This document shows positions 1-64,000 of a stretch of 64,000 nt of DNA, in pieces. Origin of the DNA: Dactylorhiza incarnata (taxonomy: Eukaryota > Streptophyta > Magnoliopsida > Asparagales > Orchidaceae); assembly GCA_033032865.1 (NCBI GenBank), contig JAWHQI010000040.1, forward strand, positions 5,811,001 through 5,875,000, given 5' to 3'. Numbering within the stretch: position 1 is the first letter of the stretch; each line of letters opens with the position of its first letter. A model generated the notes under the pieces. The model saw only the letters and a list, made by a program, of their open reading frames with translations, made no database searches and was not told where the DNA came from. Position numbers and translations under genes: made by a program.

Positions 1-1658
1 GGTGCTCAATTGAGCAATTGTTATCCCCTTTAGATGGATTATTTCTCTACTCATTTGAGCCACCATGGTGGATGACTCGGTGCACTCTTTCATATCCATC
101 TTAAGGGAAGCAATTTCTTGGGCTTGCCTCTTGGCCAGCTTCTTGCTCTTTTTCAGAGCTTCCAACAGAGCACCATACTTGTCAATCGATTGATTGACAT
201 CTTCCTCAGATTCTAAATCTCTTCCGCCAATTGATGAAGGTGCTTCAGATTCTTGGCTTGTCTCATAATCAGAAGAAGAGTTGGAATGAATCAGTACCCC
301 TTCACTATAAGAATTGTTCTGACTGGCTTCCTCATCAGTGATGCCATGAGGCCTAGCTGAACTTTGTCCTCTTCATCCTCCTCAGTATCACTATATGAAT
401 GTGATAGAGGGGCCCTTATTCCAACCTTGGCAGCTGGAAAATCATCATCCCTTTGTGCTATAAAGAGCCCAATGTAGGCTTCCTCTTCATCATCTAAATC
501 TAAAGTTAAGGATTCAGATTCACTCCAGCTCTTTCCTTTCTTTGCTAGGAAGGATTTTTTCCACCTTCCTATCCTTTTGGTGATGATGTTTCTTATCACC
601 CTTTTCCTTCCTTTTGACTGGACAGTCAGCAATGACATGTCCAGGTTTACTGCAGTAATAACATATGAGGTTATTTGAAACATGTTTACGAGGTTTAGAT
701 TCATACCTGTCTCCCTTGGAGTGCTGTCTTTTAGATCTGCTGTGGTCCTTCTCGGAATGTGAGGAGGAGGAAGGCTTGTTCTTCCACTGCTTCCTCCTCA
801 TCATTTTCTTGAACTACCTTGAGAAGGTAGCAAACTCCTCATCAGATGAAGAGCTGTTTGAGGTGATGTTCTCAGATTTCTCAGATTCAGCAGTCCTCTT
901 TGGAGGAGAAACTATCCTGTACATGCTTTTCTTGGAGCTGTCAGCTTTGAGAGCAATAACTCTCTCCCTTGCATGAGCCCTGCTGGAAGTGTCCTCTTCC
1001 TTCCTTGCAGACAAATGCATCTCATAAGAGAGCAGCTTAACAAATAGTGTATGGGTGGGAGTTTCACCAAGCTTGGCCACTTCCCTGATGGCACATATCT
1101 TTGTGTCTCAGTCTCTAGTTAGGGATCTTAGGAACTTGTCATTAAGCTCATAGTCACTGAACACACTTTCATAGGTTCTTAGTTCATTTACTATCCTAAA
1201 GAACTTTTCATAGCATATGGAAATGCTTTCTTGGCTCAGCTGCCTGAAAGCTTCATATTCTTGATTGAGTGATTTTCTATCATCCCTCACTTCAGTTGTT
1301 CCTTCCATATATACCACTAGTGTTTCCCATATTTCCTTGGTTGTTGTGCAGTTCACCATGTTATGAAAGGTGGAATCATCAATTGCATTAACAACGATGT
1401 TTTGGGCTCTTTTGTCCATAGTGAACAATGCAAGTTCATCCTTGGTCAAGTCATTAAAAGCCTTGACCATTCTCCTAGTTGGATCTATGGTGGAGGCAGT
1501 TTGAAAAGTGAAAGGCCTTGCTTTACAGTGATGTAGATCCTTGGGTTTGATGCTTCCATAAACAACCTAACCCTTTGCTTCCATATGACAAAGTTTTCTT
1601 TGTTGTATATGGGCAACTTCATGGATCCTATCTCCTTATGCAATCCAGGGGAAGCCAT
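1..1658 (-). pseudogene. gag: gag of element E (UBN2-type capsid, CCHC zinc knuckle), frameshifted
   Basis: Structural Gag of a Copia element; it would package the element RNA into cytoplasmic virus-like particles. The start ATG at 1658 lies just downstream of the primer-binding site and begins MASPGLHKEIGSMKLP, followed by the YNKENFVIWKQR motif usual at the start of UBN2-type Gag. The capsid part (about 1108-1600) contains KEIWETLVVYMEG and YEKFFRIVNELRTYES. A serine-rich acidic stretch follows (814-1080), then the zinc knuckle CYYC-KPGH-IADC at 622-663 with all four ligands present. Beyond about 480 it is acidic, then coiled-coil-like with many K, E and L. The frame is broken near 1487-1500 and again near 1108, 814 and 500. 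Coding runs off the window, so pol cannot be assessed. Confidence 0.85.
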
Positions 1659-1721
1659 TGGATTCAGATTTGACTATTCCTGTATAGGATCTTGTCAGAC
1701 AGTTATGTCCTTCTTGACCAA

Positions 1722-1737
1722 CCTCCCTCTGATACCA
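1722..1737 (-). other. Primer-binding site of element E
   Basis: On the minus strand this reads TGGTATCAGAGGGAGG, two bases after the LTR end. The first 11 bases match the complement of the 3' end of plant initiator tRNA-Met, the usual primer of Copia elements. Confidence 0.9.
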
Positions 1738-1739
1738 AT

Positions 1740-3004
1740 TGATATTTTATATAGGATTTAGTCATAATTACCTAGAGGGGGGTGAATAGGTTTCTTTTCT
1801 TTTGTGATTTAACCTAGCTGTTTTCTGAGATAGTATTAGTAAAATCAAGCACATAGAAAACACAAGCATTTATAGAGGTTCCTCAAGGCAGGGTGTATTG
1901 AGTAGTCCTATTCTCCCCCTTCACCTTTCTAACAATGAGTTAGACAAGGCCAACACCTCCAAACTCAGCTCGTTGAGCTTACAACACAGATCTCTCAGGA
2001 TCTCTCAGGTTTTCCCAAACCCTACCTCAGGCACAACAACCCTACCTCAGGCACAGCTGACCTACAAGTTCAGACCTATCAAGAAGTCCTACCTTAGATC
2101 TCCACTGAGATCCTACACTCAAGCTGAACCTTCAACTCTACACTCAGGCACAAACAACCCTACCCCCTCGGGCAAAATGCCCTACAATCTCAGAACAAAT
2201 GATGTTCCTACAGAGGATAATAAGATATGATTACAACAGAAGCTAGAATAGATATCAAGCCTTGATCTACTGTTGTCGAACAACTGCTGTAGCAGTCTTG
2301 AAACTGGGATGAGTCCAATGGCCTCAACTCTGATTCTTCTGATCCTTTTCTTCAGAGAATGAATGAGGATCAACTTGTTCTATCTTGAGTTAATCAAGAG
2401 AAACAATCTTTTCTCTCCTTGCAGCTTTAGAAAGCAGGAAGAGATAGCTTTCTTGGCTACCGCCAATTGAACAATTGTATTCCTTCTTCAGTGAGTGAGA
2501 GAGCTTTTACAAAGCCCTAAAAGATTCATTTATACTCATCCAGTCTTCATCGGCTATCAGATGTCCTCCTGACACTGCATGGGTGTGATTGGAACATCCT
2601 ATCTTGCTTTACAGCGTGTTGCGCCAAAAGCAAACCCGCCAGAATATTTGAATCTGTCTCAGCTGTTGGGTTGAGACAGCTGCCTGTCTCAACGGCTGCT
2701 TCTGTCCTGTCTCAGCGGATCCGCTGGGACATACAGTTATCTCAGCGGATTTTCTCAATCCGCAGCTCAACTGGCCCAGAGACCTTCTCAGTGGCTCTTG
2801 GCCATGTCTCAGTTGTTCAGCTGAGACAATGAACTCGTCTCAGCGGTTTTGGCAGTGAACCTCTGAACTTATTCCATATCTTGGGAATGAACTAACCATG
2901 CATAGACATGATATAAAATAGGGTTTATCAAATACAATTTGTACTTTGCATTGAGTGTGAAGCTTCTTCAAATCAAGGGAACATTGAGGGTAATATTCCC
3001 TACA
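1740..3004 (-). repeat. 5' LTR of element E (about 1.26 kb)
   Basis: In plus orientation it starts TGATATTTTATATAGG and ends ATATTCCCTACA, giving TG...CA ends. It is related to the D LTR at 17185-18137. A TATA box (GAGTATAAATG on the minus strand) lies at 2528-2538. Upstream in the transcription sense (2690-2850) is a cluster of CTCAGCGG / CCGCTGAG half-sites, including an imperfect palindrome with arms at 2709-2718 and 2721-2730. The right edge is placed at 3004 by similarity to D and could be off by two bases. The short ORF at 1898-2230 lies inside the LTR and is not taken as a gene. Confidence 0.85.
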
Positions 3005-3607
3005 CATGCCCTCGGTCATGCCCATGATCGAAGGCATGACTTCTGCGGTGCTGGAAGGATATCTCAGCCGCCTTCTGGAAGCTTTTCATAAGGAAAATGG
3101 TTGCACACGACCGTGATTTGAGGTTTCACAGCCATGACCTTGGGCGGCAGACGTCAGGTTCAACTAGGGCGTGACGGCTGGTGTGTACGCTGGATTCTAG
3201 AAGGAGTTGATGGGTCACGACCTCTATCACGGGCATGACTTTACAAATATTGATGGGACAAGGTGTCGATCGACAATATGGGAGGTCGATCGACGAGATG
3301 GGAGGTCGATCGATGGGAGGTGAAGTTGATTGAGAGGTGCCACAAGTCGATCGACGGGACGGGATGTCGATCGACGGGATAGGATGTCGATCGAGCTAGA
3401 AATTGGCATTTTAAGATTACATGCCCTTGGTCACGGGTGTGACCTAACAAAAAATGCCAAAATTGCTGAAAAATAAAACAAAACTAAGTTAGTAAGAAAA
3501 ATAATAAAACAAGCAATTTAGTCATTCATTTACATAAAATATTTGCAATATTACTTAAATTTATACTAGAGACTATAGTAAAAATACGTATTTTTTACTA
3601 CTTATCA
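3005..3607 (-). repeat. Element K: LTR fragment of an Athila/Tat-like Gypsy element
   Basis: On the minus strand it starts TGATAAGTAGTAAAAAATAC, an opening I associate with plant Athila/Tat LTRs. It runs 0.6 kb until cut by E at 3004. It carries clustered CACGGGCATGAC-like and GTCGATCGAC motifs. The accessory ORF of D runs open to exactly this boundary (its stop TGA is the first three bases of K), so K appears to have inserted into D. No coding domain lies in the part seen. The family label is tentative. Confidence 0.55.
3265..3395. repeat. Six phased copies of palindrome GTCGATCGAC
   Basis: GTCGATCGAC or one-base variants begin at 3265, 3285, 3305, 3346, 3366 and 3386. Spacing is 20, 20, 41, 20 and 20 bp, close to two DNA helix turns. 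The array lies inside the K LTR fragment. Confidence 0.9.
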
Positions 3608-4418
3608 TATGCTCTTGGAGTCCTCACTCCAATATTCATAATCTGGGTCTCTGCTCTGTAAGACCCCCCTCCCGAACTAGGAGGATTCCCGGATCTTATG
3701 CCTAGAACTGTCTCCTTACTGTGACGCTAACACACGAGTTAGCCGCCTCTGGAAGACGCTGATCCTGCCGGCAAGAACGATCAACTAGGCCAACAAGAAT
3801 AAGAAGAAAAAGTAAACAAGTAAATAATTATACACTACCATCACATGAGTACCTTAACTTATATGAATGCACATACAAACTTATAAGTTAAGATTTCCGG
3901 AATTATAACTTATCATATAAAAGAGCCCATACTAATTTATATGATATGGGTCTGAAATTATGTTCTAGGTTTACATATGATATGATATGCATGCCATGAT
4001 ATGATTCATACAAGTGCAACTCACCCACATGACTCTGTGATCACAGACCTTTAGTTCCGCTTTTCAGAGTTAGCTAAACTCTCTGGTACTACCGTTGTGG
4101 CTACGGCAATGGTGGAGCAGGCATCTCCACCCCTAGGCGGGTATACACACTACCAGGTCTAGACCTCCCATACGCCTCTGTACATGTCCTAGGTGCACTA
4201 TAGAGTCTTGCATACTCTTTGCTGGAACCTACCAGTCTTAAAGGTCGGGTGTGCGTCCTGTTGGGGATCGTCCTCCAGACTGCAGTATAAACAACCTACT
4301 GGCCCCTCAACCTCACACCCGCCTAAGTCAACGTAGTGTCATCGATGTGATGACCGGCCCGTACCGAAGACCCGCCACTAAATGGTTTCTATGCACATGC
4401 AATTTGTCACAACCCGGG

Positions 4419-4556
4419 CCTCCAGCTCGCAGGACTAACCCATCCTGATATACAACCTCCCGAGCCTCCAACTCACAGTACTAACCCGTCCTGATATACA
4501 ACCTCCCAAGCCTCCAGCTCGCAGGACTAACCCATCCTGATATACAACTTCCCATC
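4419..4556. repeat. 46-bp tandem repeat, three copies
   Basis: Units start CCTCCAGCTCGCAGGACTAA at 4419, 4465 and 4511 and share the ATCCTGATATACAAC core. They lie inside the J LTR. No function is evident. Confidence 0.9.
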
Positions 4557-5446
4557 CCTTAACTCGGGATGAAGTTTACCATAGCTCTTATTCATTTAGT
4601 TAGACTAATCTTGTCTAATTATTGTATACTTAGAAGTTTAGGGTGAATCCTGGACTTCCCGAGGTTTGCCCAGTGAAGGGCCCACAGCGGTACTGGGGAA
4701 TGTAATGGGCTGAAACCCAAATCCCCCATTCCAAGACAATTACTTTTATTGGTGGATACCCCATTCTAAGACCCACTCTACTTATTACTCTTTATTACTT
4801 AACGCTTTATAAGTTATCTCCAATTCTACCCTTAAGCTAACGTTCTCTTGAACGATGCTCAACACTTATGATTTCCAATACTCTAAGTGGTGTAGATCTT
4901 AAATGACTCTCAAATGTCTTTAATCACACCCTAGTGATTCATCATGGACACTTTATCGTGCTGAATAATCTTCATGATCTCCTAAGTTGATAACTGCCCC
5001 TCTTATGTATAGTGCGACATGATTCTTAATAATTCCCAAAATCATAGTACGAATGCACTCCAAAGGTTCCATAACTTCTACGGCTGATGTAAATGATATG
5101 TTACTGTTATAATCCAAATCTTACTTATTTTCTATGTGATCTTGTTGGTCAAATCATCATATGAGGTTTCTACTATTCGCAGACCAACAATGAGATTGAA
5201 CTAGGTTTGATCCTTATGATGTAAGTTTAACCATAACATGTCCATATGGGTTCTAATTTTTACCAAAGATTCAGAATGGATAACTTAGGGTTTGACCAGA
5301 ATTTTGATATATTTCATATTGATTTAACCTCTATTTAAAATTCATTAATTGAATGTCATCTTCTAGAATGTAAAGGAAGTATCCTATCAGTAGTTCCAAT
5401 CTTGCTAAGTAAATTTCCAGAGGTGACTTATCACATAAAAACATGG

Positions 5447-5990
5447 ATTCCAAAAGATCATAATTTTCCAACAAATTTAAACCAACAATTTCTATTTATC
5501 ATAAAAGGGGTGACAAAATGACTTTGTACATCAAGTACCAGATTTTGACTTCCTAAAATTCTGAGAAAATTACAGTGGTATTATAATAATATAAGAATAC
5601 TAATTCCAGAAGATCATAATTTTTCAGCAAAGATAACCCCATAATTTATATTTATCAAAAAGGGTGACAAAATGACTTTGTACATCAAGTACCAGATCTT
5701 GACTTCCAAAAATTTTGAGAAAATTACAGTGGCACTATAATAATAAAAGACATTAATTCTAGAAGATCGTAATTTTCCAGCAAAGATAAACCCATAATTT
5801 GTATTTATTATAAAAGGGTGACAAAATGACTTTGTACATCAAGTACCAGATCATGACTTCCTAAAATTCTGAGAAAATAACAGTGGCATTATAATAACAT
5901 AAAAACACGAATTCCAAAAGATCATAATTTTCCAGCAAAGATAAACCCATAATTTCTATTTATTATAAAAGGGTGACAACATGAATAAAT
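5447..5990. repeat. About 155-bp tandem repeat, three and a half copies
   Basis: Units start ATTCCAAAAGATCATAATTT or variants at 5447, 5603, 5756 and 5911, with periods of 156, 153 and 155 bp. Each full unit holds a GGGTGACAAAATGACTTTG block. The last copy is partial. The array lies in the middle of the J LTR. Confidence 0.9.
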
Positions 5991-7813
5991 GGTATTTCAA
6001 CAAGAATAAAGTCTCTAATAACTCTATCAAAAATCCCAGAGATTTATAATTATATTCCTAACTATCTTCCATAGTTTCACAATTTTCTCATGCATATAAC
6101 TCGGGGAAATCCTATTATTCTGATTTGTGACCTAGGGGTAATTTTGTAATTTCCTGAAGGAAAAGCCTCTGAAATTTTCTATAAAAATTTACAGAGGTCC
6201 TGCATGTCATAACAATAAATTCTCCAGAATTCTATAATTTTCTATAAGGTATTTGACATGAAAATTTCATGAATACCAATATGTGACCTAATTCACATTA
6301 ATCCAAAATATAGGATTTTTGATCCCAAAATCCTAAGATTCCCTGAGGTGGTGTGTTTTGTCATAAGGAATATGTCACTAAAATTTCAGAGGCTAACTCC
6401 AAGCCATTTGGGCAAAATACACAAAATACCATTTTTTGTTATTGGCACACCTATTCCCTTTTAGGTAGAGACATGCAATGGGAATTTACCTTACATGCAC
6501 AGGTCCATTTGGTCTCAAATTTTAACTATAGTCTACTATAGGCTAAATGAAGATGACACCCAAGTTTGGGGTCAGTTGAAGCTATATTCTTCAAAAAATG
6601 TCACTTATTTGAATTTACATGTTTTGAATAAAACCTTAGAAAAATAATTTCCTAAAAATCTGATTTTTGAGTGCAAGCTAGATGCAGGGATCATGCATGC
6701 ATGGCAAAAATTTCAAGTCCATTAGATCTATATTTTAGGATATAAACACAAACTAATTTCTAATTTCTATTTTGACCAGCCTCAATAAAGTGAGTGTTGT
6801 GGATCCTACAGTGATCCAAATGGTCTGATTTAACTTTTAAATGAAAGTAGACATCAAGGCCTACAAATGTTATCTCAGGCAATGTTTCCTAAAAAGGCTT
6901 TTAAGTGCCTCAAAACTGAGCGTGAACATTCATGAGAAAGTGTGACAGAAATGCATATATGATATTGATATATAACACTTGATCCTGCACGGATCTTGGC
7001 GCAAATCATCTTCTTCCTCCAGCCAACGGCTGAGATCATCCCGTGTTGTAGCCCCTTGATCTCCTATTTCCTGACGACTGGGCCACCTCCCTGGCCGGCA
7101 CCGCCACCACCACCTCCGTTGAGGTGGTGGCTATCGGTCGGCGGTGATTTGGCCGCCGGAGGTGGCGGTTTCCTGCGATCCGAGCATGGAAAAATCCATG
7201 GAAAAATAACATTTTCCTCACTTTGAATCCGGCTCTGTTGAGCTAGATACCTCTCCTAAATGATCTAAGAAGCTAGCACGGAGGGAGAGGGGGAGAAACC
7301 GGACCTCAATGGAGCTTGACGGCGGCGGTTGGCCATGAATCTTCTCTTCTCCAGCGAGCTTGCTCAAAACCTCAATTCTCCACCATTTGAAATGATCCCA
7401 GGCTCTATTTTATGTGCTCTCCATCTTCTGAAGCTAATGGAAAGGTCCAAATGAGCTGGGGAGTGCTGTATAAGGAGGTTTGAAGAGGGGGAGCTCGGGT
7501 TCACCTTGGTTGCTCCTCCTTGCTGCCAAGTGGAACCTCCCTTGGTGGAAAAATGGCAGGAATTGATGTGTTGGGCTCAGATATGGCCTTGGGCAGAAGG
7601 GAGGAGGGCCACATGGCAAGCTCTCCACAATTTCCTCCTTGTCTTCACTTGAAATTGGGGGAAAACCAAGAATGACCCTTTGCATGTCACTTCTTTCAAA
7701 TTTCAGGGGGCATGGCTGGTAATTGCACCCTTGGGCTGCTGGGTGGGCTTGGTTTGAGGCCTTTGCCCAATTGGATTTGCTTTGGGCTTTCAATTTCTCC
7801 ACTTAGGCCTAAA

Positions 7814-8443
7814 GTTGACCATAGTTGACCTTGATGTTGACTTGGTCAATTGGGCGGGTTGACTGGTCTAGATTGTTGAGCTTGGGTTCCTTAATACCTC
7901 CCAATGTTGATTGGGTCATGGTGATGCCCCAATTGGGCCAATTTAACCAATAGGTGTGATTTTGACCAAAATTGGGGAAAAGTTGACTTTGGTCAATTTG
8001 GTCAAATTGTTGATCCCATGATGGGGCTTTTGATTCAATTAGGTCCCCCATGATGTTCTAAGACTAGGGGTGAAGACAATTTCATGTTTTGGGGGTGAAT
8101 TGAGTCTATTGGGGAAGGATTGGCTTATGTTGACCTAAGTTTGACTTTGGTCAAATTGGACCAGTTGGTGACCCCATGATGGGGCTTTTAGGTACGTAGC
8201 ACTCCTTAAGAGGTTTACAATCTTGTGGTATGGTCAATTTGGTCATATGAGTATGAATTGAACCCTATTGAGTTGAATTGGGCTATATTGACCTAGATTT
8301 GACTTTGGTCCACTTGGCAAAATTGGTTAACCAATTGATGAGACTTTTGATCAATTATGTATCCTTTAGGTTTAGGGACATGGTGGTGGGGTTAATTCAC
8401 AAGTGTAAGTTCAATTTGAGCTAATTTGACCTAAGTTGACCTG
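7814..8443. promoter_or_regulatory. Cluster of W-box-like TTGAC motifs in the J LTR
   Basis: I count 17 TTGAC cores (TTGACC or TTGACT, or GGTCAA on the other strand) in about 630 bp. TTGAC[C/T] is the core site bound by plant WRKY factors. The cluster lies near the transcription-sense start of the LTR (U3). Binding is not shown; the count was made by eye. Confidence 0.6.
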
Positions 8444-8585
8444 CCTCCTATAGTGGATCACATGTGAGTTCACTCAACTCAGTGCATCCCAAGGTCACCA
8501 CCAAGCTCAAACTCACCTCACTCACCACATGTCCTACCCTAATTGAAGTTAAGGGGTCCAGTAGGAAATGGAATGTTACATGCTC

Positions 8586-10848
8586 TGCTCATCCCTTTGC
8601 TTGGCAATATATTCCTCAGCTAGTATCAGGTGCTCTCTCTTCCTTCTCTTTACCAGTTGAGTATTTTGAGCAATTCTGGCCTGGCCCTCAAAATCAAAAT
8701 CTTCCTTTCTATAGTTATCCAGCAGTGGAAGATTTAGGGCAATCCTAGTTCCTTGTAGCATCTGGAGAGACAATTCTGATTTGGTCTCAGCATTGGCCAC
8801 CTCCCCCTTTCTGGCTTCTTCAATAATTTTAGCTTCTAGGGACTGGGAGGCAGCAGCTACAGAACCTAAGAGGATTTGGAAAGCATTTTTCAGATCAAAT
8901 TTCATCTCATCTTTCATCCTTTCTATTTCACTGATCACTGTGGTGGCAGTTTTCCAGACAAACACTTCTATATGGTTGGAGGCTTTTTCTATAACCTCAT
9001 CTGTCTTGCTTACATAGTTCTTGACATAAGACATATCTTACACAGACAGGTTGAGGTGTTTATCCATTGATCTGAGGATTGTGCACTGAGAGTCCACTGA
9101 CTATTCTGCCAGATCAAACCACTTTGTCATCTGTTTTTAAGGACTGCAGGGTCTTCTTAATCTCTTTGACCTCAGCCATGACTTCTTCCTTTAGGGACAA
9201 TATTGAACTGTCAATATTGTTCTTCATTGAAAGCATTTGACCTTCAATTAATGTGCTGATGGAGCTAAGCAGCTTGTTATGGGATATAGCTGATGTGGAT
9301 GGGACATCAGATAGAATATCCAGCTCCCCCACAGCCTGAGCAGGGATTTGCTCCCCCTAAACCAGATTAGGTAAGTTTTCCTTTTCATTATTATCACAAG
9401 GCTGGTCTTCATCTTGATCGATGACAGCATTCTGCTTGGCTTCTTCAGCATTCTTCGGATGCTCCCCCTCACTTGGGGCATTATCATCTTTATCATCTAC
9501 ATTTAGATTAATATCATCATTAGCATTAGTGTTAGTGTGAATATCAGTGGTATTACTGACATGCACATTACATGATAAATACTCTTTTTCTTCTTCAGCA
9601 ATTCTTTCTTGCTCCCCATCACTTGGAGCATCATTATTGTCCTGATCATCTCCCAGAAGTCTGCTGGTTCAGGAGGGATTAGTTTAATACTTTGCTCTAG
9701 ATTGAATATTAATGAGTCAATCTTACCCTGAAGATTAGTAGGAGCAATGCCTTCATCATCCTCATTATCTTCTGATGAGGAGAGTATGATTTGCACACTT
9801 TTAGCAGTAGTGGAAGGATTGGAGGAATCACAAGTAGTGTGGTCTTCTTCATGTCCTTCTGACATGACCTTAGTAGCAGCAACATCAGCTTCAACCTTTT
9901 TATGCTCTTTCTCAGCAGCATCATCTTTTTCCCTATCATGCTCTTTCTCAGCAGTATGGTCAATATGACATTCAATGTCACGTTCTCCTTCTTTATCCTT
10001 TGGAGTACTGTTATCTGGTTGTTGATTGTCCACAGCTAGGCCATTGCCTCTGGCGTCTAACTCAGATTCACAGCAGACAATCCTTGCTTTTCTTAGCCCT
10101 TTAACAAAAGTTTTCTTCTTCTCCTTGGGCGAAGAGGGTTGGCTCATGGGGAGGACCCTTGGGAACCTGTCCAAGGTTTTGATGTCCATCCTTTTGATAT
10201 CATGTAGGTTTATTCCCTTGGACTTATTAAATTCCTTTGGGTTGGTGTTTAGAAGGTAGAGTGAGAGAATTCTGCCTAGGTTGGGGGCCTGCATACATTC
10301 TCTTATCCTTAGAAATAGCACCTCAGCCCAAGATGTCTTCTTCTTCAGAATAACTCTTGCCATCAAATCAAACATGTGTTTTGAGATGGTGTCATGAGAG
10401 CCTGGCTTGCACAAGATGGTATTGCCAACAATATCAGAGAGCAATTTGCCTCTCTGTTTAAAGAACTTCCTCTTTAGTGACCCATGTTTGACATCATTAT
10501 ATTCACACCATTGCAGTGCTTGATCTTTGTCTTGTTCAGAAATGCCATCTTCCTCCTCTTCACTACAAGAGGTCAACTCAGGGCCTTCTCCATTTTCTTG
10601 GGAGATATTCTTATCTTCATGCTTTCTATCCTTCCATTGATAGAGGAATTTGAAGAGGACATCTTGGCATTGGAGAAGAATTCCAGAACTTCAGTTCTGA
10701 GAATCATGGAGGGCTCAGACAATACATACTCAAGTCCTTGGTCTGAAAGAAGTTATATCACTTCTTTTATTTCTTCTGGAGCATGCATGAATTCATTTCA
10801 AACTATTTCATAGCCCTTATGCAGCTCTTTTGCCATCTTTGGCGCCAT
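8586..10848 (-). pseudogene. Accessory ORF of element D (MAPK-start protein), interrupted by solo LTR J
   Basis: An ORF downstream of pol, where Sireviruses carry their so-called env-like gene; its role is unknown. ATG at 10848 gives MAPKMAKELHKGYEIV, then an in-frame TGA at 10798-10800 and another stop shortly after. The rest is open over long stretches. The core (about 10190-10560) has KLLSDIVGNTILCK and MARVILKKKTSWAEV, followed by LGRILSLYLL; these match the A accessory ORF closely and the B one more distantly. An acidic, serine-rich region follows, then coiled-coil segments (9114-9332 and 8586-9034, with EIERMKDEMK and EEARKGEVANAETK). I see no transmembrane envelope architecture. J splits the gene; the frame resumes at 3651 and runs into K at 3607. 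The stops and at least one frameshift (near 9500) make this copy defective. Confidence 0.8.
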
Positions 10849-11413
10849 TTCATCTGAAGGTTAGGTCGTTGAGATGGGAGCTAGAAGGGCTCATCTCGTC
10901 GGCTAGGTTAATTGAAAAGTGTACTAAATTAATCATTATTTTGATATTTATAAGGGCTTGATTTAGGTTTAGATTGTCCCTAAGTATATAAGTTGATTAA
11001 CCTTAATTAATTTGATTGATTTTATATTGCTGAGTTGTCAATTTGGTCATCATTTAATTGAGGCAGACCGTCTCAGCGGAACCGCTGAGACAGAGGTGTT
11101 ATCCGCTGGGACACTGTATTGCCAACCGCTGAGATAGTTCTAGTTGTGTCAGCAGATTAGCTGAGATCTTCTGAGCTATCTCAGCGGTCAGCTGATACCT
11201 TCTCAGCTGTTTCAGCTGATTTCACAATCATTAATCCTAAACATGCTAAATTCAGATAACATTAAACTTTTAGGCATGTGTCAAGACCTGAACATGCTAC
11301 CAATTATTTAGATAGCTACTTTTCCTATCAAGGCTTGTTATACATGATTACATGCTATATTAAACCTAGGGAATGACATCATGAGCAAGGCATACAAATT
11401 AGCATAATAAGAT
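10849..11413 (-). promoter_or_regulatory. Spacer upstream of the D accessory ORF with LTR-type palindromes and a TATA box
   Basis: This noncoding spacer separates the RNase H stop (11414-11416) from the accessory ATG (10848). It contains a perfect palindrome with 10-bp arms GTCTCAGCGG / CCGCTGAGAC at 11070-11079 and 11082-11091, and further CTCAGCGG half-sites to about 11215. The same motif clusters in the D LTR (17820-17960) and the E LTR (2690-2850). A TATA-like CCTTATAAATATC lies at 10943-10956, about 95 bp before the ATG. I read it as a candidate internal promoter; that is inference. Confidence 0.55.
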
Positions 11414-12295
11414 CTATATTAAATTCAATATGCCAAGCTCAATTTTAAAAACATTAATCTTTGCCTCATCCAATGGCTTTGTAAAGATGTCAGCAACTTG
11501 TTTGTCAGTGGGGAAAAATTCAAGGCATACATCATTACATTCTGCATGCTCTCTAATAAAATGATATCTTATCTCTATATGCTTAGTCCTGCTATGTGAA
11601 ATAGGATTCTTAACTATAGAGATAGAACTGGATGAGTCACAATATAGGGGAGAATTACTTACCTTGAGGTTATAGTCCTCTAACTGATGTTATATCCAAA
11701 AAAGTTGTGCACAATGGCATCCTGCTGCTATGTATTCATATTTAGCTGTGGATATTGCCACATTGGTCTGCTTCTTGCTGCTCCATGATATCAGCCTTCT
11801 TCCTAGGAATTGTCAAGTTCCACTTGTGTTTTTCCTATCTTCTTTGCAACCTGCAAAGTCTGCATCTGAAAAGCCAATTAGTTCAAAATCATCTTTCTTA
11901 AGGTACCAAAGGCCAAGGTGTTGGATGTCCATAAGGCATCTCAAAATCCTCTTTGCAACTGAGTAATGTGGTTCCTTAGGGCATGCTTTGTACTTAGCAT
12001 AAACACATGTAGCATACATAATGTCTGATATACTGGCAGTTAGATGTAACAGGGACCTAATTATGCACCTGTACATGGATTCATCAAAGGGCTTACCCTT
12101 TTCATCCTTGTCTAGGGAAATGTTGGATCCCATGGGAGTTTTCATGGTGGAGGCTGATTCCATCCCAAACATTTTAATAAGCTCCCTAGTGTACTTGGTC
12201 TGAGAGATGAAAATTCCCTCATCAGGCTGTTTCACTAGGAGGCCTAAAAAGTACTTGAGCTCTCTCATACTGCTCATCTCAAACTCCCCCTTCAT
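11414..12295 (-). pseudogene. pol: RT C-terminal part and RNase H of element D
   Basis: This is the end of the Copia polyprotein. The RT thumb region (MSSMRELKYFLGLLV, QTKYTRELIKMFGM) leads into RNase H, which would remove RNA from RNA-DNA hybrids during reverse transcription. RNase H motifs seen: GFSDADFAGCKEDRKNTSGT (first catalytic Asp), then SWSSKKQTNVAISTAKYEYI with the usual acidic residue, then the conserved C-terminal block FTKPLDEAKINVFKIELG before a TAG at 11414-11416. The reading frame changes near 11813, so the domain is read in two frames. Confidence 0.9.
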
Positions 12296-12960
12296 AAGGT
12301 TGGCAAACCTTTTGCAAAGGTTGTCTTATGAAGACCCAAAGATTATGTCATCAAGATAAATTTGGACTAGAAGACACTTGCCCTTTGTTTCCCTAAGAAA
12401 TAATGTGCTATCTATCTTTCCCCTCAAGAACTTATTCTTGATGAGAAAGCTAGAAAGGTCTCATACCAAGCCCTAGGGGCTTGCTTTAGACCATATAGAG
12501 CTTTCTTAAGCAAATAAACATGAGAGGAGAGGGTAGGATGAAAAAAACCTGAGGGTTGCTCCACATATACCTCTTCCTTTATATTGCCATTCAGGAATGC
12601 TGATTTGACATTCATCTGGTACACTTTGAACCCTTTTTGGGCAGCAAAGGCTAGGAATAGCCTTATTGCTTCTAACCTTGCAACTGGTGTAAATGTTTGA
12701 TCAAAGTCATACCTTCTTCTTGCATGTACCCTTTAGCCACTAGTCTGGCTTTATTTTTGATGATGGTGCCATTCTCATCAAGCTTATTCTTGTAGATCCA
12801 TTTGGTGCCAATGATATTGTGTCCTTGAGGTTTTGACACCAATTTCCACACCTTGCACTTCTTGAACTGAAGCAGTTCTTCTTGCATTGCTTGAGTCCAA
12901 AAGGTGTCTTCATTTGCTTCTTCAAATTTCTTGGGCTCCATTTATGATAGAAAGCTCAAT
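12296..12960 (-). pseudogene. pol: Reverse transcriptase of element D, catalytic Asp lost
   Basis: This is the N-terminal and central part of a Copia RT. The opening MEPKKFEEANEDTFWTQAMQ, then IIGTKWIYKNKLDENG and ARLVAKGY, are family hallmarks (12672-12941). After a frameshift come [12 protein letters not shown] and [17 protein letters not shown] (12424-12624). In active copies the first of these reads [11 protein letters not shown] and the Asp is catalytic; here it is Asn, as from a G-to-A change. The second catalytic motif, YLDD, is intact near 12345-12356, followed by an in-frame stop. Two frameshifts and the missing Asp make this RT inactive. Confidence 0.9.
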
Positions 12961-14117
12961 AATAGGGCTTCATTGTGAGCCCTGCTTTTGGTAACCACTC
13001 CTTGGTTTACATCTCCAATTATTTGGTTTCTTGGATGATCCCTTAGGTGTCTATTTGCTGCAGGCAACCTGTCAGCTTTCTGCAACTCTTCTTTTTGAGC
13101 AGCATCATCTTCAACAGCTTGCTAATCTTCAACTTCAGGGATTGCTACCTCTGAATTTATCTTGCTTGTGCTGGGTATGTCTTGGAGAGACATATCTTGC
13201 ATTTTTTGTTCATTACCTGTCAAAACATTAGAGCTACACCCCTTATAGAGCAGGCTGGTCTCTTCAAAAACTATATGCATAGACTCGTCTACAAATGAGT
13301 TTTCTTGTTTAAATACTCTATAGGCTTTGTTATGTGAGCTATATCCAACAAGAACCCCTACAATGCAATTTTCAGCAAACTTAGTTAATTGAGATTTTCC
13401 ATTATTTAAAATGTAGCATTTGTAACCAAAGATTTTATAGTATCAAATAGTTGGTTGTTTGCCTTTGAGAATCTCATAGGGGGTTATTCCTAGGACCTTA
13501 TTGATATATGCTCTATTGAGAACATAGCATGCAGTATTGACTACGTCAGCCCAGAAATATTCTGGGAGTGAGGAGTCACTAAGCAGTGTTCTCCCAGCCT
13601 CTATCAAGGTCCTATTCCTCCTCTCAGCCACACCATTTTGCTGTGGAGTCCTTGTGGAGGAGAACTCTTGGGTGATACCAAATTCTTGACAAAACCTTGG
13701 CATTGCCCTAGATTGAAATTTTGTACCATGGTCAGTTCTAGTCTTAACCACAAAACATTGAAGTTCATTCTGGATTTCCTTAACATGGTTTATAAAGGCA
13801 TCTAAAGTATCAGATTTCTTCTTAAGGAAGAATACCCAAATATACTTTGAATGATCATCAACAATCACCAAGGTATACAACTTCCCACCTAGGCTCTAAA
13901 TTGGCAAAGGACCAAACAAGTCCATGTGCAATAGATAAAGACATCTTTCAGTGTCTTTGGAGCCAATGCTTTTAAAGGTGGCCCTTCTTTGTTTGCCCAT
14001 TTGACATGGATGACATGGACCACTTTTAACCCTTTTTAAATTTGGACTATTTCTAACTAAATTTTTAGAAAACAACCTATATATTGTCTTGTAGTTGATG
14101 TGAGCAAGTCTCTTGTG
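12961..14117 (-). pseudogene. pol: Integrase of element D (HHCC and DDE domains)
   Basis: Integrase inserts the cDNA into the genome. The N-terminal zinc-binding part reads HKRLAHIN then CHPCQMGKQ (about 13985-14117), giving H-x-H and C-x2-C ligands. The core has LLHMDLFGP (first Asp), VDDHSKYIW, RTDHGTKF (second Asp) and TPQQNGVAERRN (catalytic Glu), so the DDE triad is complete. Two in-frame stops are visible: a TGA just before HKRLAH, where this family has Trp, and one between DLFGPLPI and SLGGK near 13895. Past 13440 the frame runs through the linker to RT in the same frame as the protease. This is the best-preserved enzyme in the window. Confidence 0.9.
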
Positions 14118-14555
14118 TCATTGAACACAAAGAGACTCACTCTCATTGGCCACAAGAAAAACAGGAGAAGTAGAAGAATTGCATATAAAATCTAAGCAAT
14201 ACACATTCCCAATCCTAGTTCCTGAGAGAATGATCTCTAAGTCATGTGACTTTTTGATCAAGCACTTATCATTGTGGAATTCAATGACATATCCTAAGTC
14301 ACACAGTTGACTTATGCTTACAAGGTTGTGTTGCAACCCTTCAACATAAGCCACCTTTGTGATGGATACTATGCTATTTGAGATCATACCAGTATCTCTG
14401 GTGATGCCTTTTTCTGATCCACCAAAGATGACCTTAGGTCCAGTCTTCATAGCTTTGTATTCCTGTAGAAGACTTTTGGTCCCAGTGATGTGCCTTGAGC
14501 ACCCACTATCCAAGTTCCAAATTTGCCCAAGGCTGGTACTTGAACTATCCTGCAA
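14118..14555 (-). pseudogene. pol: Protease and Gag-pre-integrase region of element D
   Basis: Start of the pol part. WNLDSGCSRHITG carries the Asp-Ser-Gly active site of Copia proteases, which cleave the polyprotein. YVEGLQHNLVSISQLCDLGY, about 70 residues later, is the conserved block before integrase. The segment is open from 14555 to 14118 and in the same frame as the integrase. Upstream is the gag stop and a splice-acceptor-like TTCCTTCTTGCAG (see findings). Confidence 0.9.
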
Positions 14556-14564
14556 GAAGGAATT

Positions 14565-17076
14565 TAATTACCCTTAGGAGCCCAAGTAATTTTGGGTCCT
14601 AGGCTTTTGTTAGCATGGAAAGACTTCACACTTGCTGCAACCCCTACAGGAAAGCTCAACTTAGCACTTGGCACATTATGTTTGTGCCAACAATCTATGG
14701 CAAAGTGTCCCACCTTACCATATCAACAACACTCATGAATATTATATCTTCTCTTCTGAACCTTCTTTGAAGAATTAACATCAATATGCTTGGGTTCAGG
14801 AGGGAAGACAACATCATTCTTCTTAATCCTTTCAGCAATGATCTGGCTGAAGGTTAACCTGTGGTCAGTCTTAGCAGCCTTTATCTTAATGACATCAGCT
14901 TGCCTTGGCTTGGAAGCTAGGCAAGATTTTATGGCATCAGACATAGAGCTGTTAGGCCTATCAACAGGTTTGACAGCAGCCAAGAGCTTTGCTGGAATGG
15001 ATTTGGAGGAGCCACTTTCTTACTCTTGAATGATGGAGCTGAAGTACCAAAAACAAATGGTCTAGAATGGGCCATTTGTATTTCTTCATGGGGAGCCTTC
15101 ATAGCCCTCATCCCCATGCCCTTTCTTCTTCTATGGGAAGGAGTGCTTTCCTTCCTATAGGAACTTCCATTCTTCTAGTGACCATACATGTTGTCATGGT
15201 CATACCTGTTAGAGGGAAATAACACCTTTTGAAAGGTGGTTTGAGGCTTAGCCTTAGCCTTGCTCTTTTCTCCACTCCCTTCACCCACTTCCATTTTATT
15301 GAACCTTAGTCCTCTTCTATTGGTTTGAGAGGAGAAGGTGTCAATAATTGGAAGCACTGATTTGGGCTTGGAGAATTGAGCCACTAAATTCTTCTCTTTG
15401 AGAAGCTTCTCCTTAAGGTCCTTGATGACCTTGTTCATTTGGGAAATGGTGCTCAATTGGAAAATTGATATCCCCTTGAGTTAGCATATCTCTCTACTCA
15501 TCTGAGCCACCAGGGTAGGAGACTTAGTGCAATCTTGTTTAGCCAACTTAAGGGAAGCAATTTCTTGAGCTTGCCACTTGGCCAACTTCTTGCTCTTTTT
15601 CAGAGCATCTAACAAAGCATCATACTTGTCAATCAAATGATTGACAGCTACTCCAGATTCTGAATCATTTTCATCAATTGATGAGCATGCTTCAGATTCT
15701 GGCATTGACTCATACTCAGAAGAAGGGGGAAGAGTAGGTACCTTGTCAGGAATGTCCTGACTATCTTCATCAACATCTGTTATGGCCATTAAGCCATGAT
15801 GTTCTCTTGCATCTTCATCCTCCTCTATATCACTGTATGAATATGATAGAGGGGCCCTAATGCACACCTTTGCAGCAGGAAAGTCCTCATCTTCCTCAGT
15901 TGCAAACAACCTAATATAGGCTTCTTCTTCTTCATCTGAATCTGAGGATGATTACTCAGATTCACTCCAACTTTTGTCCTTCAAGGCTATGAAGGACTTT
16001 TCTCCCTTCCTTCCCTTCTGGTGATAGGATTTCTTATCACCCTTATCATTCCTCTTGACTGGACAGTCAGCAATGACATGTCCAAGCTTACTATAACAAT
16101 TATAAATCACAATAGATGAAACATGTTTAAAATGTTTAGAGTCATATCTATCTACCTTGGGGTGCTGCTTGTCTGATCTGTTGAGATCCTTCCTGAGATG
16201 TTAGGAGGAGGAAGGCTTGTTCTTCCACTGCTTCCTCCTCATTATCTTCTTTAAATGCCTTAAGAAGGCAGCAAACTCCTCATCAGAAGAGCTGCTGTCA
16301 GATGAGCTGGACTCAGAATTTTCTGAGCCAGCAACCTTCCTTGGAGATGTAGGCATCCTTTCCTTGCTCTTCTTGGATCTCTCAGCCTTGAGGTCCATAG
16401 TTCTTTCCCTTGCATGAGGCCTGGAGGATGTGTCCTCCTCCTTCCTAGCAGATAACTGCATCTCATAAGAGAGCATCTTTCCAAATAGAGTATGGGGAGG
16501 AGTCTCACCCAGCTTTGCCACCTCCCTGATGGCACAGATCTTGGTATCACAGTCTCTAGTTAGAGATCTTAAGAATTTTTCATTCAGCTCATAATAAGTG
16601 AAGGTCCTTTCATAGGTCCTCAACTCATTCACTATCCTGAAGAATCTTTCATAGCAATTAGCTATGCATTTCAGGCTTTGCTGCATGAAAGCTTCATATT
16701 CCTGATTGAGGATGGATTTCCTATCATCCCTCACCTCCTCAGTCCCTTCCATGTACACTACCAATGTATCCCACATGTCCTTGGAAGTCTCACAGTGTAC
16801 CATGCTCTGGAATGTTGAATCATCAATATCATTGACTATAATGTTTTGAGCTCTTTTGTCCATTGTTGCCAATGCAATCTCATCCCTTATCTTTTCAGTG
16901 TATGACTTACCTACCTGCCTAGTAGGATCAATAGTGGAGGGCTTTGTGATGAGAAAGGGGACCTCCTGGACAGTGATAAAGTTCCTAGGGTCTGAGGCCA
17001 CTATGAAAAGCCTAAACCTTTGCTTCCAAATGTCAAAGGTTTCCTTTTTGCATATAGGAAGATGTATAGACCTCAT
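14565..17076 (-). pseudogene. gag: gag of element D, both zinc knuckles damaged
   Basis: The capsid part is open from 17076 (MRSIHLPICKKETFDIWKQR) to 16201, with DMWDTLVVYMEG and YERFFRIVNELRTYER. The upstream ATG that E uses is ATT here, so 17076 is the first available start. Next come serine-rich acidic tracts (15481-15909), a coiled-coil-like stretch (15175-15456) and a basic tail ending APKG near 14565. The first knuckle (near 16082-16123) keeps GH and ADC, but its first two Cys codons are now TAT, as from G-to-A changes. The second knuckle (near 14689-14740) keeps KVGHFAIDC but has a stop within its Cys pair. Further stops lie near 16201, 15950 and 15480. Confidence 0.85.
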
Positions 17077-17166
17077 CTCCTTCTGAACTCCATTGGTAGC
17101 AATTGGATTCAGATCTTACTATACCTATGTGGGACCTGGTCAGACTGTTAAGTCCTTTTTGACCAA

Positions 17167-17182
17167 CCTCCCTCTATTTCCA
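17167..17182 (-). other. Degenerate primer-binding site of element D
   Basis: The minus strand reads TGGAAATAGAGGGAGG, compared with TGGTATCAGAGGGAGG at the same place in E. Three changes in the tRNA-Met complement would weaken priming. Confidence 0.75.
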
Positions 17183-17184
17183 CT

Positions 17185-18137
17185 TGATAGTTTATATGTA
17201 TGTAGTCAAATTCACCTAGAGGGGGGGATAGGTCTCTTTGAATTTTACTTAATTATTTTTGCTAGGAAACAAAATAACAAGCACACATAGAAAACACACA
17301 AGTGTTTATAGTGGTTCCCCAAGACAGTGTGTCTATGGGTAGTCCACTTTCCCTCTACACCTTTCTAACAGTGTGTTAGACAAAGCCAGCTCCTCCAATC
17401 TCATCTCATAGAGCTTACAACTTAGATCCCTCAGGATCTCTCAGGCTTTCTCCAAGCCCTACATCAGGCCAACAAGCCCTACCACTCAGAGTGCTCCCAC
17501 TCCTACATCTCAGAGATCTCCTTGACCTCCTACCTCAGGCCTATCAAGAGGCCCTATTTCTCAGTTAATATTCCCCACTGCTCAAGCTCAACAGCCTTTC
17601 AAACCACAGGCTAAACAGCCCTACTGCTCAGGTTAAAAAACCCTACAATCTCAGGCACAACGCCCTACAAGCTCAGAACAATACAGTTCCTATAGTGAAT
17701 AAATGTTAATTATACAACATTTTACAACATTGGAATGATGTCTTCTATTGTTCCTGCACAGCTGGTGCTTCTTTGAAACTTGGCTGAATGTAAACTTCAT
17801 TCCTAGCTTCTTTTTTATCCTTCTCAGCGGTTTAGTTGCCTTGGTCTCAGCGGATCCGCTGAAACAGATAGTCTTCTCAGCGGTTTTTATCTATCTGCAG
17901 CTCAGCTGAGGCAGATCACTTCTCAGCGGCTCTTGGCCTCGTCTCAGCGATTCCGTTAGATAGTGACTCCTTCTCAGCGATTTTGACAGCAATCCTCTGA
18001 ACTGATTCCAATGTTTGGAATATCTTAACCCTGCACATTCCTGATGCAAAGTAGGGTTTATCAAATACAATATGTACTTAGTATTGTGAGTGATGCCTCT
18101 TCAAATCAAGGGAACATTAAGGGCAATATTCCCAACA
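17185..18137 (-). repeat. 5' LTR of element D (953 bp)
   Basis: In plus orientation it starts TGATAGTTTATATG and ends CAATATTCCCAACA. The ends and many internal blocks match the E LTR. It carries the CTCAGCGG cluster at 17820-17960, with an imperfect palindrome (arms 17844-17853 and 17856-17865). The next five bases (ATTTG, 18138-18142) should recur at the far end of D, outside the window. The near-direct repeats of CCCTAC...CTCAGG at 17450-17670 also occur in E. Confidence 0.85.
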
Positions 18138-18142
18138 ATTTG

Positions 18143-18790
18143 TTAAATAGGACCGTCGAGCATTCCGTATTAAGTGAAATGCGCGAAATACCCTCGAGGT
18201 TATTTTTATTAGAAAGCAGCTCTTTTTGGTATTTCACATATTTCAGCATCTGAGAGAGTGTCTCGCAGAAGGGGACGTTTATTTGGATTTGTTTTAATAT
18301 ACGCAATTTTTTTATAATGTTTGTCCTCCTTCTTTTTATTAATTTTTGAAGGGTATGGAATTTTCGGGCTCGAAATGTTCGGTGCAATTGGAAATTCCGG
18401 AGCTATTAAAATCAAAGAAGAGGGTGGAGGGGTCGGAGTTGAAATGTGTACCTTAGGCTCAACCCGCGATGGGGAGACGACCTCCTTGCCGTTGCGAAGG
18501 GTTGTAGTATGGGAATTTTTGTGAGGGTTCAGCTCCGTATTCCTTGGCAAAGCTCCATGTGGCCGCTCGAAGATCATTTTCACAAGCTATCCAACCTGCA
18601 ACTCTAAAAATTTTAGCGATTCAGTAATATTCTGGATATTTGTTTCGTTAGATGCTACGTATTTAGCAAAAACTTCTTCGAGTGGAGAAGGTTTTGGAGG
18701 AGGCGCCAGATATCCCTGATGAAATCCTTGTGAATTCGCATTTGGGGGCCGCTACGTGTTGTTTGGATTACTCCATACTACATAATATTT
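18143..18790 (-). pseudogene. gag: Athila-like Gypsy gag-protease remnant
   Basis: Read on the minus strand, several frames give motifs of the Athila Gag/protease junction in the right order: SNPNNT and APPPKPSPLEEVFAKYV (18620-18780), NETNIQNITESLKFLELQVG (about 18590-18650), ERPHGALPRNTELNPH and TTTLRNGKEV (18470-18570), LKQIQINVPFCETLSQM (18230-18300) and RISLNTECSTVLFNK (18143-18200). The last block is where D inserted. Frameshifts and stops separate the pieces, so this is a relic and not a gene. It is probably the oldest layer in this part of the window. Confidence 0.8.
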
Positions 18791-19414
18791 GATACGAGTC
18801 AAACCTCAAGGAAAGGGAGACATACAAATACTTGCTTTTGCTACTGCTTTTTCTCTGTGAAAGGTAAATACATAATATTTCGCTACACTCGGGATGGTAT
18901 ACCATCCATTACCTCTCGTGCACCTCTCCCGTATGCATATAAACTTAGAATCTTACCTTTGAAATCATGTGTGTACATGTGTCATCGTGTAGATCTCTAG
19001 CTTGGCACGTGTGCTTATGTAATGTTATGTTATGCATGCAGTGCTATGCAAACTAAGAAAAAGGCCTTAATGCATGCTATGAGCGGCGTACACATGTGAT
19101 CTTATGCATCCCATAGTACATATTATCGCATGCAACGAAAAAGAAAAGCTAATGGACACGCATGCCACCTACGTTATGCATCCCATACTACATAACAGTC
19201 GCATGTTGTCACCTATGAGGATCCATATACAGACACATATTATGCATCACATACTACATAATATGCTCTGTATACTTCTTTTATGCTTATGAGTGTAGTG
19301 TTCGTGCTTCAGCTGAGATCTACCGATGACCCATCAGTGAGTGTATGCAATGAATAACGATTCTCACTGAACGGTTAATCGGGCCAACCAGACCATTTCC
19401 AGCAACCCGATCAA
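18791..19414. other. Noncoding stretch with repeated CCATACTACATAAT motif
   Basis: I recognise no coding domain. Variants of CATCCCATACTACATAAT recur near 18771, 19104, 19175 and 19238. The left part may still be Athila remnant and the right part the 5' leader of element M; the boundary is not resolved. Confidence 0.4.
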
Positions 19415-19430
19415 CCTCCCTCTGATACCA
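19415..19430 (-). other. Primer-binding site of element M
   Basis: The minus strand reads TGGTATCAGAGGGAGG next to the LTR end at 19433, as expected for initiator tRNA-Met priming. Confidence 0.75.
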
Positions 19431-19432
19431 AC

Positions 19433-20059
19433 TATCACAACCCGCATTTTTCCCGGAAAATTTTACGATATCAGAGTAAGGGAAAAATACGCGTCGTGAT
19501 GCCACGTCCTGCAGGGGATAACTACAGACACTCAGGCAAGCACTCTAAACAAACATCTTGAAGAAAATAGGTAATTTTAGTTAAAAATATCTGTTTGTCA
19601 TTTCACTTTTGATTTTGAGATCGTGTCCCTCAGTCATGTGGCCCTTTTAGCCACTCATAGAAAATATACGTACGCAACGGAAAAATAGTTCCCTTTTTAC
19701 CCTAAGAGCGTTGAAGACCGGAAATGTCTCCAGGGCTTTCATAATTCTAGATTTAGTATACCATAAGAAAATACCATTTTTATTTTACGCACTTGCAGAT
19801 AGGTGATACATAATAACTAGTAAAGAAAGGCATGCTATAAAAATTCAATTTGTTTAAAGGATTTCACGAGTACCAAAAATAATACATTTTCCCAAAGAGT
19901 ACAAGTATAATAAAACCAAAATGAGAAAAGAGTACAAGTAACAGCATAAGCAAGTAATCTGAACCAAAAGCCATACGGGCGCCAACAGCTGACATGAACC
20001 CGCAGGAAGAGAGCTGACAATCCAAAAGAAAAAGGCTAGAGCTAACAACAGAAAGGAAA
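19433..20059 (-). repeat. Element M 5' LTR, part nearer the primer-binding site
   Basis: The LTR starts at 19433 (TATCACAACCC in plus orientation, probably a mutated TGTCACAACCC) and is cut at 20059 by element A. It resumes after A at 40953 and ends GGGGCGCTACA at 42776. The rejoined LTR is about 2.45 kb, with the minus-strand opening TGTAGCGCCCC of plant Gypsy LTRs. No ORF of interest lies here. Confidence 0.7.
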
Positions 20060-21647
20060 TGTTGGGAACAGTGCCTTGCAATGTTCCTGATTTGAATAAG
20101 TGCTCTGCTCAATGATAAATGCAAGTTGTATTTGACATACCATCTAGTTCATGCTTGCAGGAATCGACAAAATGTCATGTACTTTAGTTATTCTACTAAG
20201 TACTATATCGTCGAGAAGAACAGGCAACATCGTCGACAAAGCGTACTTGTCATCGTAATGACTGGTAGATCAGCAGCCGCTGAGAATGTCGATCGTCGAA
20301 CTCTGAGACGTGGTGAGATCGTCGAACAAAGAATGGCGATCGTCGAACGAAGGATGGCAAGTTCGTCGATCACAGAATGTTGTTCGTCGAACACAGAGAA
20401 GACACAGGACATCGTCGTGTGGAACTCATGTCATCGAGAGAACAATATGATTACGATGACATGATGCAAGAAGGAAGCTCAGCACGACACTGTCAGAGAA
20501 AGAAGATCGTCGTATATACAGAATCGCCAGGATATCTTGTATCGTCAGGATACCTCCATCAGTGGCAGAAGGAAGATCGCGACGACAAAGACAGAGACAT
20601 CTTGTCGTCGTAATGATGCAAATATCTTCAAGACAGAATTCAAATCTTACGGACCCGTGTCAGCATTTAATGCCGCCGCCTGATTGTCCAATCAGCACGT
20701 GCTCGAATAAGATGGGCATCTGACAGAAAAGGACATTGCCTATGACAATTGTGCGATTCCAAGGTCCTATAAAAAGGAACGATGGGTGCCCTAGGAACAC
20801 TCTCGAACATCAGAGCAAGGAAGTATCCCGCCGCTACTCTTGAACAATATATTCTGCGGAGAAGAAGAAGGACAAGTTGAGAGCAAGCATCAAGTGCTCT
20901 CAAAAAGAATCAGTCATCATCATCGACTGAAAAGTAGCCGATCAACACCAGGCAAATGAAGTGAAGGCTGAAGAAAGATCCAGTGCTAAATCTCCAAATC
21001 AAGAAGCATCTTCTTCAACCTAAAGAAGCCGATCTCCATCAGGCTAAGTAGCCAATCACCATCCGACAGAAGAAGCAGTTTTACTTACTGTAATCTCTTG
21101 TAAGGCCTGGGGGCCAAACCGTCTAGCTTGAGGGCTGGAGAGCTGTGAGGCTTGAGGGCCAGGGCAGTGGACTTGCGGGTCCGACACCGTCTAGCTTGAG
21201 GGCTGGAGAGCTGTGAGGCTTGAGGGCCAGGGCAGTGCACTTGTGGGTGCATTTGTCGAGCTTGAGGGCTCAGGGGCAGTAGGGGCTTGCGAGCCTAGGC
21301 TGTAGGCATAGGACTTACGGGTCTGTGTTGTGTAGGGCTTGCGGGCCTGAGTGTCGAGCTTGCGGGCTCGGGGGCAGTAGGGGCTTGCGGGCCTAGGCTG
21401 TTGGGCTTGCGGGTCCGTGGTGTAAGGCTTGAGGGCCTGGAGTTTTTGGCGGCATTTGCCGAGCCTAGCACACTACTGGGTAGGAGCAGAGGGATAGAGG
21501 ACTACTCAAGACACCCGGTTTTGAGGAACCTCTATAGATCATTGTGTGCTTTTTGTGTTTTGCTCTTTATTTCATAAAGCTAAGCTATTAACCAGAAACG
21601 AAGAAAATCCTAAGGGGGATAAAATAAACGGAAAATCCTATTCACCC
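20060..21647 (+). repeat. 5' LTR of element A, first part
   Basis: About 1.59 kb up to the insertion point of C; the last 50 bp of the LTR are at 27125-27174. A CCAAT box (20688-20692) and a TATA box (CTATAAAAAGG, about 20766-20776) mark the promoter. CGTCGA-type motifs (ATCGTCGAC, GATCGTCGAACG, TTCGTCGATC) cluster at 20205-20600. Downstream of the TATA box, 21090-21460 is a run of GGCTTG(A/C)GGGCC-like direct repeats of roughly 20-40 bp. The matching 3' LTR is at 39320-40947. Confidence 0.9.
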
Positions 21648-22860
21648 TGATGTAGGGGTACCATGACGACGTGTACGTTACTCTAACGGAATGACATTCA
21701 TCACATAAATTAAAATAACATGGGAGGGCTCCGAACAAAAGCGAACGAAAAGGGGTCGGTTGGCTCTCCAAATCCGATAGATAAAAATATGCGGGACTCG
21801 ATACAATGTCCTTAGGACCTACCTCTCCAACAAGCACACAACTCACCGTAAGCCGGACTCGATACAACATCCTTAAGACCTACCACTCCAACAAGCACAC
21901 AACTCACCGCACCTACAGAAGCATCTATTCCATCAATCGATTCATTTCAAAATGCAGCGGCAATATTTCAGAGCGGTGATGAACATTCAAGCGGTGATAA
22001 AACTTTTGTTGAGATTAATTCCCTTGTTAGCACAAATTGTGCCAATCTTGGAGAGCAAGTCAAGGCAAGGCCGAGTTTTGCTCCCGCAATGGATCTGCCC
22101 AATCCGGATCATAAGCGATTCAATAACAACGAATCGAAATCAGAAGTTGCAAGCGATGCGTTTTAAAATCGCGGAAAAGACGGTTCGCATAAGCCTCCAC
22201 AAATCTCACAGAAAGAAATCACAAAATGAGAAGGGATTACCCAACCAAGAAGATGAACACACACAAGATAATGTGGGAGATTCACTCTCTCCACGGATCC
22301 ACCGGCGTCACACCGAATGGGGTTGCAACCTTCTTCCTTGGAGTCGCACCGAAGGAAGCCACACCGGAGTCGCACCGAAGCGGATGGAGGAAGCGGTCTT
22401 GGAGTCACACCAAGGGAGGGGCGGCTAGGAGGAGGCTCCAAGCATGGCCGAAATTCTCAAGGGAGAAATTAGGGTTTGTAATCTTCAATAATTTATTCCC
22501 TCTCATCAAGGCCTCCTTAAATAGGAGTTACAACAAAATCTTAACCATCCAAGATGGAGATGTAATCTCATCCATCCATATGGTTAAATACACACCAAAA
22601 TAATAAAAGAGTTCAAATTTAAAATTACAACCAACTAATGAATATAAAACTATCATCAAGCATGAAATAATTTTATATTCATTAATATAAAATAAAAGTG
22701 CATAAATAAACTATAAATTTTCACGGCAGTTTTGGCACGCCGCGGGCGGAGATTGTAACGCGGACTTCCTTCAGCATCATAATGGCACCTCAGATTTTTG
22801 TGTCGCGGCGCCTCGGCAACCGGGTCATCATCCAGGAGTGTCGGAGGGGCCGCGCCATCA
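21648..22860 (-). repeat. 3' LTR of element C
   Basis: In plus orientation it starts TGATGTAGGGGTACC and ends CGCGCCATCA. The minus-strand polypurine tract GAGTGGGGGAGGAT lies directly outside it at 22861-22874. A TATA-like CTATTTAAGGAG (minus) is at about 22510-22522. The end of the chromodomain ORF reads into this LTR. Confidence 0.9.
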
Positions 22861-23504
22861 ATCCTCCCCCACTCAAAATCACGTATGTCCGATGCGTGGT
22901 CCGGGAGATAGCGGCGGAGAAGCTCGGCGTCCAAACGTTGAAGCTCTGTCGCGTGTACCCAAGAGTCGTCTGAGGGAGGGAGGTCACGCCAATCGATGAG
23001 GAAGCGATAGGTAGCACCATCAGGATTAGCAAGTGGCTCAACAGCAAGAATCACATCTGGAGTGAGCAACGTCTTGGGGAACCTGGGAAACACGTCAGCA
23101 GTAGGAATAAAAGAAGACAACGTACCATCTGATGTTATTCCTACGGGGACCGAAGGAGAGAGATCATCCGAACTACCACTCCCCAACCGTTTAGAATTTT
23201 TAGTGGAGGGAGAAGACGACAAAGAGTCCAACTCATGCGGAGGCGAAACAAACGGCGTCAAGTCCGAAACATTAAAAATAGGGGATATACCCTAATCAGC
23301 CGGCAAATCTAACACGAAAGCGTTGTCACCTAGCTTCTTTATAATCCGAAAAGGGTCGGCACGCTTTGGTGCTAACTTTTTAACGGTGCCAGTTGGCATT
23401 CGTTCGGGAACTAACCGTACTAAAACCAGATCGCCGACTTTAAAGTGTGACACCCTCCTATGTAAACTAGCGTGCGTTCGATAAAACTCGTATTGATCGG
23501 CCAA
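22656..23504 (-). pseudogene. pol: Integrase C-terminal region and chromodomain of element C
   Basis: One frame from 23504 to 22656 with a single in-frame stop at 23292-23294. The first part has KVGDLVLVRLVPERMPTG and DPFRIIKKLGDNAFVLDLP, the GPY/F-type C-terminal module of Gypsy integrase. After the stop, NVSDLTPFVSPPHELD continues the frame. About residues 67-119 of the second part (from 23261) form a chromodomain: VILAVEP, YRFLIDWRDLPPSDDSWVHA, DAELLRRYL. In chromoviruses this domain guides integration to chosen chromatin. Its aromatic cage is only partly recognisable. The last 68 or so residues are encoded inside the 3' LTR. Confidence 0.85.
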
Positions 23505-23573
23505 GGTAGCTCGTATACATGCATGTAAGTCATGAATATGTTGGGCGAAGTATTGTGCGAAATGACTTGTCTT

Positions 23574-23927
23574 TTACGTTGGGGGCAACGGAACCAAGTC
23601 AAGAGGCACATGGGCCTTGTACCCGTGAACAATCTCGTTCGGAACACCCACTAATGCATTATAAAATTTTAAATCCAAGTTCATCGTAGGATGGGTAGTC
23701 GCACGAACTATAGCAGCGGGGTCTTTGGGAGATAAGAATGTTAAAAAGTTCATAACTTCGTTCTCAACACTAGATTCAAAAATGCTAGCACTCCCAAAGG
23801 GAGTGGTATCGGGGGCACGAAGCCTAGGACGATCCCAAAATTTATGGTCAACTAGCATAGGAAGGACAACCCAACGAAACCACTCATCTCGTCCCGCGGT
23901 GGTAATGGATTCCATACCATACTTCAA
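23574..23927 (-). pseudogene. Integrase-proximal linker of element C
   Basis: An open stretch of about 118 codons ending FYNALVGVPNEIVHGYKAHVPLDLVPLPP and then a stop. The last 30 residues fit the distal part of Gypsy integrase (the target sequence, then VHG.KP..PLDL.P). The earlier part (WVVLPMLVDHKFWDRPRL) is not recognised. It overlaps the end of the 23884-25080 ORF in another frame; a run of nine G at about 23943 lies at the switch. Confidence 0.6.
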
Positions 23928-25080
23928 GGTCGGGACCGAAGTGGGGGGGGGCCCAAGAAACCATAAATGGGTGACGGTTCAATGGGGGAGCTAACACTAG
24001 CATGTGGTCCACTAGTGCAGAGAGTGTACTCACACAACTACTACCAACAGATAACGGATTGGACCACTTGTCCTCCCCACTAGAAGACACAGGAAACTCA
24101 CTAGCCTTAATCCCGCTATCAAGAGTGTGAGGGGCTAGAAAGGGTCGCCCCATCTCCTCGGCTTTCTCACCAACATCATCAGAATCACTCGGCTCTTTCT
24201 CAAAATTTTTAACAACCTCCGGCATGATCTCGGGATGACCAACAGGAGGCTCCCTAAAGATAATGGGATCAAGTAAAGGTTGACTAATCAGGGCAACCTC
24301 AGTCTCAGACACTAAGCCAATCGTGGGAGTGTCAACATGGACAATATGGCCTATGGGCAGGCTAGGACTAACCGGACCAACCTCGGGATTAACGGCTAGG
24401 CATAACGTGTTCGTTTCTGAGTGGCTAATACAGTCGATAGGCTGATTTTGACTATAGGTGTCAACATCCCTTTTCGTTGCTAAGCATAGGGGTGTCGACT
24501 CAGCAGGGCTACAAATGTCCCCAGATGGGAGCGATGCCTTCGTAGGCGGAGTGGACCTAAGAGATATAAGCCGACCTTGATACATGAAGTCTAAGGTGTC
24601 ATCGCGATCATCGTATATAATATCATGGCTAGCAAGCCAAGGGTGTCCTAACAACACATGGAAGTCCTTCATTGGAAGACAATCACACCAAACACACTCA
24701 AAATAGGCTTTGACGGTGAGGGGCACCAAACATCGTTGGGACACAAGAATAACACTCTCATCAGGACACACAAGGTGGTATTGGCAAGGATGTGGCTCGG
24801 TGGTCACCAACATCCTAGACACCGCATTCTCCGTTATAGCATTGGTATGACAGACGCTATCAACGACCAACCTGCACCACTTCTCACCGTGCTTAAAGTT
24901 TAAATGAAATTGATGTTTCGGGTCGCGGCGGAGCCTAATCACCTTCACAGCGTCATTTCGACCCATACCTAACTCCTTTAAATTAGCCGGTGGTGCAGTT
25001 ATTCGTGAGAGTCCCGGGGGATACCCCAGGTTCAGCCTAGTAGTCATTACTAGTGAGAGTTCATGTGCTACCACGGACAA
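23884..25080 (-). pseudogene. Protease-like region of element C fused to an unrecognised linker
   Basis: A 398-codon ORF. Residues about 50-180 resemble the Gypsy retropepsin region: WCRLVVDSVCHTNAITE, where active families have Asp-Ser/Thr-Gly or Asp-x-x-x-C-x-N, then CLPMKDFHVLLGHPWL and HDIIYDDRDDTLDF. Normally the RT follows within about 100 residues. Here about 200 residues of low-complexity, acidic sequence lead straight to integrase remnants, so RT, RNase H and most of integrase were lost. The reading frame is long and open, so the deleted form may have been expressed; that is inference. No Gag capsid motif lies upstream. Confidence 0.7.
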
Positions 25081-25896
25081 AGTTATAATGTTTCCAATTT
25101 TCAGGCCAACCTAACGTGGTCGAATCAAAAAATTTTATGTTTTAAAGTTGTTGGAATAAGAGCAGGAAGCTACAGAAAAACTTTCAGATTTATTTGACAA
25201 GTTTTAAAATTCCAAGACTTTTACTAAATGCAGACCAATCCGAAAATTTCAGGAATTTGAATTTTGAATTTCAAAAATTTGAATTTTGAATTTGAATTTT
25301 GAATTTCAAAAAATTGAATTTTGAATTTGAATTTTGAATTCCAAAATTTCGAATTTTTAATTTGAATTGTTTTTGGAAAGTAATCGTGCTTAAGATTAAT
25401 AAAGATTTGGTTGTTTTGGAAAGGATTCGTGCAAGATAAATTAAGATTTGATTGTTTTGGAAAGTAATCGTGCAAGATTAATTATAGGTCGGCGTCCTAT
25501 GGTAAGAAATAAATTAGGATGATATCAATTAAGATTATTTTTATTTTTATTTTATTTTGCTGGAAAATAACAGATTTAGGACGCTAAACGCAGATCAGAA
25601 CTTCTAAACATGCTAAAATTTTACGAAAGATAATTTTATTCTCGCTTAAAAACTAAGGTAAGTAAAATATGTTTTTTGATTTTCTTGTAGAAAATAATAA
25701 GTAGAATATCCGGAAAATTTGTTTTTTGAATTTCGCAAAAAAATGAGAATTTTAGACCGCTATTCGCAGACCGACGAAATTTTATTTTTAATTTTGAATG
25801 CCAAATCGTGTGACGATTGTGAGTGACGGCGTTCTACGACAACCTAAGGATTGCGTCAATTTAGAAATTGACACGAACCTAGCTCTGATACCAAAT
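25081..25896 (-). other. 5' leader and primer-binding site of element C, with an AT-rich repeat
   Basis: The primer-binding site TGGTATCAGAGCTAGG (minus) is at 25878-25893, three bases from the LTR. The leader has no coding domain. At 25250-25365 is a simple array of GAATTTTGAATTTCAAAA-like units. A GGAAAGTAATCGTGC block recurs at 25374, 25418 and 25458. Confidence 0.75.
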
Positions 25897-27124
25897 TGAT
25901 GTAGGGGTACCGTGACGACGTGTACGTTATGCTAACGGAATGACATTCATCACAGAAATTAAAATAACATGGGAGGGCTCCGACCAAAAGCGAACGAAAA
26001 GGGGTCGGTTGGCTCTCCAAATCCGATAGATAAAAATATGCGGGACTCGATACAACGTCCTTAAGACCTAACTCTCCAACAAGCACACAACTCACCGTAA
26101 GCCGGACTCGATACAACGTCCTTAAGACCTACCTCTCCAACAAGCACACAACTCACCGCACCTACACAAGCATCTATTCCATCAATCGATTCATTTCAAA
26201 ACGCAACGGCAATATTTCGGAGCGGTGATGAACATTCAAGCAGTGATAAAACTTTAGTTGAGATTAATTCCCTTGTTAGCACAAATTGTGCCAATCTTGG
26301 AGAGCAAGTCAAGGCAAGGCCGAGTTTTGCTCCCGCAACGGATCTTCCCAATCCGGATCACAAGAGATTCAATAACAACGAATCGAAATCAGAAGTTGCA
26401 AGCGATGCATTTTAAAATCATGGAAAAGACGGTTCGCATAAGCCTCCACAAATCTCACAGAAAGAAATCACAAAATGAGAAGGGATTACCCAACCAAGAA
26501 GATGAACACACACAAGATAATGTGGGAGATTCACTCTCTCCACGGATCCACCGGCGTCACCTTGAATGGGGTTGCAACCTTCTTCCTTGGAGTCGCACCG
26601 AAGGAAGCCACGCCGGAGTCGCACCGAAGCGGATGGAGGAAGCGGTCTTGGAGTCACACCAAGGGAGGGGGCGGCTAGGAGGAGGCTCCAAGCATGGCCA
26701 AAATTCTCAAGGGAGAAATTAGGGTTTGTAATCTTCAATAATCTATTCCCTCTCATCAAGGCCTCCTTAAATAGGAGTTACAACAAAATCTTAACCATCA
26801 AAGATGGAGATGTAATCTCATCCATCCATATGGTTAAATACACACCAAAATAATAAAAGAGTTCAAATTTAAAATTACAACCAACTAATGAATATAAAAC
26901 TATCATCAAGCATGAAATAATTTTATATTCATTAATATAAAATAAAAGTGCATAAATAAAAGTGCATAAATAAACTTTAAATTTTCACGGCAGTTTTGGC
27001 ACGCCGCGGGCGGAGATTGTAACGCGGACTTCCTTCAGCATCATCATGGCACCTCAGATCTTTGTGTCGCAGCGCCTCAGCAACCGGGTCATCATCCAGG
27101 AGTGTCGGAGGGTCCGCGCCATCA
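25897..27124 (-). repeat. 5' LTR of element C
   Basis: Same ends as the 3' copy; 1,228 bp against 1,213 bp. The difference includes a duplicated AAAGTGCATAAAT near 26945-26970. Confidence 0.9.
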
Positions 27125-27174
27125 CACCCCCCCCCCCCCTCTAGGTGATAAAGTAGACACCCCCATAAACAACA
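27125..27174 (+). repeat. Last 50 bp of the A 5' LTR
   Basis: Continues the A LTR after C: a C tract, then TCTAGGTGATAAAGTAGACA and CCCCCATAAACAACA, as at 40895-40947. The primer-binding site GGTATCAGAGCGTGG follows at 27178. Confidence 0.9.
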
Positions 27175-27255
27175 AGCGGTATCAGAGCGTGGTTGTTCAA
27201 AGAAAACCTTAACAGCTTGAACAGATCTGCCATTGGGTGTCTAAGTATCATAACC

Positions 27256-27960
27256 ATGGAATCAAGATTAGTCATCTGTTCCAGGGAGAACTTTGCCATT
27301 TGGAAAGTCAGAGCAAGAATACTCATGGAGGCGATGGATCCAAGAATGTTTTTGATTGTTCAAAATGGTCCCTCCATGACAATGGTAAAAGATGAAACTC
27401 TTCTTGCTAGCTTGAACAAAAAAGCAAGGAGCATTCTAGATGGTGCAGTAGATCTGGCAACACATCAGAAGCTGAGTCGGTGCACAACAGCAAAGGACAT
27501 GTGGGACTTCTTAGAAGTTCTCATGGAAGGGTCAGAGGAAGATTTTGAAGAAGAAACCTCTCATGAAGAGGTATGCGTCAGAGCACTACTGACTACTTCA
27601 GACAATGAGTCAGAAGACGATGAATGCTCTGGTGCAGAAGAAAGGATAAGAGCACCACTGTCTCCTACAGACTGTGACTCTGAGGATGAAAAGGTTCATG
27701 GACTGATGGCTCTATCAGATGGAGAAGATCATGATAAATTGCATCATGATCAGGTATGCACCACTCACACATCTTTACTACCTACATCATTTGAGAAGAC
27801 CAAGAGTGCATCAGAAAATTATTTATCTTCTGAAGATGATGCAGAAGACTGCTCATCATGCAACAATAAGAACCATGATGATCTATTAGAACAGTTTGGT
27901 GACCTCTTGGATGCTCTGAGAAAGAGCAAAAGCTTGTTAGGAAGCAAGCTAAGGAGCTAG
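27256..27960 (+). CDS. gag: Shortened gag of element A (N-terminal capsid fused to acidic region)
   Basis: ATG at 27256 (MESRLVICSRENFAIWKVRA) follows the primer-binding site by 68 bp. An earlier in-frame ATG at 27193 is possible but lies in the leader. The first 95 residues match the start of the UBN2-type Gag of D and E, up to MWDFLEVLMEGSEED. The frame then jumps to the acidic region found after the first zinc knuckle in D (EEVCVRALL, DNESEDDE, EERIRAPLSP). About 250 residues, covering the second half of the capsid and the first knuckle, are missing. The end (FGDLLDALRKSKSLL) is the start of the coiled-coil part. This Gag may not assemble on its own. Confidence 0.8.
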   Translation: MESRLVICSRENFAIWKVRARILMEAMDPRMFLIVQNGPSMTMVKDETLLASLNKKARSILDGAVDLATHQKLSRCTTAKDMWDFLEVLMEGSEEDFEEETSHEEVCVRALLTTSDNESEDDECSGAEERIRAPLSPTDCDSEDEKVHGLMALSDGEDHDKLHHDQVCTTHTSLLPTSFEKTKSASENYLSSEDDAEDCSSCNNKNHDDLLEQFGDLLDALRKSKSLLGSKLRS

Positions 27961-27986
27961 AATCACTCAGACCTAGTAAGGCTGAG

Positions 27987-28940
27987 ATGAATATGGAAAT
28001 GGGTATGTCCCACAATGGGGACACCAGTTCCTGTGAGCTCCAAAAAATCATAGACAAGCTCTATGATGAAAGAAGTCAAAGGGAAGAACTTATCAAGAAA
28101 CTTGAGAGTGACCTTCTTAAGGAAAGAAGCTTAGTGGCTCAATTTTCTAAGCCCAAATTCATACTGCCCATCATTAACACCTACTTCCCTTCTGGAAATA
28201 GAAGTGGATTGGGATTTAATGAAAAGGCAGTGGATGCTGGGAAAGGAGAAAAAGGAAAAACTAAAGCTAAATCTTATACCACCTTTCAAAAAGTTGTTCT
28301 TCCCACTAATGAGTATGATCAGGACAGTGTCCATGGTAATTGGATGAATGGAAGATCCATTAGTGTGGGAAATGCTCCCGACTATGAGAAGAAAAAGGGC
28401 ATGGGGATGAGTGCATTGAAGGCACCCCATGAGGAAATCCAAATGGCCCATCATGGACCATTTGTGTTTGGTGTCCCAGCCCCCACACTCAAGGATAAGG
28501 AAGCAACATCTTCCCAATCTCTTCCAGATAAGAAGCAGAATGGTAGCCCCAGTATAATCAAGTCTCACTTGATCATATCTGATGCCATCAACACCATGTC
28601 AGCTACCAAGCTGACATCTGTTGCTGATAATCAGATAAAGCCAAGAAGAAACAATTATACTAGAGCATCTAGTCAGCTCTTGGCTGAGAGAGATAGAAAG
28701 AATGATGTCGCCTTCTCTACTGAACATACTTCAATATTGGTTCAGAAAAGAAGGTACAACATCCATGAATGTTGGTGTTGTGGCAAAGTAGGACACTTTG
28801 CCATCGACTGTTGGCACAACCCTTGTGTGCCTAGTGCAAAGGAAAGATCTCCTGGCAGGGCTGATTCAAGAAGAAGAATTCCCCATCATGCTAACAAGAA
28901 CCTAGGACCCAAGTCACCTTGGGTTTCTAAGGGATATTAA
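27987..28940 (+). CDS. gag: Gag C-terminal part of element A, coiled coil and intact zinc knuckle
   Basis: A 317-codon ORF one frameshift downstream of the first gag ORF; in D the two parts are continuous. Residues about 18-52 are coiled-coil-like (LQKIIDKLYDERSQREELI). The middle is basic (KGEKGKTKAKS, YEKKKGMGMSALKAPHEE). The knuckle CWCC-KVGHFAIDC near 28771-28812 has all four ligands, unlike D. It ends GPKSPWVSKGY and a stop, at the gag end of D. The splice-acceptor-like TCTATTTTGCAG follows, and then pol is absent. Confidence 0.75.
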   Translation: MNMEMGMSHNGDTSSCELQKIIDKLYDERSQREELIKKLESDLLKERSLVAQFSKPKFILPIINTYFPSGNRSGLGFNEKAVDAGKGEKGKTKAKSYTTFQKVVLPTNEYDQDSVHGNWMNGRSISVGNAPDYEKKKGMGMSALKAPHEEIQMAHHGPFVFGVPAPTLKDKEATSSQSLPDKKQNGSPSIIKSHLIISDAINTMSATKLTSVADNQIKPRRNNYTRASSQLLAERDRKNDVAFSTEHTSILVQKRRYNIHECWCCGKVGHFAIDCWHNPCVPSAKERSPGRADSRRRIPHHANKNLGPKSPWVSKGY

Positions 28941-29464
28941 AATCTATTTTGCAGGATAGTCCAATTAGCCAATCAAAAATAAACAAGGCTAATGGACAAT
29001 AAAGTGCTCCAGGCTCAACTCAGAACTAAGAAAAACTCACCACATACTAAGGTGCACTGATCAAGGGGGAGCTACTAGCTCAAGAAGACTTGAAAGCCAA
29101 GGTGAAGGTATGGCACTGCTAAAAGTATTGCACTGACCATGCAAAAGAATGAATCAAAACCGTGTCGTCGAAATGATGATTAGTATCGTCGAAATGACTC
29201 CTATAAAATTTGCATTACAACGATATCCAATCATCAGCGGACTCTTAAATAAATCTGTGCTTAACCAATCATTACAGCTAAACTCGAGTTAATAAGATAT
29301 TTAACAAATGACACTTCAACTTCCAATTCGGACACTATAAATAAGGTCAAATGTCTTAAAGTTAAAACATTCTCTATATTAGCCCTAAAAAGGCATCGTG
29401 TTCTCCACGCCTTCTAAGAGTGAACGAGTCGACAGTGCTAAAACCCTCCTGGATCGAGAAGAAG
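28941..29464 (+). promoter_or_regulatory. Spacer upstream of the A accessory ORF with LTR-type motifs, CCAAT and TATA boxes
   Basis: Contains the pol deletion junction (after 28960), a polypurine-like TCAAGGGGGAGC (29061-29072), two copies of TCGTCGAAATGA 21 bp apart (29165 and 29186), CCAAT at 29227 and a TATA box TATAAATAAGG at 29336-29346, about 130 bp before the accessory ATG (29465). TCGTCGA is the motif that clusters in the A LTR upstream of its own CCAAT and TATA boxes. The same order of elements suggests an LTR-like internal promoter; this is inference. Confidence 0.6.
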
Positions 29465-31563
29465 ATGGCGCCAAAGAAGGAAGGATTCCTCTTTGAAGGT
29501 AGTGAAGTGGTGAGGAATGGTTTCGTGGAAGGACCAGAAGAGGTTCAAAATGCTGTCAAGCTATTGGACATTGTGGGTCTGGAGTTTGCCCTCTCTGAGC
29601 CAACTTTAATTCTAAAAAGAGACGTGATGGAGTTCTACTCGAATGCCAAGGGTGGCTCAAAGGGAACATCTGTGAAGAGCGTAATCAACGGGATAAGTGT
29701 CAAGGTAAACCCTAAAAGATTGAACACGGCTCTTCGGATGCCGGTCTTTTCCAAGGGGGGGGGGGGGGGGGGGGGGGGGACGATGAAAAAATCACCCAGG
29801 AAGACCTTGACAAGGCTCTGGCATGGTGCGGACACTCCAGCAAGACCTATGGGTCTCTGGAAAGGAAGAGCTTCAATCAGCAAGGAAAGCTGATGGTGGA
29901 CATAGTGGGAAAGGCCCTCCTCTGCAAGGTAGGGTTGCATGATAGAATATCCAAGCCCATGTTCGAAATAATGGCAAGGATAATTCTGAGTAAGAAGACC
30001 AATTGAGGTCAGCAAATTTTTAAGAGGATCCAAAAAAGCTTTCAGGCCCCGAATCTTGGAAGATTTCTATCACTTTATCTTCTGCTTTCCTACCCCGAGA
30101 GCTTCAACAAAAAGTATGGAGTAAAAATTCATCACATGAGAAGGATGGATATCAAGTCCTTGAGAGGTGGGAGAAAATTCTAACTAAGCCTCCCAAGAAG
30201 CTGAAAACTGCAGAAGATGTGCAAAGGAAGGGAGAAAACTCGTCCGAAGAAAGTGAGTCGGGCAACAACTCACCTCAACCTGACTCTGGGATACCTGTGG
30301 AGACATGGACTGTCCCCCTCCAGACCTCTGATCTAAGTCAAGGAGCCAGGATATCTTTAGGCATAGATCCAAGAAGTGCTGAAACTGAGGGGGAGAAAAA
30401 CAATGAGATCCCTGCTCAAGTAGAAACAGTGATCCAAAAGATCATAGGGGCTAAGGATGCTGAACATTCTGAGTCTGCAATGCAAGAAGACAGCCAAGAG
30501 AATCCTACTGATGAGACTAACCAAGATCAGCAAAGTCCTGAAAAGGAGATTGAGCCAAACCCATCACCCATCAGAAAACCTCTTTCTCCAATATTAGAAG
30601 GGAATGAAGGAGAGGAACAAGAAAATAGCTCTCCTCCAGAAAATAGACCAGTAGAGCTCTCACTGCTAACTCAGATAAAGGTGTTCCTGGAAGAGCAAAG
30701 ATTAAAACTTGAAAGTCATGTCACCTCTGCTATCAATGATCTAAGAAGGGAATTATGTGCTGAAACTGAGAGCCTAAGAAATGATGTGAAAAATCTGCAA
30801 GAATACACTGACCGCACTCACAAGGGTGTACATAACTTAGGGGTTAATCAGACAATGATTATCAGCGGCATAGAAAAGGCATACATTGCATCCACCAAGA
30901 AGATGGCTGAACACAAAACTGATCATTAAGGAAGTTTAGATCACTACAATAAAGAACTCGACTGCCATTTGCTTGAGACCAAGAATCATCTGGAAGCAGG
31001 AATCTACATGCTCAAAAACAAGATATTGGCATCCGAGGAGAATCTACAAAAGGGGATATCTGAAGAAGTCATAAAGGGGAGAGATCAATAATAATGGACA
31101 GCGGTGAGCATGCAATCTGGACCACAAATGTCATCAGAGAAGCAATGAACCTTATGATGAACCTACTGAAGAACTACATAAGGACAAAGGCAAAGAAAAG
31201 GAAGCTCTAGAGAGTGAAGAAATCAAAATAAGAAAGAGAAAGTACAGGGCAGAAATGGAGAAAAAGGAGGATTATGAAAGATGGAGTCCCATATCCAGAA
31301 CCATCATCTTAAAAGCTTGGGAGCAAGTGAAAGTTAACAAAGGAGAAAGATACAATGTATACAGTCCTCAAGAATGGGCCAAGCATGAAGATCAAGAAGA
31401 AGTAAGGAGAGAATATAGAAGGAATAAGCAAGCAGGAAGAATTCAAGCAGACAATACTGAACCCTTAAAGTATCATCCTAAACCGCTTGAGTACTTCATC
31501 AGACAAGCTGAAAAGGAACAGTAATCCAGAGCCAAGAAAGCAAAGGGTGAAGCTGATATGAGG
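29465..31563 (+). pseudogene. Accessory ORF of element A (MAPK-start protein), broken at a poly-G run
   Basis: ATG at 29465 gives MAPKKEGFLFEG, then EEVQNAVKLLDIVGLEFALSEP and EFYSNAK, matching D. A run of 25 G at 29755-29779 throws the frame; past it, another frame continues the D-like core with QQGKLMVDIVGKALLCK and MFEIMARIILSKKTN, a TGA at 30004-30006, then APNLGRFLSLYLL. Another shift near 30180 leads to 30219-30929, acidic and proline-rich, then coiled coil (LKVFLEEQRLKLESHV-like; SAINDLRRELCAETESLRND). The tail is 31255-31524 (MEKKEDYERWSPISRTIIL). At least three lesions make this copy defective. The function of the family is unknown. Confidence 0.75.
29755..29779. repeat. Run of 25 G inside the A accessory ORF
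   Basis: A homopolymer of G at 29755-29779. It sits at the frame switch in the accessory ORF. Its length may vary in the genome or be a sequencing estimate. Confidence 0.9.
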
Positions 31564-31731
31564 GCACTAGAAATATAGATGGCTAAATCTTTAGGGGGTC
31601 AAATGTAGAAATTTCTAAACTCTTGAAAACATTTGGCACTATTTATAAATGAAGTAATATTTGTCATAATTCGATGCTCACTCAATCTTAGCTGCAATGT
31701 TATCATTATATGCTTGTTTGCTTAAACTATT

Positions 31732-33055
31732 TGTTGGGGAAATGATTTCTCTTAACCCCTAGAAATAAGTTGAATATGAATTATAAGAGAGAAAAACAAG
31801 GTTAAGTAAATATGCGTCGAATACTATTCGACGCGACGTCGAAATGTAGTCAACGTTCCCTTCAGATTAAGTCGAAGTAACTTTAGGAAGATTTCGACGT
31901 ATGTGTTGTCGACGCTACTCTGATTTCTAGTCGACGCATCTAATATAGTCGACGCACATTAGTCGACGCACCTTCCTTATTCTCCTCTCGACGTCCAGCC
32001 AGGATGAATTCGACGCTTACGTCGAATGATAATCGACGCACGTCGATTTATGTGACAGATTTAAATATGCGCCAGATCTCTTTCCTTCTTTCAGTAGATC
32101 TGATTTGTATGGAATAAATGTCAATATTTTATAGCCGTTCTGAATCATTCTTTCCTTATATCTGATTCTTGGCTAATTTGATTAAACTTATTTGGACATT
32201 ATTTGAAATCAGAATTGGTTCTTTCCTTCTACAGAAATAAATATTATGGAAACATTTTCATCTTTCTATTTCTCTGACTGCTAATTGATTATCCTCCTAT
32301 AGTATTATTTTGAATTAACGGAGCTATAAATAAAGAGGAGGTCGGCAGAAAAAGGTGTTGAGGATCCACCACATACATTTGAAATAGAGGAAAAGCTCCC
32401 AAGAGAAAAAAGAGAAATTGAGAAATAGCTCTGCAGCAATATTCAAGCACTTCTTCTTCTTCTGCTTCTGAAGTCACTCTGCTGCAAATTCTGATAGCTC
32501 TCACAAAGAGAGAAAGGCTACAAATCTTCTTGTCTCTATAGAAGAAAGATTTTATTCACTTCTTGTGCTTCCAATCTTCTTGCTAGGAAGAAGATTCTTT
32601 CTTGTTTCTATTCATTTCTTCTTCTTCTTCATTCTTTCTTACTTAAACATTGTAAAAGAGTTTTTAGAATCTCTCTCCAAAAAATTCAGTGTACTGGTTC
32701 TAAGAGTCTCCTTGTCAAAAGACTCAGTTGGTTCTAAGAGTCTCCTTGTCAAAAGACTCAGGGTTGTTCTAAGAGTCTCCTTATCAAAAGACTCAGTGCA
32801 AGATAGTGAATTCCTACCAAGGGGGTAGAAGAGTGGACTACCCTAAGTTTGGGGAACCACTATATTTTCTTGTGTTGTGCTGTGATTTCTTTACTTGCTT
32901 TTATTCTCTTTATTTGTTTAATTCTTGTTGGTGTGTGGGAAGCTCTAATCTGTGATCATACACATATATATTAACTTTGCACAAAATATTTTTTAAATCT
33001 CTATTCACCCCCCCCCCCTCTAGAGAATTCTAGTGAGGTTAATTGTGCACTTTCA
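31732..33055 (+). repeat. 5' LTR of element B (1,324 bp)
   Basis: TATA box TATAAATAAAGAGG at 32325. Upstream at 31811-32050 is a dense cluster of GTCGACGC / GCGTCGA motifs, including a perfect palindrome GCGTCGA-N7-TCGACGC (31814-31834). At 32695-32800 three copies of a GGTTCTAAGAGTCTCCTTGT unit (about 35 bp) occur. The end has a long C tract (33008-33018) that is much shorter in the 3' LTR. The degenerate primer-binding site TGGTGTCAAAGCGAGG follows at 33058-33073. Confidence 0.92.
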
Positions 33056-33179
33056 ATTGGTGTCAAAGCGAGGTTGATCTAAAAAGGTTAACTCCTTGAT
33101 CAAAAAGATCCTACCTCTTATATATATATATATATATTTTTTTTCTACAAAACTATTTTCATAGCACAAATCAAAGATT

Positions 33180-35472
33180 ATGCTTCCACCAGACCACCAA
33201 TGTGCAATCTTGAAAAGTTTGCAGTTTAGAAAACAAGAATCAGAATTTATATGAATTCTATTGATGCTGACTTGTTCAATATTACTGTGACAGGTCCCCC
33301 AAAGCCCTATAGAAAGGATGCAAGTGGCAATGTCACACAAACACTTATTCCAAGATCTGAATGGACAGAAGATGAGAAGAAGGCAAGAACACATGATCTA
33401 AAAGCCATGAACATACTTGTCTCAACTCTCTCAGATGACATCTTTCAAAGGGTTGTTGACTGTGAATCATCCAAAGAAATTTGGGATGCTCTCACAAAAA
33501 TGGTGGAAGGAAGTGCTGATGAAAAGAAAGATAAGAAGGCCCTATTGATCACTCAATATGAGAACTTCCAAAAGAAGGATGAAGAAAGCATCTCAGAAAT
33601 GTATGACAGATTCAGTCTGATCATCAATCAACTAAGAGACTTGGATAGAGAAATCTCTCTCACAGAGATCAATAACAAATTGCTGATGAGTCTCCCAAGC
33701 TCATGGGACTCAAGGATATGGGCAATAAGAGACACAAGAGGTCAAAGGGAAATTTCAACAGATGCTCTCTTAGGAAAACTCAGATCCTATGAGCAATTGC
33801 TGAAAACTAGAGAAGAGAAGGAAAGAAGAGAAAACACTCCAATTTCCTCAAAAGGCAGGAACATTGCTCTAAAGGCAACAGAAGAAGGAACTCCTGTCAC
33901 TGAAGAAGAACTATTCAGTTTCTTGGCCAGAAGATTTAAGAAATGGGTCAAGACAGATGGATCAAAAAGGAGGGAGTCAAAACCAAGGTATGACAAAACC
34001 CCCCACTAAAGAAATTATTTGCTATTCTTGCAGGAAACCTGGACATATTGCCCCAGAATGTCCAGAGAATGCTGAAACAAAGAAAGATCTGAAAAAGAAA
34101 GATCTCAAGAAAAAGGGGAAGAAGAAAGAAAGCAGCTTTATTGCAGAAGCCTGGAGTGAAATAGACTCTGAGGACAGTTCATCCTCTAAGAGTGACAATG
34201 AAAAACCTAGGCAAGAAGACCTATGCTTGATGGCCTTTGAAGGCTCAAAGAAAGATGATAAATCATGGAGTGAAACAGGATCAGAAGAAAGCATATCTTC
34301 TGATGATGAAAAAGAAGATAGCCTTATTCTCATAGAGGAATCTGAGGATAAGGATGAGGTAAGCATGTTTGATGAAATAGATTTTCAAAGTGATAACTTT
34401 AGAAATGATTTTATGGGAATGTATCTAGATCAACTAAAAGTAACACAAGAAATTAAAAATCTAAAAGAACAAATCAATGTAGCTAAAAACCAGAGAAACG
34501 GAGAAGTTAAATGCTCTAAAGATTATGAATTAAGGACTAACATCATAGAAAAGGAGGTAGAAAAGGCTAAAATAGAAAATCAGTTCCTTAAGGATAAGGT
34601 TTCCCAGGCAAAGGCTTTTGAAGAGTCAATAAAAATAAGAAGCCAAACTCTTAAAGAAATCACTGAAAAACAAACAATAAGACACAAAAATCTTGGGTTA
34701 GGGGCTGATCCATCAATCAGCCTAATTCCATCCAACAAGCCTGCTTGGATGAGCCCTGTAAAATTCACTAAACCCATCAAAATAGCAAACCAAGAAAAAG
34801 AATCACAACATAAGAAAGAACACCTCTTCAAATAATTTGATGAAACATCATATTATTCAGCTGATGACTCACAAACTTCATCTGAAGAGACAACTAAACC
34901 AAAAGAAACAACATACAAAGGAATAAAAACAGTAAAAGGTAAAATGAAAATTTATGAAGACACAGTTGAGTCGACTTCATATCGACGCATGAATGATAGT
35001 GCGTCGACTTCTACTCGACGTAACCTCTCAGATGCCTCGACCTCCACTCGACGCTTGAATAAAGATACGTCGACATCAAATCGACTCAACTTCCTCCATG
35101 CGTCGATACCAGATCAACGCAATCTGAGGAATGCGCCGAATATAAATCGACGCAACTATCAACATACGTCGAATAGATATCGACGCATAAAAACTCAGAA
35201 CAGCATGAATACCTATATTCCAAAAATCCTCCATCTTAACCCCCATTCAGGACCCATTCATCCTAATCATGATTTCTATCCCAATCAACATCCCAAAACT
35301 TAGTAACCAAAAATCCCATCCTAATCAAACCTTCCATCCTAATCAATACTGGTATCCTAGTCAACACTTTTATCCCCTTTTAAACTCAAACAAAAGCAAG
35401 GTACTCAAGTGTTACATATGCAACAAAAATGACCACCTTGCCAAAAAGTGTTGGTACAATCAATCAAATTAG
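33180..35472 (+). pseudogene. gag: gag of element B, two zinc knuckles, a few frame lesions
   Basis: The capsid part (to 34009) has KTRIRIYMNSID, SKEIWDALTKMVEG, YDRFSLIINQLRDLDR and LLGKLRSYEQLLKTREEKER. A likely start at 33180 is followed by a TAG at 33223-33225, where the family has Trp, and a shift. A one-base slip at AAAACCCCCC (33994-34003) moves the frame to 33957-34835, which opens with knuckle 1, CYSC-KPGHIAPEC. Acidic and coiled-coil-like segments follow (FRNDFMGMYLDQLKVTQEIK). A stop at 34833-34835 precedes the 33-bp repeat region. After another shift, 35269-35472 encodes knuckle 2, CYICNKNDHLAKKC, and ends. Both knuckles keep all ligands. Confidence 0.85.
34967..35197 (+). repeat. 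Seven 33-bp repeats in the B gag frame, each carrying the LTR palindrome
   Basis: Units start TGCGTCGACTT or variants at 34967, 35000, 35033, 35066, 35099, 35132 and 35165, exactly 33 bp apart. Each holds a GCGTCGA arm and a TCGACGC arm about 7 bp apart, the same layout as the palindrome in the B LTR. In frame they encode an 11-residue repeat (ASTSTRRNLSD and variants). Confidence 0.9.
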
Positions 35473-35917
35473 TCTTAAAACCCAGTCCTAGGCTAACTTA
35501 GAAATATTTAGGATTAGGAAGAGATAAGAAGAAATAAACACCTAGAACTTTTAAAAGTCGCGTCGACTTCCAATCGACGCACCGTCGATGACTCAGGTCA
35601 ATAAGTACAATCGACGCATGCGTCGACTACTTTCGACGCATACGTCGATAAGAAACCCTTGCATCCCAGAACAGACTAAATTGACCCTCACGTCGAATTC
35701 AACTCGACGTAATGTCGACTTCATAAAAACGAGCAGCAAGACCAAATTATTTTCGATCACATCCACTGAAGTGAATAAGCCTCGAATTGAGTCATGTTTC
35801 GACGCTTCACCTGACTTAAAAAGACTCTTCAGTTAGAAACCTTCACAACCTCTGCATCTTTCATCCTTCTTGCTCCTCAGTCCAGCCGCCTCTTCCTCTC
35901 TCCTTCACTAACCTAAA
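35473..35917 (+). promoter_or_regulatory. Spacer upstream of the B accessory ORF with LTR palindromes
   Basis: Between the gag stop and the accessory ATG (35918) lie GCGTCGA-N7-TCGACGC at 35560-35580, a TCGACGCATGCGTCGA palindrome at 35611-35626 and more GTCGA sites to about 35805. The same motif and spacing occur in the B LTR. CATAAAAA (about 35724) is a weak TATA candidate. This replaces the pol region found here in D. Promoter activity is inference. Confidence 0.55.
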
Positions 35918-37749
35918 ATGGCTCCCAAGACCAACTCAGGCTTCGACATTGACCTGGAATCCTTCCAAGCCACCGCCGACAACTTTAAGAGCATAATTGC
36001 TCTGTTCTCTGAAGCTGGTCTGGATAAGCTCATTTCAACAAGATACAAGCTCCTGGAGACAGAACTAACAGAGCTCATAGCTCATGTTCAGATAACTGAA
36101 CAAGGAGAAATTTCAGGCACAATCCATGAGACACCTGTATCAATATCTGCAGAACACATAAGGACCACCTTTGATCTTCCATCAGGTATATTCTAATATC
36201 ATCTTGGTTTAAATGAAATAAGGAAAGAAAATGAGCTTCTAAAAAGAATGACTAAACATGTCTTAATTATTCCCCAATTAGGTGATGAATCCATTGAACT
36301 CACACCTGATGAAATCAAGCATTTACTCACCACCATGAATTTCTCAAAAGATAGGCCAATCCATCTGAAAAAGATAGACTTTTCTGATGAATACAGATTG
36401 CTGGCAGATATAGTAGGGAAAGTTCTACTATGCAAAATCTCTGCACATATGCAGTACCCAAACACCAACTGAACATCATGAGGGTCCTTGTGCTGAAGAA
36501 GAAAGTAGACTGGGCCACATGGCTACTCAAGACAATAGGCTCTAGATATTCTCACAAAGAGAATGCCTACATGAGGATTATGAGTCAAGTACTCTTCCAC
36601 TCCTTCCCTGACCTCTGTAGGTCAAAAGGAATTCCTATCCCTCCTGGAAAGAGGATGTCCATTGCCCTCTTCTCCAAATGGACCAGGCAAATCCCCAAGC
36701 CTGGCTCCATTCCTGAAAGGACTCCCACTCCTCCTAACTCTCCTGCTCACCCTTCTCCTCCTCCTTCTCCTCAAAGAGACAATTCTTCTCTACCACCATC
36801 ATCCACTCAAATAGCCTCTACCACCCTCACAACTCCTACTTTACCTTCTTCTTCTCAAACACCTGCTCAGACAGCAGTTTCTCCTTCTCTTCCTCCTCCT
36901 ATTTTCCCATCTTCTCTATCTCCATTATCACCCATACCTCATGTATTACCTCACTTCTCTCCTCCTCTATCACCTCTTCCTCCACCATCACCTCCAAACC
37001 TTTCACACCATGAATCATCTGCATCCACTGAGGCTCTCATCACTCAGTGCATCAAATCAGCAGCTGAAAAATTCCAAATGATGCTGGATGAGCACTGCTC
37101 CCAGATTCATTCCTCCATCCTACACATGCACACCCAAATAGATGTGGTCAGTGCCTCTGTGCAAAGTCTGAAGAACTCTCTCTCTTCCTCAAGAGTTATC
37201 AAGTCTTTCTTAACCTCCTTGGCCAAGAAGGTCAAGAAGGGGGAGAAGCTAGATGAAGAGCAGCCCTCCAATCTTAAATCTCCCTCACACAAATCCCCTC
37301 CTTCTTCAAAATCTGACAGTCTTGCACTGCTCAAGACAATTGGAAATGAGAAAATACATGAGCTACATATTGAAGAACAAACAATAGTGGTACTCAATAT
37401 AGCAAGAGAAGCAGCAAATCAAGTGGTACTATTACAAGGGGAGGCAAGCAGGGCAGAAAATGAAGCTGAAAAGGAAGATGTGGCAGATGGTGGGAAAGAC
37501 AAAGAAACTGAAACTCAGGGGGAGCTGGATACTGCTATGAATGAAGCTGAAAATGAAAAAGGACAGCCAGATGCTGTGTTGGCTGAAGCTGAAGCTCAGG
37601 TGGAGCCAAATGCTGTTTTAACTAATGCTGAAATAGAAACAGAAGGCTCTGAAGTTCCATTCCAGGGGGTACAATCTGCTACTGAGAAAGAGCAACCCAC
37701 TAAAGTATTCAAAAGAAAAAGAAAGACTCATCCTACCCCTCCTGAATAA
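35918..37749 (+). pseudogene. Accessory ORF of element B (MAPK-start protein), one stop and one frameshift
   Basis: ATG at 35918 (MAPKTNSGFDIDLESF). An in-frame TAA at 36194-36196 follows SAEHIRTTFDLPSGIF; the same frame continues to YRLLADIVGKVLLCK, the block shared with A and D. A shift near 36440-36470 leads to the 36430-37749 frame: LNIMRVLVLKKKVDWATW (aligned with the MARVILKKKTSWAEV block of D), MRIMSQVLFHSFPDLCRSKGI, a proline/serine-rich region (36700-37010), a coiled-coil-like stretch (SAAEKFQMMLDEHCSQIHSS; VVSASVQSLKNSL), acidic repeats and a basic tail FKRKRKTHPTPPE. Apart from two lesions it is well preserved. No signal peptide or membrane segment is evident. Function unknown. Confidence 0.8.
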
Positions 37750-37948
37750 TGATTGAAAATAATGTTGATATACTCTACCTTATAGTTGAATACTAAACAT
37801 GAAGTCTGCTTATATAATTCTGGGAAGTGTGTTTATATGATCTCTCTTTCTAATTTCTCTTCTGATTGTTTGACATATTTCTGTTCTATATAATTGCCTT
37901 GCTAGTAAAATTTCCCTCTAAATAGGGTTAAGACAAATAGGGGGAGAT

Positions 37949-39251
37949 TGTTGGGGAAATGATTTCTCTTAACCCCTAGAAATAAGTTGAATATGAATTA
38001 TAAGAGAGAAAAACAAGGTTAAGTAAATATGCGTCGAATATTATTCGACGCGACGTCGAAATGTAGTCAACGTTCCCTTCAGATTAAGTCGAAGTAACTT
38101 TAGGAAGATTTCGACGTATGTGTTGTCGACGCTACTCTGATTTCTAGTCGATGCATCTAATGTAGTCGACGCACCTTCCTTATTCTCCTCTCGACGTCCA
38201 GCCAGGATGAATTCGACGCTTACGTCGAATGATAATCGACGCACGTCGATTTATGTGACAGATTTAAATATGCGCCAGATCTCTTTCCTTCTTTCAGTAG
38301 ATCTGATTTGTATGGAATAAATGTCAATATTTTATAGCCGTTCTGAATCATTCTTTCCTTATATCTGATTCTTGGCTAATTTGATTAAACTTATTTGGAC
38401 ATTATTTGAAATCAGAATTGGTTCTTTCCTTCTACAGAAATAAATATTATGGAAACATTTTCATCTTTCTATTTCTCTGACTGCTAATTGATTATCCTCC
38501 TATAGTATTATTTTGAATTAATAGAGCTATAAATAAAGAGGAGGTCGGCAGAAAAAGGTGTTGAGGATCCACCACATACATTTGAAATAGAGGAAAAGCT
38601 CCCAAGAGAAAAGAGAGAAATTGAGAAATAGCTCTGCAGCAATTTTCAAGTACTTCTTCTTCTGCTTCTGAAGTCACTCTGCTGCAAATTCTGATAGCTC
38701 TCACAAAGAGAGAAAGGCTACAAATCTTCTTCTCTTTATAGAAGAAAGATTTAATTCACTTCTTGTGCTTCCAATCTTCTTGCTAGGAAGAAGATTCTTT
38801 CTTGTTTCTATTCATTTCTTCTTCTTCTTCATTCTTTCTTACTTAAACATTGTAAAAGAGTTTTTATAATCTCTCTCCAAAAAATTCAGTGTACTGGTTC
38901 TAAGAGTCTCTTTGTCAAAAGACTCAGTTGGTTCTAAGAGTCTCCTTGTCAAAAGACTCAGGGTGGTTCTAAGAGTCTCCTTATCAAAAGACTCAGTGCA
39001 AGATAGTGAATTCCTACCAAGGGGGTAGAAGAGTGGACTACCCAAAGTTTGGGGAACCACTATATTTTCTTGTGTTATGCTGTGATTTCTTTACTTGCTT
39101 TTATTCTCTTTATTTGTTTAATTCTTGTTGGTGTGTGGGAAGCTCTAATCTCTGATCATACACATATATATATTAACTTTGCACAAAATATTTTTTAAAT
39201 CTCTATTCACCCCCTCTAGAGAATTCTAGTGAGGTTAATTGTGCACTTTCA
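37949..39251 (+). repeat. 3' LTR of element B (1,303 bp)
   Basis: Same ends as the 5' LTR. It lacks one CACATTAGTCGACG-type segment of the motif cluster and has a shorter C tract. TATA box at 38529; palindrome GCGTCGA-N7-TCGACGC at 38031-38051. Polypurine tract just upstream at about 37936-37948. Confidence 0.92.
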
Positions 39252-39319
39252 CTATTAAACTTTTATTTGAGTGGCATTTATCATTGAGTAGGTTATGACT
39301 TCTTCAAATAGGGGGAGAT
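39252..39319 (+). other. 3' end of the A interior with polypurine tract
   Basis: After the CTATT duplication of B, 68 bp of A remain, ending CAAATAGGGGGAGAT (39305-39319), the primer for plus-strand DNA synthesis, directly before the 3' LTR. Confidence 0.85.
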
Positions 39320-40947
39320 TGTTGGGAACAGTGCCCTGCAATGTTCCTGATTTGAAGAAGTCCTCTGCTCAATGATAAATGCAAGTTGTTTTTGACATAC
39401 CATCTAGTTCATGCTTGCAGGAATCGACAAAATGTCATGTACTTTAGTTATTCTACTAAGTACTAAATCGTCGAGAAGAACAAGCAACATCGTCGACAAA
39501 GCGTACTTGTCATCGTAATGACTGGAAGAGCAGCAGCCGCTGAGAATGCGGATCGTCGATCGCTGAGACGTGGAGAGATCGTCGAACGAAGAATGGCGAT
39601 CGTCGAACGAAGGATGGCAAGTTCATCGATCACAGAATGCTGTTCGTCGAACACAGAGAAGACACAGGACATCGTCGTGTGGAACTCATGTCGTCGAGAG
39701 AACAATATGATTACGACGACATGATGCAAGAAGGAAGCTCAGCACGACACTGTCAGAGAAAGAAGATCGTCGTATATACAGAATCGCCAGGATATCTTGT
39801 ATCGTCAGGATACCTCCATCAGTGGCAGAAGGAAGATCGCGACGACAAAGACAGAGACAGTTTGTCGTCGTAATGATGCAAATATCTTCAAGACAGAATT
39901 CAAATCTTACAAACCCGTGTCAGCATTTAATGCCGCCACCTGATTGTCCAATCAGCGCGTGCTCCAATGAGATGGGCATCTGACAGAAAAGGACATTGCA
40001 TATGATCGTTGTGTGATTCCAAGGTCCTATAAAAAGGAACGATGGGTGCCCTAGGAACACTCTCGAACAACAGAGCAAGGAAGTATCCCGCCGCTACCCT
40101 TGAACATAATATTCTGTGGAGAACAAGAAGGACAAGTAGAGAGCAAGCATCAAGTGCTCTCAAAGAGAATCAGTCATCACCATCGACTGAAAAGTAGCCG
40201 ATCAACACCAGGCAAATGAAGTGAAGGCTGAAGAAAGATCCAGTTCTAAATCTCCAAATCAAGAAGCATCTTCTTCAACCTAAAAAAGCCGATCTCCATC
40301 AGGCTAAGTAGCCAATCACTATCCAGCAGAAGAAGTAGTTTTACTTACTGTAATCTCTTGTAAGGCCTGCGGGCCAAACCGTCTAGCTTGAGGGCTGGAG
40401 AGCTGTGAGGCTTGAGGGCCAGGGCAGTGGACTTGCAGGTCCGACACCGTCTAGCTAGAGGGCTGGAGAGCTGTGAGGCTTGAGGGCCAGGGCAGTGCAC
40501 TTGCGGGTGTGATTTGTCGAGCTTGAGGGCTCGAGGGCAGTAGGGGCTTGCGGGCCTAGGCTGTAGGCACAGGACTTGCGGGTCTGTGTTGTGTAGGGCT
40601 TGCGGGCCTGAGTGTCGAGCTTGCGGGCTTGGGGGCAGTAGGGGCTTGCGGGCCTAGGCTGTTGGGCTTGCGGGTCCGTGGTGTAAGGCTTGAGGGCCTG
40701 GAGTTTTTGGCGGCGTTTACCGAGCCTAGCACACTGCTGGGTAGGCGCAGAGGGAGAGAGGACTACTCAATACACCCGGTCTTGAGGAACCTATATAGAT
40801 CATTGTGTGCTTTCTGTGTTTTGCTCTTTATTTCATAAAGCTATTAACCAGAAACGAAGAAAATCCTAAGGGGGATAATATAAACGGAAAATCCCATTCA
40901 CCCCCCCCCCCCTCTAGGTGATAAAGTAGACACCCCCATAAACAACA
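39320..40947 (+). repeat. 3' LTR of element A (1,628 bp)
   Basis: Complete counterpart of 20060-21647 plus 27125-27174. A handful of differences per few hundred bases are visible. CGTCGA cluster at 39465-39720, TATA box near 40028, GGCTTG(A/C)GGGCC repeats at 40355-40700. It ends AACAACA and is followed by the target duplication GGAAA (40948-40952). Confidence 0.92.
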
Positions 40948-40952
40948 GGAAA

Positions 40953-42776
40953 CTGCATCCTTACTTACTAGGGAGGAAAGGCCTCGGCAGGGGAACTGAA
41001 AGACCCCGCTCTAACCTCGGGGACAGCTATAAACCTGAACTTGAGGCATTCATAAGAAAAGAACGCCTCAGCCCAAAGGGTGCAAGAAAACAGCATGGTT
41101 ATCAGTAAGAGCTGGCAATGTACCGATTAGCATAAACCATAGTCTGAAAGGAGTATATATATACTTTACACTATACAAAGATATCAGCCATAGTAGTTTA
41201 AGAAGAGCCCGCATAAAACCAACCCGATAAGCAAGTGCATAACTAAATTTAGCACATAGTGCAAAATGAACCAGTGGTGGCGGACTCAAACAATGTCACT
41301 ATCCACTCACATAAAGTGGACATTCACCCCAAATAAAATAAAGGCGCCGTGGTGGTGGTCTCATTGTCCTACCCACCACTATTAAAGGAACAGCGATGGA
41401 GGACCCCATTGTTCCCTTTACCCATCATTCCAGTTCAAACAAGTCCATCAATAATTAGCCAAGTAATTATGAGTAGTATGAAGATTTTTTTTTTGCAAGT
41501 AATGAAACCCAACAAGAGTGAAGCAATGCAGCCCCTTAGGAAAAGCATAGCAGCAACCCCTATTTAGACAAGGAAGAAAAGATAAAAGCAACCCAAAAGA
41601 ACAGAAATAACCCAAGGATCCAAGTGCAGCCGACCCAAACCAAATTTTATAAGGCAGCCCCCTAACAGAAAAACATATCAGCATCCCCCATTTAGACAAG
41701 GAAAATAAAAGCAGCCCCTAGCATAGAGCATAGCAGCCCCCAATTAAAAAGTATAAGAAGCAACCCCCCCAACAAAAAAAAACATAGGAGGCAGCCCCAA
41801 ATTAGATCATATAGCAGTAGCCCAAAATGAATCCAACAAGATAGATCTACAACAGCCTCTAAAGAATTTGAGATTATACAAGCAAAGGCCAAAGTAATAT
41901 AATCCAAGCAGCAGCCCATAAAAGGAAAGAAATTTCCAATAGATTCATAGGCAGCCGACAGGAACCAAACATAGCAGCCCCCAAATGATATAATCTTAAT
42001 AAGCAGCCCCCAACAATAGATCTTAATAAGAAGCCCCCAACAATAGATCTTAATAAGCAGCCCCCAAATAGATCTTAATAAGCAGCCCCTAAATAGATCT
42101 TAATAAGCAGCCCCCAAAAGCTTAAATTTCCGCTAGAACTATATACCCCAGCCCAAAGTAAAACCAGCCTAAAAAGACAACCATAAACCATCTCAAACAA
42201 GGAACGAAGGGGGGAAGAAGGAGAGGCGGTTTTCTTGCCTGAATCGGGAGCCGACACCACTCGCCGAAGCGAGAACCACGGCCGAAAGGCTTCACAACCA
42301 CTGTCGAAGCCAATGAGAACTCTCCGCAACCCCGCTCCGGCGACGAAACCATCCCCAAAAATCTCAAACCTTCCTCTCCCGAAGGCTCCGGCGCCTTGCG
42401 ACACCCGCCCGACGGAACCCTACTCCATGATGGCGCAAGAGAAAAAAAATCACGGGAAGGGGAGAGGAATTCAAAGCTCAGCTCAAATATCTCTCTCTAT
42501 ATATATAATGTGTATATGTTATATATATCTATATATATATATATATATTTGCATATATATATGTGCATATATATTCATATATTTCTTTATGAAAAATAAA
42601 AATGGCCTAAACACACTCATACGTAATATCCCAGCATCAAACTCACCGGACGGCGACGTACACGAAACGGTAACGCCCACCCGCATTAGTACCATGCAAT
42701 GATAACTTTCATATTCAACTATCTACGATACCATATCCCTACTTAGAAGATTATCAAGAAATTCTGGGGCGCTACA
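40953..42776 (-). repeat. Element M 5' LTR, distal part
   Basis: Continuation of 19433-20059 beyond A. It ends in plus orientation GGGGCGCTACA, so it opens TGTAGCGCCCC on the minus strand. AGCAGCCCC(C/T)AA recurs many times from 41527; at 41992-42120 it forms a near-tandem array with AATAGATCTTAATA (units of 25-31 bp, about five copies). At 42494-42572 there is a TA-rich microsatellite. The ORF at 42075-42404 lies in the LTR and shows no known domain. Confidence 0.65.
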
Positions 42777-44479
42777 GATAAGGTTATATTTATCAAATAT
42801 CTTTGAGGTTTTTAATCGTATTCACATATATTTGATTTTGAAGTCCCCATTTTTTTGCTTAATCTCAAATGCTTAATTACTAAATGTTTATTAGATTTTA
42901 ACTTGACAAAGTATACAGGAGTATTTGGGATGAGAAAAAGTTGTTTTTGAGAAGATTTCATACTACCCGGCTCTTCACATGGCTTACAAAATGGTCGTGT
43001 CCAGGCATACAGAATCTACACGGCTGGGTATTTTGTCGTGTTCTGGAAATTTCAATAACAACAAGAGATAGAGAGAGTCACAACTCTTACACACGGGTGT
43101 GTGCCCAAACGTTTACATGGACACAGACATTTAACACGCCTGGGTGCTTGAACGTGTTCAGAGATTTTCAGACATAAGAAGATACAGAGAAGGTCACGAC
43201 TTTTGTACACGTGTGTATGTTCAGACATTTTCACTGACATGTTTAACCACATAGTTGGGTATCTGGCTGTGTGCAAGTTTTGAAATCGAAGGCCCCATTA
43301 TTCTACACAGTCAGCATTAATCCAATTGTGTCCAGGTACACGACATAGAACCAAGACGTGTCCAGACACACGACTTCTTTATAGGACACAGTCTTCTACA
43401 CAACTATTTGCGTGCAATATACATGACTTCGTACATGGTCGTGTGCCTGGTCGTGTATGCCTATTTTTCTGCCAAAAAATTGCCTACATATAAAAGGAAC
43501 CTCTTTTCTAAGTGAAAAGGAGGAGAGGAGTTCGAGAGAGAGGAGTTTGAGAGAGAGGAGTTAGAGAGAGAGAGGATTGTGCTAGCACATTGGAGAGAGA
43601 AGAAGACTTTTGGAGGAGAAAAGGCTTGGAGGATATCTTGTAATGTCTCTATTTGTCTTTCAATTATTATTTCTTGTCTTTATTATGATTTGGAACAAAT
43701 TTCCTTTAACTTTTGGATGTAAGAACCTTAGTTTGATGTTTTATGCTATTTGATTTTATTCATAGCATATCTCTCGATTCTCCCTATGGTTTATTGATGC
43801 TAAATGGATTTGATGGAATTATTAATCCGGAATTGTAATTCTTGGTTGATTTCATACCTTGTGATTGAGAAATCTTAGGAATGAAAAGATCTAGTATGGA
43901 TAAAGGGAATTGCTTGGTAATTTAGAAATAGTTATACAAAATTCTCGCATGTTTTAGCCAAAACTAAGGATGAGATTTACATTGAGTTTAAAGTAAGTGT
44001 AGGGTTTTGATTTGTGAGAAATCTTAATCAATCAACCTAAACTTAATATTAATTTGCGAGAGAGAGAAGTTAATTTATTTTTGAAATCTTTGCGGTCTAG
44101 TATGAGTTGAGAGAAGAGAGGAAGAATTCAAGGATCATTTTCTTCGTCTAAGTGTGTTTTACATTCAAACATTTTCTTTGAAACATTATTTTCTCCTTAG
44201 TATTCAGATCAATATTAAGAATTTGATTCCAGCGTAATTTAGTATTAAAGTAGAAAATAATCTTTAATTCACCTTGGTAGATAATATATGAAAAGTGAGT
44301 ACGAGTGATCGAAAAGGCCCCATTGAATACGACATGAAATAGACATATCTTATTTACTATAAATGATAGGTTCACTTGCCTTGTTTAATCCATAGAAAAG
44401 AATTTCATCTAATCCTACGAACGTAGGATTATCACTTGAAATTAATCAGCACTCTTGTTTGTTGGAGAGAAGATACCAC
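42777..44479 (+). repeat. Element L: LTR-like DNA, probably Athila/Tat-type Gypsy
   Basis: No coding domain. Features of a plant Gypsy LTR in plus orientation: repeated CACACGGGTGTGTGCC / GGTCGTGTGCC-like motifs (42960-43460), a TATA box ACATATAAAAGGAACC at about 43484-43499, then AT-rich U5-like DNA. At 43520-43600 is a GAGAGAGGAGTT simple repeat. Boundaries are not resolved. F is inserted at its right end. Confidence 0.45.
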
Positions 44480-46029
44480 TGATGAGTCCTGATTATATAC
44501 ACCTTCATGGACTCATCCGGGCCATTATTTAGTCAATATCACGCACTTTAGCCTTATTATAGTTTATAATTGATAACCCATGCTAGGTGCACATTTTGGC
44601 CCACTTTGGTGTGTTTTCGTGTTTATTTCCTTTCATAGTACTCATATGTTGTTAAGTGCCACTTTCGGTGGCTAGATCTGTGTTTGTGCTGGAATAGGAG
44701 GCGTGCAAGTGTTTCCGGTGCAATTCTGCACAGGAACACTGCGCACGATCACTTGTTCTAGTGCGCACGACCACTGGTCGTGCGCCACTGATCGTGCGCA
44801 CTTAGCCCCTTTTTACGAGTTCTGTCTGGTGCAGTGCGCACGCCCATCAACTCCAGTGCGCACGACCACCGGTCGTGCGCCACTGTCCGTGCGCACTTAA
44901 TAGTAATTTTATGAGTTCTGTCTCACCTATTGCGCACGACCACCGACGCTAGTGCGCACGACCAATGGTCGTGCGCCACTGGTCGTGCGAACATTTTATT
45001 TTATGATTTCATCTCGTGCAGGTTCTGTCCAGGCAGTGCGCACGATCGCAGGATTCCAGTGCGCACGACCACTGGTCGTGCGCCAATGATCGTGCGCAGT
45101 GTTTAATCCAGCGCCTATTTATTGACCTGTTCGTGAATTAGGTCGGGATCACGCAACTCTGCTCCGTTCAGTCCGCCGTTTTCGCCGTTTTCAGGGGATT
45201 TTCACCCCCTAGGCCTCCTCCATCATCCAAAGGCTTAAAGGAAGGGTTCCTACACTCACTTTGACCGCTAAGGAAGAGGTTCTCCGCAATAGACGTGGCC
45301 GGATTGTAAATCGCTGGAGAAGACGGGTCCATTGGGAGGTGTGACAGCCCTCTTCTACCCCGGACGCAGTTGGGACCGAGCTAGGACGCGGATTGACAAC
45401 CCGGTGCTTCCTACCGTAAATCTACAACGAGACTCCAGATTCGGTCGTATCTCTTGCCTTTTTCCTCTATTTTTGTGGTTATGTGTGATGTATTCTCTTT
45501 ATCTTGATGATGAACACTATGAATCATGCCTAGTGTTGCTTATTTCATGTTTATGAAATTATTTTGTTCATTTGTGTCATTGAGGTGCGCTTTATTTCAT
45601 TTTCCATCCCACCGCCACGATCGGTGCCACACTAGCAATTGCTAGTGGCGTGCTTGACGAAGAGGTGCTCGCGACCCTCACTCCGCTTGCCTTCTCGTCC
45701 ATCCGCTCTTTCGACGCAGCGCGCTCAAGGCCTGCCTAGTCTCCATCTCACCAAGCGAAGCATTGCATAGCAGCACTGCATAGGAGTAGTGGTAATATTT
45801 ATTTTAAGTATTCACAAACCCCCAAAGCCCTTTCATTCGCATTCCGCCTTTCGCAGGACTTCAATCTCAAGTCTTTCCTCGATAATAAACTCCACCTTAC
45901 TGTGTTCCTTGAGAGATTCGATACTCGGGGATTACTCCTCGTTTTATATTACTTGAACGATCGGTACACTGCCGTTTCGTGCCGCAGTCGAGCTACCGCC
46001 TATAGCGGTGTGTGAGATTTGCGCCATCA
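44480..46029 (+). repeat. 5' LTR of element F
   Basis: TGATGAGTCCTG...TTTGCGCCATCA. At 44738-45100 four near-perfect palindromes with 11-bp arms (GCGCACGACCA and TGGTCGTGCGC, one base apart) recur about every 100 bp, the first at 44763-44785. TATA-like CCTATTTATTG is at about 45114. ORFs at 44703-44900 and 45332-45556 lie in the LTR, recur in the 3' copy and are not genes. Confidence 0.95.
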
Positions 46030-46256
46030 AGTTTTTGGCGCCGTTGCCGGGGAACACAGTCGTGTGAGTTTTCTGGAGAGGGAGAATCTGAGAGAAAAGC
46101 CCTTCCTTTTGTAAATTGCATTTTCTTTTCTTTTTATTTCTGTTCTTTTTAGTCCATTTTCTTGTTTTATAGTAGGTTGCTTTAGTAAAATTTTGTTAGG
46201 TATAGTATTTCGCACAATAGTGTTCTTAGTTTTGAGAATCGTTTTATCTTCGCACT

Positions 46257-47453
46257 ATGTGGGCACATTTCAATTTCCGTTGCCGTTGGTGTGGAGCTAC
46301 CTCCCACTCTAGTGATGAATGCCCTACGGAGAATAGTAGGCATAATTCTTCTCGCCCAGCATATGGAGCACCGACTTCGTCTGGTACCTCTTATGGTGCG
46401 CGTAAGTCTTATGGCTACTCTGCTGAGCCTTTACCGTCGTACTTCTTTTCGGCTCCAGCCCCCGCTGTGCCAAAGAAGCCCGCTAGGCAGTGCCAGTTTT
46501 GTCGGAGCACAGATCATGCCCTGAAGGATTGTGCTGCTTTTCGTCGCCAATTGGATGAGGATGACGAGCCGGATATCCGGATCGTCCCAACTCCTAACTC
46601 TTGCGGCACACCTTCAACATCCGGTTTTGTGTCTTTGCCACCTTCACATCTTGAAGGGTATGGCGTTGACACAGTCACCAGATGTGTGGCTGATTTGGGC
46701 ACCGACATTGCTGAATCTATTCTCCCAGTGCATCCACCACTTCTTGTGGAACCGATTCTTCCCGCTGTTGTGCATACTACGCTCGTCTCCGACGACATTG
46801 TCGATGAGGTGTCACAAGAGGAGGCGGTTGATCTTAGTGTTGTGCCTATTCCTATGGAGGAGGACAACCTTCTAGGTGAAGAGGAGTTTTCCTCAACACC
46901 GGTGGAGGAAGTCCAAATCCTAAGCCTGGCCACCGTTGATCCCACCGACTCTTGTAGCATTGATGACAATGCTAACATTATTTTACTTCCCCAACTTGAT
47001 GGGAGTGAGACCGGGACCACTCCCCCGATTGATGTTTATTTATGTCCTTCGTCTTCTTTAGTTCTTGATCCCCCTTCTTCATTCGAGCCTGTGCAGGTTG
47101 AGTCCGTACAGGTGCCCCAGGAGGACTTGGAGCTTTGTGCTCAAGTTAATGATGAGTGTATCCTTTCATGTGAGGAGGTTGATCCTTCCTCCATAGAGGA
47201 AGCCTCACTCATTGCCTTCTCCTCCTGCGGACCTGCTGTGGACGATACCTTGCTGTGCAAGGATAGTTTTGGTGAGATGAGTGAGGACCAGGCCTCCTCC
47301 TCTTCTTACTTTCTTTTCCCTCTACTTGTGTTTAGCAGGTATTATTATTTAGGTAGAGGGGTGACTGTTCTGTCTCCGTATCGGTACCCGCTACCGATGC
47401 GCATACTAGAACAGTTACCTGTGCACTTTTCTTTCCATAAACCCATTAGCTAG
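46257..47453 (+). CDS. gag: Zinc-knuckle ORF of element F (Gag remnant)
   Basis: An intact 398-codon ORF 200 bp after the primer-binding site. Two CCHC knuckles lie near the start: CRWCGATSHSSDEC (residues about 9-22) and CQFCRSTDHALKDC (about 79-92). Between them is an S/G/Y-rich linker (TSSGTSYGARKSYGY). The rest is acidic and rich in Pro, Val and Ser (for example EEDNLLGEEEFSSTPVEEVQ), unlike a protease. A capsid domain does not precede the knuckles, so this is the C-terminal nucleocapsid part of Gag used as the whole protein. It could bind element RNA and join particles formed by another element; that is inference. Confidence 0.8.
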   Translation: MWAHFNFRCRWCGATSHSSDECPTENSRHNSSRPAYGAPTSSGTSYGARKSYGYSAEPLPSYFFSAPAPAVPKKPARQCQFCRSTDHALKDCAAFRRQLDEDDEPDIRIVPTPNSCGTPSTSGFVSLPPSHLEGYGVDTVTRCVADLGTDIAESILPVHPPLLVEPILPAVVHTTLVSDDIVDEVSQEEAVDLSVVPIPMEEDNLLGEEEFSSTPVEEVQILSLATVDPTDSCSIDDNANIILLPQLDGSETGTTPPIDVYLCPSSSLVLDPPSSFEPVQVESVQVPQEDLELCAQVNDECILSCEEVDPSSIEEASLIAFSSCGPAVDDTLLCKDSFGEMSEDQASSSSYFLFPLLVFSRYYYLGRGVTVLSPYRYPLPMRILEQLPVHFSFHKPIS

Positions 47454-47907
47454 AACTTTTATATATTCGAATAAGTCGTGCTGGGATGACATTAACCCCA
47501 GTAGTTATCCTTATTTTTCCTGAAACTTTATTTTGTTTGATTTAGTTGAGTTTTTGTTAAGGCTATGAAAGTCTCGCTGCGTGTGCTGACTCTTGTTTGT
47601 GCGTAAACTGCATGGTGATTGGCGTTTTCACTGAAAATTTTGGCCGCTGAAAAAATTCCTATTGCGCACGATCACTGGTCGTGCGCACTACTTATCGCGC
47701 ACGATCACTGGTCGTGCGATCGGCCCAGATTTTTTTTTAAAAAACCCGTCCGCCCGAGCCTTTCACGCACGACCTAGGGTTCTTCTTCGCGATCGCCCGT
47801 GCGCCGTTCTTCCCCTTCGCCGCCGATCGTGCGCCTCCTTCCCTTCCTTCCGGTGAGTCCATTTCCTTCCTCTTCCTTTCTTTGCTCTCCTTTGCCCGCC
47901 TTCCGCC
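47454..47907 (+). promoter_or_regulatory. Spacer upstream of the F accessory ORF with LTR palindromes
   Basis: Two palindromes of the LTR type: arms GCGCACGATCA / TGGTCGTGCGC at 47664-47674 and 47676-47686, and a second at 47697-47719 with one arm-end mismatch. More GTGCG / CGCAC half-sites follow to 47835. The accessory ATG is at 47908, about 190 bp from the second palindrome. An A/T run (47731-47745) is the only TATA-like stretch. Confidence 0.55.
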
Positions 47908-49176
47908 ATGAGCTCTAGGGATCGCCAAAATGTCTACCAACGCTCCGGCCGCACTTCCGCCTCTCCCGCTCAGATCCTTGCTAGGATGGCTACCTTTTCC
48001 AAAGATTCGCACACAAGGCGATTCAATTCTCTCAAGGAGAAGCCGTTCCTATCGCAACGTCTAGTGGATTGGAACGAATTGAACTCTATCGGCGACAATG
48101 GGGAGTTGGGGGCGGCCGTCCTCCAACGTTATTCTTTCGATCATTGGAGTGGGGTGCTCGGGTGCGATGATCTCGGCTACCGGGAGCTCACCTTGGAATT
48201 TCTTTCTACATTTGAGTGGGAAGTTTTGCCCTCCGGTCAACGTCCGGGAAAGTGTTCTTTTCGGATTTTGGGCAAGGTTTTCACTCTCTCTTTATCCGAG
48301 TTGGCGGTGTGCGCTGGATTCTACACTGAAGCCAAGGCCGCGACGATCCCGTTTCTGGACTTGGACGTCTCCTTCCCTGATGGGGTTACTCCGCGTGCCG
48401 CGTGGTGTGCCCTCACGGGTCGTGATGAGGAATATGTGGCCAGAAAAAGCAAATCCACATGGATCGTCGCACCTGCTCTCCGTTACCTGCAGCACGTCCT
48501 CAGCCATTCTCTTGTTGCCCGTGCGCTTAGTCAGAATGTAGTGGGGTGGCAAGATCTTATCGCCCTCTATAGTATGGAATTTCGGCAACCTTTGCATCTC
48601 GGCTACATGTTGGCTTTCTTCTTCCACCACGAGGCCACCTACGGTCTCACTGGTGCCATTGGCGGTGCTTACTACATCACCCGCATTGCCAAAAGCTTGG
48701 GGGTTTGGAGTCATCTGCCTCCGATGGTGCAGGTGACTGCACCCTCCTCTATCACGCGGGCCACCATGGTGAGTTTCCACTTGTTGCGGGTCGTGGGGAA
48801 GAAGAATAGCAAACGTTTTGTGGTTGTGATGCCTGGAGATACGCCTAGGGAGAGGCAGGGTGACGAGGAGCAGGGAGAGCCGGCTGAGCCGCCGAATACT
48901 CACCGAGAGGTAGTTCTTCCGCAGCCGCGGAGTCATTCATCTCAGCATGGGCGGAGAGCCAAGGAGGAAGGCAGTTCTTCAAGAGCACCGGAAGTGCCCA
49001 GTTTTGATCGACGCCTCTCCGATCTGGAGGCAAACCAGTACTGGCTCACGGACTTCGTTTATCAGCAAGCGCTGCGGGGTGGACTAAATATTCCTCCACC
49101 TCCGGGTCGTGCCGCTTCATCTTCCCGCCGGTCGCCGCCTGTTGTGGTTATTGACAGCGATAGCGACGACGAGTGA
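47908..49176 (+). CDS. Athila ORF1-type accessory protein of element F
   Basis: An intact 422-codon ORF (MSSRDRQNVYQRSG). The central region (residues about 60-290) resembles the ORF1 protein of Athila elements: TLEFLSTFEWEV, FRILGKVFTLSLSELAVCAGFYTEAK, STWIVAPALRYLQHVLSHSLVARA, VVGWQDLIALYSMEFRQPLH and GGAYYITRIAKSLGVW. In full Athila elements an ORF lies after pol and has been called env-like. I see no clear signal peptide or transmembrane anchor. The C-terminal part is proline- and glutamate-rich with a short coiled-coil-like piece (FDRRLSDLEANQYWLTDFVY) and ends DSDSDDE. The spacer before it carries LTR palindromes. Function unknown; the open frame in a recent insertion suggests it was under selection. 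Confidence 0.8.
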   Translation: MSSRDRQNVYQRSGRTSASPAQILARMATFSKDSHTRRFNSLKEKPFLSQRLVDWNELNSIGDNGELGAAVLQRYSFDHWSGVLGCDDLGYRELTLEFLSTFEWEVLPSGQRPGKCSFRILGKVFTLSLSELAVCAGFYTEAKAATIPFLDLDVSFPDGVTPRAAWCALTGRDEEYVARKSKSTWIVAPALRYLQHVLSHSLVARALSQNVVGWQDLIALYSMEFRQPLHLGYMLAFFFHHEATYGLTGAIGGAYYITRIAKSLGVWSHLPPMVQVTAPSSITRATMVSFHLLRVVGKKNSKRFVVVMPGDTPRERQGDEEQGEPAEPPNTHREVVLPQPRSHSSQHGRRAKEEGSSSRAPEVPSFDRRLSDLEANQYWLTDFVYQQALRGGLNIPPPPGRAASSSRRSPPVVVIDSDSDDE

Positions 49177-51070
49177 TCTTTTCCCCCGCATGCGAGCTAT
49201 TCTTGGCTATGTTGTCTGTTTTTCCCTTGTTGTTTTTTCTTTTTTTTAGGTCTTTTGTCAAGACATTTGAACTCTTGCTCTTGTTATGTTTGTAATAATT
49301 ACACTTTGTTTATGGAATGCTCCTCTGGGCATAGTTTTATTTATTCAGCTTTTTCTGTTCCCTTATTTTGTGTGCGAGTGGTCAATATTAATTGCAGGAA
49401 TAGGTTTACCCCATGGGTGATAACCCAGATTTCTTGATTTGTTGTGCTCTCACTTGTTTTAATCCAGTTTTTACTATTTTTGTTGTTCTAGTATCTAATT
49501 TCCAGGTGGCCTTGGTTCCTTGAGATGGCGGATGTTGCGGACTATTTTTGATCTTATCGCCAATCGTCTGGTATGCTCATTTCTGAGCATTGGGTAACAC
49601 TTCCTTCCCTCTTTTAGCTTCAACTTCTAGATATATTGCTTAGCTTAAGTCTGGGGGAGCGAGTGTTGTTATCCACTGTGCACGAGTTGCATTGCATGCT
49701 AGATGGTTGATTTTTGTTTATCATTCTCATTATCATTGTTTTCTTGCTTCACATACCATTTCACCCACTTGAGTGTGTGCTTATCTTGTTGTGTTGTTCC
49801 GTTTAAGCTAGTCTGGTTGGAAGGTGAAATAGGCTATTAACACAGGAATTATTATTTGGAGCGCAGTGTCGACTCATGTAGTGTTCTAGTCGCTTCGCAT
49901 GCTATAGTAGAATTTGCGTAGAATTAGATTTTCTTTATGCATTTAATTTATGTGCAGTATCTCTGCGTAAATTTAGATTTAATGTACTCAAGTGGTGAAT
50001 TCGAATGAAATTGATGATAACCCGGTGTTGTGTGTGTGCGGTCGCTAAACGTGTGTTGCTCGAGTCGGGAGGAAGGTTTATCTTTCTCGTGGGCTAAGAA
50101 CTTGCCCCAAGCGACTCTTGAAGCATGGGTGAGAGCTACTTGTTGAGTCAAGCACGATGTAGGCCACCATTTGGCTAGTTTGAGCTTTGCTATTCCATGC
50201 CCCTTTCATTCACCTTTGCAAGCCAAATTTGTGCCTACCATTTTTATGTTCAGCTCCTCCTCATCCACCAAAGCCTGAAGCCTATCCTACGCCTGCAACC
50301 AAAAAAATGTTTTAACTGTGCTCATAATTTCCAACTTGTGTGGTGTGTGGTGTCATTGTGTTTTGAAGAGAAAATAATGTCTATCCGCTGATTTTGAACC
50401 AACTGGAGGTTGCTTGAAAGAAGAAAAATATATAAAAGAAAAAAAAGAAGAGTATCCTGAAAATAATCCTCCCAAGCTAAAGAGAAAAATCTGTTGGTAT
50501 TTGTAAAGTAGGCTGTGTGCACACCTGGTTTTCATGATAGGTCTGGGGGTGTGTCACACGAGCATAGTTGTTTGGTTTTGTAAGGTGCAGTGTGCCGTTG
50601 GCTCATTTGGGTTGCGTAGCCGTCATGTTTATCTTTGCATATCATTCCGTAACCTAAGCCCCGTTTTAATCCTATAAGTCCTACTGATTTGATTTGCGAG
50701 TTTGCTAGCGCCGTGGAGAGAGTGTGACCGGGCAAGCATATGGTTCACGACGTTGATGGATTTCAGCGGAGTTATTCCTAAGCCCCGATCTTTTGCAACA
50801 CCCGCCTCAGCGTCTCGTCACTTCCATACCGGGCATGATCGTCAAATTCTTCATAATTCACCCACTGAGTACAATTAAATCTTTGAGTACGCTTTAGTAC
50901 TTACGTAAATTAGTTAGCATAGCTAGAATCTTCTTCTACTAGAATTCCTACTCGCATGCGTATGTTACTTCGCACTGTACTCCCCTGCGTAATTCGCTAT
51001 TTTAATTATCTTTTTCAACTTCCGCCGGATTCGTTTGCTCGGGACGCGCAAACAGTTAAGTCTGGGGGTG
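49177..51070 (+). other. Noncoding 3' region of element F with polypurine tract
   Basis: About 1.9 kb without a supported gene. Polypurine-like AAGTCTGGGGGAG or variants occur at 49647-49659, about 50541-50550 (GTCTGGGGGTG) and 51058-51070. The last touches the 3' LTR and is the working polypurine tract; the others may be extra or relic copies. Confidence 0.8.
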
Positions 51071-52620
51071 TGATGAGTCCTGATTATATACACCTTCATG
51101 GACTCATCCGGGCCATTATTTAGTCAATATCACGCACTTTAGCCTTATTATAGTTTATAATTGATAACCCATGCTAGGTGCACATTTTGGCCCACTTTGG
51201 TGTGTTTTCGTGTTTATTTCCTTTCATAGTACTCATATGTTGTTAAGTGCCACTTTCGGTGGCTAGATCTGTGTTTGTGCTGGAATAGGAGGCGTGCAAG
51301 TGTTTCCGGTGCAATTCTGCACAGGAACACTGCGCACGATCACTTGTTCTAGTGCGCACGACCACTGGTCGTGCGCCACTGATCGTGCGCACTTAGCCCC
51401 TTTTTACGAGTTCTGTCTGGTGCAGTGCGCACGCCCATCAACTCCAGTGCGCACGACCACCGGTCGTGCGCCACTGTCCGTGCGCACTTAATAGTAATTT
51501 TATGAGTTCTGTCTCACCTATTGCGCACGACCACCGACGCTAGTGCGCACGACCAATGGTCGTGCGCCACTGGTCGTGCGAACATTTTATTTTATGATTT
51601 CATCTCGTGCAGGTTCTGTCCAGGCAGTGCGCACGATCGCAGGATTCCAGTGCGCACGACCACTGGTCGTGCGCCAATGATCGTGCGCAGTGTTTAATCC
51701 AGCGCCTATTTATTGACCTGTTCGTGAATTAGGTCGGGATCACGCAACTCTGCTCCGTTCAGTCCGCCGTTTTCGCCGTTTTCAGGGGATTTTCACCCCC
51801 TAGGCCTCCTCCATCATCCAAAGGCTTAAAGGAAGGGTTCCTACACTCACTTTGACCGCTAAGGAAGAGGTTCTCCGCAATAGACGTGGCCGGATTGTAA
51901 ATCGCTGGAGAAGACGGGTCCATTGGGAGGTGTGACAGCCCTCTTCTACCCCGGACGCAGTTGGGACCGAGCTAGGACGCGGATTGACAACCCGGTGCTT
52001 CCTACCGTAAATCTACAACGAGACTCCAGATTCGGTCGTATCTCTTGCCTTTTTCCTCTATTTTTGTGGTTATGTGTGATGTATTCTCTTTATCTTGATG
52101 ATGAACACTATGAATCATGCCTAGTGTTGCTTATTTCATGTTTATGAAATTATTTTGTTCATTTGTGTCATTGAGGTGCGCTTTATTTCATTTTCCATCC
52201 CACCGCCACGATCGGTGCCACACTAGCAATTGCTAGTGGCGTGCTTGACGAAGAGGTGCTCGCGACCCTCACTCCGCTTGCCTTCTCGTCCATCCGCTCT
52301 TTCGACGCAGCGCGCTCAAGGCCTGCCTAGTCTCCATCTCACCAAGCGAAGCATTGCATAGCAGCACTGCATAGGAGTAGTGGTAATATTTATTTTAAGT
52401 ATTCACAAACCCCCAAAGCCCTTTCATTCGCATTCCGCCTTTCGCAGGACTTCAATCTCAAGTCTTTCCTCGATAATAAACTCCACCTTACTGTGTTCCT
52501 TGAGAGATTCGATACTCGGGGATTACTCCTCGTTTTATATTACTTGAACGATCGGTACACTGCCGTTTCGTGCCGCAGTCGAGCTACCGCCTATAGCGGT
52601 GTGTGAGATTTGCGCCATCA
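51071..52620 (+). repeat. 3' LTR of element F
   Basis: 1,550 bp, identical by eye to the 5' LTR. The palindrome set is repeated at 51330-51690. Followed by target duplication ACCAC. Confidence 0.95.
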
Positions 52621-52625
52621 ACCAC

Positions 52626-55200
52626 CGACGGTAGTATTAGTGTTCGACAGTAACTATACGTTATTGTATCCCAGGCCGAATTTTCCAGATCCCTGACACA
52701 GAAATCCCAGCAGCATATTCAGTGATTTCTGGCCTATCCCAAATTTCTAGATGGCATAGTTCAGGCCATGGATCCTAGCTTTTAAAGCTGTGTTTTCTGT
52801 GACAAGCATCATGCACCGGTTTGCAAACTATTTTTGCCATCTTCAATTCGGCCAAGAGAAATCCGAAGCCTTTTCATCAAATCCTTCCTCTCTCTAGTAA
52901 GTCTTGATTGAGGAGGAAGTCTTGGAAAGCCTTTCTTTCAGCTCTTTAATCGCAACCAATGAGTTAGAGCACTTTTGGCATTCGATTTTCTCTTTGTCAC
53001 ATTTGATGCATTCGTTATTTAAACTTTTCAAATCCTTTTTCATTTGTTTGTTTTCGGACTTTAAAAAGCTATTCTCATCGAGTTGATCGTCTAACTTATC
53101 ACATAATTTATCATAGGTTGGAGGGGTTACCTTAGTGACACTATGGACACTAGATTAGCTATCAGACTCGTTTCGGTTCTTCCCCATGAGGCACATATTT
53201 GCCTCTTCCTCACTACTCGAGTTATAGGTGCTTGGCTCGTCAGATGAAGTATCGTCCCAAGTTGACTTTCAACATCTTCTTCTTACCTTTGCACCAATGT
53301 TTCTTCTCTTTTTCTTCCTTCACAAACTTTGGACACTCTCTCTTTTTGTGTCTGGATTTATGACAGTGGAAACACTTTGGAGTGGAATTTTCTTCGTCAC
53401 TTTCCGCCACCTTTAACGGCTTATTCCAGCTCCTTATGTCTTCAGCACCATTCTTCATGAATCTTTTGAATTTCTCTCGCATCTTTAGGTTCCTCGTGAA
53501 CTTTTTGAACCCTTAAGCGTAGAGGCTCTCTTCATTATCAGTATCTTCCACCACCTCCTTTTCCTTGGTTGCCTTTAGTGCAAGAGCCTTCTTCTTGGGC
53601 TCCCTTGAATATTCTTCAGCTTTAATTTTCAGTTCTAGCTCATGGGTCTTCAGATCCCCAATGAGGCTCTCTATCTCTAGTGCACTAAAATCCTGCAACC
53701 TAGCAATGACGGTCACCTTTGGATTAAACTGCAGAGGGAGGGGTCACAGGATCTTCCTCACCAAGTCTCAATTTGAGTATGTCTTTCCGAGAGATCTCCA
53801 TATTTACCCAAAAATTAGCAATCCATCCAAAGGCAACCAAAGAAAAATGCATGGTCTCAAAAACCCGAGCGGTCACCCACGGCCTAGGCAGTCTCGCCAG
53901 GCGGGCGGGCTCCCAACGACTAGGGCGGTCTCCCACTGCTCGGGCGGTCTCGCCAGGCGGGCGGTCTCCTAGCGATCCGGGCGGTCTCCCACTGCCCGGG
54001 CATTCTCACAGCGACCCGGGCGGTCTCCCCAGTCCTAGGCGGTCTCGTAAGGAAGGCGGTGTCCTAGTGACCCGGGTGGTCTCCCATTGCTCGGGCGGTC
54101 TCCCAGCAACCCGGGCAGTCTACCACTGCCCGGGCGATCTCCCAGCGACCCGGGCGATCTCCCACTGCCCGGGCGGTCTCGCCAGGCGGGCGGTCTCCCA
54201 GCGACGCGGGCGGTCTCCCACTGCCCGGGCGGTCTCGCCAGGCGGGCGGTCTCCCAGCGACCCGGGTAGTCTCCCACTGCTCGGGCGGTCTCGCCCTCGC
54301 CGAGGCAGAGCGGCCTCCAACCACCCGGGCGATCTCCCACCTGTCGGTCACTTGTTGCTCGGGCAGCCGATTTTTCTTGGACCTGCACGTTTGGGCAGGT
54401 CCCGCATCTGTAAATAGATGGGTAGTGGTCCCAGAAAAGGGAATTTCGGGGAGTTTCCATGCCCAGTCAGTGACTTGAGAGGTAAAAAGGATTTGAGACC
54501 GCGGAGACCTCTTCTCCCTTGCCTAGGCGATCTCCCTCTTGCCGGGTGATCTCCTTCAATGACCTCAGTGACTCCATCAGCTCCCATCTCCCCCGGCGAT
54601 CTCTTTCCTAGTCACATCCATCTCTTTTCTCCCATTCATACTCCTTCACTCGTTGCTCAAAGTAACCGACCACCTAGTAGTTTTCCCCCTCCTTCTCCAG
54701 CTTGAGCAAGTGTGGACTTGGTACATTTTTGGTATCAACACTCGAGGCATTAATGATTTTCATGAAGCGAGTGTACATATTGTCCACTTCCACATCAATC
54801 TCCATGCGGAACTGTTCATATTCAGACTATAATTGGATTAGCTTCGATTCTTTCACCTGCGAGGTACCTTCATGCGTTAGTTATAATAGACGCCAAATAT
54901 CGTATGCAGTTTCACAATTACATATTCAATTAAACTCACTCTTATCTGGCACACATTATAAAGAGTTCATGGCTTTAGCATTATTCATGCACCTCAGCTT
55001 ATCTACGTCGGCCCACTTATCTCGCGATTTCATTAGCATTTGGTCTCCTAGCATGACAATGGGTGCATTGCATTTTCTTTCAACCATGGCCCATACGTCC
55101 ATGCTTTGAGTCATCAGAAATATTTTCATGTGCGTCCTCGAGTGATTATAATCACTTTCTAGAAGCTAGCGCGGGGCGGTAGCTTAACGCCAGCAGTATC
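52626..55200 (-). pseudogene. gag: gag of element G (Copia, UBN2-type), interrupted by a 940-bp insertion
   Basis: Read from right to left: YNHSRTHMKIFLMTQSMDVW and KCNAPIVMLGDQ (near 55050-55150), NNAKAMNSL, CETAYDIWRLL and THEGTSQVKESKL (54880-54970), MYTRFMKIINA (about 54741-54780). After the insertion (53801-54740) the frame resumes with SLGKTYSN (stop within) then VTVIARLQDFSALEIESLIGDLKTHELELKI (53600-53716), KKALALKATKEKEVV, and the zinc knuckle CFHCHKSRHKKREC (about 53330-53375). A coiled-coil-like, heavily broken segment continues to about 52700. Several stops show an old copy. Its pol would lie left of F but is not recognisable in L. Confidence 0.8.
53801..54740. mobile_element. 940-bp insertion in the G gag with a GGGCGGTCTC motif array
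   Basis: The gag reading is KIINA on one side and SLGKTY on the other, which are close together in normal Copia Gag, so about 940 bp are inserted. The flanking pentamers CTCCA (53796-53800) and CTCGA (54741-54745) match at four of five bases. The ends (TATTTACCCAAAAAT and, reversed, TGTTGATACCAAAAAT) are similar, so it could be a short inverted-repeat element or a solo LTR. From 53870 to 54345 it holds more than 20 units of GGGCGGTCTC plus 8-12 bp, at 17-22 bp spacing. The array is open in several frames, but I see no gene. Confidence 0.6.
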
Positions 55201-56368
55201 GACAGAAATCATATTCTTGTGCAGCAGATGATCGCTTCAGTATGCGCACAAAGGAGACTTCAGGATGCCAACAATACTCATATGTAATTGAAGATTAAAA
55301 CATGAAAACTTGAGTTCATTATAATATTAAAATCAATGTTTACAATTACAAAAGGTTAATCTCTATGATGCCGAAGATTTGAGGTGATGAATAGAAAATC
55401 TCTTTTGATTTATATACCGACCATCCCCCTAAGGACCAGTTGGCTCTCTCCCTTCTCCCCGAAGGTCTTCGAGACAGCTCTCTCCTTTCTACCCGAAGGT
55501 CTTTGAACCCTTGCTAGACCTTCCTGATCTACACACCCTTCACGGACGATTTTCCACAGAATCCTCACCAGATTCCGTCATCCTCCCCGGTCGATTTTCA
55601 CAGACACCTCCTCGGAATCTGACAACCTCCACGGTCAATTTCTCCACACGATACAAACAAAGTAAAGAGAAGAAAAACAATATATAACGATAAAAGAGAA
55701 AATAATTGATCCCTCAAAGGATTGTTCCCCCGAGGCGGTGAGCGGTCAGTGCTTGTGATTCTCATTTCTTGTGTGCTTGATCATCCTCAAATTATAGTTT
55801 TTTATTTGCACTCTTTGAAGATCTCCTTTGTTCTTGCTTGAGGGTGAGAGACCTCCTTGGGTGGTGGCTTATTTCTCCAAAGATGGTGTGACAGCCTTCT
55901 GGTATTCGTTCAAAGGTTCAATTGTTCACGCAGAAGAGAAAAAACAATCGTTTATATGAGTTTAAATAAGCTACCGTTGGAGGTATCGTTAGAGTCCATA
56001 GATATGCTCCATTTACGCAATTTCTGCCCAGTTGTCCTACTCCAGGTAAGGAAGGCATCTGCATTTTCCTTGTAAACATTAGTTAGCGCAGAGCAGTGTT
56101 GCAAGCATGGAGCGATAGTGCAAGCGCGGTGTGGTAGGCATGCTTGATTAGGCGCATGCACGGCTTGCCTTCATCAGATAAGGATGGTTGTGGCTCTTTC
56201 CTTGTAAACCATGGTTACCACGGAGCAGTATGTGTTGGAAGATGCTTTCCACATCTCTTGGTTTGAGAATACCAAATCTCATTGTATTTGATCATACTTT
56301 TCATGTGTTTATAATGTGTAGGAACTTCATCTTTCAAGCCCATATTGGTATAAAAATGAAAGACGATG
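55201..56368 (-). other. Probable leader and 5' LTR of element G, boundaries unresolved
   Basis: This lies directly upstream of the G gag. A TATA box (GGTATATAAATC on the minus strand, near 55407-55418) suggests an LTR promoter. AACCTCCACGGTC / CACGGACGATTTTCC-like repeats are present at 55540-55640. No standard primer-binding site was found and the LTR ends cannot be fixed. No gene is supported. Confidence 0.35.
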
Positions 56369-56930
56369 TGTAAGACCCCATTTTTTTGCTACAAAACTGG
56401 GTCTTTTGCCCAGAACTGTCGATTTGCGGTGACCCCAACACTCGGGAAGGTCGCCACTACAAAACACCGATCCTGCCGGCCATATCGATCATAGAAGAAG
56501 AAAAGTATAAATGAACAAATAGAAGTTCAAGTCCACAAATCACATATTATATATATAAATGTCCACATAATATATCTGAATAAAAGATAACAACGGTTGC
56601 AATAATAAATGGGCTCATGCCTTGTACATCAAATCCTCACTACAAGGTCACCCGTGGAAGCAAACTACTAATCCCTCATTGATCCTAAATCTGGTGCTCC
56701 TGTACTAGATTGGCCCCGCCTCCATCCGCACCGGACTCTAGTGCTGCTGCATCTCCTCGATCACCTAAAATGATATGGTCGACCGACCGTTAGTCAAAAA
56801 TACTAAGCCTTATGTTCCCCACCCCTCCCCCAATGGCTCCTAGGCACCGAGCGGGAAGGATGAAGCGAAGGACAGCAAGGGGTATAAACAAAGCAGATGA
56901 CGGCGGATCTTGTCTACAGGAAATGTCTAC
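56369..56930 (-). repeat. Element N: Gypsy LTR fragment related to J and I
   Basis: Starts TGTAAGACCCCA in plus orientation and shares blocks with 58909-59420 in the same order (CCGATCCTGCCGGCC; CCGTTAGTCAAAAATACTAAG; CTCCTAGGCACCGAGCGG). It is cut at 56930 by H. Probably the older host of H. Confidence 0.65.
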
Positions 56931-58094
56931 TGTTGAATTTTTGAATACAAGTTGAAGGGGTCTGGGCGGTCTGCAGAATGGAGACCGTAGAGACTGCGCG
57001 GTCTGCGTGGGTGTTCTGGTCGGTCTATTCTGGGAGACCTCAGGTGTCCGGGCGGCTTACGATGTTCTGGCAACTTGTTCTAAGTCAACCAGATGTCCAA
57101 GTAGGTTTGCCTTCTTGCAGTGACCGGGCGGTCTGATGATTTATTCTAGTCGGTCAGGGTTGCTGAAGAAGTATTTTGCTCTTGTTACGAGACCGGGCAG
57201 TTTGGTTAGTAACCGCGCGGTTTAATAAGGCAGTTGATGGCCATGCTGAGTTCGGGCGGTCTGCCGTATGAGATCACTTGCGATCTGATGGTGGGTTAGT
57301 GTATCTCTTTTTGGGCGGTGACGACATCCGTCCGCTTGCCTATAAATAGGGGTGCAGGGTCCGTCATTTGAGATGAAGAACTGTAAGAACTACAACTTGG
57401 GTTGTTTGTGCCGATCACTTATTGAGGTCTCGCGGTTTCGGAAGTGTCTTGACTGTTTGTTGTGTTCGCAGGTCAGTGGCCAGCAGGGTGCGGTCTCCAT
57501 CCATGGTAATTTCCAAGTTGTGAATAACCAGTTCGCCAGCGGTCTTCCTTTGGGCGATCTGCGATTTAGTTCTTGAGTTGTTCGCGGTGAACTTGGTGAT
57601 CAGGCGACCTCAGCGGTCAGGCGATCTTACTTTGCTGTTTGGAGACAACTTGTGTAGTTCTAGTTTTTGTTCGCTGAAGCTTCTGTGACAAGGCGACCTC
57701 GCGGTCAGGCGGTCTCGAAGTGCAGATAGGTTTTGATTTTCAGCTGTTCAGTAAAGTAGCAAGTCGAGCAGTCTGTGGTTGCAGTTTGGCAGTTCAAGGT
57801 CATCAAGCCTGCTCTGTTCACGAGTCCTCTGGGATAGTCGTGCGGCTTGTCTGTTCGAGCGGTCTGGCGGTCTTTGCTATGGTAGTTCGCTGATGAATAG
57901 TTTTTGTGTCTTGCGCTTCTCTCCTTTGTGATTCTTATGAATCATGTCTCGCCATGTATGTCTCGAGTTATAAAGAGATAGTAAATAACAAGAGCACTAT
58001 TCTGTCTTCCCATTGTCACTGATTGCCATTCTTGTGGATTGTGTTGAAGTGTTCCACATTTTTTACTTCACTCTGGACCTCTAAAATTTTAACA
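56931..58094 (+). repeat. 5' LTR of element H (1,164 bp)
   Basis: TGTTGAATTTTTG...AAAATTTTAACA. TATA box TATAAATAGG at 57341-57350. GGGCGGTCT and variants (GCGCGGTCT, CGGTCTA, GGGCGGCT) recur at least ten times before and after the TATA box. The same core fills the insertion in the G gag. Confidence 0.85.
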
Positions 58095-58141
58095 TGGTAT
58101 CAGAGGTAGGTTCCTGAGCAGTAATCAGTGTTGTCTTCTGC

Positions 58142-58908
58142 TTGGTTTCTACAAGTTGGTTGTCAATCAGTGGGATAACAATGGAAGGATTATATGCTAG
58201 AGGTCTTGGTATTGAGCTCCTTATGCAGACTAACTTTAAAAAGTGGAAGTCGTGCATGGAGAGCTATCTTCTTGGCGAGGACTTATGGGAGGTAGTTGGA
58301 GGAGAAGAAAGACAAGCTGTTGTTCCTGCTGAAGGGAATGTTGAGCTCGTGAAGGCTTGGAAGAGAACAAATGCAATGGATTAGTTCACTCTCAAGCGAG
58401 CTATCATTTCAGAGTTGTTTGACCACATCATTGGATGTAGGTTAGCTGCTAAAATTTGGACAGCCTTGGATGGCTTGTTCAATAAGAAGAATGTAGCTCG
58501 GCTACAGTTCTTGGAAAATGAGTTGGCGAAAGCAACTCAGGGAGATTTGTCAATCTCAACATTCTTCTTGAAGATGAAGAACCTATACGCGGAGATATCA
58601 GCTTTGGACCCGGATGACCCTATTTCAGAAGCCAAGTTGAAGAGGCACATAATTCGCAGCTTGCAGAGGGAGTATGTGGCCTTTGTCACTTCTGTTCAAG
58701 GCTGGGCCAATCAGCATCATTGCTAGAGCTGGAGAACTTGCTGGCATTGAAAGAGAGCTTAGCAGAGCAAATGGCTGGGATGTCTGTCTCTGGAGAAGAG
58801 AGCGAGGTTCTTTACTCGTGCAAGAAGAAGAGATGGGACAAGAAGAAGAAGTCATCTTGTAACGATGGTCCATCTACTTCATATCAGTAAGAGAGGAGTT
58901 ATGTGTTG
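58142..58908 (+). pseudogene. gag: gag of element H (UBN2-type), truncated by element I
   Basis: Start at 58178 (MEGLYARGLGIELLMQ) or 58142. NFKKWKSCMESYLLGEDLWEVVGG is the typical opening of a Copia Gag. An in-frame TAG at 58382-58384 follows; then AAKIWTALDGLFNKKNVARLQFLENEL, DLSISTFFLKMKNLYAEIS and LKRHIIRSLQREYVAFV. A shift near 58710 leads to SLLELENLLALKESLAEQ, then GEESEVLYSCKKKRWDKKK, where the knuckle should follow. I inserts before that. Confidence 0.9.
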
Positions 58909-61366
58909 TGTAAGACCCCCCTCCCGGAACACAAGACTCGGCCGGGGAATCTTATGCCCAGGATAGCCGCCTTGCGGAAGCGCCAGCACATGATCTAGCC
59001 TCCCCCATAAGACGCATATCCTGCTGGCCAAACCAACTAAACAGCGCCAACCCATTAATAAAAGAAAGCATTAAAAGTCATAGATTCACAATAAGTAATA
59101 AAGACCGAATAGTAAGTACAAGAAAGACAGAAAGCTACACAAGCTCCTGCAAATCATCAGAGTATCAAGCTAAATGCCCCAAGGGCTACATCTCAAAACA
59201 CTCACTCGCCTCTGTCACTGACGGTAGACAAGGTATCATGGTCTCCGGCCCTGTCATCCTGACCTGACTATCCTCCTCCAGCACCATGCACTGCTGCTCT
59301 AAGTAACACTCCTAAAAAAGAGGGACGTAGCAACCGTTAGTCATAAAGACTAAGTGTCTCACATCCGCTCCCCCGGAGACTCCAAGGCACCGGGCGGAAG
59401 GAAAGGAAGAAAAGCTGCAATATAAGCAATAATATATACAAGCAGGTGACAGGAATGGTTGTTCATATATGTCAGTTGTAAAAGTACCCAAGTACTTGCA
59501 ATGGCACTAACTACATTGTTCATAATTATATAAGTAGCAATGGTAATAAATGCAAGTACTAGTAACAGGTATAATAAGCACAACTAATAAGTATAAGCAA
59601 GTAGTGAAAAAGTACAGAAGTAAGAAGTTCATATTGTACCTTAACTTATATGAATGCCCATACAAACTTATAAGTTAAGGTTTCCAATTTGGGACCCATC
59701 ATATAAAAGAGCCCAAACTAATTTATATGATGGACCCGATGCGGTGCAATGCTATGATTATGAAGGATGAATGCAATGCAATGATTATGATATGATGAAC
59801 TCACCCATGCATTTTGCTATGTCTACATAGACCTGTAGTTCCGGCTTTTCGAGGGTAGCTAACCATTCAGGCACCTCGCGTCGTGGCCAGACGAAGACTG
59901 TGGAACGCGATCCTCCACAACGAGGTGGGTATGAACACTACCAGACCTAGGCCTATGTACACCTCAATGCTAAGAACACACAGCGGAGACCCTGCGTACT
60001 TCTCGACGCTAAGAACACACAGCGGAGCCATCAAGGACATAGAAGGGGACTTGGGTAGGTGAGCACCAAGAGTCCTACCCAACCGGTCTAAAGTCTAACT
60101 GCCGGCTTTTGTTGGTGTCACGGCTAGCAAGCCCGTAGACCCGCCACAAGTAATCCCCCAACCACAAGTATCCTCCAACCAGTGTCATCACACCTCCAAG
60201 TGTAAACCATGCACATTCATGTAATTCCATGCATAACCCGTGCTATCAAGTACCCAAAGACTCGCCGAAGGAATCTTCTCCTTTTCACATCATACAAGTC
60301 AACTGATGCTAACTAGCATCCAAGGCCCCCAACAACCGGGCCCTTAACATTTCACCACAAGATATAACAATATTTTATAATCCACACCAAGCCATCAATG
60401 TTACTCATACCGGGTTGTCACGAATCTAAGCAGTACCGTGTGCATCACATGGAAATTACCTTACTAGATCCTGTAGGACTACTTGTGCGTACTGTGCCAT
60501 ATTCATATTTTACTAAATATGTAAGCCCGAACATATCACCATTCTACACCATCAAATAGATTATCAAGCGATATGAACATTAATTCATACATGTCCTTTT
60601 TACGATTCCACATACATCTACAATTGAAGGTTCATTCAAGGGGCAATCTTAACAGAAATAAATCTGAAATCATTATCAAAAGCCAATGCTAGCATATACA
60701 TGATTCATACAAAATTCCGGCCCAAACAGGCTTCACATTCAGCATTTATATCCCCTTCAAGTTATGAAATAACACGGCAATAACTTTAATACTACTTACT
60801 CATAAATTATGAATTTCAACAGGGATGTACATATTGTTATCACCTATGTTTCCACCAATTTTCATGAGCATCCAACCAATATAATAAGAGAAAACCACAA
60901 AATACTGAGATCGGAAGTGTTATGACACAGTTTACTAAAACTGGATTTCTGGGTGCTACAGTTGTCCAAAAATTATGATCCACCCCAATTTGGAAATCTA
61001 ACATCAAGGGCTACAACATTCAGGTTGAGTCCTAAACCCAGATCCAAGTGGGTCCTATCAAAAATCTGCTCTAAAGTTAACTGCAGAAATCTGGACAGCA
61101 TGCATTGACCACCTCCCAGCTTTCTGGACAGTCCACTTGACTGGGCTATTAGAGAGCTACAGGTCACTTCAGAAAACTGGTGACCTATCGTTGGAAAGCT
61201 CTTTCTGAGGGCTACAACTTTCATGTTGAGTCTGAAACCTAGTTCCAGCGGGATCAAGCCCAAAAATTGGATTGAACCCAACAACGCACAATTTCACCCC
61301 TTATTTACCAAGTGCAATGTTATGAATTAAAACTTTCTTTAGCAAGGGGCTATTATCATCTTTATC

Positions 61367-61519
61367 ACATAATACATAATTAAAAACCCTGTTTAACAGA
61401 GGGTTATTCATCATCTTCCACATAATCCAAAAACCCTATTTAACAGAGGGTTATTCATCATCTTCCACATAATCCAAAAACCCTATTTAACAGAGGGTTA
61501 TTCATCATCTTCCCCGAAC
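61367..61519. repeat. 47-bp tandem repeat, three copies
   Basis: Units hold AAAAACCCTATTTAACAGAG and GGTTATTCATCATCTTCC; full copies start at 61420 and 61467 with a variant one before. Inside the I LTR. Confidence 0.9.
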
Positions 61520-62149
61520 AAAATTAGGTCATTTCAACTTTTAAAAAATCCCTAAACAATCATTCCCCTCACTCTCCCTCAACGACCATGAGTTTGCCCT
61601 AAATTAAATCCCATCTCTTCTTCTTGAAGAGAAGAAATGATTCCTAGAACCTCGCGGCGAACGGTGCCCTAAATTTGAGGTTCCGGCTTGGTCTTCCTAA
61701 GGAAACTCCATTAAAGCTCACACGAGAAGCTCTCTTGAGCCTTCACCTCTCCTATTGTGATCTAAGAGGCTAGCACCAAGGGAGAGGGGAGGAAGTCACC
61801 TTATTTTACGGCCACGGTTGGAGCTCCTCTTGATGGAAGCATGGTGGTGGTCGGCCAAGCTCCAAATTTCCTCCTAGCTTTGCTCCTTCAAAGATTCCCC
61901 CAACTAATTCCTTGAAGTGAGAGGAAGAAGAAGAAGGAGAGGAAGAAGATGAATAGTTCTCTGATTAGGAGATCAGCCCTTGATGTATTCTGCACTTTTG
62001 GCTTAATGGAGAATGAAGAGAGAGAGAGAGAACATTAATGAGCATTTAATGCAATCTCCAAGTTCCAAGACTTGTGCCAGCCATCTATTGACTTTTAATT
62101 CCACTTCTAGCCTAAAATATAAGCATTCAGGCTTTATCGGGCGACGGGA

Positions 62150-62510
62150 AGAAAAATGCCCAGATTCGTCGAACGGGAACAGTAAATTCGTCGAACGCTT
62201 CAACTTCGTTCGACGTTCGTCGAACGACACTGCAACGCTTTCGTCGAACGGCACTTTCGTCGAACGCTGCCTAATTCAATTTCGTCGACCGCTGAATAGA
62301 TATATTTCATCGACCGCTAAATAAATATATTTTGTCGAACGGCGCTTCAACATATTTCGTCGACCGCGCTTACAAGATATTTTATCGAACGGAATCCTCC
62401 CCGTATTATTACTCCTTTGGGTAATGATACAATAATAAAAGACTACAATTCTGAGATCGAGGAATTCAGAGAATTTCGTCGAAAGGCTTCAGCTTAGTCG
62501 AACGGTAGTA
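62150..62510. repeat. Cluster of CGTCGAACG motifs in the I LTR
   Basis: TTCGTCGAACG and variants (TCGTCGACCG, TTGTCGAACGG, GTTCGACG) occur about 15 times in 360 bp, several as inverted pairs. The cluster sits near the transcription-sense start of the LTR, where J has its TTGAC cluster. Confidence 0.75.
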
Positions 62511-62614
62511 CTTAAATGCTTAGCCCAAATTTCCTACAGCAATACTATCATTCCTCTCCCCAAATTAATCCAGATCAGAGCACATACTGGAAAGCCCAAA
62601 ACTGGGATGTTACA

Positions 62615-64000
62615 ATTCCAATAAACGAAGAAACAATTTTGTCCACGAAATTTAAGTTGAGGCTAGGGGGGTTTAGATCCACATGATTATCCAACATGTA
62701 ATCAGCCAACATTACCAAACTAAAATGATAATAGGAACTAGGAACACTGCTAGCACACCCCAAAATAATACTATAACAGCAGCCCGTCCACTGAACAATA
62801 AATGAGGAGCATAAACAAGAAAAGAGATCTGCCAAATTCTACAAACTTCATATATATATATTAAGAAAAGAGATCTGCCAGCATAAACTCCCAGATAACC
62901 AAGAAAAGCAACAGAAAAAGGGGGAAAAGGATGAGTTTATTTTAGGATGAACCAAGGGGGATACTCATAGCTGCTAATATACAACCAAGGAAGTTCACCA
63001 AACTCTCACTAAATCAATAACTGTTAGCATGAGTCAAAAAATAAATTTATCAATCTCCCCTCTTAATCCATAGCAGCCAGCAATAGGCCAACAAAATAAA
63101 TTTATCAAACCTGGAAGTAGAAACCAAGCAGCCACTAGCCCTGAATTTCCAAATACATCCCAAATACTAAAACATGTAGGCAATGTGAAGCTTATAATCT
63201 GGAAGGAAATGGGGCGGACGCGAGTATATAATCCTGGAAGAAAAACGAGCAGAGCAGGGCACATATTCTGAGCAGAAATTAGAGCATATAAATCAAGGGA
63301 AGCCAAGATAGCTGCTAGGCATGAAACCAAGGAAATACCAAATAACTGCTAACACAAACCAAGTAAGATATTTTCGAGAATGAGTAAGGTGTTGTAAACA
63401 AAATTTCTGAAGTTTAACCCCCAACAGCTAGCATAAACAGCTGCTAAAATAAGAGAAAAATAATTGCTAGCAAACAAGGAAGTTCCAAAATAACAAATTT
63501 CCTAGAGCAACAAGCCCAACAGCCACTAATGGGAAAAGAAATTTCCTGAAATGTAACCCAAATGGAAGGGAGAGAAGGAGGAAGAGGGGGAAGGAGAAGT
63601 GTTTCCTTACTTTAATAAGCCAACTTTCATTGCACCTTTGATCTAAACCCCTTAAGATCAGTGACCCCGATACACATGAGGTTACTACTCGTGCTTCAGA
63701 ATAAAATTTAGAGTCCTCCACCAAAGGATTCATGTGTTTAGATTTGCAAAAATAAATTGATTCTTCCAATCCCAAGCATCGTTATACACATAACGTGTAG
63801 CACTTTCAATATCATCACTTCTGTGCATCCAAAAATTTGCGTTAAACAGGGACGGCCTCAAAGTAAGGTGAATCCATGACTCTACACCTCGCATGGGTTA
63901 TAATCACATCATTCCCTTCTAATAACACATGACCTCGAGTCAATTGTTACTTTTTTCTACTCCCAGTTCTACTTAGATTTGCTTCGGATTACAAAATTTG
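62615..64000 (-). other. 3' interior of element I, no recognisable coding domain
   Basis: Del/Tekay elements usually have integrase and chromodomain within a few hundred bases of the 3' LTR. Here the first 1.4 kb show no such motif; the short ORFs (62575-62835, 63034-63330, 63467-63775) do not match anything I know. It may be a pol-less derivative or carry a further insertion. AGCAGCC(A/C) motifs recall those in the M LTR. Confidence 0.4.

Follow-up and report, generated by a model that had tools for sequence, protein, structure and literature searches.

A 2016 study reportedly found palindromes in the LTRs of maize Sireviruses. According to Bousios 2010 (PMC2829016), palindromes are present both in the LTR and ahead of ENV in 9/9 ENV-bearing Sireviruses, and 0/4 of the motif-carrying elements without ENV have this arrangement. 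An internal promoter was suggested there for the palindromes at ENV, the motifs were matched mainly to stress-factor sites, and two Sireviruses have extra motif copies at the start of ENV (PMC2829016). The portions of text available for other systems describe a promoter for the ENV ORF of Arabidopsis Athila6A (PMC4977677), gene23 of Grande with its own promoter (PMC7264820), and VANC targets made up of short motifs that cluster in noncoding DNA (PMC5735166, PMC10398659). In the available part of PMC12844716, VANC is already cited and the question is raised whether the methylation of LTR elements is shaped by their extra ORFs. Transposase_32 has been linked to ATHILA ORF-1 (PMC11728184, likewise in part).

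The window analyzed here is a stretch of 64,000 nucleotides of Dactylorhiza incarnata (GCA_033032865.1, JAWHQI010000040.1, positions 5,811,001 to 5,875,000, forward strand). In four of its elements, A, B, D, and F, the motif of the element's own LTR is found again before the accessory ORF, in A on two sites. The first-pass annotation had made this observation and suggested that the internal copy was undescribed, which is wrong for Sireviruses, where it is reported in Bousios 2010 (PMC2829016).

Results

All eight motif coordinates quoted in the first-pass annotation hold their motifs on direct sequence check. The motifs are present as clusters rather than as lone palindromes. The motif quoted for D has one right-arm mismatch in its LTR copy (CCGCTGAAAC), and that quoted for F has one left-arm mismatch in its spacer copy (GCGCACGATCA). 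Enrichment was assessed with 8-mers learned from the upstream half of the LTR and matched, with one mismatch allowed, to the element's own spacer and to 5000 dinucleotide shuffles. Motif density was higher than in shuffled sequence in all four elements, with 4 matches in A (P = 0.0006), which are two sites each read at two overlapping offsets, 7 in B, and 6 each in D and F (P = 0.0002 for all three); the shuffles rule out a chance origin of the spacer motifs. The upstream-half rule was adopted after discovery on whole LTRs had been run. D and F passed already in this cruder version, which for A and B chose an R/U5 repeat and a C run, both missing from their spacers.

When 450-bp windows were ranked with each element's own LTRs left out, the spacer came top in F and D, tied with the element's own array behind gag in B, and in A fell below the clusters of B and a cluster near 62151 that is not attributed to any element. 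Element C, a control with no accessory ORF assigned, has weaker best LTR words (z = 6.1 and 3.8); these also recur in its 3.0-kb internal region, with 6 and 5 matches counted over the whole region. Rfam and tRNA scans of the 64-kb window gave no matches.

Element B, which is Sirevirus-like and lies on the plus strand, has LTRs at 31732-33055 and 37949-39251, a 5-bp duplication (CTATT), and a U3 cluster of GCGTCGA at 31814-32046. Behind gag, at 34968-35198, is an array of seven 33-bp units with motif palindromes, whole or degenerate; it sits in an open frame continuing that of gag past a stop codon, and we infer that it is gag coding sequence. The spacer cluster (35560-35805) precedes an accessory region at 35918-37749, with an MAPK start at 35918 and a main open frame at 36391-37749. 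In both array and spacer cluster, the non-CpG half-site columns are less variable than the other columns (P = 0.007 and 0.006, respectively). No TATA match was seen 60 to 200 bp before the ATG. The polypurine tract (PPT) AGGGGGAG lies at 37939, ~10 bp before the 3' LTR, with further GGGGGAG copies at 37239 and 37518. The Ty1/copia gag profile PF14223 scores 91.6 bits; there is no exact copy of the primer binding site (PBS) TATCAGAGC, and no pol domain was found among the scanned ORFs.

Element A, also Sirevirus-like and on the plus strand, has a 5' LTR (20060-21647) that is cut by element C and a 3' LTR at 39320-40903 and slightly beyond. Its U3 cluster of TCGTCGA spans ~20208-20390, and the spacer holds two copies of TCGTCGAAATGA at 29165-29197, which are direct and not palindromic. 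The TATA match TATAAATA at 29336-29343 is 129 bp upstream of the ATG (29465) of the accessory ORF. The accessory ORF (29465-30929) is broken into frames 29465-29893, 29800-30006, and 30024-30929, and its N terminus has a weak Transposase_32 match. An exact PBS TATCAGAGC is present at 27180, the same PPT as in B at 39310, ~10 bp before the 3' LTR, and further GGGGGAG copies at 29065 and 30389. PF14223 reaches 21.4 bits, below the cut-off of 27, and no pol domain was found among the scanned ORFs.

Element D, likewise Sirevirus-like, is on the minus strand. Its LTR starts at 18137, with the other end taken as ~17260, and contains a cluster of CCGCTGAG at 17823-17980; it is the only one in the window, where a 3' LTR was looked for and not found. 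A 3' LTR was recovered in two of three relatives tried, with 8 and 7 matches near the LTR start, and relative L034 has the PPT AGGGGGAGATTGTTGGG. The spacer cluster (11072-11209) is followed by TATAAATA at 10945-10952, ~104 bp upstream of the ATG (10848) of the accessory region; such a TATA match is not rare singly, occurring in 2% and 7% of shuffles of the A and D spacers. The accessory region (8576-10848) has an MAPK start at 10848 and open frames at 10690-9503 and 9037-8576, and GGGGGAG occurs at 9468, 9357, 9330, and 8807 on the minus strand. PF14223 scores 62.4 bits and the pol domains are ordered Pol_BBD, rve, RVT_2, that is, integrase before reverse transcriptase; no exact copy of the PBS TATCAGAGC was found.

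Among D-type loci of the genome, 25 of the 29 aligned spacers have TATAWAW 80 to 130 bp upstream of the ATG, in the order motif cluster, TATA, ORF. The cluster nearly coincides with the best-conserved spacer block: mean column conservation is 0.926 in the cluster versus 0.862 in the remaining spacer (P = 6e-11; 1.6e-8 when a gap-rich block is left out). Within the cluster, motif columns are no better conserved than their neighbors (P = 0.76).

Element F, on the plus strand, has fully identical (100%) LTRs at 44480-46029 and 51071-52620, a 5-bp duplication, ACCAC, found twice, and at 46036 the PBS TGGCGCCGTTGCC, which we take to mark the Athila/Tat lineage of Ty3/gypsy. Its U3 cluster of GCGCACGACC (44741-45097) is matched by a spacer cluster at 47664-47834, ahead of a 422-aa accessory ORF at 47908-49176. 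The protein has a weak match to the ATHILA ORF-1 domain PF03078 (18.3 bits, below the cut-off of 20.2). The stretch 60 to 200 bp upstream of the ATG has no TATA match, and neither of the two ORFs scanned was found to contain a pol domain. The accessory ORF is stop-free in 99/99 scored copies, these being the best-scoring of 3884 candidates, and eight copies picked by spacer DNA have 12 synonymous and 7 non-synonymous variants.

Family members of D, B, and F were collected genome-wide, and the spacer cluster was present in 29 of 30 D-type loci (5 to 8 matches within 600 bp before the ORF), 9 of 10 B-type loci (12 to 17 matches), and all 30 of the near-identical F copies, counts that are not independent events because copies share descent and in which D and F are represented by their best-scoring loci. 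All ten B-type LTRs carry 9 to 13 matches. Over all 30 D-type loci, match density is 10.3 per kb in the spacer, compared with 0.74 per kb over the 2.4 kb that follow the start.

The motifs had been regarded as specific to each family. This is supported for D and F, which show small cross-matches. The D word has 185 matches in 30 D-type spacers of 600 bp, but it also has 62 in 30 F spacers, about 2 each. The motifs of A and B share a CGTCGA core and cross-match. As control words, those of A, F, and B gave 1, 3, and 15 matches across 30 D-type stretches of 750 bp taken upstream, and those of D and F gave 0 and 9 in the ten B-type upstream stretches and 3 and 0 in the B-type LTRs.

CpG is nearly absent outside the clusters in B and D, and less strictly so in A. 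The three clusters of B contain 78 of 87 counted CpGs in 751 of the 6041 bp counted, and D has 18 CpGs in the 558 bp of LTR cluster plus spacer versus 9 in 8528 bp elsewhere. Such retention in clusters and loss elsewhere gives a simple sequence marker for regulatory blocks of this kind. In the LTR pair of A, cluster CpGs have decayed since insertion at a rate equal to that of other LTR CpGs (11/48 versus 11/35, P = 0.45).

A and D carry homologous accessory genes (57% over 68 aa). An A accessory piece had no significant BLASTP match to F, and a B N-terminal piece had no match to A. For the F and D proteins no homologues were found in the protein database; the F protein had no PDB match by sequence, and neither it nor the B gag had a match in viral contigs. 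Nine accessory pieces gave no match to DUF1985 or another DNA-binding domain at an E limit of 10, with HMMER filters dropping most matches above ~E 0.1. AlphaFold of the F protein alone gave a pLDDT of 37.6, too low for use.

Discussion

The reading that we prefer, at a probability of about 0.72, is that each element would have two promoters on one motif, one in the LTR U3 and an internal one before the accessory ORF, with a common factor. The U3 promoter would drive the genomic RNA, the second would sit directly before the accessory ORF, and a factor binding the motif would turn on both together, so that the accessory gene could have its own transcript despite lying far downstream of the LTR. 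From the sequence, we infer a transcription start in the spacer, a binding factor, and co-regulation. The internal LTR-like promoter proposed in the first-pass annotation probably exists, to judge from the D-type order of cluster, TATA, and ORF, the conserved cluster block, and the available parts of PMC2829016 and PMC4977677.

The spacer motifs could instead go back to a single copying of an LTR piece into the spacer and simply have been retained since. Spacer and LTR do align beyond the motifs in F (47658-47719 with 44926-44990, 76%), in B (35499-35588 with 31760-31842, 67%, ~60 bp of it upstream of the motif), and in D (11070-11212 with 17844-17983, 62%), yet the similarity is mostly within the motif clusters, the D spacer is better conserved in its cluster than outside it, and CpGs persist in clusters but hardly elsewhere in B and D. 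This neutral history is disfavored and very improbable; the copying of a whole LTR fragment is rejected, since the alignments past the motifs are short and weak. Hairpins of RNA or single-stranded DNA, acting in packaging, reverse transcription, or small RNA formation with no protein sites, also seem improbable. Single-strand DNA folding scores agree with them in F (z = -4.6), B (-6.7), D (-6.3), and the B array behind gag (-3.9), but they add little because any palindrome folds, and the direct copies of A gain little in folding over shuffles (z = -1.2), 25 of 200 of which fold equally well.

There remains the nature of the factor. We put even odds on host transcription factors alone binding the motifs, with the accessory protein unrelated to them and envelope-like, gag-related, or a silencing suppressor. 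The LTR promoters of plant elements employ host factors, in keeping with this. The stress-factor matches of Bousios 2010 (PMC2829016, in part) agree as well, but the motif differs between families in one host, with small cross-matches between D and F, a difference that would be less expected with one host factor for all. It is doubtful that the factor is the accessory protein, which would bind the motif of its own family at both LTR and spacer, remove silencing marks there, and feed back on itself, a VANC-like explanation that would refine the two-promoter reading by naming the factor and in which the motif and the protein's DNA-contacting part diverge together. In its favor are noncoding clusters that are CpG-rich in CpG-poor elements and whose motifs are distinct for D versus F and in part for A versus B; the homologous accessory genes of A and D, whose motifs nonetheless differ; the likeness to VANC targets (PMC5735166, PMC10398659, in part); and an accessory region kept in A (broken), B, and F, though the scan of their ORFs detected no pol domain. 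Against it stand the DNA-binding domain search, which detected neither DUF1985 nor another such domain, the unusable fold of the F protein, and the A LTR pair, where the CpGs of the cluster show no sign of protection.

Should a single motif serve both promoters, the env-like gene of plant retrotransposons, long a matter of debate, would become open to test, as the motif would point to that gene's start site and binding partner. The repeat of the LTR motif before the accessory ORF apparently occurs also in a second, distantly related element group, that of F. Found again in an element whose primer site is of Athila/Tat type, the layout suggests that two superfamilies acquired or retained this arrangement. 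More generally, though we think it unlikely, the accessory genes of Ty1/copia and Ty3/gypsy elements might code for DNA-binding proteins, either activators or anti-silencing factors, that recognize their own family's motif in LTR and spacer, a general retrotransposon counterpart of VANC in which motif and protein diverge together and the gene is kept after pol loss. Pol-less elements would then keep the accessory gene because other families can supply pol, whereas the accessory protein has to match the motif of its own family.

Compared with known systems, the elements resemble VANC/VANDAL in having family-specific clustered noncoding motifs and an extra gene. They differ in that VANDALs are DNA transposons with DUF1985 and demonstrated binding, whereas here DUF1985 is undetected (PMC5735166, PMC10398659, in part). 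Grande gene23 and the Retand ORFs are likewise extra genes between pol and the 3' LTR, but antisense, whereas the accessory ORFs here are sense (PMC7264820, PMC11963269, in part). Athila6A has an internal promoter for a 3' accessory ORF in the lineage to which the primer site of F points; the available part of PMC4977677 does not mention a shared LTR motif, and F differs in having no detected pol. Our searches of the open-access literature turned up no gypsy element in which LTR motifs are reported to recur ahead of an accessory ORF.

Sirevirus traits found here are the PPT before the 3' LTR with extra copies (A and B), the Ty1/copia gag (B and D), and the domain order of D. With the repeated motif (RM) boxes of Sireviruses the elements share palindromes that are specific to each element, lie in the upstream half of the LTR and before an ENV-like gene, and form CpG islands (PMC2829016, in part); B and D show this layout of a palindromic motif in U3 and upstream of the accessory ORF. 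A CGG-CCG core is present in 12/13 RM-box motifs, Tnd-1 being without it (PMC2829016, in part), and D fits this core (CAGCGG/CCGCTG), whereas A (TCGTCGA) and B (GCGTCGA) lack it. The array behind gag, the TATA spacing in the spacer, and an apparently gypsy-type element are seen here and are absent from the available part of the Bousios 2010 account (PMC2829016), to which the present analysis adds the layout of F, the 33-bp array of B, the CpG pattern, and the D-type TATA with its conserved block.

Nested LTR elements of the window

The window is made up of nested LTR elements. Element A (LTRs at 20060-21647 and 39320-40903) encloses element C (21648-27135), a control with no accessory ORF assigned, and element B (LTRs at 31732-33055 and 37949-39251; target duplication CTATT). 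The LTR of element D, on the minus strand, starts at 18137; no 3' LTR was found for D within the window. The two LTRs of element F (44480-46029 and 51071-52620) are identical, and its target duplication is ACCAC. The integrase and reverse transcriptase of D are copia-type. In A (27169-31524), B (33056-37947), and F (46030-51070), none of the scanned ORFs yielded a pol domain; these three are apparently non-autonomous elements that retain gag-like and accessory ORFs. Placing F in Ty3/gypsy would rest on its primer site, which we take to be of the Athila/Tat type, and on a sub-threshold ATHILA match. The B accessory gene includes a candidate intron, a GT...AG stretch of ~95 bp (36186-36280) between two open pieces. 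A minisatellite-like array of related repeats is located at 53863-54340.

LTR motifs recur before the accessory ORFs

The LTR motif is indeed repeated in the spacer just upstream of the accessory ORF, and this arrangement is conserved in the families sampled. The motif copies listed in the first-pass annotation are in place, with one mismatch in the D LTR copy and one in the F spacer copy. Rather than by eye, motifs were chosen as the top 8-mer of each LTR's upstream half, counted elsewhere with one mismatch allowed. These words matched their own spacers 4 (A), 7 (B), 6 (D), and 6 (F) times, more often than in shuffled sequence in all four elements (P = 0.0002 to 0.0006). The remaining internal regions hold 0 to 3 matches each, except for 7 behind the B gag. 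When whole LTRs had been used earlier, the words selected were an R/U5 repeat (A) and a run of C (B), and neither was found again in the spacer; support in A consists of two direct copies. Control C yielded weaker LTR words that also occur inside C (6 and 5 matches in 3.0 kb). Some words match across elements: A and B share CGTCGA, so that the A word also matches the B clusters, and the D word matches the F spacer twice. A cluster of TTCGTCGAACG direct repeats similar to the A motif, attributed to no element, is seen at 62151-62520 (39 CpGs in 370 bp).

Conservation among genomic relatives

When the 3.27-Gb genome was searched with the D accessory piece, 105 of 36618 candidates were scored and yielded 117 matches; the 30 best-scoring loci, D included, were cut out. 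Twenty-nine have 5 to 8 motif matches within 600 bp before the ORF, and the other, L035, has zero. With L035 left out of the alignment, TATAWAW lies 80 to 130 bp before the ATG in 25/29 loci, mostly at 103-104. Spacer conservation is 0.926 in the motif cluster versus 0.862 in the rest, and the best-conserved 138 bp in the alignment begin 13 bp upstream of the cluster; inside the cluster, motif columns show no difference from the others (P = 0.76). Two of the three D relatives with downstream DNA fetched have a D-like 3' LTR, with 8 and 7 matches near its start, and the third has other DNA. A comparison of the D LTR with a related LTR near 2.5-3 kb gave identity at 55/66 motif columns, versus 85/121 for the remainder of the cluster (P = 0.054) and 226/324 outside it (P = 0.025).

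The B search covered 83061 candidates, of which 96 places were scored, and 10 loci were picked by hand down the ranking. All ten have 9 to 13 motif matches in their LTRs, and nine have both the spacer cluster and the array behind gag, L082 having other DNA upstream. In the window copy the array consists of motif halves in seven 33-bp units (34968-35198), in an open frame that continues that of gag after its stop codon, and we infer that it is gag coding sequence. Across nine relatives and the window copy, non-CpG half-site columns are less variable than others in the array (P = 0.007) and the spacer cluster (P = 0.006), the half-sites being defined on majority letters, which somewhat favors low variation. 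CpG positions in this set are decaying, with 50/585 lost, 40 of these to TG or CA.

The F search scored 99 places of 3884 candidates, all 99 to 100% identical and without stops. Of the 30 copies cut out, 29 have six spacer motif matches and one has five. Variants are 12 synonymous and 7 non-synonymous in eight copies chosen by spacer DNA (window copy included), and 25 and 6 in thirty chosen by protein score, a biased set. F elements have apparently proliferated recently while keeping the accessory ORF.

CpG content

B has 2 CpGs in gag versus 61 expected and 3 versus 87 in the accessory region; 78 of its 87 counted CpGs fall inside three motif clusters. D gag and pol (11416-17115, minus strand; 5.7 kb) contain 2 versus about 232 expected. 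Depletion is less strict in A (gag, 7 versus 77; accessory region, 24 versus 100; observed/expected of 0.5 in the LTR outside the cluster), and there is little depletion in F (0.67-1.05 outside the clusters). Since the B LTRs differ by ~3%, CpG loss mostly predates this B insertion. The loss would fit long methylation of the lineage, with clusters either kept by selection or spared; in the A cluster, CpGs were not spared after insertion. CpG islands at such clusters are already described in Bousios 2010 (PMC2829016).

A possible second promoter

In D-type spacers the motif cluster is followed by a TATA box and then the ORF, and the LTR carries the cluster as well. This arrangement would most simply indicate a second promoter in front of the accessory ORF, driven by the LTR's own factor. 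The accessory proteins of A and D share homology (57% over 68 amino acids), and that of B is related to that of D (33% over 82 amino acids); the motifs of A and D differ despite this homology. Such a pattern would be expected if binding protein and binding site diverge together, but drift of the sites with different host factors would also produce it.

The first-pass annotation had suggested that the internal motif copy before the accessory ORF lacked prior description; it is already known in Sireviruses (Bousios 2010, PMC2829016). The layout is extended here to F, whose primer site is presumed to be Athila/Tat-type and whose scanned ORFs yielded no pol domain, and to the motif array behind gag in B. 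A promoter of the ENV ORF is described for Athila6A (PMC4977677), and a second, internal promoter like the one considered here was already proposed for Sireviruses in Bousios 2010.
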